Shown here: positions 1 through 64,000 of the stretch, piece by piece
Position numbering within the stretch: position 1 is the first letter of the stretch
Layout: the number at the start of each line of letters is the position of its first letter
From: Rubellimicrobium arenae
GTDB lineage: Bacteria > Pseudomonadota > Alphaproteobacteria > Rhodobacterales > Rhodobacteraceae
Length of the DNA: 64,000 bases
Direction: 5' to 3'
NCBI RefSeq assembly: GCF_017916275.1
Contig: NZ_JAFMST010000001.1
Location: forward strand, 310,001-374,000
The notes under the pieces: generated by a model
Told to the model about the DNA's origin: nothing
Seen by the model: only the letters and a program-made list of their open reading frames with translations
Databases searched by the model: none
Translations under genes and position numbers: made by a program

Positions 1-599
1 GGGCGCAATCCACGCTGTCGCGGAACTTCCAGATGGGCTTCCTGCGGCCTGTCCTGGGCCGCGGGGACGTAGAGATCGTGCTCCGCTCGGGCTCTGGGCG
101 GGAGTTGCTGGACGCGCTCCACGCGCTGTCGCTGGACGTCGTGCTGACCAACGCCCCGCCAGCCGGAGAAAGCCCTCTCCTGATCCACAAGATCGCTGAC
201 CAGACGGTGAGCCTCTTTGGCACGCCGGCGCGGGTCGCGCATGGTTCGCTGCGGGACGTTCTCATGGCCGAGCCGGTGATCCTGCCAACCGAGAGCTCGA
301 TCCGCACGGGATTCGACAGCCTCGTCGCACGGCTGGAGGTGCGCCCTCGAATCGCCGCGGAGGTGGACGACATGGCTATGGTGCGCCTGCTCGCGCGCGA
401 GGACGCGGGGCTGGCTGTCGTTCCGGCGGTGGTTCTCGCCGATGAGCTGGGGGCCGGCCTTCTCGCGGAGGCGCCGTTCCCACTCGGCATCTCTGAGCCG
501 TTCTACGCGGTCACCGTGGAGCGGCGGTTCCCGAACCCGCTGGTGCAGGCGCTGATCGATGCGTCGCGGCCGGCAGAGGCAGGCATCCTCGGCGGGTAG
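1..599 (+). CDS. LysR-family regulator, C-terminal part (5' end outside window)
   Basis: The frame is open from the first bases (codons start at position 3), so the N-terminal HTH lies upstream of the window. What remains is about 199 residues of a LysR substrate-binding domain. It opens with the STLSRNFQ segment that in NhaR-like LysR proteins follows the linker, runs through alternating beta/alpha elements of the periplasmic-binding fold, and ends at a TAG at 597-599. The resemblance to NhaR (activator of Na+/H+ antiporters) is by eye only. An nhaA gene lies 14 kb downstream but is not adjacent, so no target is inferred. The 208 bases after it (600-807) hold no gene I can recognise. Confidence 0.8.
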   Translation, partial: AQSTLSRNFQMGFLRPVLGRGDVEIVLRSGSGRELLDALHALSLDVVLTNAPPAGESPLLIHKIADQTVSLFGTPARVAHGSLRDVLMAEPVILPTESSIRTGFDSLVARLEVRPRIAAEVDDMAMVRLLAREDAGLAVVPAVVLADELGAGLLAEAPFPLGISEPFYAVTVERRFPNPLVQALIDASRPAEAGILGG

Positions 600-807
600 C
601 CAGATGCCCGTTGCCCAACTGTCGCACCACGTCCCAGCAACTGTGTGCGACCTATGAGAACACCTGACGGAACCGTTCGACCTGGTCGAGGCGGTTGAGG
701 GCGCAGCCGATCCGCGAGGGCCTCCTGGAAATCGGCGCGCCGCTCGTGAGCCGGATATCCGGCCGACGGAAGCGGTTGGCCCAGGCGAGCGTCGCCTCGG
801 GCGCGCC

Positions 808-2490
808 TTAGGCTGCGCGGCCCGCCCGGGTGAAATGGGCGTCCAACTCGTCCTGGCCCGGGCCCATCTCGAGGGCAAAGCCCACCGGGCGCGTCGGTCG
901 GCGGGCGCTGGATCGTGCAGCGACCTTTGCCGGTGCAACCGGGGCCGGAGCGGCTGCGACCACGTCCCCGTCGGCGGTGCGGAAGAACGCCACGGTGGCG
1001 CGCAGCGCATCAGCCTGCTGGGCCAGTTGCTCGGCGGTGGTCGAGACCTGCTCGGAGGCGGCGCTGTTCTGCTGCGTGACCTCGTTGAGCTGTATGATGG
1101 CCGTGTTCACCTGCGCGGCTCCGGTGGCCAGCTCCTGGTTGGCATTGGCGATCTGCGCCACCAGATCGGCCGTGCGCTCGATCTCGGGCAGGAGCGCCTC
1201 CAGGCTCTCGCCGGCGGCCGTGGCCTCGCGCAGCGTCTGCCCGGACAGCTGGCTCACCTGGCCCGCAGCCGTTTGGCTGCGCTCGGCAAGCTTTCGCACC
1301 TCGGAGGCAACCACGGCAAAGCCGCGCCCGTGCTCGCCCGCGCGGGCTGCCTCCACAGCCGCGTTGAGCGCCAGCAGGTCGGTCTGGCGCGCGATCTCCT
1401 GGATGATGAGGACCTGCTCGGCCACCGTCTTCATGGCGGCCATGGCGCGGCCCGTGGTCTCGCCCACCGTCCGGGCCCGCTCGGCCGAGGAGCGGGCGAT
1501 GGCCTCGGTCTCCTGGGCGCTGTGGGCCGTCTGCTTGATGTTGGCCGCCATCTGCTCGACGGAGGCGGACGCCTCCTCGGTGGAGGACGCCTGCTCGGTC
1601 GCACCCTGGCTCAGCTGGGTGGATGTGGCCGCCATCTCCACCGCGCCGCTCGCCACCTGGCGGGCGTTGTCGCCGGCCTCCGAGGCCACCTCGCGCAGCC
1701 GTTCCACCATGCCGTTCAGCGCCTGGCAAACCTGGCCCACCTCGTCGCGCGAGGTCACGTCGACCGTCGTGCGCAGGTCGCCCGACGAGACGGCCTCGGC
1801 CAGACGCGCGGCCCCGCTCAGGTTCCGGCGCAGGCGAGCGCCATAGAACAGCACCAGCGCCAGCGCCAATGCCACGAACAGAATGGAAAGCCCGGCGGTG
1901 CCCAGCGCGATGGTCCGGGACAGGTCCAGGGCTTCGGCCGTCAACCGGGAGGCCTCCTGCTCCTGGTATGTCGTCAGCTGTCCCAGAGCCTCGCGGAAGG
2001 GCTTGGTCTGCGCGTAGTACACGTCATCAAGGAGCCTGCGGGCCGCGCCCTGATCGTGCGATTTCACGATGGACTGAAGCTGCCCGGCGGCATTGTCGGC
2101 GTCAGCCTTGTAGCCGACGGCGTCGGCCACCATGCGCTTTTCATCCTCGGTCAGGTAGGTCGCGGCATAGGCGTCCCAATCCGACGAACCTTGCTGGAGC
2201 GCCGCTGCGATCTTCTGATCGGCCATCTCCCAGGTCATGTCGCCGTCCAAGGCTTCCTTGAGAGCCAGCGGCATCTCGACGGCGTAACTGTCGTGGACAT
2301 GCTTGAGCTCGACCATGGGCATGACACGATCCTCCTGGATCGATCGCATGCGTGCCGTGATCGCATTGCTGCCGAAATGGCCGACAACAGAGATGATCAC
2401 CATGGCCACCACCGTAGTGGATTGGATCATCAACATCCTTGCCGAGACGCTTTGGAATAGGCTTCGGCCGTGTGGGGTTGCGCTGCGCAA
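808..2490 (-). CDS. Methyl-accepting chemotaxis protein
   Basis: Inner-membrane chemoreceptor of 560 residues that signals to CheA/CheW. Layout: transmembrane helix 1 at about residues 19-40, a periplasmic four-helix-bundle sensor (about 41-190), transmembrane helix 2 (about 193-217), HAMP (about 218-269), then the coiled-coil signalling domain (about 290-495). The invariant hairpin tip ([20 protein letters not shown]) is at about 368-387. The reading frame opens at a TTG preceded on the minus strand by GGAGA. The first ATG (2436) would cut into the first membrane helix, so TTG is preferred. The C-terminal tail is Ala/Pro-rich and has no recognisable NWETF-type CheR tether. No other chemotaxis gene is nearby. 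Confidence 0.93.
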
Positions 2491-3283
2491 GTCTGATTTC
2501 TCCGTCGGCGTCCGAGCCGATCCTGCTGAGTGGAGTTCAGCCGGTGGTCACGACGTCGCGAGAGGCGAATCGCTATCGTCGCCTGCAATGCAGCTTTGAG
2601 ATCCGGCCGAATGGCTCAGCCAGATTTGCAAAGAAGTTCTAATGAAGAGCTAAGGACGACGCCCTGAAAGGCAGGATGCTTAATTTCCAATCAACAGGAG
2701 AATTGATCGAAAAGGAACGGGCGCCATCGCTGGCGGTCGCGCCGTGGCGGGTTTGCTGACCGGCGAACTTATCGGGCGCCTTGGGCCACGGATGACGGAT
2801 CGAGCCTGCGGGTTCATTGTGCTCCCCTGGACGATGTCGGACTTCGCGGGCCCGCTGCCAGTCCGCTCGGCATGGCTCGGAGATGGTCCGCAGGGCGTTC
2901 GGGTGCGTGTGGGATGCCGCGCCGCCAGGGAAGATCGTGCCTAGCCGCCAGCCTTGCATCCGAACCCGGGCCTTCGTCGTCAGGTCGGCGAACCGTGGAG
3001 ACGATGGAGAGGGCGGTGCGTGCAGGAAGTCCGGGGCTGACCGCCTTTGCAGGCCAACCCGGCGGAGGGCCGTTCGGCCCTTCCTTGAGGCATGGCCAAC
3101 CGTCAGGGGTGACCCCGGGGGCTGACAACCTGCGGTGGCCCAGTGCGCATGGACGGGGCTTGCGGCCGTTCCGTTCCCCGGGCGCGAGCCGGGCTCAGCG
3201 GTCTCGATCTTGTTCGAAGGTCGAGCGTGATCCCGGTTGCGGGTAGCCCGAGAACTGGACGGAGCCCCTTGCGCGGCGTCCCC
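2491..3283. other. Gene-free stretch between chemoreceptor and amine oxidase operon
   Basis: About 790 bases with only short, low-quality frames on both strands, Arg/Pro/Gly-rich as expected of shadows. The right part lies downstream of the minus-strand amine oxidase operon. It holds one imperfect hairpin (3064-3071 with 3076-3084, one bulged base) that could end that transcript, but it has no T-tract. The left part should carry the chemoreceptor promoter, which I cannot locate. Confidence 0.5.
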
Positions 3284-5074
<1,791 letters not shown>

Positions 5075-5088
<14 letters not shown>

Positions 5089-5476
5089 CGGTCGAATCCC
5101 CCATGGTCAGCACCATCCGGAACGTGGCGTCGCCGGATCTCATTCTGTCATAGGCCGTCTGGGCGCGCTCCAGGGGCAGCACGTCGATCAGGGGCCGCAC
5201 GCCGGTCAGCACGCTGAAGTCGACCGTGCGCTCGCTCTCGTAGGGCGAGCCGGTGATCGAGCCGACCCTCCCGCGCTCGCCGCCCACCACCGCATGGTCC
5301 GGGACCCAGCGAGCCGCCGGATCGGCCTTCTCGATGTTGCTCGCGTCGGCGTCGCAGATGCCGCAGGCCTCGACCGCGATCAGGATCTCGCCCGGCGCGG
5401 GACGGGGCACGGGCCGCTCGACGATCTCGAACCGGCCGGGTGCCGCCACCTGCATGGCATGATACGTCGCCCTCAT
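5075..5476 (-). pseudogene. Alcohol dehydrogenase remnant with internal in-frame deletion
   Basis: The 133-residue frame begins like a zinc-dependent medium-chain alcohol dehydrogenase: the GroES-like start, then EILIAVEACGICDADA where the catalytic-zinc Cys sits. It then jumps after HAVVGG straight to the extreme C-terminus of the same family (TVDFSVLTGVRPLIDVLPLE, then FRMVLTMG). The whole Rossmann coenzyme domain, roughly 200 residues in a 340-residue enzyme, is missing, without loss of frame. The start (ATG at 5476) overlaps the aminotransferase stop as TGATG, and the end overlaps the cupin gene by 14 nt, so operon coupling is preserved. It cannot bind NAD(P) and is most likely non-functional as an enzyme. 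Confidence 0.8.
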
Positions 5477-6702
5477 GCCGCCTGCTCCCGCCGGGGCCGC
5501 AGAGCCCCAATGGCGCAGGTCAATCGGGCGATCGCCTCGTCCAAGGTCGCTCGGGGGCAGCCCAAGTTGATGCGCATGTACCCCTCCCCTTCGGGCCCGA
5601 ACTTCTGACCCTTGTCGAGCCAGAGACGGGCCTGGGTCAGCATGAACCTGTTCAGGTCCTCGGCGTCCAGGCCGAGCCCCCGGCAGTCCATCCAGGCCAG
5701 ATAGAGCGAGTCCGCCGGCAGCACGCGGAGGCCGGCGTTCAGGCCGCTGACCGCCGCCGCGAAGTGGGCATGGTTCGCCCGCACGTAAGGGAGAAGCTCC
5801 TCGAGCCAGGGCTCGCCGTGGGTGTAGGCGGCCTCGGCGGCGACAAGGCCCATGACGTTCACCAGCGGGGCCATGTTGCGGTCCTGCTGGCGCCGGAACC
5901 CCTCCCGCAGCCGCCGGTCCGGGATGAAGATGTTCGCGCATTGCAGCCCCGGCAGGTTGAAGGTCTTGCTGGGCGCGGTGCAGGTGATGCTGTTCCGGGC
6001 AAACCCCTCGCCCAGGCTGGCGAAGGGCACGTGCCGCAGTTCCGGGGCCATGATGAGGTCCTGATGGATCTCGTCCGAGACAACCAGGACGCCATGCCGG
6101 GCGCAGATCTCGCCCATGCTGCGCAGCTCGGCCTCGGTCCAGACGGTGCCGGTCGGGTTGTGCGGATGGCTCAGGAGGAAGATCCGGGTGTTCGGGCGGA
6201 TCGCCGCCTCGAACGCCGCCTCGTCGTAACGGTAGCCGCTCTCGGTCCGCACCAGCGGCGCAGGGTGGGGGATGCGGCCGTTCAGCAGCGCGTCGTCGCG
6301 GAAGTGCCCATAGACCGGCGGCTGGATCAGCACGCCGTCGCCGGGGCCGGAAAAGGCCTGAAGGATGATCTTGATCGCCGTGATGACGCCCGAGGTCTGG
6401 ACGACCCACTCGGGCGCGACCTCCCAGCCAAAGCGCCGCGCCTGCCAGCCGACCACGGCCGCGACGCAACTGGCCGGGCTGCCGTTCGGGTAGCCGAAGA
6501 CGCCCTGCCGTGAGGCCTCCACCAGCGCGTCGATCACCGGCTGCGGCGCGCGGAAGTCCATGTCGGCCACCCACATCGGCAGCGGATCGGCGGCAGCCTC
6601 GTCCGGGGCGAGCATCGCCTTCGCGCCATCCCACTTCATGGAATGCGACGTGCGGCGGTCGATCACCTCGTCGAAGCAGTTCAGGTGGCCGGCAACGTTC
6701 AT
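5473..6702 (-). CDS. PatB/MalY-type PLP aminotransferase or C-S lyase
   Basis: Fold-type I PLP enzyme of about 409 residues, of the PatB/MalY branch (cystathionine beta-lyase-like). Visible marks: the N-terminal DRRTSHSMKWD segment typical of the branch, LSHPHNPTGTVW, the PLP-contacting VVSDEIHQDL, and the Schiff-base lysine in TAPSKTFNLPGLQ. The C-terminal RINLGCP replaces the RINxA.. signature. Start chosen at the ATG at 6702 (MNVAGHLN) because homologues begin near there; the frame extends 10 codons further to 6732. First gene of the minus-strand operon, divergent from a MetR-like regulator. This suggests a role in sulphur amino acid or amino-donor metabolism (inference). Confidence 0.86.
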   Translation of the reverse strand: MNVAGHLNCFDEVIDRRTSHSMKWDGAKAMLAPDEAAADPLPMWVADMDFRAPQPVIDALVEASRQGVFGYPNGSPASCVAAVVGWQARRFGWEVAPEWVVQTSGVITAIKIILQAFSGPGDGVLIQPPVYGHFRDDALLNGRIPHPAPLVRTESGYRYDEAAFEAAIRPNTRIFLLSHPHNPTGTVWTEAELRSMGEICARHGVLVVSDEIHQDLIMAPELRHVPFASLGEGFARNSITCTAPSKTFNLPGLQCANIFIPDRRLREGFRRQQDRNMAPLVNVMGLVAAEAAYTHGEPWLEELLPYVRANHAHFAAAVSGLNAGLRVLPADSLYLAWMDCRGLGLDAEDLNRFMLTQARLWLDKGQKFGPEGEGYMRINLGCPRATLDEAIARLTCAIGALRPRREQAA

Positions 6703-6787
6703 CGGGAACCTCGGTGGGGCCGGAGGCGGCAAGGGGACGTTGACCCGGGCCTACCAGAGGTCCAGCATGAGCAGAAATGGCATGATC

Positions 6788-6801
6788 TCATGCATGCATG
6801 A
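6788..6801. promoter_or_regulatory. 14-bp perfect palindrome, likely LysR operator
   Basis: TCATGCATGCATGA reads identically on both strands. It lies in the divergent gap between the aminotransferase operon (start 6702) and the LysR regulator (start 6814). LysR regulators usually bind interrupted dyads just upstream of themselves and activate the divergent gene, so this is the best operator candidate. The functional role is inferred. Confidence 0.5.
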
Positions 6802-6813
6802 AGGATGTGCATA

Positions 6814-7701
6814 ATGCTCGACCGTCAGCATCTGGCCCTGATCCGGGAGGTCAGCCGCGCAGGAAGCGTGACGGCCGCCGCCGACCGCCTGAACCTGAGC
6901 CAGTCCGCGATCAGCCATGCCATCGCGAAGCTGGAGGACCGCCATCAGGTCCGGGTCTGGCGCAAGAAGGGCCGGAGCCTGGAGCTCACGCAGGCTGGCG
7001 CGTATCTCCTCGACTTGGCCGAGCGCCTCCTGCCCGAGCTCGAGCACGCCGAGCGCGTGCTGGCCGACATCGCGCGCGGACGACGGGGCGCGTTGCGGAT
7101 CGGCATGGAATGCCATCCTTGCGAGAAGTGGCTGATGCGGGTGACCGCGCCCTATCTGGCCGCCTGGCCTGACGTGGATCTCGAGGTTCGGTCGGCCTTC
7201 CGCTTCGATGGCGTGGCCGCCCTCCAGAACCACGAGATCGACGTGCTCGTCACGCCCGACCCGGTGGCGGGGCCGGATCTGCACTTTGCGCCGGTGTTCG
7301 ACTACGAACTGAGGCTGGCGGTCCGCAGCGATCATCCGCTGGCCGGACGATCCTTCGTCGAGCCATCGGACCTGACCGGAGAGGATCTGCTCACCGTGCC
7401 GGTCCCGATCGAGCGGCTCGACATCTATACGCGCTTCCTGATCCCCGCCGCCTGCCGCCCCGGACGCCGGGTGCCGGTCGAAAGCCTCGACCTGATGCTC
7501 CAGCTGGTCGTGGCCGGGCGCGGCGTGAGCGTGCTGCCGGACTGGCTCCTGCGAGAGATGGCGGTGGGGATGCCCATCGCCACGCTCGGCATCGGAGCGG
7601 GGGGACTCCAGAAGAGCATCAACGTCGGCCTGCGCCGGTCTGACCTCGGGACGGACTACGTGGCCGGCTTTCTCGCTGTTGCTGGTGAGGTGCGTCCCTG
7701 A
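6814..7701 (+). CDS. LysR-family regulator, MetR-like
   Basis: A 295-residue transcription factor. The N-terminal winged HTH (about residues 1-62: LIREVSRAGSVTAAADRLNL, then SQSAISHAIAKLE) closely follows MetR, the homocysteine-responsive activator, in its serine-rich recognition helix. The effector-binding domain occupies about 90-295. Start at the ATG at 6814 fits the family; an ATG at 6805 is three codons upstream in frame. Divergent transcription from the PatB/MalY-type operon and the palindrome between them suggest it controls that operon. Whether homocysteine is the effector cannot be read from the sequence. Confidence 0.88.
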   Translation: MLDRQHLALIREVSRAGSVTAAADRLNLSQSAISHAIAKLEDRHQVRVWRKKGRSLELTQAGAYLLDLAERLLPELEHAERVLADIARGRRGALRIGMECHPCEKWLMRVTAPYLAAWPDVDLEVRSAFRFDGVAALQNHEIDVLVTPDPVAGPDLHFAPVFDYELRLAVRSDHPLAGRSFVEPSDLTGEDLLTVPVPIERLDIYTRFLIPAACRPGRRVPVESLDLMLQLVVAGRGVSVLPDWLLREMAVGMPIATLGIGAGGLQKSINVGLRRSDLGTDYVAGFLAVAGEVRP

Positions 7702-9149
7702 CTCCAGGGTGCCCGCTGGGCGGGGCTGGCGCCCTTGGCCGCTGCGTCGGAGACGTGGCGTGCCCCAGGCACGGCGGCCCGACGTTTGGTCCTGAGAGCC
7801 CCGGCGTCTCGGTGGAACTTGGAATGTGGCAGTTCCGACCGAGTCCGACATCACCTTGGCGCGAGGGGCCGGGCTGCTGTGCTGGCCGTCGTCGGGCTTG
7901 CGGCCGATGCTGCCGCCCGGACGCGCTTGGGGCCGGTACGTGGGAGTGCTGTGGCGTGAGATGCCCGAGACCGCGCGTCCAGGGTGGGAAGGGCGTCATT
8001 GCGGGCGGGCGCGAGGGCGCGGGTCCAATCGGCCGAATCGATCTCACGAAAGGCCACGGCATGCCGGCCCAGGCCAATGGCCGGGCTGTTGAAAGCCTGT
8101 CGCACGCCCTGCGGTGCGGCGGGTCGAGAGCCCTATCAGAAATGCCCACCCGCAGGGAACATCGCGCCTCACCCCTGGTTAGGTGGGCTTGGTCCGCTGT
8201 TCAGTGAAGGGCTGGGTTGTGACAAGGTACGACGCCGCCCCGGGCTGGCCCAGGGCGACAGCGAGATGGCCCGCCGCCCTCGTGATCACGCCTGGGCGGC
8301 CACTCGGCTTGGACGAGTGCGGGTTGGTGGCGGAGCCTGCGCCCCGCCGTGGACCTGACGCGTGCCAGAGGCTATCCCATCATGCTGGCCCGGTAGGGCG
8401 GGGTTCGGCCAAGACGACAACGCTCCTCCTTCCGCTCGCGAGAGCCAAGGCCCCCGGCGTCCTCGGCCAGCTGATTTGCAATTGCCCCGTCCATTCCCGC
8501 GCGGACGCGGGCGAGGCGATGACCGTGGAGGACAGGCACAGGGTGCCGGACCCCGACAGGCGCGCGGAGGCAGCGTGGTTCACCGGCCCCTTCGGCCCGG
8601 CGCGGGACCGGGCGGACGCGGCGGCTGGGGTCATGGCGGTTGTGTTCGCGGCGACCGAGAGGGTGCCCGCCCTGCGCGAACGTGAGGAGCGCCTGGCCTT
8701 CCGCGTTTGGGCTAGGCACTGCGCGCGCTTGCGGGATCCGTCGGGTTCCCGGGCGTTGTCAGCGGGGATGTCGGAGGCCGCGTCCGTGCTGGCCGATATG
8801 GCCATATCAGGACATGCCGACGTGCCTCGCGCTGCCCGGCGTGAGGGACGGATGGACGTCATTCGCAACCTTGGGCCCGGCGCGGACGGCGTGCAGCGGC
8901 TGCGGGTCGACCGTCGCGCGATCGGGGTGGCCGTCCCCAGGCCGGAGCCCAACGGTCTCCGCGCGGCCCGCAGGGAGGTCCTCGTCCCACGTTGCCGCGG
9001 TCATGGGCGCGAGTTGATCGACCGTGTTGCCGCATCGGCTCGGCGCCAAGACAGATTACGCGCTCACGCCCGGGGGGGTGCGAGGCGCGCCATCACGCTG
9101 CCCATCCCGTCCACGCAGGGCGGGGGCGGCCCAGCCAGGGAGGACGCCT
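7702..9149. other. 1.4-kb stretch without a convincing gene
   Basis: The longest gap in the window. A plus-strand frame runs 8183-9157 (324 codons; internal ATG at 8519) and its stop overlaps the start of the receiver gene by 8 nt, which would suit coupling. However, its translation is Arg/Ala/Pro-rich, changes character along its length, has no ribosome site and no recognisable domain. Only the middle (about 8519-8830) has protein-like composition. A 14-bp palindrome (8795-8808) sits inside it. I treat the region as unassigned, possibly the decayed remains of a gene. Confidence 0.4.
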
Positions 9150-9530
9150 ATGCCTGAGATGGAATCGCCGAGCGCAGGCTGGGCCGCGTCCCCGTTCCGG
9201 GGTCGTCGCGTGCTCGTCGTGGAGGACGAGTACATCCTGGCCAAGGACCTGCGCGAGGAGCTGGAGCGCGAGGGCGCCGAGATCCTCGGTCCGGTCCCCA
9301 CGGTGGCCGAGGCCCTTGACCTGCTGAAGAGCGGTCCTCCGCCTTCCATGGCCATCCTCGACATCAATCTCCAGGGCCAGATGGCCTGGCCCGTGGCCGA
9401 CCGGCTGCGCGACATGGGCGTGCCGTTCATCTTCGCGACCGGCTACGAGGCCGCCGCCATCCCGCCCGCCTACGCCGGCGTCCCCCGGGCCGAGAAGCCC
9501 GTCGCCGTACGCGACCTCCGCCCTGTCTGA
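9150..9530 (+). CDS. Single-domain response regulator, FATGY type
   Basis: Stand-alone receiver of 126 residues with no output domain. It shows the acidic pair in VLVVEDEY, the phospho-acceptor Asp in AILDINLQGQ, the signature PFIFATGYEA and the KP motif (EKPVAVRDL). The FATGY sequence marks the 'FAT GUY' receivers, described in alphaproteobacteria as phospho-relay partners of HWE/HisKA2 kinases in the general stress response. AGGGAGGA precedes the ATG with good spacing; the ATG is at residue 43 of a longer open frame. The protein stops a few residues after the KP motif, so the last helix is shorter than usual, perhaps from a late frameshift. No kinase is adjacent. Confidence 0.85.
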   Translation: MPEMESPSAGWAASPFRGRRVLVVEDEYILAKDLREELEREGAEILGPVPTVAEALDLLKSGPPPSMAILDINLQGQMAWPVADRLRDMGVPFIFATGYEAAAIPPAYAGVPRAEKPVAVRDLRPV

Positions 9531-10143
9531 GAATGGGGCAGGGCGCCGGGCCGGGACCTGAGCATAAGCCCCGGCATCCTGACGGACTCCCGACGCTGGT
9601 GCCGCACGCGTGCCACGCCCGGCCACATGATGGGAGGGGACCGCCCTTCCCTCCAGGGGGATGCCGGCCAGCTGCGGCCTTGCAGGATCCTGACGGATCA
9701 GTTCGTGCGAGGCGCCCCCGGCAGGCTTTCAGCCCCACGGTCTCGTCGACAGGTCGTGCCGCGTCGCGGATCGGGGCGGAGAGTTCCGGCGCGCCGTGTT
9801 CCCGCCTGACCCGACCTGGGTGAACGCACCTTTGTTCATGCCGACCCCTGGCGGTTGTCAGTTCGCCGCCTTCGCTCTCCCGATCCGGCCCACCGTGGTT
9901 TCACGGTGCCTGCCGATGGCCCGGAGGCGCTCGGGCCAGCCGGGGGCGTCCTCTGCGCATCGAAGGCTGCGGCGACTGAGGTCCGACCTGTCAGGACGGT
10001 CGCGCGGGAAGGCGGCTCTGCGCGGTCCGGCGGGTTCCGAGTGCTGTGTCGTTCGAGGTTGACGGCCATGGCGACTTGCAAAATTCGCACGGGAACACAG
10101 GTGCCGTTGTCACACAGGCGTGTCTCATCTTGGAGCCGGTCAC
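9531..10143. other. Gap between receiver and aldo/keto reductase
   Basis: About 610 bases. Frames here are short and of shadow composition. I see no clear promoter, hairpin or RNA gene. Confidence 0.4.
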
Positions 10144-11016
10144 ATGAACATCCCATCCGCCGCCCCCTCGGGCGTCTTCAAGATCGGCAACGAGATCCCG
10201 GTCCATCGGCTGGGCTTTGGGGCCATGCGGATCACCGGCCCGGGCATCTGGGGCGAGCCCAAGGACCGCGGGGAAGCCTTGCGGGTCCTGCGCCGCCTGC
10301 CCGAGCTGGGCGTCAACTTCATCGACACGGCCGATTCCTACGGACCCTTCGTGAGCGAGGATCTCATCGCCGAGGCGCTTGCGCCATATCCGGACATGCT
10401 GATCGCCACCAAGGGCGGTCTGACCCGGACCGGCCCGAACGTGTGGCCGCCGGTCGGGCGGCCCGAATATCTTCGCCAATGCGTGCTGATGAGCCTGCGC
10501 CGCCTCAGGCAGGAGCGGATCGGCCTTTGGCAGCTGCATCGCATCGATCCCAAGGTGCCGCGTGACGAGCAGTTCGGGGTCATTGCGGACATGATCGGCG
10601 AAGGGCTGATCGCCCATGCGGGCCTGAGCGAATGCGGCGTCGAGGACATCGAGGCGGCGCGGAAGGTGTTCCCCGTCGCCACGGTGCAGAACCGCTACAA
10701 TCTGGCGGACCGGGGCAGCGAGGCGGTCCTCGATTACTGCGAACGCGAGGGGATCGGCTTCATTCCGTGGTTCCCGCTGGCGGCGGGCGATCTCGCGCGG
10801 CCCGGCGGCGCCCTTGACACCATCGTCCGACGGCTGGGCGCGACGCCCAGTCAGGTGGCCTTGGCCTGGGTCCTCAGGCGCAGCCCCGTGATGCTGCCGA
10901 TCCCGGGAACGAGCCAGGTGGCCCACCTGGAGGACAACGTCCGCGCGGCCGGCATCGAACTCACGGACGAGGACTTCGCGGCCCTTGACCGGCAGGGCCG
11001 CGCCTCGCCGGGGTGA
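10144..11016 (+). CDS. Aldo/keto reductase
   Basis: NADPH-dependent TIM-barrel reductase of 290 residues. The catalytic tetrad is in place: Asp and Tyr in FIDTADSYG, Lys in LIATKGG, His in LWQLHRID. The NADP-binding end reads [15 protein letters not shown]. Start at the ATG at 10144, preceded by GGAG, rather than an upstream ATG at 10120 that adds eight unrelated residues. It resembles the small oxidoreductases often annotated as general-stress or pyridoxal-type reductases. It stands alone; no partner gene suggests its substrate. Confidence 0.9.
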
Positions 11017-11384
11017 GCCGCCTCGCCGAAGGACATGCCCGAAGGGGGAGGGGCACCGGCCTAAGCAGGGCGTCGCATCGGTTGGCTCGACCGGCGATGC
11101 CGGCGAATCCAGAACGGCAACCGGTCAGTGATTCCGTCCCTTCGTGACAGGGCCGCCGATCCCGGCCACCGCGGGGCAAGAAGGGCGCAGGTTGCCGACC
11201 GGTCTGGCATGGCACTGAGGCATCTCATCGCGGCAGCCCGGATTTGCTCCTCGCTTGGCGCGAAGCTACTAGGCTCTAGGTTGCGTTTTCGTTCGGTTCG
11301 TTGTCTGCATGATCCCCACGTGCGCGGTGGGATCGTCGTTTCTGGATCGTAAGCGGCGGGATGAGATCGGGAGCGAGGCACCGA
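11017..11384. other. Upstream region of the receiver-LOV kinase pair
   Basis: About 370 bases that should hold the promoter of the light-sensing operon. An imperfect inverted repeat (GATCCCCAC around 11311 and GTGGGATC around 11327) lies about 50 nt upstream of the receiver start and could be an operator. No promoter consensus was identified. Confidence 0.35.
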
Positions 11385-11771
11385 ATGAGCGAACTGATTG
11401 GCAAACGGGTGCTGATCGTTGAGGATGAGCCCATCATTTCGATGCTGCTCGAGGACATGATCGATGATCTCGGCATGACCGTGTCGGCGCGGGCCGCGAC
11501 GCTCGCCGAGGCGCGGGAACTGGCCCGCGTGAATGTCTGCGACGCTGCCATCCTGGACATCAACCTCCGTGGCCAGATGAGCTACCCGGCCGCCGAGATC
11601 CTGGCGCTTCGGGGGGTGCCGCTGGTGTTTGTCACAGGCTACGCCCGCGACCAGGTTCCGCCCCTGCTAGCCAATGCTCCGGTGTTGCCCAAGCCCTACC
11701 AGGCGGACCAGATCGCGGCTGCGCTGGCCACCGTACTCGGCACCCGAGGGGCGCCATGCCGTCCAGCATAG
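11385..11771 (+). CDS. Single-domain response regulator upstream of LOV kinase
   Basis: Receiver-only protein of 128 residues: acidic cluster in VLIVEDEPI, phospho-acceptor Asp in AAILDINLRGQM, VFVTGYARD switch region and KPYQADQI near the end. It is close in sequence to the receiver at 9150, sharing ILDINL(R/Q)GQM, so the two look like paralogues. Start at the ATG at 11385; an in-frame ATG at 11361 is less likely. Its 3' end overlaps the LOV histidine kinase by 16 nt, so the two are translationally coupled. The arrangement recalls LovR-LovK of Caulobacter, where the receiver drains phosphate from a light-regulated kinase. Confidence 0.88.
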   Translation: MSELIGKRVLIVEDEPIISMLLEDMIDDLGMTVSARAATLAEARELARVNVCDAAILDINLRGQMSYPAAEILALRGVPLVFVTGYARDQVPPLLANAPVLPKPYQADQIAAALATVLGTRGAPCRPA

Positions 11772-13438
11772 GGGTGAACGAGGGCGGCCCGACGGGCGAG
11801 CCCCAGGGCCCCGGCGGCGGCTTCGACTCCGAGACGGGCGCCATAGGTCAGGTCGCGCCACCCGTCGCGGTCGACAGCTCGATCGAGAAGGACGTCTCCC
11901 GGCACGATATCTTCTTCGCCGCCGTCGAGGCGACGCGGATGCCGATGATCGTCACCGATCCGCGCCAGCCCGACAACCCGATCGTCTTCTGCAACCCCGC
12001 GTTCCAGCAGATGACCGGGTATACCTTCGAGGAGATCCGGGGCCGCAACTGTCGCCTCCTGCAGGGACCCGACACCGACCGCACGGTCATCGACGAGTTG
12101 CGGCAGGCCATCGACCAGCGCCGCGAGATCGCGGTCGAGATCCTGAACTACCGCAAGAACGGCTCGGCGTTCTGGAACGCCCTGTTCATGTCGCCCGTCT
12201 TCAACCAGGACGGGGAGCTGGTCTACTACTTCGGCTCGCAGCTCGACGTGTCGCGCCGCCGCGATGCGGAGGACGCGCTCCGGCAGGCGCAGAAGATGGA
12301 AAGCCTGGGCCAGCTGACGGGCGGCATCGCCCATGACTTCAACAACCTTCTCCAGGTGATCCTGGGCTACCTCGACGGGATCAAGGCCAAGGGCGTCACC
12401 AACGATCCCGCCTATGCCGAGGCCGCGCTGGACGCGATCGGCCTGGCCGCGACGCGAGGCGCCACGCTCACCAACCAGCTCCTGTCCTTTGCCCGCAAGC
12501 AACGGCTGGACGGGCGGCTCGTGAACCTGAACGCCGTTGTGGCAGGCTTCAAGCCCCTCATCGAGCGGACGGTCGGCGGCACCATCGCCATCGAGACCCG
12601 GCTCGACCCGGCCTTGGCCAACACCAAGGTCGACACCACCCAAGCCGAGCTGGCCCTTCTCAATGTCCTGATCAACGCGCGCGACGCGATGCCCAACGGG
12701 GGCCGGATCATGGTGGAAACCGCGATGCGCGACATCGCGGACGAGGATCGCGGACATTTCGGTGAGCTGGGGGCCGGTCGCTATGTCACGCTGTCCATCA
12801 CCGACACCGGGACCGGGATTCCGCCCGAGATCCTCAAGCGCGTCACCGAGCCGTTCTTCACCACCAAGGAGCAGGGCAAGGGCACGGGGCTGGGCCTGTC
12901 GATGGCCTACGGCTTTGCCAAGCAGTCGGGCGGCATGATGCGGCTCACCTCCGAGGTGGGTCACGGGACCACCGTGCGGTTCTTCTTCCCCGCCGTGCAG
13001 CAGTCGCCCGAGCCGCGGGGCGCGCAGCCTCCTCGTCCCCTGGATCAGCGCGCCGGGACCGAGGTGATCCTGATCGTCGAGGATCAGGAGGATGTGGGGC
13101 AGCTGGCCCAGTCCGTGCTCGAGGATTTCGGCTACAAGGTCCTGCGAGCCCCGGACGGGCTGGAGGCCATGGATATCCTCGAGGGCGACGAGCGCATCGA
13201 CCTGCTGTTCACGGACCTGATCATGCCGGGCGGCATCAACGGCGTCATGCTGGCCCGCCGAGCGCGGCAGGCCCGGCCGCGGCTGAAGGTGCTGCTCACC
13301 ACGGGCTATGCCGAGCTGAGCTTCGAGCGCGAGACCGCCGGCGGCTCCGAATTCGATCTCATCAACAAGCCCTACCGCCGTTCCGAGTTGGCCGCCAAGG
13401 TGCGTCAGGTTCTCGATGGACCGACCGGCGTAGGATAA
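11756..13438 (+). CDS. Blue-light LOV hybrid histidine kinase
   Basis: A 560-residue soluble sensor kinase. Domains in order: a Gly/Pro-rich N-terminal tail, a LOV-type PAS (about residues 48-168) with the flavin-adduct motif GRNCRLLQG (Cys99 is the photoactive cysteine), HisKA with phospho-acceptor His193 in GGIAHDFNN, HATPase (N-box Asn307, DTGTGIP, GTGLGLS) and a C-terminal receiver (about 435-555) with Asp487 in [11 protein letters not shown]. The intact LOV cysteine argues for a functional FMN blue-light photoreceptor. The kinase core is of the GGIAHDFNN hybrid type, not the HWE type of Caulobacter LovK. It overlaps the upstream receiver by 16 nt. No output regulator is adjacent. Confidence 0.93.
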
Positions 13439-13843
13439 CGCCGCGGCGGCCGCACGGCCATGCTGCCGCGTTCCCGGGCCATCAGCCCGCCCGAGCTGCG
13501 GGCCTGATCCATGCTTTCGGCGTCGTGCGGGTGGCGGACCGATTGCAACCGGGGCGAGCGCGCCGGGTATCCCCCAAGCCACGCCCATGCTCATGCCAGA
13601 AGTGGGCCGATGCCTCCCAGCGCTGACGGTGGCCTGCGCGGAGAGCCGACCGTGCAGGGACAGGACGGCGCGGCGCGCAAGGTCGTCCCGGGCTCTTGGT
13701 CGATCCTCACAGTCTTGGGGTAACGCGCCGTGCTGCCGCGTGGATTTGGCTCGGCCCGAACCAGCTCTGGCCAGTCCTGGAAACGTGACTCGATTGGGCT
13801 CGGGATCGATGGCTTCTGCGTCCGGCACAACGTGGAGACAGGC
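13439..13843. other. Gap between LOV kinase and P-loop protein
   Basis: About 400 bases. Frames here are short or are N-terminal extensions of the next gene without homology. No clear terminator or promoter was seen. Confidence 0.35.
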
Positions 13844-14545
13844 ATGGGGCTGGTGATCAATCCAAGGGGCACGAGCGGCGCGGGCAAGACCTGGCTCGTG
13901 CGCGAGGTCATGGCGGCAAGCTGCCGTGCCGGGGCGGCGGCCATGCCGGTGTGCCGCAAGGGCCGGCATCGCCCCATCGCCTGGCGGTTCGCGCCTACTT
14001 GGAGGCAGCGGCCATTGGCCGTCATCGGCCACTATGATGCCGCGCGCGGCGGGACCGACACGATCCCCCAGACGGACGGTGGCCTGGACGAAGCCTTTCG
14101 GCTGGCGCGCTCTCTGGCCACGGAAGGACATGACGTGCTGATCGAAGGCTATCAGCTGAGTGGGGAGGTGGAGCGAACCACGGTGCTGGCGCAGGCTCAG
14201 GCCGCCCGCGAGCGCCGGCTCCATGTGCTTTGGCTCGACGTGCCCCTGGAGCGTTGCGTGCGGAACGTGGTCTCCCGGCGCCGGGCTGGACGCGGCGCGT
14301 ATCAGGCGATCGAGCGCACTGTCCGGGCGGGCCACGATGCGCTGGCGACAGCCTGTCAGGCTCTGCGCCACGAAGGGGTGGACATCGAGCGGCTGGACAG
14401 TGGCGCGGCGTTGCATCGGACCCTGGCCCTGCTGGGCCTCGACCCGGCTCTGCTCGCTGGGCCGGAGGCGCGCTTGCCTGTCGGTGAGCCCTCAGCATTC
14501 GTGGATCAGACCGCCTGGGCGTGGCGTCACGACGTGCAGCGTTGA
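13844..14545 (+). CDS. P-loop NTPase, small kinase-like
   Basis: A 233-residue protein with a clear Walker A motif (RGTSGAGKT) right at the N-terminus after a short hydrophobic strand. Further on, [11 protein letters not shown] and [13 protein letters not shown] are plausible nucleotide-kinase strands, and an Arg-rich stretch ([12 protein letters not shown]) resembles a lid. Start at the ATG at 13844 with GGAGA upstream; earlier in-frame codons have no homology to a P-loop fold. The overall pattern is that of small phage- and bacterium-encoded kinases of unknown substrate. It does not belong to an obvious operon; nhaA follows about 100 nt later. Confidence 0.7.
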
Positions 14546-14646
14546 ATGCCGAAAGTCCGCCCTACGTGGCGGCCAGACATGCCGAATCCGGACACAGCGG
14601 GCCGGGTTCCGATCACGACCATTCACTGACGAAGGAAATCTGCTAC

Positions 14647-15891
14647 ATGGCCGATCCAAAGCCCGGAACCGCGCGTCCGTTGCCGTCACCCCCGCCCGGC
14701 GGAGGCTTGCGGCCCTTTTCGATGCTGCGGACCTTCCTGGACGGCCAGGCGTCGGGCGGGATTGCCCTCATGGCGGCCGCGGCCCTCGCGATCCTCGTGG
14801 CGAACTCCCCCCTGGCGCCGGCCTACTTCGAGGCGCTGCACGCCTATCTGGGGCCGCTCAGCCTGGCCCACTGGATCAACGACGGCCTGATGGTGATCTT
14901 CTTCCTGGTGGTCGGGCTGGAGATCAAGCGCGAGGTGCTGGACGGGCAACTGTCGACCTGGTCGCGCCGCATCCTGCCCGGTGTCGCCGCCCTGGGCGGG
15001 ATGGCGGTGCCCGCGCTCGTGTTCCTTTTCTTCAATGCCGACGATCCGACCACGGCCCGGGGCTGGGCCATTCCGTCCGCAACCGACATCGCCTTCGCGC
15101 TGGGGGTGCTCTCGCTCCTGGGCTCGCGCGTGCCCACGTCGCTGAAGGTCTTCCTGACCGCGCTTGCCATCATCGATGACCTGGGCGCGGTGCTCATCAT
15201 CGCCGTCTTCTATTCGGGCGACCTTTCGCTGCCGCATCTGGGCGGAGCGGCGGCCGTCCTTGCCGGGCTCGTTCTCCTGAACCGCCTGGGCGTGACCCGG
15301 CTCTGGGCCTACCTCGTGCCTGGTGTGGCCCTGTGGTGGCTGGTGCTGGGCTCGGGCGTCCATGCCACGATCGCGGGCGTGCTGCTGGCCCTGACCATTC
15401 CCCTGCGATCGTTCCCGGGCCGCCCCGATGACACGGACCATTCGCCCCTGCACCGCCTGGAGCACGCGCTCCACCCGTGGAGCACCTTCCTTATCATCCC
15501 GGTGTTCGGGTTCGCCAACGCCGGCCTGTCCTTTGCCGGGCTCACGATGGAGGCGGTGACGAGCGATCTGACGCTCGGAGTGGCGCTCGGCCTTCTTCTG
15601 GGCAAGCTGGTCGGCGTCTACGGCAGCGCCTGGGCCGTGATCCGTCTGGGGCTCGCCGACGTGCCCATGGGGGCGGGCCGCCTCCAGCTCCTCGGCGTGG
15701 CCCTTCTGTGCGGGATCGGCTTCACCATGAGCCTATTCATCGGCCTTCTGGCCTTTGCCGACTCCGCCCTCCTGCAGGAGGAGGTCAAGGTCGGCATCCT
15801 GGCCGGCTCGCTCCTCGCGGGGCTCCTGGGCTGGAGCGTGCTCAGGGTGGCGCCCCGGGACGTGCCGGCGCCCGAACCCGCCGTGCGCTAG
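14647..15891 (+). CDS. nhaA: Na+/H+ antiporter NhaA
   Basis: Electrogenic Na+/H+ antiporter of 414 residues with about twelve membrane segments. It carries the family's functional sites: [11 protein letters not shown] after the second helix region, the discontinuous-helix motif [10 protein letters not shown], and the ion-binding aspartates in [13 protein letters not shown]. Start at the ATG at 14647, preceded by GAAGGAA; the open frame extends 42 codons upstream without homology. It would serve sodium export and pH homeostasis. It is single-gene, followed by a strong hairpin (15941-15967) shared with the convergent cold-shock gene. Confidence 0.95.
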
Positions 15892-15937
15892 GACCTGCGC
15901 CCGGCCGGCATGGCAAAGACCAACCGCTCGGGGCATG

Positions 15938-15967
15938 AAAAAAGGGGGTGGACGCGCCACCCCCTTT
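15938..15967 (-). terminator. Rho-independent terminator of the cold-shock gene
   Basis: An 11-bp perfect stem (15941-15951 with 15957-15967) around a 5-nt loop. Read on the minus strand it ends in six T residues (15943-15938), the classic intrinsic form, 68 nt after the cold-shock stop codon. It can also fold in nhaA mRNA, so it probably acts in both directions between these convergent genes. Confidence 0.9.
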
Positions 15968-16034
15968 CGGGATCTTCGACTGGATTCCGGGCATCCGACC
16001 GCAAGGATCGACGCTGCGGCCGGACTGGTCCAGC

Positions 16035-16241
16035 TTAGGCCAGCTGCAGGTTCTCGGCGGCTTCGCGTCCGTCACGGCCGGACACGATGTCGAAGGTGAC
16101 CTTCTGGTTGTCCTTGAGGCCGGTCAGGCCAGCCCGCTCAACGGCGGAGATGTGGACGAAAACGTCCTTGCGTCCGCCCTCGGGGGCGATGAAGCCGAAG
16201 CCCTTGGTGGTGTTGAACCATTTCACGGTGCCGGTGGCCAT
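16035..16241 (-). CDS. Cold-shock domain protein
   Basis: A 68-residue single-domain cold-shock protein (RNA/ssDNA chaperone). It shows MATGTVKWFNTTKGFGFI (RNP1 is KGFGFI) and DVFVHISAV (RNP2), the two nucleic-acid-binding motifs, and is the family's usual length. TAGGAGA precedes the ATG. It is followed by an intrinsic terminator and preceded by a long non-coding leader, typical for cold-shock genes under post-transcriptional control. Confidence 0.96.
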   Translation of the reverse strand: MATGTVKWFNTTKGFGFIAPEGGRKDVFVHISAVERAGLTGLKDNQKVTFDIVSGRDGREAAENLQLA

Positions 16242-16813
16242 CGTGATGTCTCCTAGTCAGGAACGCTGCCCGCGACATGCGGCAGCCCGGCTTGGTCAGT
16301 GTCGCAACGAGAACTGAAGCCGGTGACGGAGACAGCGGATCGAGGGAGTGTAACGTTCGCAGCGGATACATGGGGTGGACCACGCTACAAAGCAAGACCT
16401 TTCTCACGGCTGCGGAAACAGAAAGGTCCGAGCATCCCTCGCCTTGTCCGCAGCTCGGGCTGGCCCGCATGCCGATGAGCCGTGGCCCGCGATCAGGCCC
16501 TGACGCGCCCAAGCGCGGGATCCAGCTCTGGAAAACTATCGTGTCAAGTGGAGACCTTATGCGATTGGGCGCGCCTTCCCCCTCGCAACATTCTGCCGTG
16601 GCTCCACGTATGGGTGAGCCACGAGGGCGTCCTTGCGGCCAAGACCACGGAGAATGACTTGCTGGGCGTGTCACCCGATGTCGCGGCTGGCGACCTGCGG
16701 GCTCGCCCGCGACCGGGAGCCCCCTTGGACGCCATTCTCGAGATCAGACGGACGCGGCGGTTGTCCAATGGCCGGCGGCGCGCCCACCCACGTCGACACG
16801 CAAAGGAGCAGGC
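16242..16813. other. Divergent gap: cold-shock leader region
   Basis: About 570 bases between the divergent cold-shock gene and the 94-residue protein gene. No plausible gene. It contains a perfect 9-bp inverted repeat (16396-16404 with 16420-16428). A long 5' leader for the cold-shock mRNA would fit here, but no promoter was identified. Confidence 0.45.
16396..16428. repeat. 9-bp inverted repeat upstream of cold-shock gene
   Basis: GACCTTTCT at 16396-16404 pairs perfectly with AGAAAGGTC at 16420-16428, leaving a 15-nt loop, about 155 nt upstream of the cold-shock ATG. It could be a leader RNA hairpin or a protein-binding dyad. Confidence 0.45.
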
Positions 16814-17098
16814 ATGAGGAAATCCCCTGGGACCGTAGATGGCTGGATCGGCGACATCTTCAGGAACACCCAATCGTCCGTCCCGCCGACTCCGGCATTC
16901 CGACCGACCCAGACCCCTTCGGAGAAGCGGGCGGACGAAACCACCCGTGTCGCCCGTGAGATCACCGAGGCGGCCAAGGAGCGGTTGCAGGCCGATGTCG
17001 CGCGGCTGCGGCAGGCGCGCCTCGAGAAGGAGGCGGTGGACAGGGCAAATGCCGCCCGGGTCCCGGCGAAGAAGCGGCAAGCCAGCCGGTCGCGCTGA
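16814..17098 (+). CDS. Small hypothetical helical protein
   Basis: A 94-residue basic protein of unknown function. The ATG follows AAAGGAG at good spacing, which supports translation. The first 40 residues are Pro/Thr/Ser-rich. Residues about 41-82 (repeated Glu/Ala/Arg/Lys) should form one long amphipathic helix or coiled coil, and the tail is Lys/Arg-rich. No signal peptide or known motif. A GC-rich hairpin (17152-17181) follows its stop by about 50 nt. Confidence 0.65.
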   Translation: MRKSPGTVDGWIGDIFRNTQSSVPPTPAFRPTQTPSEKRADETTRVAREITEAAKERLQADVARLRQARLEKEAVDRANAARVPAKKRQASRSR

Positions 17099-17151
17099 AC
17101 CACTGCGGATCAGGGCGAGGCCAACGGGCTCCGCCGTCCGGATACCTTGAG

Positions 17152-17181
17152 CACCGCGGCCGGGAATCCTCGGCCGCGGTG
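17152..17181 (+). terminator. GC-rich hairpin, probable terminator
   Basis: Perfect 11-bp stem CACCGCGGCCG / CGGCCGCGGTG with an 8-nt loop (17163-17170). It lies between the end of the 94-residue protein gene and the convergent secreted-protein gene. Only a weak T-rich end follows on the plus strand, so termination is inferred from position and stability. Confidence 0.6.
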
Positions 17182-17222
17182 TCGCGTTCTGGTGCCCGAG
17201 GGGACCGGCTGGCTGCCTCGGG

Positions 17223-17597
17223 TCAGCTCAGGGGGTGGCAGTAGGCCAGGCCGCCGCCGTGAACGCTGGTCAGGGACCGTGCGGCCGCGCTGCATTCAGC
17301 GCCTGACTCGGTGCGGACCACGATGCTGGGGACCTGAGTGTTGGCTGTGACGATCACCAGGATGTGGGGGCCGGGCTGCATCTCCGCTTCGGGGAAGTTG
17401 GCAAGGCTCTGCCGGGGATCGTAGACCCAGATCTTCGCCGCCACGAGATCCGCCGGCGCCACCGACCGGCCGGGATCGTCGCCCAGGAGACGGTCGATCA
17501 CACCCTGGGCCTGGGCCGGGGCCCCGCTGAGCGTCAGCGTGAACAGGCCGGCGAGGCCAGCAAGGGCAAGTGGGATCGGAAAGCGGAAGGACGTCAT
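17223..17597 (-). CDS. Small secreted protein, unknown function
   Basis: A 124-residue protein with a clear Sec signal peptide (MTSFRFPIPLALAGLAGLF, cleavage expected after AQAQ near residue 31). The mature ~93-residue part has no motif I recognise. Two Cys (in AECSAAA and AYCHPLS) could form a disulfide. Start at the ATG at 17597, chosen because it begins the signal peptide; the frame continues 18 codons upstream without such features. It is probably periplasmic. Confidence 0.7.
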   Translation of the reverse strand: MTSFRFPIPLALAGLAGLFTLTLSGAPAQAQGVIDRLLGDDPGRSVAPADLVAAKIWVYDPRQSLANFPEAEMQPGPHILVIVTANTQVPSIVVRTESGAECSAAARSLTSVHGGGLAYCHPLS

Positions 17598-17762
17598 CAG
17601 GAGCCTCAGGTGGGGATCAGGCAGAGCGTCTAGCGGCCCTGCGACGTCCAACGGAGAGGAAGGGACAGGGTTCCCGCGGTCGAGCGCGTCGGTGCCAAGC
17701 GTCCGCCCGTGGTCGGGGTCGGACAGCTCCGATCGATCCGATCTGGAGGAGTTGCCCTTAGG

Positions 17763-17791
17763 TCAGATGGTCCTCGACAGGACCATCCTGA
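17763..17791. repeat. Strong hairpin with CGAC tetraloop
   Basis: ATGGTCCT (17767-17774) pairs perfectly with AGGACCAT (17779-17786) around CGAC. The stem extends by four more pairs across a one-base bulge. No T-tract follows on either strand, so it is not a standard terminator. It sits between the divergent genes at 17597 (minus) and 17918 (plus). Confidence 0.5.
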
Positions 17792-17917
17792 GCCGGCAGA
17801 CTCGCTGCAACTTCGGACCGAGCGTAAGGGCTGACGTCCAAGGCGACTGCTGACTGGCCCCGATGCGGCGGTTTCCGCCCGTAGTCAAAGAGATGCGACG
17901 AAAGCGGGGTGTTCGAC

Positions 17918-18241
17918 ATGCCGTGGTCATCCTTCGATGCAAGCCGGGTCCGGGATGCGGCCACACTCGGTGGCTTTCTCGGGTGGCGGGTGCGGGCACG
18001 GACCACGCTCCACCTGAATGAATTCTCGGGGTCCGAGATGGCCCTCGGAGCGCCCCTGACGATCCAGGCGGGTCGAATCGGCTTTCTGGGCCATCCGGTG
18101 CGGGACTCGGTCGTGGTGGCGTTTCCAGATGGGGCGGTTCAGCCGGGCGACCGACTGGAAACCCTCCGCTTCGGGCACTTCCGCTCGATCCTGGTGAACA
18201 TGCCGACCCTTCGCCACCAATTCGACCTCGAGGCGAGATAG
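17918..18241 (+). CDS. Hypothetical protein
   Basis: Frame of 107 residues (ATG at 17918; a GTG at 17909 is also possible). The composition looks protein-like: alternating hydrophobic strands such as RIGFLGHPVRD and VVVAFPDGA, and an aromatic-rich centre, unlike the Arg/His-rich antisense frame over the same bases. The ribosome site is weak. No domain, signal peptide or membrane helix is seen. It has no operon neighbours. Confidence 0.4.
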   Translation: MPWSSFDASRVRDAATLGGFLGWRVRARTTLHLNEFSGSEMALGAPLTIQAGRIGFLGHPVRDSVVVAFPDGAVQPGDRLETLRFGHFRSILVNMPTLRHQFDLEAR

Positions 18242-18611
18242 GGTCGGACTGCTTTCGCAGCGGGATAAACATGGCTGTCGTGTGTCGGCCTTCCACGATC
18301 TTGCAATTCAGCCTTCGGAGATTCAGGCGGAGCGAACGGGCCTGATTGTTTACAGGGCATCGTTTGAATTGTAGCCTCTGCATTCAGGACCGAATGGAAT
18401 TGGTATCTGCCAGTCAGTCCGGGCGGCAGGCCGCTGAAGTTCGGCCCAATCGTCTGGTATCCGGACAAGGCCGGAGACTCATTGCCCGAGGCAGGCCCCG
18501 GCGTCGTACGCGTCGCGTCCACCTGGCCTGCCGCCAGCCGGAGACTCAGCTCCTTGGCCGGACGTGCGGTGTGGCATCCGGATCCGGATGCGTGGTGAGC
18601 GGGGTTCCCTG
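18242..18611. other. Upstream region of the RTX gene
   Basis: About 370 bases, AT-richer than the surroundings at 18290-18420, which suits a promoter region, though no convincing -35/-10 pair was found. It ends with an 18-bp perfect palindrome just before the RTX start. Confidence 0.4.
18574..18591. promoter_or_regulatory. 18-bp perfect palindrome before the RTX gene
   Basis: GCATCCGGATCCGGATGC is a perfect 18-bp palindrome 20 nt upstream of the chosen RTX start codon. Position and symmetry suit an operator or an mRNA hairpin near the ribosome site; the role is inferred. Confidence 0.45.
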
Positions 18612-21600
18612 ATGGCGGCGCCGGTTGCATTCGACAGCAAGGTCGTGGTCGCGACGGCGACCTGGGATTACGGAGCATTGGGATCACTGGAGGCGGGCAT
18701 CCTCTGCCAGCTCCGGTTCCATGACCCGGACGGAGACGTGCTGGACACCGAGATCGTCGGGGGCGCCGGACCCCTTCACGGCACGGCGTCGATCAACTCG
18801 CTGGGGTTCGATTACCGTCCGAACGAGGACTACCTGGGCTCGGACAGCTTCATGTACCGGGTGACCGACGCGGGCGGCGCAACGGCCACGGCCACCGTCG
18901 CGATCACCATTGCGGCGGAAGGGCCAGCGACGCTGACCGGCCTGGCAGGGGCCGATATCCTGATCGCCGGGGCCTTGGCCAATGACCTCTATGGTGGAGA
19001 CGGGAACGACCACCTGAGCGGCGGAGGCGGCAACGACCGGCTTCATGGCGGCGCGGCCGACGACGTTCTGAACGGGGACAGCACATTCAGTTGGGCGCCC
19101 GCCGGGAACGACGTCCTCTTCGGTCAGGAGGGGGATGACGCCCTCAACGGCAATGCCGGCGATGACACCCTGTTCGGAGGCGAAGGCGACGACCGGCTGT
19201 CCGGCGCCGGATACTGGCACTCGTGGGGCAACGACGTCCTGTACGGAGGGTCCGGGAACGACACCCTGACCGGGAGCTGGGGAACCTACAGCTTTTATGG
19301 TGGCGACGGGGCCGACAGCCTGACAGGCGTGACCGGCGAAGACAGCGTCGATGGCGGCGATGGCAATGACAGCCTGTCGATCGACGTCAGCGGGAGTCTT
19401 GCCGTGGCGGGGACGGCCGCCACGGTCAACGGCGTCGAAACGGTTCGCGGGATCGAGTTGTTCACGGTCCAAGGGGGCACTGGTGCGGACAGCCTGCTGG
19501 GCGGGCGCCGGGCTGACTCCTTGGCCGGAGGAGGGGGTGACGACACCCTGATCGGCGCTGGCGGCGGCGACACCATCTACGGGGACTCTGCGTTCGAGGT
19601 CGGGAACGACCTCATCTATGGCGGGCGAGGGGACGACACGCTGGATGGTGGCGACGGTCTGGACACGATCTTTGGAGGCAGCGGCGCGGACCGGATCCGC
19701 CTGCACTGGAGCGCGGCTGGCGGCGAAGCGGACGGGGTGAAGGGCTTCGACACGCTCGAGATCGCGGCCAGTGGATCGATTGCCGTCTCGGGCAAGAGCC
19801 TCGTGATCGATGGCCGCGTCGTCGGAAGGAACTTCGAAGCCTTCAGCATCCAGGGAGGAGTCGCCGAGGACACCATCACGGGTGGGGCGGGCAATGACAC
19901 GCTGTCGGGCGGAGACGGCAGTAACAGCCTTTATGGGGGCGAAGGGAACGACGACCTCAGCAGTGCCGGGGGCGGGGTCCTGTCCGGCGGCGACGGGGAC
20001 GATCGGTTCAGCACCTCCGGCCTGGAAGGCGGGCCGGGCCATGTCATCTACGGCGGCCAAGGCAATGACAGCTGGAGCGACAGCGGCGGCGGTCCCGGCT
20101 CGGGTGGAGATGACACCGTCTATGGCGGCCTCGGCAACGACGCCCTGACGGCCGGTCCGGGACGCGACAGCGTCTATGGCGGGGGCGGCGACGATTCCGT
20201 GACCTACGGCCGGGCCGACGATCGGCTGTTCGGTGGGGGCGGCTCCGATTTCCTGATGTTCATCGGCAGCGGACGGCTCGTGGTTTCGGATGGCCGCGTG
20301 CTGGCGAATGGCGCAACGGTCGCCGAGGGCTTCGAGCGGTTCAGGATCTATGGCGGCAGCGACGACGACGAGATCTCGGGCGGCGGCAGCGGCGACGACC
20401 TCAACAGCGGCAGCGGCAACGACATCCTGCGGGGCAATGGGGGTGGCGACACCCTCATGGGGAATTTCGGCGACGACCTGGCCCATGGGGGGACGGGCGA
20501 CGACCTCCTGGACGGCTGGGAAGGAGATGACCGGCTGTTCGGCGGCGCGGGCGACGATGCCGTCTACGGCGCCTTCGGCGACGACACCGTCCATGGAGGC
20601 GACGGCGCCGACTATGTGAGCCTTGAGGACCTCGGGGAGGGCGACATGGCTTATGGGGGCGCGGGCTTCGACAGGCTGGTCCTGTCGGCGTCCTCGCCGG
20701 TCCGTCTGGTCGCTTCGGGCAAGCGGGCCTTTGCCGACGGCCATCTGATCGGCGCGGAGTTCGAGGAGTTCGAGTTCCAGGGCAGCCTGGGCAAGGACAC
20801 GCTGAAAGGGGGCGACGGCGACGACATCCTGGACGGTCGCGGCGGTGCGGACTTCATCCACGGCGGCGGGGGCGCGGACCTGGTGAGGTTGAGCGAGCCC
20901 ATCAACGCCGATGCGGAGATCGTCGGCGGGCGGGGCAGGGACATGCTCGCTGTCGCCGGGCAGGGAGCCCTGCTCGCCTCCGGGGGCGGTGCCAGGATCA
21001 ACGGAGTCCTGATGGGCTCGGGCTTCGAGCGGGTCAGCTTCTTGGGAGGGACCGGCAACGACACGCTGAGAGGGGGGGCGGGGGATGATATTCTGGACGG
21101 CGGTGGCGGGCGCGATCTCGTGCAGGGCGGAGGGGGCGCCGATGTGATCCTGCTTCCCGGCCCCGGGACCCGCGGGACCTTTGACGGCGGCGATGGCCGC
21201 GATGTTCTCCAGGTGACCGCGAGCGGGCGGCTGATCGCCACGGGGACGGGGGTGCGGATCGACGGCGACATTGTCGGCACCGGCTTCGAGAGGTTCGCCC
21301 TGACCGGCGGCTCCAGGACGGACAGCCTCTTGGGCGGGGCTGATGCGGACACCCTCGTCGGATTGGGAGGAGCCGACATCCTCCAGGGCCGTGGCGGGGC
21401 CGACGACCTGTCCGGCGGGGCCGGCGGCGACCGGCTCGCCGGGGAGGCCGGCAACGACAGGCTGGACGGGGGCGAGGGTCAGGACGCTCTGCGGGGCGGA
21501 GACGGCGTGGACCGCCTGATCGGCGGGACCGGCAACGATCGGCTGGAGGGTGGCGGGGGAACCGATTTCCTCTACGGCGGCCAAGGTCGGGACCGTCTGA

Positions 21601-22562
21601 TGGGGGGGAGCGGCCTTGATCGCCTGGTCGGGGGCGAGGGCGACGACCGTTATGTCATCACCGGGCCCGACGCGACCGTCGAGGAGAAGGGCGGCGGGAT
21701 CGACCGGGTGACCTCTTGGGTCAGCACGACCCTGGCCAGGAACGTGGAGCATCTCGTCCTGGCGGGGAAGGGCGATCTGCGCGGCTCCGGGAATGGTCAG
21801 GACAACCGCATCGAAGGCAATTCAGGGGACAACATCCTCCGGGGCGCAGAGGGCCGCGACGTCCTGCTGGGCGGGGCGGGCAAGGACCAACTCGAGGGGG
21901 GCGGCGGGGCCGACCGGATGGAGGGTGGCACGGGCAGCGACACCTACTTCGTCGACGCGGCGGGGGATACGGTCCATGAAAGCGCGGGCGCCGGGACCCG
22001 AGACACCATCTCCAGTTCGGTCGACATCGCGCTGCCGGAGAACGTGGAGAACCTTTACCTCGACCTTTCGGCCGGAGCCATCGACGGGCGTGGCAACCGG
22101 CTTGGAAACCTCGTCGTCGGGAACAACGCGGGGAATGTGCTCATGGGGGCGGGGGGTGCCGACGCCCTCTACGGCGAGAAGGGGAACGACCGCCTGATCG
22201 GGGGTGAGGGGCGCGACAGCCTGGTCGGCGGGCTGGGGGACGATGTCTTCGAGTTCCGACAGCGATCCGAAGCAGGCGACATCGTCCTCGATTTCTTCAA
22301 CTCCTCCAGCGAGGACGACCGCTTCCGCATCAGCGCGGCGGGGTTCGGGGGCGGGCTGGACCCCGGGGGCGTGCTCGCCGCGTCGCAGTTCCGGGTCAGG
22401 TCCGACAACCAGGCGCAGGACAGCAACGACCGGTTCATCTTCCGTACGACGGACCGCACGCTCTGGTTCGACGGCAACGGGAGCGCGAAGGGCGGGCTGT
22501 TTCTGGTGGCCGACCTGCAGGACGCGGCCGTCGTCGGGCACCAGGACATCTTCCTGTTCTGA
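18612..22562 (+). CDS. Large RTX (hemolysin-type) calcium-binding secreted protein
   Basis: About 1,316 residues, acidic and Gly/Asp-rich. The N-terminal ~100 residues form a cadherin/Ig-like module (FDYRPNEDYLGSDSF, then RVTDAGG). The rest is built of many GGxGxDxLxGG nonapeptide blocks that form calcium beta-rolls. At least six near-identical inserts (ends near 19506, 19886, 20384, 20815, 21077 and 21341) share the pattern xLxASGxxxxxDGxxVGxGFExFxxxGG and separate the rolls. The far C-terminus (about the last 130 residues, ending VVGHQDIFLF) resembles type I secretion signals. No Sec signal is present. Start uncertain: ATG at 18612 fits best, upstream ATGs at 18588 and 18564 are in frame. 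No type I transporter genes are nearby. Likely an adhesin or matrix protein rather than an enzyme. Confidence 0.9.
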   Translation: MAAPVAFDSKVVVATATWDYGALGSLEAGILCQLRFHDPDGDVLDTEIVGGAGPLHGTASINSLGFDYRPNEDYLGSDSFMYRVTDAGGATATATVAITIAAEGPATLTGLAGADILIAGALANDLYGGDGNDHLSGGGGNDRLHGGAADDVLNGDSTFSWAPAGNDVLFGQEGDDALNGNAGDDTLFGGEGDDRLSGAGYWHSWGNDVLYGGSGNDTLTGSWGTYSFYGGDGADSLTGVTGEDSVDGGDGNDSLSIDVSGSLAVAGTAATVNGVETVRGIELFTVQGGTGADSLLGGRRADSLAGGGGDDTLIGAGGGDTIYGDSAFEVGNDLIYGGRGDDTLDGGDGLDTIFGGSGADRIRLHWSAAGGEADGVKGFDTLEIAASGSIAVSGKSLVIDGRVVGRNFEAFSIQGGVAEDTITGGAGNDTLSGGDGSNSLYGGEGNDDLSSAGGGVLSGGDGDDRFSTSGLEGGPGHVIYGGQGNDSWSDSGGGPGSGGDDTVYGGLGNDALTAGPGRDSVYGGGGDDSVTYGRADDRLFGGGGSDFLMFIGSGRLVVSDGRVLANGATVAEGFERFRIYGGSDDDEISGGGSGDDLNSGSGNDILRGNGGGDTLMGNFGDDLAHGGTGDDLLDGWEGDDRLFGGAGDDAVYGAFGDDTVHGGDGADYVSLEDLGEGDMAYGGAGFDRLVLSASSPVRLVASGKRAFADGHLIGAEFEEFEFQGSLGKDTLKGGDGDDILDGRGGADFIHGGGGADLVRLSEPINADAEIVGGRGRDMLAVAGQGALLASGGGARINGVLMGSGFERVSFLGGTGNDTLRGGAGDDILDGGGGRDLVQGGGGADVILLPGPGTRGTFDGGDGRDVLQVTASGRLIATGTGVRIDGDIVGTGFERFALTGGSRTDSLLGGADADTLVGLGGADILQGRGGADDLSGGAGGDRLAGEAGNDRLDGGEGQDALRGGDGVDRLIGGTGNDRLEGGGGTDFLYGGQGRDRLMGGSGLDRLVGGEGDDRYVITGPDATVEEKGGGIDRVTSWVSTTLARNVEHLVLAGKGDLRGSGNGQDNRIEGNSGDNILRGAEGRDVLLGGAGKDQLEGGGGADRMEGGTGSDTYFVDAAGDTVHESAGAGTRDTISSSVDIALPENVENLYLDLSAGAIDGRGNRLGNLVVGNNAGNVLMGAGGADALYGEKGNDRLIGGEGRDSLVGGLGDDVFEFRQRSEAGDIVLDFFNSSSEDDRFRISAAGFGGGLDPGGVLAASQFRVRSDNQAQDSNDRFIFRTTDRTLWFDGNGSAKGGLFLVADLQDAAVVGHQDIFLF

Positions 22563-22847
22563 CCGACCCCGCCAACCCGTGCGATCCTTGTGGCGGCGCC
22601 TCGGTCTCGAATGCCCTTGGCCAGCGAGGGGTAGTCAAATCGCGCGGCCGGGGGCGATATTCCGCTATGCCGAAACAGCGGCTTTCAGTATGATACGGCA
22701 ATTGCAGTGAACGGCGACCAGTCGATGCCCTGACGTCGGATCGTGATATCCGGCGATCCGGAGTGTGATCGTAAGTCCTGACCGCATTCCCGGCATTTTC
22801 CTGACGCCGATTTTGGTTTCGTCATTCCGTTGTGGGAGGGAAATGCG

Positions 22848-23315
22848 ATGCATGGGGGCTGGTTCAGGATAGGCGGCGCGATGGGGGCCCTGATCTGGCT
22901 CGGCGCCTGCGATCCGGCAGATTTCGATGTGCCCGGCCAGGACACCGCCCCCGCAGCGGCACCGGTCGAGCCGGCGGCGGTGGTGACTGATCAGGCGGCC
23001 GCAGAGCCCGCCGGAGTCGGACGAGCGGGTCCCTCCCGATCGGGCGGCGCGTCCGGAACCGGCGGCACAGGTTCGCCGTCGTCCAATCCGCCCGATTCAG
23101 GAACCGACAGCCCCTCGTCCCCCGGAACGGACAGCCCGGGCTCGGATGGCGGGGACAGGCCCTCGCGACCTGACGCGCCGGACGGGCCGTCGTCGGGCGG
23201 TGGATCGGATGGGCCGGGGGACGGGCCTTCGGACGACGGCGGCGACGATGGCGGATCGGACAGGCCTTCGCCCGGCGGTGGCGGCGGTCGTCCAAGCTCC
23301 TGGACACCCGGCTGA
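22848..23315 (+). CDS. Low-complexity lipoprotein
   Basis: A 155-residue protein with a lipobox (LIWLGAC, Cys near residue 21) after a short hydrophobic stretch, so it should be lipid-anchored. The mature part is almost entirely Gly/Ser/Pro/Asp-rich disordered sequence with repeated SGTDSPSSPGTDSPG-like blocks and carries strong negative charge. GGAGGG precedes the ATG at 22848. It ends 23 nt before the metacaspase gene, so the two are probably co-transcribed. Function unknown; a surface spacer, or a tether for its neighbour, is conceivable. Confidence 0.75.
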   Translation: MHGGWFRIGGAMGALIWLGACDPADFDVPGQDTAPAAAPVEPAAVVTDQAAAEPAGVGRAGPSRSGGASGTGGTGSPSSNPPDSGTDSPSSPGTDSPGSDGGDRPSRPDAPDGPSSGGGSDGPGDGPSDDGGDDGGSDRPSPGGGGGRPSSWTPG

Positions 23316-23338
23316 TCAGGTTCGGAGGAGGTGCGGGC

Positions 23339-25798
23339 ATGACAGCCACGGTTCCCGGCCTTCTCGCAGTCGCCCTCGGGGCGGCGTTGTGCCCCGGGGC
23401 GGTCCTGGCCCAGGCTACCCCCTTCGTCAGCGCACTGGTCCAGAAATCGGCCGAGATCAGGCCGCTGCGCATGGTCGACCCGTCGACGGCCGCCGCACGG
23501 CGTTATGCCATCGTCATCGGCAATTCCGACTACGAGGCCATCCCGGACCTGCCCAACACGCTGGCCGATGCCTCCGCCGTCGCCCATCTGCTCGAGCAGG
23601 AGGGTTACCTCGTCTACCATTTCGAGAATGTGACCAAGCGGGGCTTCGAAGACATCCTTCGCCGGGTTCTCTTCGACGTGGACCCGGACACCCAGGTCGT
23701 GGTGTTCTTCGCCGGGCATGGCTTCCAGGTCGGGCCCGAGAATTATCTGGTGCCGGTCGACGCCGATCTGGACAGCGTTTACGACCTGCCCTTCGAGGCG
23801 GTTTCCCTGGGGAGCCTCGTCAACATCGTCGGAACCCGGGCAAGGCTCCAGATCGTCATCCTCGACAGTTGCCGCGACAATCCCTTTGCCGGACGGGCGG
23901 CGATGGCGCAGATGGGCAATGATCTTCGGGAGATCCGCACCGGCTTCTCGTCGCAGGCGGCTCCCCTCAACTCCATGCTGATCTTCTCCACCGCCCCGGG
24001 GTCGGTGGCCTATGACGGCGGGGGCACGAACAGCCCCTTCACCGAGTCCTTCGTGCAGGTCGTGAGCGAGCGGCCGGGCGCACTGGTCAACGAAGTCGTG
24101 GAGGGCGTGCGCCGCCTCGTCTACGACCGGACGGGCGGGCGGCAGGTGCCCTGGGACAGCTCGACCCTGGTCGAGCCGGCAACTTTCGGACCGGTCGGCG
24201 CCGGGGGCGAGGCGCAACCGCCGCAGCCATCCTCGGAAGAGGCGGGCGGGCCGACCCGGGGCATGGCCCTGGTGACGACAGGCGACGGGACGAAGCCCTC
24301 CGACGCAGCCGCCCGGTCCGCCGTGTCGATCTCGGCGGACTTCGTCCCCGAGGTGGCCATCGGGCCTGCGATCCGGGACGCGCTGGCCCTTTCGCCGGGC
24401 ACGGAGGTCACGATCCTGCGCGCCCCCCGGATCGGCCATGTCGTGCTGGAAGAGGAGGGCGGCGCCCGCCGGGACGCTGAAGGCGCGACACTCTCGGGTG
24501 ACGAGATCGGGCGGATCCTCCTCGTGAACAGGTCCGTGCAGATCCCGGCGGCGTCCTTGCCGGACGGGGTCATCCACGACGCCCTGACGGTCGCCGTGGG
24601 CGGGCAGGAGACCGATGTCGCCATCGACCTCAGGCCCGATCCCTGCGACTTCGAGGCGGGGGATCATCTCGACCCGAACGGCATGGGCATCACCCGTTAT
24701 CCCAACGAGATCCGGCCGGAGATCGCGCGGGCCGCCTGCCAGGCCTCGGTGGAGCGCGCGCCCGAGGTCGGCCGCTTCCATTTCCAGCTCGGCCGCGCCC
24801 TGGTCGCCTTGCGCCGCTACGATGAGGCCAACACCGAATTCGCCCGGGCTCGCGATCTTGGCCATGTCCGCGCCTGGAACGCGCTGGGCAGCGCGCTGCT
24901 CAACGAGGAGCGTCGGACCGGCGGGCTGGCGTCGCCGGTCGGGTCCGATGAGGTGCTGGCCCTGTTCGCGCGCGGGGTCCAGGAGGGCGATCCTTACGCC
25001 TACTACTCGCTGGGCTATCAGCTCCTCAACTTCGGCGAGACCGAGGACGTCCAGATCGAAGGCTACGACCTGATGATGCGGGCGCTCGAGCTCGGGCATA
25101 CCTTCGCGATGAACGCCATGTCCGAGTTCTACCTCGACGAGGGTAGCGCCCATTACAACGCCGAGCGTGGATTGCGCTACCTGCGCGAGAGCGCCGACCG
25201 TGGCGACATCTACGGCTACAACAATCTTGGCCTGGCCTATCTTCAGGGGCGAGGGGGCCTGGCGGTCGACAAGGCCGCCGCCTTCGACCTGTTCATGAAG
25301 GCCGCCGAGGGCGGACATCCGACCGCGCCCTTCAACCTCGCCGGGATGTACCGCGACGGCGACGTGGGGGGGCGGCCCGATCTGCGCCAGGCGGTGGACT
25401 GGTTCGCGCGGGGGTTGGAGCGCGGCGACGCGCTGGCGGGGGCGCACGCCGCCTACCTCATCATGACCGAGGACGTTCCAGGCTACGACCGCTTCGACGC
25501 CGCCGTCCTTGCCGCCAAGGGCGCGGCGCTGGGCAACCTGTCGGACGCCGAGGAGGCGCGGGCCCAGCTCGTCGCCATGCCGGGGAACGTGCTCGACGGC
25601 GGTGCGCAGAAGCTGCTGCGGGAACTGGGCGGCGACATCGAGCCGGACGGAGACTTCGGACCGGCCAGCGAGGAGATCATGGCCCGCCTTCTTGACCAGT
25701 ATGGGGCGGGACCCGCCCAAAGCGATCCGGTGGAGCGGATCGTGCAACTGGCCGGGCTCGTCTGGATCAGGTCGCCCTTCCGGGTCGATCTCTACTGA
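23339..25798 (+). CDS. Exported metacaspase (peptidase C14) with Sel1 repeats
   Basis: An 819-residue protein. A Sec signal peptide (cleavage after AVLAQA, about residue 26) places it outside the cytoplasm. Caspase-like p20 domain at about 55-250, starting RRYAIVIGNSDY, with both catalytic residues: His127 in FFAGHGFQ and Cys178 in VILDSCRDNPF. Middle region (about 290-440) unassigned. Residues about 475-720 are Sel1-type helical repeats (for example YGYNNLGLAYLQGRG, then AAEGGHPTAPFNLAGMYRDG). The end (QKLLRELGG, DGDFGPASEE) resembles a degenerate peptidoglycan-binding motif. Cut specificity in this family is usually Arg/Lys, not Asp. It follows the lipoprotein by 23 nt. Confidence 0.9.
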   Translation: MTATVPGLLAVALGAALCPGAVLAQATPFVSALVQKSAEIRPLRMVDPSTAAARRYAIVIGNSDYEAIPDLPNTLADASAVAHLLEQEGYLVYHFENVTKRGFEDILRRVLFDVDPDTQVVVFFAGHGFQVGPENYLVPVDADLDSVYDLPFEAVSLGSLVNIVGTRARLQIVILDSCRDNPFAGRAAMAQMGNDLREIRTGFSSQAAPLNSMLIFSTAPGSVAYDGGGTNSPFTESFVQVVSERPGALVNEVVEGVRRLVYDRTGGRQVPWDSSTLVEPATFGPVGAGGEAQPPQPSSEEAGGPTRGMALVTTGDGTKPSDAAARSAVSISADFVPEVAIGPAIRDALALSPGTEVTILRAPRIGHVVLEEEGGARRDAEGATLSGDEIGRILLVNRSVQIPAASLPDGVIHDALTVAVGGQETDVAIDLRPDPCDFEAGDHLDPNGMGITRYPNEIRPEIARAACQASVERAPEVGRFHFQLGRALVALRRYDEANTEFARARDLGHVRAWNALGSALLNEERRTGGLASPVGSDEVLALFARGVQEGDPYAYYSLGYQLLNFGETEDVQIEGYDLMMRALELGHTFAMNAMSEFYLDEGSAHYNAERGLRYLRESADRGDIYGYNNLGLAYLQGRGGLAVDKAAAFDLFMKAAEGGHPTAPFNLAGMYRDGDVGGRPDLRQAVDWFARGLERGDALAGAHAAYLIMTEDVPGYDRFDAAVLAAKGAALGNLSDAEEARAQLVAMPGNVLDGGAQKLLRELGGDIEPDGDFGPASEEIMARLLDQYGAGPAQSDPVERIVQLAGLVWIRSPFRVDLY

Positions 25799-25799
25799 C

Positions 25800-25814
25800 T
25801 CCCGCTTCGCGGGA
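25800..25814. terminator. Short hairpin between convergent genes
   Basis: TCCCGC (25800-25805) and GCGGGA (25809-25814) form a perfect 6-bp stem with a TTC loop. It fills almost the whole 20-nt gap between the metacaspase stop and the MFS stop, so it is the likely shared terminator, though it lacks a T-tract. Confidence 0.55.
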
Positions 25815-25818
25815 CCTG

Positions 25819-27138
25819 TCAGGCGAGCCGGCTCAGGCGGGTCTCGGCGTCGATCATCAGGGCCAGGACCCCGGCGAGGAGCAGGAGGGCCGCGAACAGC
25901 GCGACCGCTCCGGTGAAGCTCTGGGCCACGATCAGGGCAAGCGCCGAAGGGGCCAGAAGGCCGCCGAACCGGGCGGTGGCGCTGGCCGCCCCCATGCCGG
26001 TGGCGCGCGATTGCGTGGGGTAAAGCTCGGGCGTGAAGGCGTACAACGCGCCCCAGGTGCCCAGCAGCGCAAAGCTCATGACCAGGATCGACGCTCCGAC
26101 GAGATAGGGGTCCCGGGCCAGCACGAACAGCGTGCAGGCCATCGCGCTCAGGAACAGGAACGTCACCAGCGTCGGACGACGACCCCAGGCCTCCACGCCA
26201 TAGGCCGCGAGGGCGTAGCCCGGCACCTGGGCCAGGGCGACCACCACAAGGAAGCCATAACCCCGGACGAAGCCGAACCCCTCCGCAGCTAGGCGCGCCG
26301 GCATCCAGGTGAAGACTCCGTAGTAGGAGACGGAGACGAGGAACCACACGAGCAGGACCAGAAGGCTCCGCTGCCGGAGCTCTGGCGAAAAGAGGCCGCC
26401 GCCGCCGCTCGCCGGGACGGTGACGCGGGCGCCGGGGTCCAGCGGGGGCTTGCCATTGGTTCGCAGCACGCGGTCGAGCACGTCCTTGGCCTCGTCCGCC
26501 CGACCCGATCTCAGCAGGAACATCGGGGATTCTGGGACCCAGAGCCGGAGCCATATCCCGATCAGCGCTGGCAGGGCCGTGATCGCGAAGATCCAGCGCC
26601 AGGCCTCGGCGATCCCGGCCGTGCTGGCCGCCCAAGCCGCGAGGGCGATGACGATCGTCCCGACCGCCCAGAAGCCTTCGAGCATGACGAGCCAACGCCC
26701 GCGGTTCCGGGACGGAAGGAACTCGGCCATCATCGCGTAATCGACGGGCAGCGTGCCCCCGACCGCGACTCCGGTCAGGAACCGAAGCAGGAGAAGGACC
26801 CCGAAGGATGGGGCCAGCACCGACAGGAGGCCAAAGACGGCGTCGCAGGCCACCGTGATCAGCAGCACCCGACGGCGGCCGAACCGGTCGGCGGCCCGAC
26901 CGAACCCGCTGGCGCCAATCAGCATCCCCAGGAAGAAGAGCGTCCCGGTCTGGAGCGCCTCCGGGACGGTCAGGCCGAAGCTGGCCGCGATGGACGGGGC
27001 GGTGAAGCCGACCGCCAGCACCTGCATGGCATCCGCGGCCCAGACGAAGCCGAAGATGGCCAGCAGCCGCCGTTGGAACGGCCCGGCGCGCGCGCGGGTG
27101 AGAACATCGTCGATCTCGGTCTGCATGATCTCCGACAT
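25819..27138 (-). CDS. MFS transporter (SV2/NiaP-like)
   Basis: Inner-membrane major facilitator of 439 residues with twelve predicted helices. It carries the MFS signature loop between helices 2 and 3 (GRAADRFGRRRVLL) and a second conserved loop (FTPELYPTQSRATGMG) typical of the sugar/aromatic-acid/nicotinate branch. Start: ATG at 27138; an ATG at 27126 is close by. It faces the HTH-cupin regulator across 242 bases containing a large inverted repeat, so it is probably controlled by that regulator and may import or export the substrate or a product of the hydantoinase cluster (inference). Confidence 0.9.
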   Translation of the reverse strand: MSEIMQTEIDDVLTRARAGPFQRRLLAIFGFVWAADAMQVLAVGFTAPSIAASFGLTVPEALQTGTLFFLGMLIGASGFGRAADRFGRRRVLLITVACDAVFGLLSVLAPSFGVLLLLRFLTGVAVGGTLPVDYAMMAEFLPSRNRGRWLVMLEGFWAVGTIVIALAAWAASTAGIAEAWRWIFAITALPALIGIWLRLWVPESPMFLLRSGRADEAKDVLDRVLRTNGKPPLDPGARVTVPASGGGGLFSPELRQRSLLVLLVWFLVSVSYYGVFTWMPARLAAEGFGFVRGYGFLVVVALAQVPGYALAAYGVEAWGRRPTLVTFLFLSAMACTLFVLARDPYLVGASILVMSFALLGTWGALYAFTPELYPTQSRATGMGAASATARFGGLLAPSALALIVAQSFTGAVALFAALLLLAGVLALMIDAETRLSRLA

Positions 27139-27239
27139 AGCTTCCGCCGCGCAAATGTCTTGGCCGCGCCCAAGCTCGTGGCGGGAAGGACCAGCTTTCG
27201 CGTGCCGCCGGGCCGGTTGCCCGATCCCGCCGCATCGGA

Positions 27240-27287
27240 GCCCATCTCTTGGGCTGACGCGCCGGTCCGGCTGCCCAAGAGATGGGC
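27240..27287. promoter_or_regulatory. 15-bp inverted repeat pair, probable divergent operator
   Basis: GCCCATCTCTTGGGC (27240-27254) and its exact reverse complement (27273-27287) are separated by 18 nt. Each arm is itself a small dyad (GCCCA-N5-TGGGC). The centre is 117-125 nt from both flanking start codons (27138 minus, 27381 plus), as expected for a divergent operator bound by a dimeric regulator such as the HTH-cupin protein encoded next to it. Confidence 0.65.
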
Positions 27288-27380
27288 AATCGGCGCAATC
27301 GCACCCGAACTTCAGGCATGGGGTTGACCGACGTGCCCCGGAGGTTCCAGAATTTTACCTATACTAAAACTCGGGGCCGC

Positions 27381-28022
27381 ATGACCGAATCCGCGCACAT
27401 GATCCCATCAGCCCCGGCCATCGGCGAAAGGCTGCGCCACCGACGCGTGGAGCTCGGCCTCACGCTCAAGGATGTCGCGCGGGGCGCGGGCCTGTCGACG
27501 GGGTTCATCTCCCAGGTGGAGCGGGATCTCGTGGCGCCGTCGCTTAGCTCTCTGGCCGCGATGGCGAGGATCCTGGACGTTCCGCTGGCGCAGCTGCTGC
27601 CGGATGTGCGCGGGTCGGCCCGCACGACCAGCATGCAGCGCCCGATCCACAAGGTCGGGACCGAGCCCCATCTCGGCTACGAGCGGCTGACCACGAGCTT
27701 TGCGGGAAGCGTGCTCAACGGCGTCATCATCCACGAGGAGCCGGGGCACTGGTCCGAACCCATCCGGCACGAGGGCGAGGAGATGTTCTTCGTCCTCGAG
27801 GGGGCGATCACCGTCGAGGTCGAAGGTGACCGTACGGTCCTGAACGCGGGCGACTCGCTGCACTTCTCGTCGCGCCGCCGGCACTCGACCTGGAACCACG
27901 GCACGACCGCGGCGACGATCCTGCACGTCTGCACCATGGACGTCTTCGGCGACCGCATCCCGGCCGAGACTTCGCCCGGCCATCAGGTCGGGCACCAAGA
28001 TCAAGAGGAGGACACGGAATGA
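27381..28022 (+). CDS. XRE-type HTH regulator with C-terminal cupin
   Basis: Transcription factor of 213 residues. HTH at about residues 14-68 (GERLRHRRVELGLTLKDVA, then TGFISQVERDLVAPSL). Small-molecule-binding cupin barrel at about 120-190 (HEGEEMFFVLEGAITVEVEG, then NAGDSLHFSSRRRHS). Regulators of this build (PuuR-like) usually sense the pathway substrate and control the neighbouring catabolic operon. Start at the ATG at 27381; the open frame extends 33 codons upstream through the promoter region. TATACT at 27360-27365 could be a -10 element very close to the ATG. Its end overlaps the GAF gene by 4 nt, so it is first in the operon. Confidence 0.9.
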   Translation: MTESAHMIPSAPAIGERLRHRRVELGLTLKDVARGAGLSTGFISQVERDLVAPSLSSLAAMARILDVPLAQLLPDVRGSARTTSMQRPIHKVGTEPHLGYERLTTSFAGSVLNGVIIHEEPGHWSEPIRHEGEEMFFVLEGAITVEVEGDRTVLNAGDSLHFSSRRRHSTWNHGTTAATILHVCTMDVFGDRIPAETSPGHQVGHQDQEEDTE

Positions 28023-28537
28023 CAACCGTGGAGGAAGCCCGCGCGGCGCTGGCGCGCGCCATTCAGGAGCCGGGCCAGCCCGAGCCGGCCTTTGCCGCCC
28101 TGGCGGCGCTGGTCGCAGCCGAGATCGGGGCCAGGCTTTTCACCGTCATGACCTATGACGACGAAAGCGGGCTCGCCCGTCGCCGCTGGTCCAACATGCC
28201 GGACGCCTATCCGCCCGGGGGCACCAAGCCCATGCTGCGCGACAAGTGGTCCGAGCAGGTCTTCGACCGGCAGGAACCCTTCGTCGCCAACGACATCGGC
28301 GCCATCGCCGAGGTGTTCCCGGATCATCCGCTGATCCAGTCGCTGGGCTGCGAAAGCTGCCTCAACCTGCCTGTCATCGTGGGCGGCGAGGTGATCGGCA
28401 CGCTGAACTGCCTGGACGTGGCGGGCCACTATACGCCGGAGCGCGTGACGCGGGCGCAGGAGATGCTGGCGCTTCCCGCCGCGGCCTGCCTGCTGATCGA
28501 CCGCTCGGCTGGCGACCGCATGGGAGAACGGGCATGA
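28019..28537 (+). CDS. GAF-domain protein
   Basis: A 172-residue protein made of one GAF domain (about residues 20-160), with no kinase, cyclase or DNA-binding part. Three Cys cluster at LGCESCLN and GTLNCLD. The arrangement is not identical to that of free methionine-sulfoxide reductases, so enzyme activity is not claimed. ATGA overlaps join it to the regulator before it and hyuA after it, which shows it is an integral member of the operon. It may sense the pathway's ligand or a redox signal. Confidence 0.85.
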   Translation: MTTVEEARAALARAIQEPGQPEPAFAALAALVAAEIGARLFTVMTYDDESGLARRRWSNMPDAYPPGGTKPMLRDKWSEQVFDRQEPFVANDIGAIAEVFPDHPLIQSLGCESCLNLPVIVGGEVIGTLNCLDVAGHYTPERVTRAQEMLALPAAACLLIDRSAGDRMGERA

Positions 28538-30621
28538 CCGGCACGACGATCCGGGTCGCCACCGACGTGGGCGGCACCTTCACCGACCTCGTGTGCTTCG
28601 AGACCGATGAGGCGACGGGCGAAAGCCGCGTGACCACGGCCAAGTCGGACACCACGCCCCCGAACTTCGAGCAGGGCGTCTTGGACGTCCTGCGCAAGGG
28701 CGGCGTCGATCCGTCCACCATCGGTTTCATGGCGCACGGCACCACGGTCGTCATCAACGCCCTGACCGAACGCAAGGGCGTCAAGGTCGGCCTGATCACC
28801 ACCGAAGGCTTCCGCGACACGCTGGAGATCGCGCGGGGCAACCGGCCCGACTTCTTCAACCTCCATTACGAGAAGCCGCAGCCCTTCGTGCCGCGCTATC
28901 TGCGTCGTGAGGTGCCGGGCCGCATGAACTACCTGGGCCAGGAGACCCGCCCGCTCGACCTGTCGCCGCTGGACGGCATCGTCGCAGACTTCAAGGCGGA
29001 TGGCGTGCAGGCCGTGGCGGTCGCGCTCCTGCACTCCTACGCCAACCCGGCCCACGAGGCTGCGGTGCTGGACCGCCTGCGCGAGCTCTGGCCCGAGGTC
29101 GCGGCCGTGGGCTCGCACCAGATCAGCCGCGAGTGGCGGGAATACGAGCGGACCAACACGGCCGTCCTGTCGGCCTACGTCCAGCCGGTGGCCGAGCGGT
29201 ACCTGACCCGGCTTCAGGACGGGCTCCGGCAGGAGTCCTTCGACGGAACGCTCTACGTCATGCAGTCGAACTGCGGAGTGGACAGCCTGGGGGCGGTCAG
29301 CCGCGTTCCGATCACGATGGTGGAAAGCGGCCCCGCCTCGGGCTTCTGGGGCGCGGCGGAGCTCGGCAAGCTGATCGGAGAGCCCAACGTGCTGGCGCTC
29401 GACATCGGGGGCACCACGGCCAAGTGCTCGCTGATCGAGGACGGGCAGGTCCGCATCATGACGGACTATTGGATCGAGCGGGACCGCACCTCGGCGGGCT
29501 ATCCCATCATGGTGCCGGTCGTGGATCTCGTGGAGATCGGCAACGGCGGCGGGTCGATCGCCTGGGTCGACGACTTCGCCAAGCTCCATGTCGGACCCAA
29601 GTCGGCCGGCGCCGTGCCGGGCCCGGCGGCCTACGGGCGCGGCGGGACCGAGGCGACGACGACGGACGCGAACCTCTGGCTGGGCCGGATCAACCGGAAC
29701 TACTTCTGCGGCGGCACCGTCATCGCCGACATGGCGGCCACCGCCGCGGCGCTGGACAAGGTCGCCGGGCGACTTGGGATCGACCGGGACGAGGCGGCGC
29801 GGGGCATCGTCCGCATCGCCAACAACAACATGGTGAACGCGCTCAAGCTGGTGTCGTTGAACCGGGGCCACGACCCGCGGGACTTCGTGCTCGTGGCGTT
29901 CGGGGGCGGCGGGGCCATGCACGCCGTCGCGCTTGCCCAGGAGCTGGGCGTGAAGAAGGTCGTGATCCCGGCCGGCGCCTCGGTCTTCTCGGCCTGGGGC
30001 ATGATGATGTCCGACCTGCGCCGCGACTACTTCCTGACGGCGCTCGCGGACATGGCGCCGGGCGCTGCGACGGGGATCGAGGCCCGCTTCACGGACCTCG
30101 AGGACAAGGCCCGCGCCCAGTTCGAGGCCGAGCGCATCCCCGCCGGCAAGGTCCGCTTCCTGCGCTATGGCAAGTTCCGCTACCAGAACCAGGAGCATAC
30201 GGTCGAGGTGCCCATCGAGGGGCCGGTGACGGACGACCGGCTGGCCGCCATCGCCGCCGACTTCCACGCCGCCTACGAGCGGGAATACACCTACCGCCTT
30301 CCGGCGCCGGTGGAGATGGTGGGCCTGCATCTCGTCGCCTCGGCGGAAGTGGGCAAGCTGACGCTTAAGGCGCAGCCCCTGACGGAGGAGGCGGCTTCCA
30401 GCGCCTCCAAGGGGCGGCGCAACGTCGACTACGCGCTCGACGGCATCCACGAGGCCGAGATCTACGACGGGGAGCGTCTGAAGCCCGGAATGCGCTTCGA
30501 TGGGCCCGCCATCGTCGAGGACCCGGGCACCACCGTCGTCATCCATCCCGGCAACCACGTCGAGGTGGATGCCTGGGGCAACCTCCACATCCAGTTCCCG
30601 CAGACGGAAGCCGCATCATGA
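28534..30621 (+). CDS. hyuA: Hydantoinase/oxoprolinase family, subunit A (first copy)
   Basis: A 695-residue ATP-binding subunit of the HyuA/OPLAH/acetone-carboxylase-beta family. The N-terminal ATP loop is VATDVGGTFTDLVCFE; then HGTTVVINALTERKG and the central LALDIGGTTAKCSLI, which is the second actin-fold phosphate loop. Family members couple ATP hydrolysis to opening of a cyclic amide (hydantoin, 5-oxoproline) or to carboxylation. Start at the ATG at 28534, overlapping the GAF gene by 4 nt; its stop overlaps hyuB by 4 nt. Activity requires subunit B. The substrate is not fixed by sequence. Confidence 0.93.
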   Translation: MTGTTIRVATDVGGTFTDLVCFETDEATGESRVTTAKSDTTPPNFEQGVLDVLRKGGVDPSTIGFMAHGTTVVINALTERKGVKVGLITTEGFRDTLEIARGNRPDFFNLHYEKPQPFVPRYLRREVPGRMNYLGQETRPLDLSPLDGIVADFKADGVQAVAVALLHSYANPAHEAAVLDRLRELWPEVAAVGSHQISREWREYERTNTAVLSAYVQPVAERYLTRLQDGLRQESFDGTLYVMQSNCGVDSLGAVSRVPITMVESGPASGFWGAAELGKLIGEPNVLALDIGGTTAKCSLIEDGQVRIMTDYWIERDRTSAGYPIMVPVVDLVEIGNGGGSIAWVDDFAKLHVGPKSAGAVPGPAAYGRGGTEATTTDANLWLGRINRNYFCGGTVIADMAATAAALDKVAGRLGIDRDEAARGIVRIANNNMVNALKLVSLNRGHDPRDFVLVAFGGGGAMHAVALAQELGVKKVVIPAGASVFSAWGMMMSDLRRDYFLTALADMAPGAATGIEARFTDLEDKARAQFEAERIPAGKVRFLRYGKFRYQNQEHTVEVPIEGPVTDDRLAAIAADFHAAYEREYTYRLPAPVEMVGLHLVASAEVGKLTLKAQPLTEEAASSASKGRRNVDYALDGIHEAEIYDGERLKPGMRFDGPAIVEDPGTTVVIHPGNHVEVDAWGNLHIQFPQTEAAS

Positions 30622-32270
30622 CGCTCGATCCGATCACGGCCGAGATCATCCAGAACTCGCTCCAGGCCACCGCCGACGAGATGTTCGCGGCGATGAAGAA
30701 GACGGCCATGAGCTCGATCATCTACGAGGTGCTCGATATGGGCACCGGGATCACCGACGCCGACGGGGAGCTGGCCTCGTCGGGCGCGGGGATCCCGGCC
30801 TTCGTGGGCGTGCTCGACAAGGCGGTGAAGGTGATCCTGTCGCGGCACCGGAAGGAGGACCTCCGGCCCGGCGACGTCTTCGCCACCAACGATCCCTATT
30901 ACGGCGGCGTCACGCACCTTAACGACATCATCGTGGCCATGCCCGTCTTTGCCGACGGGCAGCTCATCGCCTGGACGGCCAACATCGCCCACAACTCGGA
31001 CGTGGGTGGCATGGCGCCGGGGTCGCTGACCGGGGACGCAACCGAGATCTTCCAGGAAGGCCTGCGCCTGCCGGCCATCCGGATCATCGCCGGAGGCGAG
31101 GCGATCCAGCCGGTCTTCGACATCATCAAGGTCAATTCCCGGATGCCCGACGTGCTCGAGGGGGACGTCTGGGCGGCGATCTCCTCGGTCCGGATCGGGG
31201 CGCGGCGGCTGGAGGAGCTGGCGGCCAAGTACGGGGCCGAGACCTTCCGCGCCGCCGTGGCCAAGTTCATGGACTTCGGCGAGGCGGTCACCCGCAAGTC
31301 GCTGGCCACGCTGCCCAAGGGCACCTACGAGCTGAACGAGGAGCAGGACGACGGGCGCATCTTCAACGTCAAGATCACCATCGCCGAGGACAGGTTCATC
31401 GTGGACCTGCGGGACAACCCGGACCAGTCCCCGGGCCCGGTGAACGCCTGCCGCGACGGGGTGATGATCGCGGCGCAGATGCTGCTCAAGTCGCTGACCG
31501 ACCCCCGGGGCCCGGCCAACGGCGGCTCGTTCCGGCCCATCGAGCTGCTGACCCGCAAGGGGTCGGTCTTCGACGCCAAGGAGCCCGCGGCGATCGGCTT
31601 CTACTACGAGGTCGAGCTCCGCGCCTACGACCTGATGTGGCGCTGCCTTGCGCCCGTCGTGCCGGACCTGCTGGGCGCGGGGCACTTCGCCTCGGTCTGC
31701 GGGACGTTCATCGGCGGCATCCATCCCGACACCGGCCGGCAGTACACCATCATCGAGCCGCAGGTCGGCGGCTGGGGGGGCAGCGCGGGGCGCGACGGCA
31801 ACAGCGCGATCTTCTCGTCCTTCCACGGCGAGACGTACAACTGCCCCGCCGAAATCAACGAGGCCCGCAACGGCGTCCTGATCGACCGGATGGAGCTGAA
31901 CACCGCCCCCGGCGGCGAAGGGGAGTTCACCGGTGGGCGCGGCGTCATCATCGATTACCGCCCGCGTGCGGACAACGGCTACCTGACCGTGGGCTACACC
32001 CGTTCCCGCTTCCCGGCCTGGGGTTTGGCGGGCGGGCGCGACGGGTCGCCCAACTTCGTCCGCTTCATCCCGCAGCAGGGCGAACCGCAGGATTATGCCT
32101 TCGTGTCGGGCCTCAAGACCCGCGCGGGCGATCTGATCCGCGTCATCACCGGCAACGGCGGCGGCCTGGGCGACCCCCGGACGCGCGACCCGGACCTGGT
32201 GCGCCGCGACATCCGCGACGGCCTCATCACCCCTGAACGCGCCAAGGAGGTCTATGGTGTCGAGGCCTGA
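30618..32270 (+). CDS. hyuB: Hydantoinase/oxoprolinase family, subunit B (first copy)
   Basis: A 550-residue HyuB-family subunit. N-terminal PITAEIIQNSLQATADEM is the family start. The metal-binding region is GDVFATNDPYYGGVTHLND, followed by AHNSDVGG and a Gly-rich centre (QVGGWGGSAGRDG). The C-terminal GNGGGLGDP motif closes the family. It works as a complex with subunit A, to which it is coupled by a 4-nt overlap. It differs clearly from the second copy at 41790, so the two pairs probably have different substrates. Confidence 0.93.
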   Translation: MTLDPITAEIIQNSLQATADEMFAAMKKTAMSSIIYEVLDMGTGITDADGELASSGAGIPAFVGVLDKAVKVILSRHRKEDLRPGDVFATNDPYYGGVTHLNDIIVAMPVFADGQLIAWTANIAHNSDVGGMAPGSLTGDATEIFQEGLRLPAIRIIAGGEAIQPVFDIIKVNSRMPDVLEGDVWAAISSVRIGARRLEELAAKYGAETFRAAVAKFMDFGEAVTRKSLATLPKGTYELNEEQDDGRIFNVKITIAEDRFIVDLRDNPDQSPGPVNACRDGVMIAAQMLLKSLTDPRGPANGGSFRPIELLTRKGSVFDAKEPAAIGFYYEVELRAYDLMWRCLAPVVPDLLGAGHFASVCGTFIGGIHPDTGRQYTIIEPQVGGWGGSAGRDGNSAIFSSFHGETYNCPAEINEARNGVLIDRMELNTAPGGEGEFTGGRGVIIDYRPRADNGYLTVGYTRSRFPAWGLAGGRDGSPNFVRFIPQQGEPQDYAFVSGLKTRAGDLIRVITGNGGGLGDPRTRDPDLVRRDIRDGLITPERAKEVYGVEA

Positions 32271-32297
32271 TCTTTCCCGGTCCCAAGGAGGCACATC

Positions 32298-33386
32298 ATG
32301 ACCGCACGACTGACCCGCCTGCGCGACCGCATGGCCGAGACCGGGACCGATCTCCTGGCGCTGGGACCCGGAGCGCACATGCAGTGGCTCCTGGGGTTCC
32401 ATCCCCATGCGGACGAGAGGCCCTGTCTCCTGCTGGTGGGGCCGAAGGGCGCCGCCTTCCTGATGCCCAAGCTCAACGCCGACTCCGCGGCCGAGTTCAC
32501 CTCGCTGCCGATGCACCGCTGGTCCGACGACGAAGGCCCGAGCGCGGCGCTCGCCGCGTCGCTGGCGGCCGTCGGCGGAGAAGGCGCGCGGTCCGTCGCC
32601 CTGGACGAGACGATGCGGCTCGACTTCGGTCTCCTGCTGCTCGACCAGTTGCCGGGCGCGGCGCGGACCTTCTGCGACGACACGGTAGGCCGGCTGCGGA
32701 TGTCCAAGGACGCCGAGGAATGGGCGACGCTGAAGGCCGAGGCGGCCATCGCCGACGCCGCCCTGAAGACCGCCTGGGCCGAGATGCGGCCCGGCATGAC
32801 GGAGTCGCAGGTCGCCGACATCATCAAGGCGAGCTTCGCGGCCTCGGGGGCGAAGGCGCTCTTCACCATCATCGGAGCCGGGCGCAATGGCGCCTTCCCG
32901 CACCACGCGACCGGGGAGACCGTCCTGCGCGAAGGCGACGCCGTGGTCATGGACGTGGGCGGCACCAAGAGCGGGATGTCCTCGGACATCACCCGCATGG
33001 CCGTCGTGGGGCAGGCGCCCGAAGGCTACGCGGAGGTCCATGCGGTGGTCGAGGCCGCCGTGCAGGCGGCCATGGCGGCGGCGCGGCCCGGCGTGAAGGC
33101 GCATGTGGTGGACGATGCCGCCCGTGGGGTCATCACGGCGGCGGGCTACGGCGACTACTTCCTGCACCGCACCGGGCACGGTCTGGGCGTGGAGATCCAC
33201 GAGCCGCCTTACCTCACTTCCGTCTCCGAAACGGTGCTGGAGGAAGGGGCCGTCTTCTCCATCGAGCCAGGCATCTACCTGCCCGACCGCTTTGGCATCC
33301 GGCTGGAGGAGATCGTCTACCTGACCAAGGATGGGCCGCAGATCCTGTCGTCGCTGCCCCGTGACGTCAGGGTGGTGGGACGCTGA
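32298..33386 (+). CDS. M24 metallopeptidase (Xaa-Pro dipeptidase-like)
   Basis: A 362-residue cytosolic pita-bread enzyme. N-terminal creatinase-like domain (about 1-130), then the catalytic domain with all five metal ligands visible: Asp219 (VVMDVGGT), Asp230 (SSDITRM), His294 (HRTGHGLG), Glu323 (SIEPGIYLP) and Glu337 (RLEEIVYL). This means a dinuclear-metal peptidase, likely cutting Xaa-Pro or a related imide bond. Creatinase, which has the same fold and often sits beside hydantoinases, lacks these ligands. AAGGAGG precedes the ATG, 27 nt after hyuB. Confidence 0.92.
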   Translation: MTARLTRLRDRMAETGTDLLALGPGAHMQWLLGFHPHADERPCLLLVGPKGAAFLMPKLNADSAAEFTSLPMHRWSDDEGPSAALAASLAAVGGEGARSVALDETMRLDFGLLLLDQLPGAARTFCDDTVGRLRMSKDAEEWATLKAEAAIADAALKTAWAEMRPGMTESQVADIIKASFAASGAKALFTIIGAGRNGAFPHHATGETVLREGDAVVMDVGGTKSGMSSDITRMAVVGQAPEGYAEVHAVVEAAVQAAMAAARPGVKAHVVDDAARGVITAAGYGDYFLHRTGHGLGVEIHEPPYLTSVSETVLEEGAVFSIEPGIYLPDRFGIRLEEIVYLTKDGPQILSSLPRDVRVVGR

Positions 33387-33699
33387 TGGCGGGCCGTCGC
33401 GCACCCGCCGTGTTCCGGCCCGAGCCCGCCTCTGCGGCCGGACCGGGATTGCCGGCGCGGCGCGGCACCGACGCGACGTCTCGGGGTGGGGTCCAGAGTG
33501 GTCGGCTCCGGGCCTGGCACGGCCGGGGCTCGCGTCATCCCGGCGTGGGGCGGTGCCCCGACAGCCGGGGCGAGGGCTTCTTCCCTGTCGTTGACCTGCG
33601 GCCGTCAGGGGACGGCGTGGGCAGGTTGGCGACGCAGGAAGAAGAAGGAAGGGGCGGGACCAAGGCCCCGGCAAACAACACAAGACTGAAACAGGGAAC
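33387..33699. other. Intra-cluster gap before the binding-protein gene
   Basis: About 310 bases, the only long gap inside the hydantoinase cluster. It is GC-rich with small hairpins (for example GGGGC-GGT-GCCCC near 33546) and ends with an A-rich stretch before the binding-protein start. It could hold an internal promoter or an mRNA-processing hairpin that raises binding-protein expression. No gene. Confidence 0.4.
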
Positions 33700-35295
33700 A
33701 TGACGATGAGAAAGACGCTCCTCGCGACGCTTCTCGCCACGACGGCCGCCTTTGCGGCGCCGGCCATGGCCGAACGCGTGCTCCGGCTCGATGAAAGCCC
33801 GGTGGGCGAGATCGACCCCGCCAAGGGGGTCGACTACGCCGACACGGTGCTGGCCGTGAACCTCTACGAGACCCTGGTCTACCCGACCCAGGGCGGGCCC
33901 GGCGTGCAGCCGATGCTGGCGACCGAATGGACCATCGACGGGTCCACCTACACCTTCAAGCTCCGGGACGATGCCGTCTTTTCGTCGGGCAATCCCGTCA
34001 CCGCGGCCGACGTGGTCTATTCCTTCGATCGCCTGATGGCGATGGGGCAGGGCTCGGCCAGCCTGTTCGTGGGGCGGGTCGCCGGGGTCGAGGCCGTCGA
34101 CGACCACACCGTCAGGTTCCAGCTCTCCGAGCCCTTCGCGCCGTTCCTTGCGGCGCTGAGCCGCCTTTCGATCGTCGACAGCAAGACTCTCGCCGAACAC
34201 TATGGCGAGGGCAGCTACGGCGAATTCCGCGATTATGCGGACGCCTGGCTGTCGCAGAACAGCGCCGGAAGCGGGGCCTACATGGTCCAGTCGCACGATC
34301 CGCAGACCGAGACGGTCATGGTGCGCAATCCTAACTACAAGGGGGTTGTCGATCCCGCCGCGCCCGAGACGGTGCGTTACCGCTACGGACTGGAGGCCTC
34401 GACGGTGCGCGCCCTGATGTCGCGCGGCGAGCATGACATCTCCTCCCTGTGGCTTCCCCCCGAGGTGCTCAAGGCCATGGCCGATGAAGGCACGGTGCAC
34501 CTTGCGCCCGAGCCGGGCGGCACGGGCGAGTATATCAAGCTCAACACGCAGCGCGCGCCGCTCGATGACGTGCACTGCCGTCGCGCCCTGATGTACGCCT
34601 ACGACTATGCCACCACGGTCCAGCTCCTGCAGGTCACGCCAGACCTCGCCCAGGGGATCCCGATGAACGGCGCCTTGCCCATGGGCCTGACGGGCCACGA
34701 TCCCGCCGCGCCCGGGTTCACGCAGGACTTGGCCCGCGCCCAGTCCGAGCTGGCGGAATGCCAGTACGACCCGGCACAGTATCCCCTCGACATCGCCTGG
34801 ATCGCCGAGGTGCCAGCGCGTGAACGCCTCGCCCTTCTCATGCAGGCGACCTTCAGCCAGCTCGGCTTCACGGTGAACGTCGTCCGGACCCCCTGGGCGC
34901 TCCTGACCGAGCAAGTGACCGAGCCGGCCACCGCGCCCCACGCCGTGGAAATCGCGGTGACGGCGCTGACGCCCGACCCGGACTCGCTGCTGTACAACAT
35001 GTACAGCTCCAAGGTCCCGCCGACCTGGATGTCCGCCGAGCACCTGCAGGATGAGGAGGTCGACCGCCTGCTCGAGGCCGGGCGCACCGAGACCGACGAA
35101 GGCAAGCGGGCGGAGATCTACAAGCAGCTCAACGCGCGCCTGACCGAACTGGCGCCCGACATCTTCGCCTACGAGTTCACCGGCGCCTACGCGATCCGCA
35201 ACGGCGTCGAGGTGCCCGCGCTCGAGGATGATTCGAAGCGGTATCCGCTCCAGAGCTTCAACATGCTGTTCAAGGACATGCGGGTCACCGAGTGA
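33700..35295 (+). CDS. ABC importer solute-binding protein (SBP family 5)
   Basis: Periplasmic binding protein of 531 residues with a Sec signal peptide (RKTLLATLLATTAAFAAPAMA, cleavage near residue 25). The mature protein starts ERVLRLDESPVGEIDPAKG and follows the peptide/nickel/opine-binding family, including the YTFKLRDDAVFSSGNPVTAADVVYSFDR segment (shown in parts: FKLRDDAVF, then VTAADVVYSFDR). It delivers substrate to the permease encoded just downstream. ATG at 33700 with AACAGGGA upstream; a second ATG two codons on is possible. Typical ligands are di- or oligopeptides. Confidence 0.92.
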   Translation: MTMRKTLLATLLATTAAFAAPAMAERVLRLDESPVGEIDPAKGVDYADTVLAVNLYETLVYPTQGGPGVQPMLATEWTIDGSTYTFKLRDDAVFSSGNPVTAADVVYSFDRLMAMGQGSASLFVGRVAGVEAVDDHTVRFQLSEPFAPFLAALSRLSIVDSKTLAEHYGEGSYGEFRDYADAWLSQNSAGSGAYMVQSHDPQTETVMVRNPNYKGVVDPAAPETVRYRYGLEASTVRALMSRGEHDISSLWLPPEVLKAMADEGTVHLAPEPGGTGEYIKLNTQRAPLDDVHCRRALMYAYDYATTVQLLQVTPDLAQGIPMNGALPMGLTGHDPAAPGFTQDLARAQSELAECQYDPAQYPLDIAWIAEVPARERLALLMQATFSQLGFTVNVVRTPWALLTEQVTEPATAPHAVEIAVTALTPDPDSLLYNMYSSKVPPTWMSAEHLQDEEVDRLLEAGRTETDEGKRAEIYKQLNARLTELAPDIFAYEFTGAYAIRNGVEVPALEDDSKRYPLQSFNMLFKDMRVTE

Positions 35296-35359
35296 TCCGC
35301 TGACCTGTTCCGCCGCGCGGGGTTCCGGCCCTGCGCGGATCATCCATCGGGGATTTCCC

Positions 35360-36136
35360 ATGCGCATCCTCTGGGTCAATCCGGTCGGCACGCCCGACCA
35401 CGACGCCGGCATCGCCGCGCTCCTGCGACAGACCAAATCGGCGGAAACCCTGGCCGAGGTCGTGTCGCTCGTGCCCGGCGTCGTGCCCGAGCACCTGGAA
35501 TACGACAGCTTCGAGGCCATGGCCGTGCCGGAGGTCGTGCGCCTGTCCCGGCAGGCTTCGGCCGAGGGCTGGGACGCCATGATCATCGGCTGCTTCTATG
35601 ACACGGCCGTGACGGCCGCGCGCGAGGTGTCGGGCCGCATGATCGTGCTGGGACCCTGCCTGGCCGGGTTGCAGACGGCGGCTCATCTCGCGGCGCGCTG
35701 CTCGATCATTGCCACCCGGCCGAAGGCGGCGGGGCACATTGCCCGGGTGGTGCGGGGCCATGGGGCCGATCACATGGTGGCCTCGATCCGCACGCTCGAC
35801 ATCCTGACCTCGGACCTTGTCCGGGACCCGGGCCTGACCGCCCGGCGCATCGAGGAGGAGGCCCGCGCCGCCGTCGAGAACGATGGAGCCGAGGCGATCC
35901 TCCTGGGTTGCACGCTGGAGCATGGGGCGCAGGACGAGATCCAGGACCGGATCGGGGTCCCCGTGATCGATGCGGTGCGCGCGCCGTTCCGCATGGCCGA
36001 GCACCTTTGCGGCCTGGCCGCTCTGGGCTGGAGCCCCGGCCGCATCGGGGCAGGGCTCGCCCCCGATGACGACGAACTCGGGATGACCGGCTGCTTTGGT
36101 GCGGCGGCCATCGGTAACCGGATCGAGGTGCGCTGA
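35360..36136 (+). CDS. Asp/Glu/hydantoin racemase family protein
   Basis: A 258-residue cofactor-independent racemase-type enzyme. Two Cys at the expected places serve as the acid/base pair: Cys78 in MIIGCFYDTAV and Cys184 in ILLGCTLEHGA. Length and layout match hydantoin racemases (about 240-260). In the hydantoin pathway it would interconvert the enantiomers so that both can be opened. Its TGA shares a base with the start of the permease gene (TGATG), so it is locked into the transporter operon. Confidence 0.88.
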   Translation: MRILWVNPVGTPDHDAGIAALLRQTKSAETLAEVVSLVPGVVPEHLEYDSFEAMAVPEVVRLSRQASAEGWDAMIIGCFYDTAVTAAREVSGRMIVLGPCLAGLQTAAHLAARCSIIATRPKAAGHIARVVRGHGADHMVASIRTLDILTSDLVRDPGLTARRIEEEARAAVENDGAEAILLGCTLEHGAQDEIQDRIGVPVIDAVRAPFRMAEHLCGLAALGWSPGRIGAGLAPDDDELGMTGCFGAAAIGNRIEVR

Positions 36137-37167
36137 TGCCGATCCTACGACTTCTCCTGCGCCGGCTCGGGGTCTCGGTCCTCGTGCTGTTCGGCGTGTC
36201 GCTTCTGATCTTCTGCGTCGCCCGCGTGGTGCCGGGCGATCCGGCGCGCATCGCCCTTGGCCCCAACGCCACCCAGGAGCAGGTGGATGCCCTTCGCGCG
36301 GAACGCCACTTGGATGAGCCGATCGCGGTCCAGTATCTCTACTTCCTGCGCGACCTCGCGCACGGCGACCTTGGGACCTCGCTCTACACCAAGAGGCCGG
36401 TGACCACCGACATCGCCTCGTATCTGCCCGCCACCCTGGAGCTCGTGCTGGTGGCCGGGTTGATGATGATCGTCCTGGGGATCCCGCTCGGCATCCTGTC
36501 GGCCCGGTTCAAGGGACGTTGGATGGACCACCTCGCCCGGCTTCTCGCGGTGACGACCGTCTGCACGCCCGCCTTTGTCTGGGCGGTCATCCTCCAGCTG
36601 CTGCTGGCCTATCTTTGGCCCGTCTTCCCGCTGGAAGGCCGCTTGCCCACCGACGTCGCGCCACCCCCTGGGATAACGGGCTTCTACCTGATCGACTCCC
36701 TTCTGGCCGGTGAGCCACGGACCTTCGCCGTGACGGCCTATCACCTCGTCCTGCCCTCGCTCGCGCTTGCGCTGTCGGGCATCGGCCAGACAGCACGGCT
36801 CACCCGGTCCTCCATGATCGAGACCTACCGCCGGCCCTACATCGAGATGTCGCGCGCCTACGGCTTCGCCGAGCGGCGGATCGCGCGCCGCTACGCCTTC
36901 CGGCCCGCGTTGATCCCGACCCTGACGATCCTGGGGCTCGACTTCGCCGCCATGCTGGCCAACGCCTTCCTGGTGGAACGGGTCTTCGGCTGGTCCGGGC
37001 TGTCGCGCTACGGCGTCGAGGTGATCCTGCGCAAGGATCTGGATGCGATCGTCGGCACCGTCATGGTGATCGCCGGGATGTTCCTTCTCACCAACCTGAT
37101 CGTGGACGTGCTCGTGTCCGTCATCAATCCGCGCATTCGACTGGGCGAGGGGAGGGCCAAGGCATGA
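36136..37167 (+). CDS. ABC transporter permease, DppB/OppB type
   Basis: Inner-membrane permease of 343 residues. N-terminal helix LGVSVLVLFGVSLLIFCVARVVPGDPA is the DppB-type start (here cited as LGVSVLVLFGVSL and VVPGDPA). Six membrane segments. The EAA loop contacting the ATPases lies in YGFAERRIARRYAFRPAL. Coupled by overlaps to the racemase before it and the second permease after it. Confidence 0.94.
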   Translation: MPILRLLLRRLGVSVLVLFGVSLLIFCVARVVPGDPARIALGPNATQEQVDALRAERHLDEPIAVQYLYFLRDLAHGDLGTSLYTKRPVTTDIASYLPATLELVLVAGLMMIVLGIPLGILSARFKGRWMDHLARLLAVTTVCTPAFVWAVILQLLLAYLWPVFPLEGRLPTDVAPPPGITGFYLIDSLLAGEPRTFAVTAYHLVLPSLALALSGIGQTARLTRSSMIETYRRPYIEMSRAYGFAERRIARRYAFRPALIPTLTILGLDFAAMLANAFLVERVFGWSGLSRYGVEVILRKDLDAIVGTVMVIAGMFLLTNLIVDVLVSVINPRIRLGEGRAKA

Positions 37168-38012
37168 GCACGCGTCCGTCCTCCGTCGCCTGGACCGAAT
37201 TCCGATCCAACCCCATCTCCCTCCTGGGTCTCGGGCTGGTCATCCTCTGCGTCGGGGCGGCCCTCCTGGCCGACTGGATCACGCCCTATCCGACGCATGT
37301 CGGACCGATCGGAGACTTCACCGCCATCAACCAGGGGCCGTCCGCCGCGCACTGGTTCGGCACCGACACCATCGGCCGGGACGTCCTGACCCGGATCGTC
37401 TTCGGCTTCCGGCTGTCGCTGGTGATGGCGGCGCTGGTGCTGGCGATCTCCATGCCCGTCGGCGTCATCCTCGGGCTCCTGGCCGGCTACATCGGCGGCT
37501 GGGTCGAGTTCCTGATCATGCGGCTGACCGACATCTTCCTGGCGATCCCGCCGCTCGTGCTGGCCATGGCGATCATGGGCTTCCTGCCCGCAACGCTGAC
37601 CAACGCGATGCTGGCCGTCACCGTGATGTGGTGGCCCTGGTACACGCGGCTGGTCTACAACCTCGTGCGGAGCGAGGCGCGCGAGGGCTATGTCCTCGCC
37701 GCCGAGGTGATCGGCGCCTCGGCCCCGCACGTGATGTTCCGCGAGATCCTGCCCAACTGCGCCCCCGCGGTCCTGACCAAGCTGACGCTGGACGTGGGCT
37801 TCGTGGTGCTGATGGTGTCATCGCTGTCCTTCCTGGGCCTGGGCGTGCAGCCGCCCACGCCCGACCTCGGGTCCATGGTCGCGGACGGGGCCAAGTACAT
37901 GCCGGACGCCTGGTGGCTGTCCGTCTTTCCGGCGCTCGCCATCCTCGTCCTCGTGCTCGGGTTCAACCTGCTGGGCGACGGGCTGCGCGAAGCCTTCGAC
38001 GCGGAGGTCTGA
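37164..38012 (+). CDS. ABC transporter permease, DppC/OppC type
   Basis: A 282-residue partner permease. It has the typical N-terminal segment with one helix, then HWFGTDTIGRDVLTRIVFG, the DppC signature, then five further helices and an EAA loop (AAEVIGASAPHVMFREILP). The ATGA overlap with DppB implies stoichiometric synthesis. It forms the channel with the preceding permease. Confidence 0.94.
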   Translation: MSTRPSSVAWTEFRSNPISLLGLGLVILCVGAALLADWITPYPTHVGPIGDFTAINQGPSAAHWFGTDTIGRDVLTRIVFGFRLSLVMAALVLAISMPVGVILGLLAGYIGGWVEFLIMRLTDIFLAIPPLVLAMAIMGFLPATLTNAMLAVTVMWWPWYTRLVYNLVRSEAREGYVLAAEVIGASAPHVMFREILPNCAPAVLTKLTLDVGFVVLMVSSLSFLGLGVQPPTPDLGSMVADGAKYMPDAWWLSVFPALAILVLVLGFNLLGDGLREAFDAEV

Positions 38013-38015
38013 CGG

Positions 38016-38905
38016 ATGCCGGACGATATCGTGCTCAGGATCGCGGACCTCCGGCTTGGGTTCCGCCGCGGTCGCCACATCGCGGAGGTGCTGCACGGCA
38101 TCTCGCTCCATGTCCGCCGCGGCGAGAAGGTCGCCCTGGTGGGCGAGAGCGGGTCGGGCAAGTCGGTGACCGCGCGGCTCGCGCTCGGGCGGCTCCAGCA
38201 GGAGAAGGGAACGATCGTCTCCGGCGCCGTCGAGGTCGCCGGGATCGAGGCCACGCGCGAACCCGCCCGCATCGCGGCCGCGCGGGGCCGGCTCGTGTCG
38301 ATGATCTTCCAGGACCCCACCTCAGCGCTCAATCCCGTCTTCCGGATCGGCGAGGTGTTCGAGGAGGTCCTGCGTGCCGGAGGGCAGAGGCTCACGCGGC
38401 AGGCCGCGCGGGAGCGCGCGGCGAAAGCGCTGGCCGAGGTTCACATCCCCGACCCGGAACGCTGCCTGGACAGCTATCCCTTCCAGTTGTCGGGCGGCAT
38501 GAACCAGCGGGTGATGATCGCCATGGCGCTGGCGAACGAGCCGGCGCTGCTGCTGGCGGACGAGCCGGGAACCGCTCTCGACGTGACGGTCCAGGCGCAG
38601 ACGCTGCGGCTCATGGACGAGATGACCGAGCGGCACGGGACCGCGGTGCTCTTCATCTCGCACAACCTGTCGGTCGTCCGCGAGTTCGCGGACCGCGTTT
38701 ACGTCATCTACCGCGGCCACATCGTGGAGCATGGGCGGACTGCCCAGATCTTTGCCGAGCCCCGGCATCCCTACACGCGCGCGCTGATGCAGGCCGCGCC
38801 CAAGCTCGTGGCGGCGGGCCTTCCCGACCTGCCCGAAACCAGCCCGGCCTTTCGCGACCCTCTGGTGGTCCACGAAGGTTGCGGCGAACCCGGCGAGGTG
38901 ACGGC

Positions 38906-38909
<4 letters not shown>
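38016..38909 (+). CDS. ABC transporter ATPase, DppD/OppD type
   Basis: ATPase of 297 residues. Walker A GESGSGKS (43-50), Q-loop in MIFQDPTSALNPVF, signature LSGGMNQRV, Walker B LLLADEPGTALD, and the C-terminal oligopeptide-transporter extension (HPYTRALMQAAPKL). Four bases separate it from the permease. Its ATGA overlap with the next ATPase shows they are made together as a heterodimer. Confidence 0.94.
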
Positions 38910-39730
<821 letters not shown>

Positions 39731-39764
39731 CCGCATCCATCACGACCCATCAGAAAGGACCACC

Positions 39765-41786
39765 GTGGCCACACGCATTGGCGTCGACATCGGCGGCACC
39801 TTCACCGATCTCGTCTATTATGACGACGAGACCGGGGAGACCGTCGAGGCTAAAGTCCCCACAGTCCCCCATGCGCCCGAAGAGGGTGTCGTCCATGCCG
39901 TGCGCGACCATGTTCCGCGCCACGTCGTGGAGCGGGCCGCGTTCTTCCTGCACGGCACGACGGTGGGGCTGAACGCCCTCCTCGAGCGGCGGGGCGCGAC
40001 CGTCGGCCTCCTGGCCACCGAGGGCTTCCGCGACGTGCTCGAGATCCGGCGCGGCGACCGGGCCGAGATGTACAACCTGTTCTGGCGCCAGCCCGAGCCG
40101 CTGGTGCCCCGCTTCCGCCGCCTGGGCGTGCCCGAACGCGTCATGGCCACCGGGGAGGTGCACCGTCCGCTGGACGAGGCCGCGGCGCGCGCCGCGATCG
40201 CCCAGCTCCTTGCGACCGAGGTGGATTCGGTCGCGGTCTGCCTGATGAACGCCTACGCCAACCCGGTTCACGAGCTTCGGCTCGAGGCTTTGCTCCGCGA
40301 GGCGGGATTCGAGGGCGGCATTTCGCTGTCGCACCGCATCTCGGGCGAGTTCCGGGAATACGAGCGCACCTCGACCACGGTGATCGATGCCTTCGTGCGC
40401 GGCCGCATGTCCAACTATCTCCAGCGGCTCGACGCCCGCCTGCGCGAGCTGGGCTTCGGCGGCACGACGCTCATCACCCGCTCGGGCTCGGGGTCCATGA
40501 CCTTCGCCGAAGCCGAGGACCGCCCGTTCGAGACCATCATGTCCGGGCCCGTCGGCGGCGCGCATGGCGCGTCCGAGTTCGCCAAGGTCCTGGGCATCGA
40601 CGCGCTGATCACAGCCGACGTGGGCGGCACGAGCTTCGACACGGCGCTCGTGCTCAACGGCGAGCCGCAGGTGCTCTACGAAGGCTCCATCGACGGGATG
40701 CCGGTCCAGACGCCCTGGGTGGATGTCCGGTCCATCGGGGCAGGGGGCGGATCGCTCGCCCACGTGGATCGGGGCGGCCTGATGCGCGTGGGACCGCAGA
40801 GCGCCGGAGCGGTTCCTGGCCCCGCCGCCTACGGCAAGGGGGGGACCGAGCCCGCGCTGACCGACGCCGCCGCCCATCTCGGCATGCTGGGACCGGGCGA
40901 GCTCGCGTCGGGCATCACGCTGGACCTGGCCGCAGCCGAAGGCGCGCTGGGACGCGTGGCCCAGCGGCTTGGTCAGGATGTGGAAACCGTGGCGACCGGC
41001 GTCCTTCGCATCGCCACTGCCGCCATGGCCGGGGCCATGCGGGAGGTCACGGTGGAGCAGGGGCTCGACCCGAGGTCCATGGTGCTCCTGCCCTTCGGTG
41101 GCGCCGGCCCCCTGATGGCCGTGCTCCTGGCCGAGGAGCTGGGAATGCGGCGGATCATCGTGCCGCCTTACGCTGGCAACTTCTCAGCCTGGGGTCTTCT
41201 GGGCGCGGACATGGTGCAGTCGGCGGCCCGGACCCTGGTCACTGTCCTGGACGAGGCAGGGCTCGCGTCCGCGAACGGGCTGCTGGGCGAGCTCTTCGGG
41301 ACGCTGGGCCAGCGCAGCGCCCGGCCCGACGCGACGGTGGCCAGCGCGCGCCTGGATCTGCGCTACCGCGGGCAGGAGCATTCGCTCACGCTGGACGTGC
41401 CGCTGGACGGGCTGCGGATCGAGGCGGCGCCAGAGACTCTCCGCGCGTCCTTTGCCGAAGAGTACCGCAAGACCTTCGGCGGCGTCCTCGATGCGGCGGT
41501 CGAGATCGTGGCCGTGCGCGCGACCTACACGGTCCACCTCCCCCCGCGCGAGATGAAGGTTTCCGCATCTAAGGCCAGCGATGCCGCGGCCCGCTCCGTC
41601 GAGGCGCACTCCTTTGCCCATGGGCGGCGGATGCCGTTCCTCGTTCTGCCCCGGACGTCGATCGCGCGACCCGTGGATGGTCCCGCCATCGTCACGGAGG
41701 CCACGTCCACGCTTTATGTCGATGCGGGCTGGCGGGTTGCCCCTGGCGCGCATGGCGAACTCCTCCTCGAAAAGGTGAAAGGCTAG
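39765..41786 (+). CDS. hyuA: Hydantoinase/oxoprolinase family, subunit A (second copy)
   Basis: A 673-residue HyuA-family subunit starting at a GTG (39765) with AGAAAGGA upstream. Translation begins (V/M)ATRIGVDIGGTFTDLVYY, the canonical start; earlier in-frame codons are unrelated. It shows HGTTVGLNALLERRG and the central ITADVGGTSFDTALVL phosphate loop. It is only moderately similar to the first copy, for instance in the region after the ATP loop. Three bases separate it from its own hyuB. Confidence 0.93.
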   Translation: MATRIGVDIGGTFTDLVYYDDETGETVEAKVPTVPHAPEEGVVHAVRDHVPRHVVERAAFFLHGTTVGLNALLERRGATVGLLATEGFRDVLEIRRGDRAEMYNLFWRQPEPLVPRFRRLGVPERVMATGEVHRPLDEAAARAAIAQLLATEVDSVAVCLMNAYANPVHELRLEALLREAGFEGGISLSHRISGEFREYERTSTTVIDAFVRGRMSNYLQRLDARLRELGFGGTTLITRSGSGSMTFAEAEDRPFETIMSGPVGGAHGASEFAKVLGIDALITADVGGTSFDTALVLNGEPQVLYEGSIDGMPVQTPWVDVRSIGAGGGSLAHVDRGGLMRVGPQSAGAVPGPAAYGKGGTEPALTDAAAHLGMLGPGELASGITLDLAAAEGALGRVAQRLGQDVETVATGVLRIATAAMAGAMREVTVEQGLDPRSMVLLPFGGAGPLMAVLLAEELGMRRIIVPPYAGNFSAWGLLGADMVQSAARTLVTVLDEAGLASANGLLGELFGTLGQRSARPDATVASARLDLRYRGQEHSLTLDVPLDGLRIEAAPETLRASFAEEYRKTFGGVLDAAVEIVAVRATYTVHLPPREMKVSASKASDAAARSVEAHSFAHGRRMPFLVLPRTSIARPVDGPAIVTEATSTLYVDAGWRVAPGAHGELLLEKVKG

Positions 41787-41789
41787 GCC

Positions 41790-43508
41790 ATGACCATGCA
41801 GGACACCGTGCTCCACCGCGCGGGCATCTCGCGCACCAAGGCCACGGACGCCGTGGACCCGATCACCACCGAGGTCGTCCGCCATGCCCTGAACTCGGCG
41901 GCGAACCAGATGAAGCGGGCGCTGGTCCGCACGGCCTTTTCTCCGGTCATCTACGAGGTGCTGGACTTCGCGGTGGCGCTCTATGACCGGGATGTTCGGC
42001 TGCTCGCGCAGGCGCCGTCGCTGCCGATGTTCATGGGGACGCTGAACTTCTGCGTGATCGAGGCCGTAAAGGGCATCGGAGGGGAGGCCAGGCTCAACGA
42101 GGGCGACATCATCATCTACAACTGGCCCTACGGGACCGGGTCGCACCCGCAGGACCTCGCCGTGGTGATGCCGGCGTTCCACGACGGCCAGCTGGTCGGC
42201 TATGCGGCGATCAAGGGGCACTGGCTCGATATCGCCGGCAAGGACCCCTACTGCACCGATACCATCGACGTATTCCAGGAAGGCACGATCTACCCTGGCG
42301 TCAAGATCGTGAGCCGGGGCGAGCTGAACGACGAGATCTACCGCATCATCCTCGCCAACTCGCGTGTGCCCAAGATGATCGCCGGCGACCTCAACGCCGA
42401 GATCGTGGGCGTTCGGACCGGCGTCCGCGCCCTGCTGGAGGTGGTCGAGAGGTTCGGACCCGAGGTGTTCGGCCGGGCGGTGGAGGAAATGTTCGACCAC
42501 GGTGAGAGGGTCGTGCGGGACTACTTCCGCCGCATCCCCGACGGCCGCTACATCGGACATGGCGTCATGGACGGCAACGGGGTCGAGCCCGGCGAGGTGC
42601 CCTTCCAGGTGGCCGTCGAGGTGCGGGGCGATGGCGTGCGCCTCGACTTCTCGGGCGTGCCGGGACAGCAGGCCGGCCCGATCAACTGCCCCGTGCCTTC
42701 GACCATCTCCACGAGCCGGGTGGCCATCTCCATGCTGGCCGGCATGGGCGAGGCCCCGAACGAAGGGCACTTCCGCGCCGTCGAGGTCGTGACGCGACCC
42801 GGGACCATGTTCCATCCCCTGCCGCCGGCGCCTTGCTTCCTTTACGGCTGGCCCGCGCTCCAGGCCATCGAGGTCATCTACCAGGCGATCAGCACGGCGG
42901 CGCCGGACCTCGTGCCCGCGATGTCGGGCGGCTGCATCTGCTCGCTGGTCCACTGGGGCACCCGCGAGGCGACGGGCGAGCCCTGGGCCGACGGCGCGCC
43001 GCACCCGACCGGGCAGGGCGCCTGGCGCGGGGGCGACGGGGGCACCATGCTCCATATCTCGGAAAGCGCGACGCGCTTCTCGCCTGTCGAGGTCTGGGAA
43101 AGCCGCAATCCCTGGCTCGTCGAGCGGATGGAGCTGGCGCAGGACAGCTGCGGGCCGGGCGAATGGCGCGGCGGCCTGGGCATCGACTTCGACTTCCGGA
43201 TGCTGGAGGACACCTATGTCACCACCTCCGTGGAGCGGACCAAGAACCCGCCCTGGGGCCTGGAGGGCGGGCAAAGCGCCCGGGCCAACGACGCGCTGAT
43301 CCTGCGGCAGGACGGGACCGTCGAGTCCCGGCCCAAGCACACCCGGATCGCCGTGCGGAAGGGCGACGTCCTGCGGCTCTCGACCGGCGGGGGTGGCGGC
43401 TTTGGCGATCCTGGGGGACGTTCCCCCGAGGCGGTCCGCAGGGACCTGGCCAACGGCTACATCTCGGAAGAGTTCGCACGTCGCCACCATCCGCAGGCCT
43501 TCGACTAG
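41790..43508 (+). CDS. hyuB: Hydantoinase/oxoprolinase family, subunit B (second copy)
   Basis: A 572-residue HyuB-family subunit. After a short leader, DPITTEVVRHALNSAANQM is the family start. It has GDIIIYNWPYGTGSHPQD where the first copy has the metal-binding TNDPYYGG pattern, so the site differs, and ends with STGGGGGFGDPGGR. It is the last gene of the cluster, followed by a strong hairpin. Alternative ATG at 41796. The variant motif suggests a reaction different from that of the first pair. Confidence 0.92.
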   Translation: MTMQDTVLHRAGISRTKATDAVDPITTEVVRHALNSAANQMKRALVRTAFSPVIYEVLDFAVALYDRDVRLLAQAPSLPMFMGTLNFCVIEAVKGIGGEARLNEGDIIIYNWPYGTGSHPQDLAVVMPAFHDGQLVGYAAIKGHWLDIAGKDPYCTDTIDVFQEGTIYPGVKIVSRGELNDEIYRIILANSRVPKMIAGDLNAEIVGVRTGVRALLEVVERFGPEVFGRAVEEMFDHGERVVRDYFRRIPDGRYIGHGVMDGNGVEPGEVPFQVAVEVRGDGVRLDFSGVPGQQAGPINCPVPSTISTSRVAISMLAGMGEAPNEGHFRAVEVVTRPGTMFHPLPPAPCFLYGWPALQAIEVIYQAISTAAPDLVPAMSGGCICSLVHWGTREATGEPWADGAPHPTGQGAWRGGDGGTMLHISESATRFSPVEVWESRNPWLVERMELAQDSCGPGEWRGGLGIDFDFRMLEDTYVTTSVERTKNPPWGLEGGQSARANDALILRQDGTVESRPKHTRIAVRKGDVLRLSTGGGGGFGDPGGRSPEAVRRDLANGYISEEFARRHHPQAFD

Positions 43509-43559
43509 AGCCGGGCCGCCGATCGCATCTTCGTCGCGTCGCAGGGCGGGCGGATCGCG

Positions 43560-43590
43560 GGGCCGGGGGGCAGGTCGCCACCCCCGGCCC
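43560..43590. terminator. GC-rich hairpin between convergent genes
   Basis: GGGCCGGGGG (43560-43569) pairs perfectly with CCCCCGGCCC (43581-43590) over an 11-nt loop. It lies between the end of the hydantoinase cluster (43508) and the convergent kinase gene (ends 43598). Probable two-way terminator without a T-tract. Confidence 0.6.
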
Positions 43591-43597
43591 GGCGCGG

Positions 43598-46603
<3,006 letters not shown>

Positions 46604-46825
46604 TTTACGAGGCTTGCCATCCAGACCCGGCCGAAGCTGCGGGCGGGCGGTGCATTATCGCCGGATATCATCGTCGTCCACTCGTGCCGAACTCAGTGAC
46701 GCAAGGTCCCGGACCGGCGCCTGGTTCCTGCTCAGACGAGATCCACCCCGATACGAAGGGGCAGGCTTCGACCGGCCCGCCTCGGTGCCGTCTGGGGGGG
46801 AGTGTTCGGCCTGTGCCACGACCGT

Positions 46826-47833
46826 TCAAACCTCAAGGCAGATCTTGCCGAAATGCTGCCCCGACATCTCGTAGCGGAAGGCGTCGGCGGTCCGGTCCAG
46901 GGAGAAGGTCCGGTCGATGACCGGCCGCAGGAGGAGACCATCGAGCGCACGGACGAACTCCTGCTGATGGCGTCGGCTGCCCACGATTAGGCCCTGGAGC
47001 CGTTGGTGGCGTCGCATCAGGGTCGCGGTCGGCACATCGCCACCGATGCCGGTCAGGACGCCGATCAGCGCGATATGCCCACCGATGCGGCAGGCCTCGA
47101 TCGACTGGGGCAGGGTGCCGGGACCGCCGACCTCGATGACATGATCGGCCCCCTGGCCGCCGGTCAGTTCCAGCACCCGATCGGCCCATCGCTCCGTGGT
47201 GCGGTAATTGATCACGTGGTCCGCCCCCAGAGACCTGGCGCGGTCCAGCTTCTCGTCCGAAGAGGACGTGACGATGACCTGTGCGCCCATCGCCTTGCCG
47301 ATCTGGAGCGCGAAGATCGACACGCCGCCCGTGCCCAAGGCAAGAACGACGTCCCCCGCCTTGAGACCGCCATCGACCACCAGTGCCCTCCAGGCGGTCA
47401 GGCCGGCGGTGGTCAGCGTCGCGGCCTCGGCGTGGGAATAGCCCAAGGGCGCCCGCGTGAACCACGTCGCGGGCGTGACCACGGTCTCGCGCGCATAGCC
47501 GTCGAGCCCGTCCCCCGGGGTCCGAGCGAAGTTGTCCGTCCTCGGAGGCCCGTCCTGCCAGTCCGGGAAGAAGCAGGACACGACCGCATCCCCGACCGCG
47601 AACTCGGTGACGCCCGGGCCGACGGCCTCGATGATGCCAGCGCCGTCCGACATCGGAATCCGCCCGATCTCGACCGGCATGCGCCCCGACACGACGCCAA
47701 GGTCGTGAAAGTTCAGGGAACTGGCACGGATGCGGACGCGGATCTCGCCCAGGCCAGGATCTCCGGGGTCATCCATGTCGACGACGGTGAGGTCATCGAG
47801 CCCGCCCGGTCCCAGGAGCCTGAGCGCCTTCAT
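46826..47833 (-). CDS. Zinc-free alcohol dehydrogenase/quinone oxidoreductase
   Basis: Medium-chain dehydrogenase/reductase of 335 residues. GroES-like N-terminus (SSLNFHDLGVVSGRMPV), then the Rossmann motif LALGTGGVSIFALQIGKAMG (about 168-187) and QVIVTSSSDEKLDRARSLGA for NADP-type binding. The catalytic-zinc Cys is replaced (NFHDLG), so it is of the zinc-independent quinone-oxidoreductase type. Single gene; substrate unknown. Confidence 0.9.
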   Translation of the reverse strand: MKALRLLGPGGLDDLTVVDMDDPGDPGLGEIRVRIRASSLNFHDLGVVSGRMPVEIGRIPMSDGAGIIEAVGPGVTEFAVGDAVVSCFFPDWQDGPPRTDNFARTPGDGLDGYARETVVTPATWFTRAPLGYSHAEAATLTTAGLTAWRALVVDGGLKAGDVVLALGTGGVSIFALQIGKAMGAQVIVTSSSDEKLDRARSLGADHVINYRTTERWADRVLELTGGQGADHVIEVGGPGTLPQSIEACRIGGHIALIGVLTGIGGDVPTATLMRRHQRLQGLIVGSRRHQQEFVRALDGLLLRPVIDRTFSLDRTADAFRYEMSGQHFGKICLEV

Positions 47834-48060
47834 GGGTCATCCTTTCCGCTGGCCGCATCGCCGAGGAGACATGGAGCAGCGCGGGGCGATGGAAATAGCG
47901 CCATCCATCAGGTTGAAGCGGCGACCGGATCGGAAGCGCCGGGCGTGATCCCCCTGCAACAGGGCGCGAGGCTGGTCCGCCACGGTCCACCACCGTCGGG
48001 GCAGAGCCGGGGTCTGGGCTGAACGGAAGCCGGAAGACCTCCCGGTCTGCAGACATGACA

Positions 48061-48085
48061 GGAGCCGCCCCGGCGGGACGGCTCC
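48061..48085. repeat. Hairpin downstream of the CTERM gene
   Basis: GGAGCCG (48061-48067) pairs with CGGCTCC (48079-48085), with further C/G pairing inside. It is 25 nt past the stop of the minus-strand VPLPA-CTERM gene and could be its terminator, but no T-tract follows. Confidence 0.4.
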
Positions 48086-48109
48086 GGACGGCCGGTTATG
48101 GGCGAAGGA

Positions 48110-48640
48110 TCAGGCGGCGGCGCGGCGGCGGCGCAGCGCGGCCAGGCCGCCGACCGCCGTGAGCAGGAGGAGACCCGTCGCGGGCACGGGGATCACGGCG
48201 GCTTCGATCGCAAAGTCGATGTCGGTCTTGCCGCCGGGCCGGACGCCGGTGTCGATCACCTGCCCGAAGGTCAGGGTCAGGTCCACGGTTTCCCCCGCGC
48301 CGACGAGCAGGGTGTTCTCGAAGCCCGAGGTCTCGTCTTCGGCAAAGGTGAACGGGCCGGCCGAGCCGAAGGTGATCGAAACGCCGCCCTGGAAGGCTGC
48401 GGAAAGCTGCTGGACCGTGCCGCCCAGAAGGGCCACCGCGGCCAGTCGGTCGGACGTGTTCTCGAAGGAGAAGACATAGGTGTCGCCGGCGTCGCCCAGG
48501 TCGAAGGCCTGCTCGAAGAAGAAGTCGTCGGACAGGAGGTCATACGACCCGCCCGGAGTCACGACGGTCGTCGCCGATGCCATGACCGGGACAGCCAGCA
48601 GCGCGGCTGCGAGCCCGAGGGTCTTGAGTTGTTGCAGCAT
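48110..48640 (-). CDS. Secreted VPLPA/PEP-CTERM-type protein
   Basis: A 176-residue exported protein. Signal peptide LGLAAALLAVPVMASA (cleavage near residue 23). The mature domain (about 25-145) is beta-rich, rich in Gly/Thr/Asp/Phe, with no Cys. C-terminal sorting signal: the motif VPVPA, a hydrophobic segment (TGLLLLTAVGGLAAL) and the basic tail RRRRAAA. This tripartite end is recognised by exosortases, which attach or process such proteins at the cell surface, often with exopolysaccharide. Start at the ATG at 48640 behind GAGGAG. No exosortase gene is in the window. Confidence 0.88.
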   Translation of the reverse strand: MLQQLKTLGLAAALLAVPVMASATTVVTPGGSYDLLSDDFFFEQAFDLGDAGDTYVFSFENTSDRLAAVALLGGTVQQLSAAFQGGVSITFGSAGPFTFAEDETSGFENTLLVGAGETVDLTLTFGQVIDTGVRPGGKTDIDFAIEAAVIPVPATGLLLLTAVGGLAALRRRRAAA

Positions 48641-49079
48641 AGTGAGCTCCTCGCCAAAACTACTGTTTCCTCCACTAAACGTGGTAGTCACAATCCTACC
48701 ACAATCAGGGGGGGAGCCAACGCAAAGATGCCATAGTGCTGCCGCTTTTTCGGGTCGCTTGCTCGTTTGGCTTGCCTCTCCGCGGATGATCGTCGAAGCG
48801 CCATTCTGGTTCAGTTTCCGGAGCTTCCGCGCGGCGCCTGGTGGGTCGCGATCACGAACCCTCCCCCCGGCGTCGTGCAGAGCCGCGATCACTGTCACCA
48901 AGAAAGCACATGTTCCAAGCTGCCGCAGCGTTCGCGGCCGATGCGGTAGGCGCGCGCTCCGAGTGCTCCGGAAAGGCTGGACGGTGGATGCTCGCACCGC
49001 ATCTCCAGGTGCGTCCGTCTCAACTCGACGGAAGGTCGCGGCGAGGTGCCGGCGGGGCGTGGAAAGGGGGCAGGTCGGG
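48641..49079. other. Divergent gap between CTERM gene and methyltransferase
   Basis: About 440 bases with no plausible gene. Near the CTERM start is an AT-richer patch carrying a 7-bp inverted repeat (48681-48702). Further right only shadow frames are present. Confidence 0.4.
48681..48702. promoter_or_regulatory. Inverted repeat upstream of the CTERM gene
   Basis: GTGGTAG (48681-48687) and CTACCAC (48696-48702) form a perfect 7-bp dyad with an 8-nt spacer, 41-62 nt before the minus-strand ATG at 48640. The position is suitable for an operator over the promoter; the role is inferred. Confidence 0.45.
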
Positions 49080-50042
49080 ATGTCAGGGGATCATGATCTT
49101 GAGGCAGCACGCGCCCTGTCCACGGAGACGCGGCCAGATCCGCTTGTCTCTGGGGACCGCTTCGCCCTGGCGCTTGAGGACTGTGCGACGGGCCGGGTGC
49201 CGCCCAACATCGCCCTTCTCCGCCTGTGCATGGCCGCATGCGGACGCGACGAGGTCGAGGCTGCGCTGAAGGCCGCCCAAGCCTCAGTTCGCGACAATTC
49301 ACCGGCGAAGGCGCAACGGCTTGCGGACGCGCTGGCCCTCTGGTCGGAGAACCCCCAAGCCTTCGCGACGGTCAAGGCGGTGCTCGACGGCGTCGAACAC
49401 GGTGGCTCTGCCCCGTCGCCGGATCAGGGGGTTGCCCATTGGGCCGACGCCTTCGATCGCCTGGCCGAGGCATCCCCCGAAGGCGGGATCGCGCTCTATG
49501 CCTTGGGCAACCCCGATCTGCTGAGGGCTGCGACAGACGACGTCGTGCAGCGGCTGGCCGAGTGGGGCCTGCTGGCCTCGGACCGGCATGTCCTTGAGAT
49601 CGGGTGTGGCATCGGTCGGTTCGTGGCGACCCTCGCCCCCCAGGTTGCGGAGGTCATCGGGCTCGACATCTCCAGCGGCATGATCCGTCACGCGGAACGG
49701 CGTTGCATTGGGCTGTCGAACGCCGTGCTTCGCGTCTCGTCAGGCCGTGACCTTGCCGGCGTGCCGGACGAGAGCATCGACCTTGTGCTGGCTGCGGACG
49801 TGTTTCCGTATCTCGTCCAGGCGGGCTCGGGCACGGCGGAACGCCATGTCGCCGAGGCGGCTCGGGTCCTGCGCACGGGGGGGCATCTGGCGATCCTGAA
49901 CTTCTCGTATCGTGGGGATCCCGGTCAGGACGTTGCAGAGGTGGCGGCACTGGCCCGCCAGTTCGGCTTCGCAGTCGGACGCTCGGGCACGCAGGATTTC
50001 ACGCTATGGGACGCCGCCACGTTCCTGCTGCAGAAGATCTGA
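49080..50042 (+). CDS. SAM-dependent methyltransferase
   Basis: A 320-residue class I methyltransferase. Motif I VLEIGCGIGRF (171-181), acidic post-I VIGLDISSGM, motif III/IV region DLVLAADVFPYL, and ARVLRTGGHLAILNF. The N-terminal ~150 residues are helical and unusual for the family. Two homologous-looking helical blocks there may bind a partner. Start at the ATG at 49080. Convergent with a CelD-like acetyltransferase 47 nt away. The substrate is probably a polysaccharide or small metabolite (context only). Confidence 0.87.
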   Translation: MSGDHDLEAARALSTETRPDPLVSGDRFALALEDCATGRVPPNIALLRLCMAACGRDEVEAALKAAQASVRDNSPAKAQRLADALALWSENPQAFATVKAVLDGVEHGGSAPSPDQGVAHWADAFDRLAEASPEGGIALYALGNPDLLRAATDDVVQRLAEWGLLASDRHVLEIGCGIGRFVATLAPQVAEVIGLDISSGMIRHAERRCIGLSNAVLRVSSGRDLAGVPDESIDLVLAADVFPYLVQAGSGTAERHVAEAARVLRTGGHLAILNFSYRGDPGQDVAEVAALARQFGFAVGRSGTQDFTLWDAATFLLQKI

Positions 50043-50088
50043 TATGAAAGCAGCCATCCGGAGTCTTGCGCGATCCGGTTGGGCAGGG

Positions 50089-51099
50089 TCAGGCGGGCCC
50101 CCGCAAGACGCGTCGGCGCATGGGGGAGGGGATGGCTCCCCAGACGCTCTTGTAGCTTTCGTGGCCGCGCAGGAAGTCGAAACGGGATAGGCCTTCCCTT
50201 GCGGCCTGCGCCATCGCCACGCCGACCAGGATGGCTGATGGGCTCAGCTTTGCATGGGCGGGATCGAAGCCTCCGTTGTAGCCGTGGTGGGCCCAAGGCC
50301 CGGCCATGACCATCAGGACCGCGATGCGCTCCCCCCCCAGTCGGACCTGATAAGGCCGCAGCAGACCCGCACGCGACAGGGCAGGCCCGGCATCGCGCAG
50401 CAGCGAGCGCAGCAAAGGGTCGGCCAGCACGCCGGCCTCGCCCCAGCGGAGGCCATTGAGCCGAAGCAGGTCCTCGACGAGGGCGTCGACCTCCTCGGGC
50501 TGGGCAAGTCCCACGGTTCCCCCAAGCCGATCCAAGTGACGAAGCGCATGACGCCAGTGGGACCGCTGGCGACCCGATGCCGCTCCCAGCCCCTGCTCTC
50601 CGTGCAGAGGGGCCACGAGGCAGGCGTCGCCATCCTCGTCCTCCTCGCTCCAGCTGGCAGGCGCCGGAGCTTTGGCGAATGGTCCGTCCGGAGCGAGTTG
50701 CTGGAGGTCGATGCGGTCGAACGGCTCCGGCGCGGCGTCGGGCAGGGCTGCCAGGATCCGACCTGCCTCGGACCGGAAGCCGGGCGCGATCAGGAGATCG
50801 CCCCGATCGCTCGGCCCGGTGCCAGCGAGGAGCAGCGCCCCTTGCCAGCAGAACACCGGGACGACGCCGACAAGCTGGTCGCCGGACCGCAGCGCGACTG
50901 CCCCGCAACGTGACGGGGCGTAGTGCCGCGCCCAAGGCAGCAGCCAGGCGGGGGACTGGAACGGCGTGGCATCGGGGCAACTGCGCCAAAGCCGGTCCCA
51001 TTCGGGTTCAAGCGCCCCGAGGTCGGCTGGCCGAACAATCTCGATACGGGCCTGCCCGGAGGAGTGGGTCGGCATGGTGAAACTGATCTGCGACGTCAT
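50089..51099 (-). CDS. CelD/BcsL-type acetyltransferase (GNAT fold)
   Basis: A 336-residue member of the CelD/BcsL acetyltransferase group (FemAB-like GNAT). N-terminal half: LGALEPEWDRLWRSC, then TPFQSPAWLLPWARHY, the standard start of this family. C-terminal half: RLGGERIAVLMVMAGPWAHH, then GYNGGFDPAHAKLSPSAILV and FDFLRGHESYKSVWG. Proteins of this family usually modify exopolysaccharides or lipids. It sits between the methyltransferase and the bacteriophytochrome. Confidence 0.86.
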   Translation of the reverse strand: MTSQISFTMPTHSSGQARIEIVRPADLGALEPEWDRLWRSCPDATPFQSPAWLLPWARHYAPSRCGAVALRSGDQLVGVVPVFCWQGALLLAGTGPSDRGDLLIAPGFRSEAGRILAALPDAAPEPFDRIDLQQLAPDGPFAKAPAPASWSEEDEDGDACLVAPLHGEQGLGAASGRQRSHWRHALRHLDRLGGTVGLAQPEEVDALVEDLLRLNGLRWGEAGVLADPLLRSLLRDAGPALSRAGLLRPYQVRLGGERIAVLMVMAGPWAHHGYNGGFDPAHAKLSPSAILVGVAMAQAAREGLSRFDFLRGHESYKSVWGAIPSPMRRRVLRGPA

Positions 51100-51412
51100 C
51101 GAGCCGTCGCGCCAACGCCGTGGCCCTCACGATTGCGACGGTAAGTCCGAAGGTAGTCCCCATCCTGGAGGTTCGAGGCCAGCCGGAACAGGGTCATGCA
51201 GTCTCCTTCGGCCGCTGCGTCCATTGTTCGTTAACCCTACAAACGAACGGGATCTGGGCCTGTTCCCTCGGATCAAACTGACCGCCATTGCCCTCGAGAC
51301 GACGCCGTCGCAAGTGGACGTAGGGACAGGCGTGACTTGGGCGCATCCAGACCTATCCTGTGCGCAATCCGTCGGGCGGCGCGATGAGGACTTGCCCGCG
51401 AAGGAGCCGTTC
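51100..51412. other. Divergent gap before the bacteriophytochrome
   Basis: About 310 bases. It holds an inverted repeat GTTCGTT (51226-51232) / AACGAAC (51242-51248) with a 9-nt AT-rich spacer in the likely promoter region. No gene. Confidence 0.45.
51226..51248. promoter_or_regulatory. 7-bp inverted repeat in the bphP upstream region
   Basis: GTTCGTT / AACGAAC, a perfect dyad with a 9-nt spacer. It lies 165 nt before the bacteriophytochrome ATG and about 130 nt from the divergent acetyltransferase start. It could be an operator for either gene. Confidence 0.4.
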
Positions 51413-53968
51413 ATGTCTGACCGTCAGTTGACGGAATCTCAACCCCAGCCCGACCTGTCCAGTTGCGCGCGAGAGCCGATCCAGTTCCTGGCGAGCATCC
51501 AGCCCTACGGATGCCTCCTGGTCATCTCCAACGATTGGGTGATCCAGAATGCCTCGGCCAACTCGCGGGAGTTCCTGCAAGTCGGCGAGCTGGAGCTCGT
51601 GGGGCGCCGCCTGACCGAGCTGTTGCTCCCCGAGGCGATGCATACCCTGCGCGGCAAGGTTCAGACCCTCGTGGGCGAGGATGACGGCGCACGCGTGTTC
51701 GGGCTCGATCTTCTCGGGGACGGGCGTCGCTATGACGTGGCGCTTCACCGCTCGGGCCGCAGCTTCCTTCTGGAGTTCGAGCGGAAGTCCCAGCAGGTGC
51801 ATCGCGACGACCTCGCCCTCGTCCAGCCGCTCCTGGCGCGGGTGCGCCGCGCCCGCTCGATCGAGGAGATGTGCCATGCCGCCGCGCGCGGGCTGTGGGT
51901 GCTGACCCAGTTCGCCCGGGTGATGGTCTACCGCTTCGAGCCGGACGGCCACGGCGTCGTGGTCGCGGAGCACCGGTCCGAGGACGTGGGCAGCTATCTG
52001 GGCCTGCACTTTCCCGAAGGCGACATCCCGCCCCAGGCGCGTGCGCTCTACAGGCGGAGCCTCCTGCGCATCATCGCCGATGTCGACGCGGCGCCCGTGC
52101 CGCTCGTGCCCGCCTTCGATCCCGAGGGACGTCCCGTGGACCTCTCGCTGGCCGTGACCCGCGCGGTCTCGCCCGTTCACCTGGAATACCTCCGGAACAT
52201 GCAGGTCGGCGCCAGCATGTCCGTGTCGATCCTGCGCGACGGTGAGCTCTGGGGCCTGATGGCCTGCCACCATCCGGAGCCCCATTATGTGGACTACGAG
52301 ACCCGCTCTGCCGTGGAGCTCTTCACCCAGCTCCTGTCCTACGAGCTGATCCTCCGCGAGGATCAGGCCGAGCGCGAGCAGGTGGCCCGTGCGCACGACC
52401 TCCACGAACGTCTGGTCATGCTGTTCGAGGCCGGGCTCGACTTCAGCAGCGGTCTCGGCCAGCTCATGGAGGAGATCGGGGCCGTCATCGACGTGGATGG
52501 CATCGCGCTTCACAGCGGGGAGGGCTACTGCGCCCAGGGCCTCGCGCCAGACGAAACCGAGTTCCGCCGCATCGAGCAGCATCTCGCCCGTGTTCCCGAA
52601 GGTCGGGTCTTCTTTTCCGAGAACCTGGAACAGGCCTGTCCGGGCGCCGTGTCGCCCGACCGGCATATCGGCGGCCTGATGGCCCTGCCCATCAAGCGGC
52701 ATCCCCGGCAGTTCGTCATGCTCTTCCGGCGGGAGATCACCCAGGACCTCGTCTGGGCCGGGAATCCGGCCAAGTACGTCTCGGACGACCGGGGCCGGAT
52801 CCACCCGCGCCGAAGCTTCGCGGCGTGGAGGGAAACGGTGCGCGGGCAGAGCGCCGCCTGGACGCCGGGCGAGCGCCGCGCGGCGGAAGTGCTGCGGGTC
52901 ACGTTGCTGGAGCTCGTGCTCAAGCTCACCACCGACACCAGCATCGCCGGACAGAAGCGCAGCCAGAAGCAGGAGATCCTGATCTCCGAGCTGAACCACC
53001 GGCTGCGGAACACGTTCGGCCTTTTGAACGGAATGCTGACACAGGCAGCCCAGGAGGACGAGATCCTGGAAGCCTATGCCACGCGGCTGGGCGGGCGTAT
53101 CCGGGCGCTGGCCAAGGCCAACGACCAGCTCACGCTGACCCAGCAGGCCAGCTTCTCGCTGTCGGAGCTGATCGCGGGCGAGGTCGCGGCCTATTCCGGC
53201 GACGCGCGGAGGGTTACCTTCGACGGTGGCGACATTCGCCTGCCGGCCGGGCTGCGCGCCACGCTGGCCCTCGTCGTGCACGAACTTGTCACCAACTCGG
53301 TGAAGTACGGTGCGCTGGGCAGTTCGGCCGGGCGGCTCCGGATCGTCATGGCGCCGACCGTGCATGGCGGCGCCAGCTGGATCTGGCAGGAGAGTGACGG
53401 CCCCGCCGTGGTGCAGCCCGACCGTGTCGGCTTCGGCACCACGCTGATCACTCACTCCATCCCCCATGAACTCGGCGGCGAAGCCAATGTCGAGTACCAC
53501 CCCGAAGGGCTTCGGGCCTTCTTCCATCTGCCCGCGCGTCACGTCGAGAGCTTTGTTCCGACCCATCTGCCCCTTTCGCCCGCCCCGAACGGCCCGGTGC
53601 TCGACGTGGGGGCCGCCCCAACGCTGTCCGGGACGGCGCTGGTGGTCGAGGACAACTTCCTGATCGCCATGAACGCCGCCGACGCGCTGCGAAGCCTGGG
53701 CGCCGATGACGTGCTGATCGCGGGGACCACGCGGGAGGCGCTGAGGATGATCGACGCCCAACCCATCAGCCTCGCCATCCTGGACGTGGATCTGGGGGGA
53801 GAGACCTCGGCGGCCGTCGCGGACCGGCTCAGGGCCGACGGCGTCCCTTACCTGCTGGCGACCGGCTACGATCAGGTCCGCTCGGCGGATGACAGCTTCC
53901 GGAACGCCCATGTGCTGGTCAAGCCGTACAGCAACAAGGGGATCGCTGAAGCCCTGGGGCACGTCTGA
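51413..53968 (+). CDS. bphP: Bacteriophytochrome HWE kinase with fused receiver
   Basis: An 851-residue red/far-red photoreceptor kinase. PAS (about 20-125) with the biliverdin-attaching Cys18 in LSSCAREPIQ. GAF (about 140-315) with Asp204 (FPEGDIPPQA) and chromophore His256 (SPVHLEYLRNM). PHY (about 325-490) with the tongue motif PRRSF (465-469). HWE/HisKA2 kinase with His529 in SELNHRLRN, HATPase (HELVTNSVKYGA) and a C-terminal receiver with Asp791 in AILDVDLGG and LATGY. All chromophore residues are intact. AAGGAG precedes the ATG at 51413. No heme oxygenase gene for biliverdin is beside it. Confidence 0.95.
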   Translation: MSDRQLTESQPQPDLSSCAREPIQFLASIQPYGCLLVISNDWVIQNASANSREFLQVGELELVGRRLTELLLPEAMHTLRGKVQTLVGEDDGARVFGLDLLGDGRRYDVALHRSGRSFLLEFERKSQQVHRDDLALVQPLLARVRRARSIEEMCHAAARGLWVLTQFARVMVYRFEPDGHGVVVAEHRSEDVGSYLGLHFPEGDIPPQARALYRRSLLRIIADVDAAPVPLVPAFDPEGRPVDLSLAVTRAVSPVHLEYLRNMQVGASMSVSILRDGELWGLMACHHPEPHYVDYETRSAVELFTQLLSYELILREDQAEREQVARAHDLHERLVMLFEAGLDFSSGLGQLMEEIGAVIDVDGIALHSGEGYCAQGLAPDETEFRRIEQHLARVPEGRVFFSENLEQACPGAVSPDRHIGGLMALPIKRHPRQFVMLFRREITQDLVWAGNPAKYVSDDRGRIHPRRSFAAWRETVRGQSAAWTPGERRAAEVLRVTLLELVLKLTTDTSIAGQKRSQKQEILISELNHRLRNTFGLLNGMLTQAAQEDEILEAYATRLGGRIRALAKANDQLTLTQQASFSLSELIAGEVAAYSGDARRVTFDGGDIRLPAGLRATLALVVHELVTNSVKYGALGSSAGRLRIVMAPTVHGGASWIWQESDGPAVVQPDRVGFGTTLITHSIPHELGGEANVEYHPEGLRAFFHLPARHVESFVPTHLPLSPAPNGPVLDVGAAPTLSGTALVVEDNFLIAMNAADALRSLGADDVLIAGTTREALRMIDAQPISLAILDVDLGGETSAAVADRLRADGVPYLLATGYDQVRSADDSFRNAHVLVKPYSNKGIAEALGHV

Positions 53969-54044
53969 CCACCCCTGCGCAACGCAGCCCGCGCGGGTGC
54001 CACCGTCGCTACGTCGTTCGTATCGGACGGCAGGCTGTTCGGCG

Positions 54045-54356
54045 TCAGCGCCGGTCGCGGGTGACCGGCACTTCGACCAGGGCCATCGCGGGGGAGGGTC
54101 GGACCGATCTGCCGCCGGGCGGAGTGCCGTCCTCGTCGGCGGCCATGCGCATGATCGCGATCCCGAACTGCACGCCTGCGAAGACGATCCCGTTGAACAC
54201 GACCAGCATCACGCCACCCAGCCATCCCGTCTTGGTCTCCAGCACCAGATGCCGCAGGCCACCGACATCGAAGACCAGCAGCAGGGCGACGAAGGTCACG
54301 GCGAGCCCGAAGCCCGCGAACACGTTGAGAATATAAAGACGGATAAGGTTCGGCAT
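54045..54356 (-). CDS. Small membrane protein, unknown function
   Basis: A 103-residue protein with two membrane helices (about residues 8-30 and 45-68) and a polar tail (DEDGTPPGGRSVRPS). The start MPNLIRLYILNVFAGFGLA is a conserved opening I associate with a small alphaproteobacterial inner-membrane family of unknown role. ATG at 54356; the frame runs seven codons further upstream. Single gene. Confidence 0.75.
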   Translation of the reverse strand: MPNLIRLYILNVFAGFGLAVTFVALLLVFDVGGLRHLVLETKTGWLGGVMLVVFNGIVFAGVQFGIAIMRMAADEDGTPPGGRSVRPSPAMALVEVPVTRDRR

Positions 54357-54580
54357 GGCGACGCTCCCTGCCACCACGATACATGACTTCGGCCCGGGCG
54401 CCAGTGCGTCGATCGGACCCGGCGACAGGGTGAGCCGGACGTTCCCGCGGCAACCGAGCCCATGACGGCTGCGGTCTGCCGCACCCCCCGCGACGTGCTC
54501 GCTTCCTTAGCATCCGTGAGGGCGAACCAAGATGTCGGTGCGCCGCGCGCCGCCTGGGTCTCTGCAATGCGCAGGCAACG

Positions 54581-56284
54581 TCAGGCCTTGAGGATGAGCG
54601 CCTCCCAGGGGCCGAGCGTCACATCCCCCCTCAATGGACCGGTGTCCCGTCCCGGATCGTTGCTCAGGAGCGTGCGCCAGGCCTCGGGACCTGCGGGCAG
54701 CGCGAATGGCTCGGGGTCCCGGCTGAAGTTGACGACCACCAGCAGGTGATCGCCCCCGAGCGAGCGCGAAAAGACGAACAATCGCTCGTGAGCAGGATCA
54801 AGGTCGAGGTAGTCGCCATAGACCAGCGCAGGCTCGGCGCGCCGCAGCGCGATGAGGCGCTGGTAATGCCGATAGACGGAATGCTCGTCCACGAGGGCGG
54901 CGGCAGCGTTGACTTCGGAATGGTTCGGGTGAATCGCGAACCAGGGGTTGGGACCAGTGGTGAAACCGGCATGGCGTCCGCCAGTCCACTGCATGGGGGT
55001 GCGCGCATGGTCACGGCTCGTGTGGCGCAGATGCGAGAGGAGCTCCTCCCCTTCGACCCGCCCGGTCTCCACCCAGTCCGCCCAGAGGCCTTTGACCTCG
55101 ACGTCGTCGAACTGGTCGATGCTCTGGAAGGGGTAGTTCGTCATCCCGAGCTCTTCCCCCTGGTAGATGAAGGGCGTGCCGCGCTGGGCCAGCATCATCG
55201 TTGCCAGCGCCTTGGCCGACGGGACGCGGCAGGGGGCGCTGTCGTCGCCGAAGTGGCTGACCGCGCGGGGCGTGTCATGGTTGCCCAGGAACACGGTGTT
55301 CCAGCCGGTGCCCCCGACTGCGTGGTCGAGGCGGGTGTAGACGGCCTTCAGGTCCGGCAGGCTCCAGGGCGTCCTGCGCCACCCCTCCCGGTCGAGGCGG
55401 ACAACATCGAAGTGGAAGACCATGTTCAGCTCGTGCCGGTCCTCGGCCACGAACAGGGAGGCCTGCCTGTCGCTAACCCCGAAGGCCTCGCCCACGGTCA
55501 TGACGTCATAGCGCGAGAGCACCTCGCGGTTCATCTCCTGCAGGTAATCGTGGACCCGGGGGCCGTTCGCATAAACGTCCTGCGGCGCCCGCAGCTGCTC
55601 GGCCGTCAGGTCGGGGAACGAGGGATCCTTGGAAATGAAGGGGATGACGTCCATGCGGAAGCCCGCCACGCCCTTGTCAAGCCAGAACCGCATCAGGTCG
55701 TAGACCTCGGCCCGCACCTCGGGGTTGTCCCAGTTCAGGTCCGGCTGCTTTGCCGCGAACAGGTGAAGGTAGTAGTCGCCTGTCGGTTCGTCCTTCGTCC
55801 AGGCAGAGCCCCCGAAGAACGAGGGCCAGTTGTTCGGAACCCCGTCCGATCCATCCCGCCAGATGTAATAATCGCGCTTGGGATTCCCGCGGGAGCTGCG
55901 GCTTTCGGCGAACCACGCGTGCTCGTCGCTCGTGTGGTTCACCACGAGGTCGATGATGAGGCGGAGCCCGCGGGCGGAGCATTCGGCCAGGAGGCGATCG
56001 AAGTCCTCCATCGTGCCGAACTCGTGCATGACCTTTCGATAATCCCGGATGTCATACCCGTTGTCGGCATTCGGAGAGTCGAAATGGGGGCTGAGCCAGA
56101 TCACGTCCACGCCGAGGCCTGTGATGTGATCGAGCCTGGAGATCAGGCCGGGCAGGTCGCCGATGCCGTCGCCGTCGGAGTCGGCGAACGAGCGCGGATA
56201 GACCTGATAGACCACGGCCTCCTTCCACCAACGTCGGCTCGGGACGTCAGGTGTCTCGGTCAGGGTGGAGGCGTGTTGCGGCAT
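54581..56284 (-). CDS. GH13 alpha-glucosidase
   Basis: Glycoside hydrolase family 13 enzyme of 567 residues, of the oligo-1,6-glucosidase/alpha-glucosidase type. It has conserved regions DLVVNHTSDEH (I), GFRMDVIPFI with nucleophile Asp212 (II), TVGEAFG with acid/base Glu266 (III) and FLGNHDTPR with Asp337 (IV). No signal peptide, so cytoplasmic. The open frame extends to 56479, but the ATG at 56284 has GAAGGGG upstream and begins the family's N-terminus (WWKEAVVYQVYPRSF). It would hydrolyse maltose, isomaltose or trehalose-type oligosaccharides. No sugar transporter is nearby. Confidence 0.92.
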   Translation of the reverse strand: MPQHASTLTETPDVPSRRWWKEAVVYQVYPRSFADSDGDGIGDLPGLISRLDHITGLGVDVIWLSPHFDSPNADNGYDIRDYRKVMHEFGTMEDFDRLLAECSARGLRLIIDLVVNHTSDEHAWFAESRSSRGNPKRDYYIWRDGSDGVPNNWPSFFGGSAWTKDEPTGDYYLHLFAAKQPDLNWDNPEVRAEVYDLMRFWLDKGVAGFRMDVIPFISKDPSFPDLTAEQLRAPQDVYANGPRVHDYLQEMNREVLSRYDVMTVGEAFGVSDRQASLFVAEDRHELNMVFHFDVVRLDREGWRRTPWSLPDLKAVYTRLDHAVGGTGWNTVFLGNHDTPRAVSHFGDDSAPCRVPSAKALATMMLAQRGTPFIYQGEELGMTNYPFQSIDQFDDVEVKGLWADWVETGRVEGEELLSHLRHTSRDHARTPMQWTGGRHAGFTTGPNPWFAIHPNHSEVNAAAALVDEHSVYRHYQRLIALRRAEPALVYGDYLDLDPAHERLFVFSRSLGGDHLLVVVNFSRDPEPFALPAGPEAWRTLLSNDPGRDTGPLRGDVTLGPWEALILKA

Positions 56285-56665
56285 GGTGGGCCCCTTCGGC
56301 ATGTCGATGCTAAGGCTAGCGCGATCGGCCTCGCTGTCCCGGTGCTTCGGTGGACGCCGCAAGGGCCTGCGCTGGACCGCCCGATGCCGCTGGGCGGCTG
56401 CCGATCTGGACCTCCCCGAGGATCGTTTAGGAGCGGCTTCGTCGGGCTCCCCGGCCGATCTTTTTTCCTGACATATCAATCATCCGGCGTACTCGCCCGC
56501 CGCCCGGGACACGGCGTCGCACCGCCTTGCTGCGTTGCCGCATGACGCTCATGTAAAGGCGCGACGGGGGTCCGGGCCCCTCTGGCGGCGGCTGGTTGCC
56601 CCGCGATGTCGGACCCTCTTTCGACGCCGCTCGGGGGTGGCGTCCCATCCGAGGGAGACGACGAC
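56285..56665. other. Divergent gap between alpha-glucosidase and cydA
   Basis: About 380 bases with a T-rich run (56461-56467) and AT-rich patch (56469-56485), the likely promoter area for one or both genes. No Fnr-type dyad is convincing. No gene. Confidence 0.4.
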
Positions 56666-58018
56666 GTGCTGGACGATCCAGTCCTCCTGGCCCGCCTTCA
56701 GTTCGCGGCCAACATCACATTCCACATCCTGTTCCCGACGATCACCATCGCGCTGGGCTGGATGCTCCTCTTCATGAAGCTCCGATTCACCTGGACGCGC
56801 GACTCTGCCTGGATGGAGCTTTACAGGTTCTGGGTGAAGGTCTTCGCGCTGACCTTCTCGCTGGGTGTCGTGTCCGGCATCGTCATGAGCTTCCAGTTCG
56901 GGACGAACTGGCCTGGCTTCATGAACACCGTCGGCAACATCGCCGGGCCCTTGCTGGCCTATGAGGTCATGACGGCCTTCTTCCTCGAAGCCGTGTTCAT
57001 CGGCGTCATGCTCTTCGGCCACGGCCGCGTGGCGAACTGGGCGCATACGATCGCGACCGCGCTGGTGGCGATCGGCACCACGCTCTCGGCGTTCTGGATC
57101 ATCGCCCTGTCGTCCTGGATGCATACGCCCGCCGGCTTCGAGATGCGCGATGGCGTCGCCCACGCCACGGACTGGAGCGCCATCGTCTTCAATCCTTCGA
57201 TGCCCATCCGCCTTGCCCATATGCTGCTGGCCTCGGGGCTGACGGCAGCCTTTCTTGTGGCCGGAATGTCGGCCTGGCGCTGGCTGCGCGGCGACCGCGC
57301 GCCCGCCGTTCGCAACGGCCTGCGACTGGGCGTGACCGTGGCGGCGGTGCTGATCCCCGTTCAGATCTTCGTAGGCGACATGCACGGCCTGAACACCCTG
57401 GAGCATCAGCCCGCCAAGATCGCCGCGATCGAAGCCAACTGGGAGACTGGGCCCCATACCCCGCTCGTGCTCTTCGCGATCCCGGACGAGGCCGCGCGCG
57501 AGAACCGTTTCGAGATCGGCATCCCGTCGGGGGCAAGCTGGATCCTGAAGCACGATGCCGCCGGCGTGGTGCCCGGGTTGGATCAGTTCGAGGAGCGGCA
57601 CCCTCCGGTGTCTCCGGTCTTCTGGTCGTTCCGCGTGATGGTGGGCACGGGCATGGCGATGCTGGCCGTCGCCTGGGTCGCCGCCTGGCGGCTCTGGCGG
57701 CGGGGCGAGCCCGGAACCCTGGTCGGGGCCGCGCTTGTCGCCATGACCTTCTCGGGGTGGGTCGCGACGATCTCGGGCTGGTATGTCACGGAGATCGGGC
57801 GGCAGCCCTGACTGGTCTACGGCGTGCTGGCCACCCACGAGGCCGCTTCGGACGTTCCGGCCGCCATGATCGCCACCACCTTCCTGGGCTACATGGGGCT
57901 CTATGCGTTCCTCCTCGCGGCCTATGTGGGCACCCTCTACTACCTCGCCGGCAAGGGCCGGCGCACCGACGTCACTGTGGAAGGGCCGGGCGCGGTGCCC
58001 GTCCCGAGCCAAGCCTGA
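56666..58018 (+). pseudogene. cydA: Cytochrome bd oxidase subunit I (cydA) with an in-frame TGA
   Basis: Quinol oxidase subunit I of the short-Q-loop, cyanide-insensitive type. Start chosen at a GTG (56666) behind GAGGGAG because translation then begins (M)LDDPVLLARLQF like the family; an ATG at 56606 is in frame. Haem ligands His20, His185 and Met325 (FWSFRVMVG) are present. After TEIGRQP the conserved Trp codon is TGA (57809-57811). The same frame then continues with LVYGVLATHEAASDV and the final membrane helix to 58018. So one base change cuts the protein to 381 residues, minus its last helix. This is a nonsense mutation, readthrough or a sequencing error. cydB follows by 10 nt. Confidence 0.88.
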
Positions 58019-58028
58019 GGAGGCCGCC

Positions 58029-59045
58029 ATGGAACTTCTGGGATACGCGCCGGCGCTCTGGCTGCCGGCCGCCTTTGCCGGCCTGATGGGCCTTGCCATC
58101 CTGCTTTACGTGGTTCTCGACGGCTATGACCTCGGGGTGGGCCTGCTCCTCGGCGGGGCACGGGACGAGGCGGAACGAGACGCGATGATCGCCGCCATCG
58201 GACCCTTCTGGGACGCCAACGAGACGTGGCTGGTGCTGGCGACGGGGCTTCTCCTGGTGGCCTTCCCAATGGCGCACGGGGTCATCCTGGGCGCCCTGTA
58301 CCTGCCGGTGGCGCTCATGCTCCTTGGGCTGATCCTCCGGGGTGTGGCGTTCAAGTTCCGCACCAAGATGGCCCCGGGCTCGAAGCTGTCGTGGGACCGG
58401 GCCTTCCTGGGCGGCTCCGCTCTGGCGGCGTTGGCGCAGGGCTGGATGCTGGGCTCCTACGTCTTGGGCTTCCAGCAGGGCTGGGCGGCGAACCTGTTCG
58501 CCGCCGTGACCGCGCTGGGGCTGGCCGCCGCCTACGCCTTCATCGGGGCCTGCTGGCTCGTCGTGAAGGCCGAGGGCGAGCTTCAGCGCCGGGCCGCGCA
58601 GTGGGCGCGGAGCACGCTGGGCTTCGCCGCGTTAGGGTTGGTGGCGGTGTCGGTGGCCACGCCGCTCATCAGCGACAGGATCTTCGCCAAATGGTTCTCC
58701 CTGCCGAACGTGCTTCTGCTTGCCCCGATCCCGTTGGCAACGGCGGCCCTGCTGGCAGGGTTATGGCTGGCGCTTGGTCGCTATCCGCGGCCCGGCGACC
58801 GATGGAACTGGGTGCCCTTTGCCGGCGCGGTTGGGATCTTCGTGCTGGCCTTCGTGGGGCTGGCCTTCTCGTTCTACCCCTATGTCGTTCCGGGAACGCT
58901 GACGATCTGGGAGGTGGCTGCCGCGCCCGAGAGCCTCGCCGTCATCCTGACAGCAAGCGTGTTCGTGCTTCCCATGATCCTTGCCTACACGGCGTTCAGC
59001 TATTGGGTCTTCCGCGGCAAGCTGGGAACCCTCCGCTACGAATGA
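58029..59045 (+). CDS. cydB: Cytochrome bd oxidase subunit II
   Basis: A 338-residue integral membrane subunit. Its N-terminus carries YVVLDGYDLGVGLLLGG, the CydB hallmark, then GPFWDANETWLVL and AFKFRTKM. About eight to nine helices. ATG at 58029 behind GGAGG, 10 nt after the end of cydA. Intact, in contrast to cydA. Together they would form a high-affinity quinol oxidase for low-oxygen respiration. Confidence 0.94.
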   Translation: MELLGYAPALWLPAAFAGLMGLAILLYVVLDGYDLGVGLLLGGARDEAERDAMIAAIGPFWDANETWLVLATGLLLVAFPMAHGVILGALYLPVALMLLGLILRGVAFKFRTKMAPGSKLSWDRAFLGGSALAALAQGWMLGSYVLGFQQGWAANLFAAVTALGLAAAYAFIGACWLVVKAEGELQRRAAQWARSTLGFAALGLVAVSVATPLISDRIFAKWFSLPNVLLLAPIPLATAALLAGLWLALGRYPRPGDRWNWVPFAGAVGIFVLAFVGLAFSFYPYVVPGTLTIWEVAAAPESLAVILTASVFVLPMILAYTAFSYWVFRGKLGTLRYE

Positions 59046-59411
59046 TCCGACGTCCCGGAGCCAAGGCCGGGCGCTGCTGCAGGATGGTCGCGCCGGGAGG
59101 ACCTCGCAACGCGACCTCAACCGGATGACGGTTCGACCACCGCAAACCGAGGGGCAGGGGGCGTTGATCCCCTGGCTCGCCGTGGACTGTCACCAGCGTG
59201 TCCGAGGGGCGGCGTCAGTCCGTGCGGAATTCTTTCTCCCCTCTGCCACGAACGACCGCGCGAGCGTTCCGACCTGCACCGGGGCTTCGGTTTGCTGCCA
59301 TGATGTTGTAAGGCGTCGCCCTCTGGACCACATGTCGGGCCGTCGGGACCACTGGCGGAAGCAATCGGACGCAATGATCGATCAATCATGATGCAGGAAA
59401 GCGGAGTCCCC
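59046..59411. other. Gap before dusA
   Basis: About 360 bases. No tRNA cloverleaf, no gene, and no clear promoter. Frames here are of shadow type. Confidence 0.4.
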
Positions 59412-60422
59412 ATGAACCAGGTCCATCCCGGGCTGACCAACGCCGCACGCCTGTCCGTCGCACCGATGATGGACTGGACCGACCGTCATTGCCGCGCCTT
59501 GCACCGGATGCTGTCCCGTCAGACCCTGCTCTATACCGAGATGGTCACCGCTGCGGCCGTGCGCCATGGGGATCGCGTACGCCTTCTCGCCTTTGCGGAG
59601 ATGGAGCAGCCGGTGGCCCTGCAACTCGGTGGATCCGATCCGGCCGAACTGGCGGAGGCGGCCCGGATCGGCAGCGCGTTCGGCTACTCCGAGGTGAACC
59701 TGAACTGCGGCTGCCCGTCCGACCGCGTCCAGTCGGGATGCTTTGGCGCCGTGCTGATGCAGCAGCCCGATCTGGTGGCCGACTGCGTCAGGGCCATGCA
59801 GGACGCCACGGCATCCGAGATCACCGTCAAGTGCCGCATCGGCGTGGACGAGCAGGACCCCGCCGTCGCTCTGCCGCGGTTCCTCGAGGCGATCTCGCGC
59901 GCCGGGGTGCGGCGCGTGACCGTGCATGCCCGAAAGGCCTGGCTCCAGGGCCTGTCCCCCAAAGAAAACCGGGACGTGCCGCCCCTCGACTACCCGCTTG
60001 TGCTTCGGATGAAGCAGGCGTTCCCCGATCTGCACATGACGATCAACGGAGGGATCACCAGCCTGGGCCAGGCTACGGACCTGCTGGCCCAGGGAATGGA
60101 CGGCGTGATGATCGGGCGGGCCGCTTACCATTCTCCGTGGGATGTCCTTGGCCGAGCCGACAGCCGTCTCTGGGGGACGGCCGACCCGTTCGGGCACCCC
60201 GAAGAGGCCGTCTGCGCCATGATGCCCTATATCGATGAGCATCTCGCCGGCGGAGGACGCCTGCATCAGGTCACGCGACACATGCTCGGCCTGTTCACGG
60301 GGCGCCCCGGCGCGCGCGCCTGGCGACGCATCCTTTCGGAAGAGGCGAACAGGCCGGGAGCAGGGCTGGACGTGCTCCGCCGGGCGCTCTCGGCTGTCGA
60401 GGTCGAGCCGGCTGCCGCCTGA
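59412..60422 (+). CDS. dusA: tRNA-dihydrouridine(20/20a) synthase
   Basis: FMN-dependent tRNA-dihydrouridine synthase, 336 residues, TIM barrel plus helical tRNA-binding tail. Visible: SVAPMMDWTDRHCR (FMN loop), the catalytic motif NLNCGCPSDRVQ with Cys101, VKCRIGVDE, TVHARKAWLQGLSPKENR (the DusA-specific loop) and INGGITS. The DusA subgroup modifies U20 and U20a of the D-loop. ATG at 59412 behind GGAAAGCGGAG; an upstream ATG at 59388 adds eight residues. Convergent with trpE. Confidence 0.95.
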   Translation: MNQVHPGLTNAARLSVAPMMDWTDRHCRALHRMLSRQTLLYTEMVTAAAVRHGDRVRLLAFAEMEQPVALQLGGSDPAELAEAARIGSAFGYSEVNLNCGCPSDRVQSGCFGAVLMQQPDLVADCVRAMQDATASEITVKCRIGVDEQDPAVALPRFLEAISRAGVRRVTVHARKAWLQGLSPKENRDVPPLDYPLVLRMKQAFPDLHMTINGGITSLGQATDLLAQGMDGVMIGRAAYHSPWDVLGRADSRLWGTADPFGHPEEAVCAMMPYIDEHLAGGGRLHQVTRHMLGLFTGRPGARAWRRILSEEANRPGAGLDVLRRALSAVEVEPAAA

Positions 60423-60423
60423 G

Positions 60424-60456
60424 ACGGCCCGCTCGACCGGACGGGCGCGGGGCCGT
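60424..60456. terminator. Hairpin between dusA and trpE
   Basis: ACGGCCC (60424-60430) pairs with GGGCCGT (60450-60456); an inner GCCCG/CGGGC pairing is an alternative fold. It fills the 34-nt gap between the convergent stop codons, so it is the likely shared terminator. Confidence 0.5.
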
Positions 60457-61968
60457 TCAGCTGTTGCCGTCGGGCCGGAACATCGCCGCATCCTCGGCGG
60501 CCTTCCGGATGGCGTTCGACTTGTGCACGGTCTCCATGTACTCGGCCTCGGGGTCGCTGTCGTAGACCACGCCGCCACCCGCCTGGATGTGAAGCTTGTC
60601 CCCCTTGAGCACGGCGGTCCGGAGCGCGATGCACATGTCCATGTCCCCGTTCGCGCTGAAGTACCCGACGCCGCCCGCATAGACGCCGCGCTTTTCCGGC
60701 TCGAGCTCGTCGATGATCTGCATCGCGCGGACCTTGGGCGCGCCCGACACCGTGCCGGCCGGCATCCCGGCAAAGAAGGCCGACAGGGCGTCCTCGCCCT
60801 CGGCCAGTTCGCCGACCACGTTGGACACGATGTGCATGACGTGGGAATACCGTTCGATCGTGAAGGTCTCCGTCGGGCGCACGGTTCCGGGCTTGGACAC
60901 CCGGCCAACGTCGTTGCGGCCCAGATCAAGCAGCATCAGGTGCTCCGCCCGCTCCTTCTGATCCGCCAGCAGCGACGCCTCGTTGTCGCGATCCTCCTCC
61001 GGCGTGGCGCCGCGGGGGCGGGTCCCGGCGATGGGACGGATCGTCACCTGCTTGCCGAAGACCCTGACCAGGATCTCGGGCGAAGCTCCGATCACCTGAA
61101 AGCCGCCGAAGTTGAAGAAGAACATGAAGGGGGACGGGTTCGTCCGCCGCAGGCTCCGGTACAAGGCGAAGGGAGGCTCGCGGAAGGTCTGCGTCCAGCG
61201 CTGCGCCGGAACCACCTGAAAGATGTCTCCGGCCCGGATGTACTCCTTGGCCTTTTCCACAGCCGACATGTAGCCAGCCTTGGTGAAGTTGGACACGGGG
61301 GGAGAAGGCTCGCAGGGTTCCCCCAGAACGCGGGCCGCCTGGGGCACGCCCCGTTCCAGCGCCCGCTGGGCGTCCATCACGCGCTCTGCAGCCTGGGCGT
61401 AGGCCGCCTTGGCCGGAAGGCCCGATCCCGTCCAGGCTGGCGCCACGAGGATCACGTCCCCCTTCACCCCGTCCAGCACGGCGACGACCGAGGGCCGCAG
61501 CAGGACCGCGTCCGGAAGGCCGAGCGGGTCCGGGCGCTGATCGGGGAGGTTCTCGATCAGCCGGATCATGTCGTAGCCCAGGTAGCCGAACAGCCCGGCC
61601 GAAGCGGCGGGCAGCCCGGCGGGAAGGTCGATCCGGCATTCCGCCAACAGGGACCTCAGCGCCTCGACCGGCGGGCCGTCCATCGACTCGAAGGCATCAT
61701 CGTCGTAGCGCGCGGTTCGGTTCAGCCGGCTCGTGGCGCCGCGGCATTCCCAGACCAGATCCGGGTTCAGGCCGATGATCGAGTAGCGCCCCCGGACTTC
61801 TCCGCCCGTCACGCTTTCCAGCATGAAGGAATGCTTGGCCGCGCCGGCCAGCTTGAGCATCAGGGACACCGGCGTGTCCAGATCGGCGGCCAGGCGGGTC
61901 CAGACCACCTGGTTCCGGCCCGCGTCGTAGCCATCCCGGAAGGCGGCAAAGTCGGGGAACAGCGACAT
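60457..61968 (-). CDS. trpE: Anthranilate synthase component I
   Basis: A 503-residue enzyme that makes anthranilate from chorismate with the glutamine amidotransferase TrpG, the first step of tryptophan synthesis. The N-terminal feedback-binding motif reads MLES (in SFMLESVTGGE). The C-terminal chorismate-binding domain has IRPIAGTRPRG, LDLGRNDVGRVS, GTVSGAPKVRAMQIIDELE and IQAGGGVVYDSDP. Its ATG shares a base with the stop of the upstream PpiD-like gene (TGATG). trpG is not in the window, which reads out on the other side. Confidence 0.96.
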   Translation of the reverse strand: MSLFPDFAAFRDGYDAGRNQVVWTRLAADLDTPVSLMLKLAGAAKHSFMLESVTGGEVRGRYSIIGLNPDLVWECRGATSRLNRTARYDDDAFESMDGPPVEALRSLLAECRIDLPAGLPAASAGLFGYLGYDMIRLIENLPDQRPDPLGLPDAVLLRPSVVAVLDGVKGDVILVAPAWTGSGLPAKAAYAQAAERVMDAQRALERGVPQAARVLGEPCEPSPPVSNFTKAGYMSAVEKAKEYIRAGDIFQVVPAQRWTQTFREPPFALYRSLRRTNPSPFMFFFNFGGFQVIGASPEILVRVFGKQVTIRPIAGTRPRGATPEEDRDNEASLLADQKERAEHLMLLDLGRNDVGRVSKPGTVRPTETFTIERYSHVMHIVSNVVGELAEGEDALSAFFAGMPAGTVSGAPKVRAMQIIDELEPEKRGVYAGGVGYFSANGDMDMCIALRTAVLKGDKLHIQAGGGVVYDSDPEAEYMETVHKSNAIRKAAEDAAMFRPDGNS

Positions 61969-63806
61969 CAGTTAATCTGGCCGTTCACGGCCGCCACGGC
62001 CTGGTCGTTGATGCGGATCTCAGTGCCGGCCTGGAGTTGCCGGGCAAAGGCGTCGAAGATGTCCCGGGATATCGCGCCCGAGATCTGGGAGGCGAGGGTC
62101 GTCCGCTCGGCGACGACGGCGGGGTCGTCCTCGGGCGCCGTGGTGATGCTGTCCAGCCGAAGCACCACCGCGCCGTCGCCGACCGGCAGGGCACGGGCTT
62201 CGCCTTGGGCCAGCGAGAACGCCGTGCTCACGAAGTCGGGGGGCGTCCCCTCGACGGCTCCTCGCCGGGTGAGCGCGGGTTCGGTCTCGGGCGTCAGTCC
62301 CTGATCCTCGAATCTCGCACCAGCCGAGATCGCCTCCGCCTGGGCCTTGGCCGCGGCTAGCACGGCCTCGCGCCGGGCCTGGGCATCCCAGCCCGCGCGG
62401 ACATCCGCAGCAACTTCGTCCAGGGGACGGAGCTCGGCCGGCGTCACGCCGTCGAGGCGCAGCACCATGAGACCGCCGTCCGACAGGTCGACCGGCTTCG
62501 GGAAGTCGCCCTCCCGCGCCGCGGCGGCCGCGTCGCGGAACTCCTGGTAGGCCGCAGGGCCGTCGCTCATGCCTTCCGACCAGTCGATCTGGCCGGGTTC
62601 GAGATCCGTCCGCTCGGCGAGGTCCTCGATCGTGGCGCCCCCGGCGGTCAGATCCTCGACCTGCGATCGCAGGTCGGCGATGACGGACTGGGCCTTCTCG
62701 TTGGCGATCTCGTTCCGCAAGTCCGGCGTGGCCTCCTCCAGGGTGGTCTCGTCGGCAGCGATCACGGCATTGATCCGGAACAGCGCGGGCCCAAGGCCGG
62801 TCGGCAGCGGACCGACGACCGATCCGCTCGCCGCCCCGAAGACCGCGTCCCCGGCGCCATCGAGTTCGCTGCGGGAGACGTCGCCCAGATCTATGTCCGA
62901 CAGCAGGAGGCCGCGCTCCTCCACGAGCGCGTCGAAGCTGACGTCCCCTGAGTCGAGCCGCCCCTTGGCCGCCTGCGCCGCCTGCTCGTCGGGGAAGACC
63001 AGCCGCTCGACCAACCGGCGCTCTTCCTTGACGAATTCTCCGAGGCGGCTGTTGTACAGGTCCTGGATCTCCTGGTCGGACACCGACATCTGCCCCTGGA
63101 TCATGTCCGGCGTCAGCCAGGCATAGCTGATCTGCCGGACCTCGGGCGCGGTGAACTCGTCGGGGTGGTCGTCATAGTAGGCCTGGAGATCCTCGTCCGT
63201 GGGCTCGGGCAGGCTGGTGACGGCCTCGGGCCCGACCGGCGCCCAGGTGACGCTCCGCTTTTCGTTGGAATAGGCGGCCAGGATCCGGCTGTAGGTCACC
63301 GGCTCCGGCACGCCGCCCAGCACGGCGGCCTGGAGGATCGTGCGGGTGGTGTCGCCCCGCAGCGAATTCTCGTAGCTGGCCTCGGTCAGGCCGGCGCGGC
63401 GAAGCTGCTCGCGGTAGAGGTCGCGGTCGAAGTTGCCATCGACTCCCTGGAAGGCCGGCGTGCCGCGAACGGCATCCGCCACCCGGATGTCCCCGACCGA
63501 AAGTCCGAGCCGCTGCGCTTCGGCGTCCAGCACCCGCTGGGTCACCACCTGCGCCAGGACGGCCCGGTCCAGGCCCATGGCCTGGATCTGCTCCATGGTC
63601 GGACGCTGGCCGGTCTGCTGCTCCATCTGCCGGATCTGGGCCTGAAGCGCATTGGCATAGGTCTGGGCCGGGAGTTCCAGTCCGCCGACCGTCCCCATGT
63701 CGGTGGAGCGCACCCGGCCACCCCCCGTGAACCAGCCCCCGAAGCCCAGGACGATGAGCCCCAGCATGAGCCAGTAAACCAGTTTGTTGCCCTTGCGCGC
63801 CGCCAT
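61968..63806 (-). CDS. PpiD/SurA-like peptidyl-prolyl isomerase
   Basis: A 612-residue periplasmic folding factor anchored by one N-terminal helix (LVYWLMLGLIVLGFGGW). SurA-type N-domain (about 40-220) is followed by a parvulin-like rotamase region (about 255-385) and a second parvulin-like region (about 460-580). The parvulin cores are degenerate, as usual for PpiD, so chaperoning rather than isomerisation is likely. Coupled to trpE by a 1-nt overlap, an arrangement I associate with Rhodobacterales. Confidence 0.93.
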   Translation of the reverse strand: MAARKGNKLVYWLMLGLIVLGFGGWFTGGGRVRSTDMGTVGGLELPAQTYANALQAQIRQMEQQTGQRPTMEQIQAMGLDRAVLAQVVTQRVLDAEAQRLGLSVGDIRVADAVRGTPAFQGVDGNFDRDLYREQLRRAGLTEASYENSLRGDTTRTILQAAVLGGVPEPVTYSRILAAYSNEKRSVTWAPVGPEAVTSLPEPTDEDLQAYYDDHPDEFTAPEVRQISYAWLTPDMIQGQMSVSDQEIQDLYNSRLGEFVKEERRLVERLVFPDEQAAQAAKGRLDSGDVSFDALVEERGLLLSDIDLGDVSRSELDGAGDAVFGAASGSVVGPLPTGLGPALFRINAVIAADETTLEEATPDLRNEIANEKAQSVIADLRSQVEDLTAGGATIEDLAERTDLEPGQIDWSEGMSDGPAAYQEFRDAAAAAREGDFPKPVDLSDGGLMVLRLDGVTPAELRPLDEVAADVRAGWDAQARREAVLAAAKAQAEAISAGARFEDQGLTPETEPALTRRGAVEGTPPDFVSTAFSLAQGEARALPVGDGAVVLRLDSITTAPEDDPAVVAERTTLASQISGAISRDIFDAFARQLQAGTEIRINDQAVAAVNGQIN

Positions 63807-63876
63807 GGCCGTGTCCCCCTAGCGCCCTCTCACGGGGCGGGCCCTGCATAGGCGGGCCGGGGAACACACGCAAGCA

Positions 63877-64000
63877 TCAGGGGGTCACGACGTCGAGCCG
63901 GTCGAGCAGGGCCCCGATCCCCTCCCGGTCCACGTTGGCGAACGCGATGCGGAGGCCGCGCGCGCCCTCGGCCATGCCGTCGGGCATGAACATAGTTCCA
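63877..64000 (-). CDS. PLP-dependent aminotransferase class I/II, C-terminal end
   Basis: The last 40 codons of a gene that continues beyond the window. The translation reads GTMFMPDGMAEGARGLRIAF, then ANVDREGIGALLDRL, the typical end of a class I/II aminotransferase (GMAEGxRGLRIAFAN). The stop TGA is at 63877-63879. The identity beyond the family is not determinable from this fragment. Confidence 0.7.
   Translation of the reverse strand, partial: GTMFMPDGMAEGARGLRIAFANVDREGIGALLDRLDVVTP

What the first reader, a model, noticed from the sequence alone, without database searches (positions are those of the whole stretch)
27381..43508. Sixteen-kb cluster with two HyuAB pairs, M24 peptidase, racemase and a dedicated importer
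Twelve same-strand genes, mostly joined by 1- or 4-nt overlaps, combine an HTH-cupin regulator, a GAF protein, two different HyuA/HyuB pairs, an M24 metallopeptidase, a solute-binding protein, a hydantoin/Asp-Glu racemase and a full Dpp-type ABC importer. HyuAB enzymes open cyclic amides with ATP, M24 enzymes cut Xaa-Pro-type bonds, and the importer family takes up peptides. The ordered set suggests a pathway that imports a small peptide or imide, cleaves it, opens a hydantoin- or oxoproline-like ring and corrects stereochemistry. I know of no described pathway with exactly this set, so it is my lead candidate for an undescribed system.
Basis: partly seen in the sequence, partly recalled or inferred. 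Interest (0 to 1): 0.85.

Follow-up and report, generated by a model that had tools for sequence, protein, structure and literature searches.

The report
Probable proline cyclic-dipeptide breakdown gene cluster
A 13-gene block in an alphaproteobacterium, with close relatives in many other bacteria, looks like a kit to import a small ring-shaped proline compound (most likely a cyclic dipeptide), flip its handedness, open the ring with ATP and cut out proline; the searches made here showed no tested pathway of this kind.

Summary
The cluster is a widely conserved unit: 213 relatives of HyuB1 in a collection of 84,980 genomes, with regulator, importer, GAF, HyuAB, racemase and M24 recurring in the 80 best loci and a reordered copy on a Thermus plasmid. 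The core has ONE HyuAB pair, often plus a lone second HyuB; HyuAB2 is an accessory of another HyuA division. Best reading: catabolism of proline-containing cyclic dipeptides. The racemase falls with racemases of ring amides; 18 of 31 relatives carry the full OpaE-type pocket, and NozR of this family is a proven diketopiperazine isomerase (PMC10156859). The binding protein lacks both DppA residues that hold a linear dipeptide. A Xaa-Pro-type hydrolase is supplied by different M24 or M38 lineages, and related HyuAB sit beside proline dehydrogenase/PruA in Parageobacillus and Rhodococcus. A shared operator lies before the regulator in 39 of 59 loci and, without mismatch, once in the own genome. 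Against: the window's racemase fits one of four signature positions, the window lacks lone HyuB and reductase, and the substrate is untested.

The parts
27240..27287 (.). inverted repeat, 20-nt arms with 8-nt loop, holding an exact 15-mer and its reverse complement; regulatory site or terminator, role unknown
   Evidence: the 15-mer occurs without mismatch only in these two arms in the whole genome
27353..27369 (-). conserved operator TTTTAGTATAGGTAAAA (consensus TTTTAGTATTnGTAAAA) before the regulator gene
   Evidence: 8-mer core in 39 of 59 upstream regions against 30 of 2950 random 300-mers; only no-mismatch site in 4.55 Mb
27381..28022 (+). HTH-cupin regulator (PuuR-like architecture, below the PuuR cut-off)
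   Evidence: orthologue upstream in 54 of 64 loci with at least 9 kb upstream
28019..28537 (+). stand-alone GAF protein, probable ligand-binding/sensor partner; weaker GAF relatives also lie beside HyuAB with other importers
   Evidence: 49 of 64
28534..30621 (+). HyuA1, ATP-binding subunit of ATP-dependent cyclic-amide hydrolase
30618..32270 (+). HyuB1, metal-binding subunit
32298..33386 (+). M24 metallopeptidase with Creatinase_N domain, Xaa-Pro dipeptidase/aminopeptidase type
33700..35295 (+). family-5 solute-binding protein lacking the DppA residues that hold a linear dipeptide
35360..36136 (+). Asp/Glu/hydantoin racemase family, ring-amide racemase/epimerase
36136..37167 (+). DppB-type permease
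37164..38012 (+). DppC-type permease
38016..38909 (+). DppD-type ATPase
   Evidence: sequence; 40% identical to DppF; orthologues; not itself scanned against a family library
38906..39730 (+). DppF-type ATPase
   Evidence: ABC_tran
39765..41786 (+). HyuA2 (GTG start likely; an ATG at 39708 would overlap dppF), accessory pair
41790..43508 (+). HyuB2, accessory pair

Best explanation
A catabolic operon for proline-containing cyclic dipeptides (2,5-diketopiperazines, cyclo(Xaa-Pro)). Proposed course: the Dpp-type ABC importer brings in the neutral ring; the racemase-family protein epimerises the acidic alpha-carbon of the ring so that D,L rings become substrates; HyuA1B1 uses ATP to activate and open one ring amide, giving a linear dipeptide; the M24 enzyme cuts the Xaa-Pro bond, and proline goes to ordinary proline catabolism. 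The HTH-cupin protein, perhaps with the GAF protein, senses the compound and controls the operon through one operator. Shown here: gene content, conservation, intact catalytic residues, loss of the linear-dipeptide anchors in the binding protein, ring-racemase fold, operator, replacement of M24 by other hydrolases in some loci, proline genes beside some related HyuAB. Inferred: the substrate, the order of steps, and the roles of GAF, lone HyuB, the MDR reductase and HyuAB2.
For: (1) One unit: in 80 loci (some cut short by contig ends; any hit at E<=1e-12, either strand) HyuA1 in 79, HTH in 59, DppB/C/D in 57, GAF in 56, M24 in 53, SBP in 53, Rac in 50; same strand and enough flank: HTH 54/64, GAF 49/64, full importer 49/64 (42 upstream, 7 downstream), M24 at 50% identity or more 47/70, Rac 38/70, second HyuB 43/70, M24 or Rac 56/70. 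Thermus plasmid: same set reordered, GAF not seen. (2) Racemase: model pLDDT 90.3; top nine Foldseek hits are OpaE, allantoin racemases and a hydantoin racemase, before arylmalonate decarboxylase and aspartate racemases; pocket positions V/I 28, Y/F 20, V/I 26, G 26 of 31, all four together in 18 of 31 (counted from the rows), as PMC12661438 gives for OpaE-like enzymes (passages); NozR of this family isomerises cyclo-Trp-Trp (PMC10156859, passages); prolyl alpha-protons in diketopiperazines are unusually acidic (PMC8159430, abstract). (3) Binding protein: DppA R383 is a gap in 39 of 39 and D436 is never Asp in those 39; these residues hold the dipeptide termini (PMC12136057, passages); DppB E41/R42 are P in 62 and N in 56 of 66 rows, E. 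coli itself included. (4) Xaa-Pro hydrolase: M24 of L151 groups with the Novosphingobium M24 (100/100), though its HyuA nests with canonical ones; L122 and L169 have an M38 enzyme whose best model is a Xaa-Pro dipeptidase, below cut-off. (5) pruA and proline dehydrogenase in the HyuAB-M24-racemase block of Parageobacillus and near HyuAB in Rhodococcus; proline-racemase-family gene directly after HyuAB in Devosia and about 6 kb away in one A. vitis plasmid. (6) HyuAB also sits with NCS1, MFS or PF02653-type ABC importers.
Against: No substrate was tested. The window's own racemase has V9 but H14, A118, T119, i.e. one of four OpaE-like positions, and NozR, the proven diketopiperazine isomerase, has by the same paper a hybrid signature that most cluster racemases do not share. 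A canonical M24 is missing within 5 kb downstream in 23 of 70 loci, and Rac in 32 of 70 (in the second gene order Rac lies further off). M24 and M38 enzymes are not always proline-specific. L135 has an M20 ArgE/DapE-type hydrolase, L121 an S15 hydrolase, L138 an N-formylglutamate amidohydrolase, L125/L139 a glutamate 5-kinase, none with a prolidase seen; L168, L170, L181 and L147 show no proline-linked gene in what was read, nor does a second A. vitis plasmid (L195). Two of 60 binding proteins do have Asp at the DppA D436 position. NCBIfam cut-offs for the caprolactamase, acetophenone carboxylase and Xaa-Pro dipeptidase models are not reached. The tree sample was chosen by hand.
Confidence: 0.48

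Rival explanations
1. Utilisation of a 5-substituted hydantoin, as in the classic hyuABCE set: the racemase racemises the hydantoin, HyuAB opens it to an N-carbamoyl amino acid, and the M24 enzyme takes the place of the carbamoylase.
For: Racemase family and HyuAB match; the window's racemase keeps the Thr of allantoin-hydantoin racemases at one pocket position (T119); NCS1-type permeases, the family of known hydantoin carriers (recalled), follow HyuAB in L151 and L170; closest solved HyuA is an N-methylhydantoinase.
Against: No conserved carbamoylase: the only further family in more than ten of 82 loci is an MDR reductase (clustering of unassigned ORFs, not a direct carbamoylase search). No Asn/Asp of allantoin-hydantoin racemases in the 30 rows with a residue there. 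Proline genes nearby have no role.
Confidence: 0.2
2. Uptake and opening of a pyroglutamyl-type lactam (5-oxoproline peptide or opine lactam such as agropinic acid), as in agropinic-acid catabolism where a Dpp-type importer feeds a HyuAB-like delactamase (recalled, no call).
For: The agropinic-acid binding protein AgaA is among the structural neighbours of the SBP (rank 27); glutamate 5-kinase sits before HyuAB in Bradyrhizobium and M. tianshanense.
Against: Does not need a ring racemase or a Xaa-Pro-type hydrolase; AgaA is one of many about equally close family-5 proteins.
Confidence: 0.13
3. Another proline-linked cyclic amide or imide (not a diketopiperazine), such as a proline hydantoin or a hydroxyproline-derived lactam, handled by the same step types.
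For: The proline-linked evidence fits any proline-releasing ring; the Parageobacillus paper proposed proline and hydroxyproline use (PMC4593210, passages).
Against: No concrete natural compound known to me explains racemase, ring opener and Xaa-Pro hydrolase together as simply as cyclo(Xaa-Pro).
Confidence: 0.14
4. No single pathway: an importer operon and separate HyuAB operons that merely lie together.
For: 313-nt gap between M24 and SBP; HyuAB1 relatives also live without this importer; HyuAB2 is usually absent; the strict operator core occurs once in the window, not before SBP.
Against: Importer, HyuAB1, GAF, M24 and Rac lie together again and again in more than one order, and without GAF on a plasmid of another phylum.
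Confidence: 0.05

Closest known systems
hyuABCE hydantoin-utilisation genes (Pseudomonas sp. NS671; hyuABC named in a passage of PMC8453981, HyuE recalled)
   Same: ATP-dependent HyuAB plus a hydantoin-racemase-family protein
   Different: no conserved carbamoylase seen; an M24 Xaa-Pro-type hydrolase, GAF protein and Dpp-type importer instead
Caprolactamase CapAB of Pseudomonas jessenii (6yra; PMC8453981, passages)
   Same: same two-subunit family; ATP-site aspartates and metal tetrad conserved
   Different: NCBIfam caprolactamase cut-off not met (HyuA1 510, HyuB1 226 bits against 1000); CapA Asp302 is Lys297 in HyuA1; an importer, racemase and peptidase are part of the present set
NozR diketopiperazine isomerase and OpaE epimerase (PMC10156859, PMC12661438, passages)
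   Same: Asp/Glu racemase family, two catalytic Cys, OpaE-like hydrophobic pocket in 18 of 31 relatives; OpaE is the top hit by sequence and by fold
   Different: those are biosynthetic; here the racemase sits in what looks like a catabolic cluster; the window copy has only part of the signature, and NozR itself has a hybrid one
DppABCDF dipeptide importer (PMC12136057, passages)
   Same: same subunit set and family-5 binding-protein fold
   Different: lacks R383 and D436 of DppA and E41/R42 of DppB
Parageobacillus thermoglucosidasius pGEOTH01 cluster (PMC4593210, passages; L184)
   Same: racemase, HyuA, HyuB, XRE and cupin genes, M24; [quoted passage not shown]
   Different: MFS carrier instead of ABC importer; carries its own pruA and proline dehydrogenase; HyuB only 43% identical; no function tested in the passages read
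Perzborn et al. 2013 diketopiperazine-degrading strains (PMC3852281, abstract and outline)
   Same: three strains that hydrolyse hydantoins and dihydropyrimidines also cleave diketopiperazines; the peptidases tested there did not
   Different: the abstract names no genes or enzymes for these strains

Membership tests
ATP-dependent HyuAB lactamase/hydantoinase family | Hydantoinase_A and Hydantoinase_B domains in two subunits | tested here: met
   both pairs
ATP-dependent HyuAB lactamase/hydantoinase family | ATP-site Asp (CapA D11, D295) and metal tetrad Asp-His-Asp-His (CapB) | tested here: met
   HyuA D11 in 102 of 105 rows (3 gaps), D290 in 105 of 105 (a few loci are in that set twice); HyuB tetrad in 149 of 149 rows
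ATP-dependent HyuAB lactamase/hydantoinase family | ATP-dependent ring opening of a cyclic amide | not testable with these tools
   needs enzyme assay
hyuABCE hydantoin pathway | carbamoylase HyuC in the cluster | tested here: not met
   none among the 13 window genes (DppD not scanned); no such family among unassigned ORF clusters shared by more than ten of 82 loci; no direct carbamoylase search was run
hyuABCE hydantoin pathway | allantoin-hydantoin racemase residue Asn/Asp at the KpAllR N12 position | tested here: not met
   V 24, I 4, G 1, A 1, gap 1 of 31
NozR/OpaE-type cyclic-peptide epimerase | two catalytic Cys | tested here: met
   31 of 31
NozR/OpaE-type cyclic-peptide epimerase | hydrophobic four-position pocket signature of OpaE-like enzymes | tested here: inconclusive
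   18 of 31 rows fit at all four positions, the window copy at 1 of 4
Dpp dipeptide importer | DppA R383 and D436 that bind the dipeptide termini | tested here: not met
M24 Xaa-Pro dipeptidase/aminopeptidase | Creatinase_N + Peptidase_M24 domains and five metal ligands | tested here: met
M24 Xaa-Pro dipeptidase/aminopeptidase | cleavage of Xaa-Pro bonds | not testable with these tools
   NCBIfam best model PepQ_Arch 182 bits, below its cut-off 630

The most novel reading that the evidence does not exclude
A widespread, horizontally moving pathway in which bacteria eat proline diketopiperazines (common bioactive and signalling rings): a dedicated ring importer, a diketopiperazine epimerase, an ATP-driven ring opener and a Xaa-Pro hydrolase under one local operator, with a lone second HyuB that may swap onto HyuA1 to open rings of another configuration or side chain. 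It could act as a quenching system for cyclic-dipeptide signals as well as a food pathway.
Probability: 0.38. Interest if true: 0.8.

Novelty: new variant of a known kind. Interest (0 to 1): 0.62.

Why it matters
[quoted passage not shown] If the reading is right, this gives genes, a regulator and a testable mechanism for their breakdown, chiefly in alphaproteobacteria, with members in a gammaproteobacterium (Candidatus Thioglobus, L152), in a record filed as Roseateles, on a Thermus plasmid and, in variant form, in Bacillota and Actinomycetota. It would assign a function to part of the large HyuAB family and to a Dpp-type importer subfamily that is easily annotated as peptide transport.

Tried and rejected
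Rejected: the two HyuAB pairs as one balanced machine (HyuAB2 rare and of another division). Carbamate-kinase link: the kinase before HyuAB in L125/L139 scores as glutamate 5-kinase, so no carbamoyl-phosphate step. GAF protein as a free-methionine-sulfoxide-reductase-like enzyme: only one Cys is conserved at 90% or more. X299/X348 of the Pseudochrobactrum/L167 variants: no Pfam or NCBIfam hit; taken, from its sequence, as an outer-membrane channel, not proven. HyuA Lys297 in place of CapA Asp302 as a clade marker: it also occurs in outgroups, so it marks a broad division only. The second operator-like site at C11:95477 (one mismatch) was looked at only for ORFs and similarity to the cluster genes. 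pdb_via comparison: library absent. Literature: ten searches; bear most on HyuAB, diketopiperazines and this gene set; none listed a tested pathway of this kind, though listings were capped (20 titles of 50, 20 of 109); the library holds open-licence PMC papers only. Agropinic-acid catabolism was searched and no such paper was listed (20 of 1,688 shown).
Full report
OBSERVATION. The window belongs to a 4.55-Mb genome in 39 contigs; G005, in the same genus, has the contig length of Rubellimicrobium sp. CFH 75288, so the host is a Rubellimicrobium-like Rhodobacterales (inference). Between 27381 and 43508 lie 13 genes on the + strand: HTH-cupin regulator, GAF protein, HyuA1, HyuB1, M24 peptidase, family-5 SBP, Asp/Glu/hydantoin racemase, DppB, DppC, DppD, DppF, HyuA2, HyuB2. 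Six of 12 junctions overlap by 1 or 4 nt; the M24-SBP gap is 313 nt. The two pairs are 36% (HyuA) and 33% (HyuB) identical. A third HyuB lies elsewhere in the genome (C37).

CONSERVATION. HyuB1 was found at E<=1e-100 in 17 of 294 other genomes of the family that were searched. In genome contigs 213 stretches encoded a relative and the best 80, all at 70% identity or more, were kept. In those 80, some cut short by contig ends, a hit at E<=1e-12 on either strand was found for HyuA1 in 79, HTH in 59, DppB/C/D in 57, GAF in 56, M24 and SBP in 53, Rac in 50. On the same strand and with enough flank (64 loci with 9 kb upstream, 70 with 5 kb downstream): HTH 54/64, GAF 49/64, importer 42/64 upstream and 7/64 downstream, M24 (50% identity or more) 47/70, Rac 38/70, a second HyuB at 44-64% identity 43/70, M24 or Rac 56/70. 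The usual order is HTH-SBP-DppBCDF-GAF-HyuA1-HyuB1-Rac-M24-(MDR reductase)-lone HyuB; a second order, to which the window belongs, is HTH-GAF-HyuA1-HyuB1-M24-(MDR)-lone HyuB-SBP-(Rac)-DppBCDF-(HyuA2-HyuB2). The window has lost, or never had, the lone HyuB and the MDR gene. The MDR reductase is the only further ORF family in more than ten of 82 loci (15 loci). On a plasmid of Thermus thermophilus SG0.5JP17-16 the set stands in a third order: XRE, cupin, racemase, SBP, permeases, ATPases, M24, HyuA, HyuB, second HyuB; no GAF hit there. HyuB1 relatives at E<=1e-180 are rare in evenly drawn samples: 2 of 384 other genomes of the class, 6 of 397 others of the phylum.

ONE PAIR OR TWO. HyuA2 lies outside the 28-row clade that holds HyuA1 (long branches, so its exact place is unsure), and at the position of CapA Asp302 it has Asp where HyuA1 has Lys. 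A HyuA2 orthologue (71-88%) was seen in L084, L089, L104 and L115, 4 of 80 loci, a few others being cut before that place; the HyuA2-labelled hit in L082 is 35% identical and on the other strand. HyuB2 relatives at E<=1e-200 were found in 3 of 294 other family genomes: two in this same cluster, one (G021) beside another Dpp-type importer. So HyuAB2 is an accessory, perhaps for a second ring type.

RACEMASE. Both catalytic Cys are kept in 31 of 31. The model (pLDDT 90.3) is nearest, by Foldseek, to OpaE, then allantoin racemases and a hydantoin racemase, with arylmalonate decarboxylase and aspartate racemases lower: a racemase for ring amides rather than free amino acids. PMC12661438 (passages) gives residues that part allantoin-hydantoin racemases (Asn/Asp, Met, Thr/Ser, Thr) from OpaE-like ones (V/I/L, Y/F/W, V/I/L, G/P). 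Mapped through the printed alignment, the 31 racemases aligned (window, cluster loci, the Thermus and Parageobacillus ones and two Novosphingobium copies) show V/I 28, Y/F 20, V/I 26, G 26; 18 rows fit at all four positions; the first position is never Asn/Asp in the 30 rows that have a residue there. The window's own copy shows V, H, A, T, so it fits at one position only, and T is what allantoin-hydantoin racemases have there; this is told against the reading. NozR, of this family, turns cyclo-L-Trp-L-Trp into its D isomers and needs both Cys (PMC10156859, passages), but its pocket signature is described as a hybrid, so the cluster racemases resemble OpaE more than NozR. Prolyl alpha-protons in diketopiperazines are unusually acidic (PMC8159430, abstract).

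IMPORTER. In E. coli DppA, R383 and D436 hold the carboxyl and amino ends of a dipeptide, and the double charge reversal abolishes binding (PMC12136057, passages); loss of D408 (mature numbering) was likewise taken to exclude dipeptides in HbpA2 proteins (PMC3295651, passages). Against E. coli DppA (L178), R383 falls in a gap in 39 of 39 cluster-type binding proteins aligned (one of these, L179:6076, is a 32% paralogue) and D436 is V 23, R 5, L 3, Q 2, A 2, N 2, M 1, T 1; in a wider set of 60, two have Asp. The DppB residues that touch them, E41 and R42, are P in 62 and N in 56 of 66 rows, E. coli and some neighbouring importers included; the same change may be common in other family-5 systems, so it is only supportive. 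Hence a linear zwitterionic dipeptide is an unlikely ligand; a neutral ring fits. The SBP model (pLDDT 89.8) resembles many family-5 proteins, OppA and DppA among them, about equally and names no ligand.

SECOND HYDROLASE AND PROLINE. The M24 enzyme has full metal ligands and aligns over nearly its whole length with Pyrococcus/Thermococcus dipeptidase and Xaa-Pro enzymes. It is swapped in some lineages. L151 (Pseudochrobactrum) has HyuA nested among canonical ones but an M24 that groups with the Novosphingobium one (100/100); Thermus and L167 have distant M24s (28 and 25% identity; long branches, place unsure). L122 has an M38 amidohydrolase whose best NCBIfam model is Xaa-Pro dipeptidase (238 bits, cut-off 500), L136 has its homologue, and L169 another (232 bits). 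[quoted passage not shown] In Rhodococcus qingshengii pruA and proline dehydrogenase lie just before sugar-ABC-HyuA-HyuB, on the other strand. Devosia has a proline-racemase-family gene right after HyuAB and A. vitis VAR03-1 one about 6 kb upstream on the other strand; a second A. vitis plasmid shows none in the stretch read. Of the 28 HyuA1-clade rows of the tree (hand-picked sample) I count 14 with M24 (that of Planococcus L192 annotated in pieces), 3 with M38, 1 with pruA/proline dehydrogenase only, 2 with proline racemase family, 1 with an S15 hydrolase (L121), 1 with M20 (L135), 2 with glutamate 5-kinase (L125, L139) and 4 with none seen (L147, L168, L170, L181). Four loci of a neighbouring HyuA group (L188, L191, L193, L194) have a LuxR-HyuB-HyuA-ABC set and no annotated proline gene.

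OTHER IMPORTERS. Near relatives of HyuAB1 lie with NCS1 permeases (L151, L170), an MFS carrier (L167, L168) or sugar-type (PF02653) ABC importers with a GAF relative (L169, L182, L183). None of these is a typical peptide carrier; a small ring fits all.

REGULATION. Upstream of the HTH-cupin gene the core TTTAGTAT is found in 39 of 59 loci against 30 of 2950 random 300-mers from the same loci; the fuller form is TTTTAGTATTnGTAAAA, in at least ten loci as an inverted pair about 50 bp apart. In the window it is at 27353-27369, the only no-mismatch site in the whole genome; one site with one mismatch lies at C11:95477. A 20-nt inverted repeat at 27240-27287 lies just before it.

MECHANISM AND NOVELTY. 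Taking the steps together, cyclo(Xaa-Pro) is the simplest substrate: ring import, epimerisation, ATP-dependent opening, Xaa-Pro cleavage, proline oxidation. By analogy with hyuABCE the M24 enzyme stands where the carbamoylase HyuC would be, which argues that the opened product is a peptide and not a carbamoyl amino acid (inference). HyuB rows at 44-64% identity to HyuB1, mostly the lone HyuB, keep the metal tetrad in 53 of 53; the lone HyuB has no HyuA of its own next to it in the loci, so it may share HyuA1 (inference). The literature searches named in Tried and rejected listed no tested pathway of this kind; the library is limited to open-licence papers and listings were capped. I therefore call it a new variant of a known kind (HyuAB pathways), with the diketopiperazine assignment at about even odds.

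Noticed in passing
L125, L137, L139 (Bradyrhizobium neotropicale, B. uaiense, Mesorhizobium tianshanense): HyuAB1 relatives (73-75% identical) lie beside an amino-acid-kinase family gene that scores as glutamate 5-kinase in L125 and L139 (L137 by clustering only); L125 and L139 also have an ATP-grasp amino-acid ligase, and L125 a PhzF and NRPS modules: HyuAB1 seems to have been drawn into a biosynthetic cluster.
   Followed up: partly
L150 (JAHREI010000011.1, titled Bacillus subtilis SK6B4): This contig carries a Pseudochrobactrum-like HyuAB locus (its X299 homologue is 97% identical to that of L151); the record looks mislabelled or contaminated.
   Followed up: no
window 27100-27160: The + strand (sequence) reads ENIVDLGLHDLRHSF, like box II of tyrosine recombinases (motif recalled); a possible integrase remnant just before the cluster. 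No Pfam hit in ORF 26753-27367 and no tRNA in the window.
   Followed up: partly
window 23339-25798: Caspase-domain (Peptidase_C14) protein with TPR/Sel1 repeats, 819 aa.
   Followed up: no
L187 (Novosphingobium sp. EMRT-2), 11031-15665: A second, oppositely directed set beside the HyuAB-M24 block: TonB receptor, racemase, DUF917 protein and another HyuA.
   Followed up: no
L188, L190, L191, L193, L194: A separate recurrent set, LuxR-HyuB-HyuA followed by an ABC importer (cut short by insertion elements in L190), with no annotated proline gene; function unknown.
   Followed up: no
HyuA1 residue 297: Lys (TTAK) in 100 of 105 HyuA rows (a few loci in the set twice) where caprolactamase CapA has Asp302 beside the presumed phosphorylation site; HyuA2 has Asp. 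May mark a mechanistic division of the HyuA family.
   Followed up: partly
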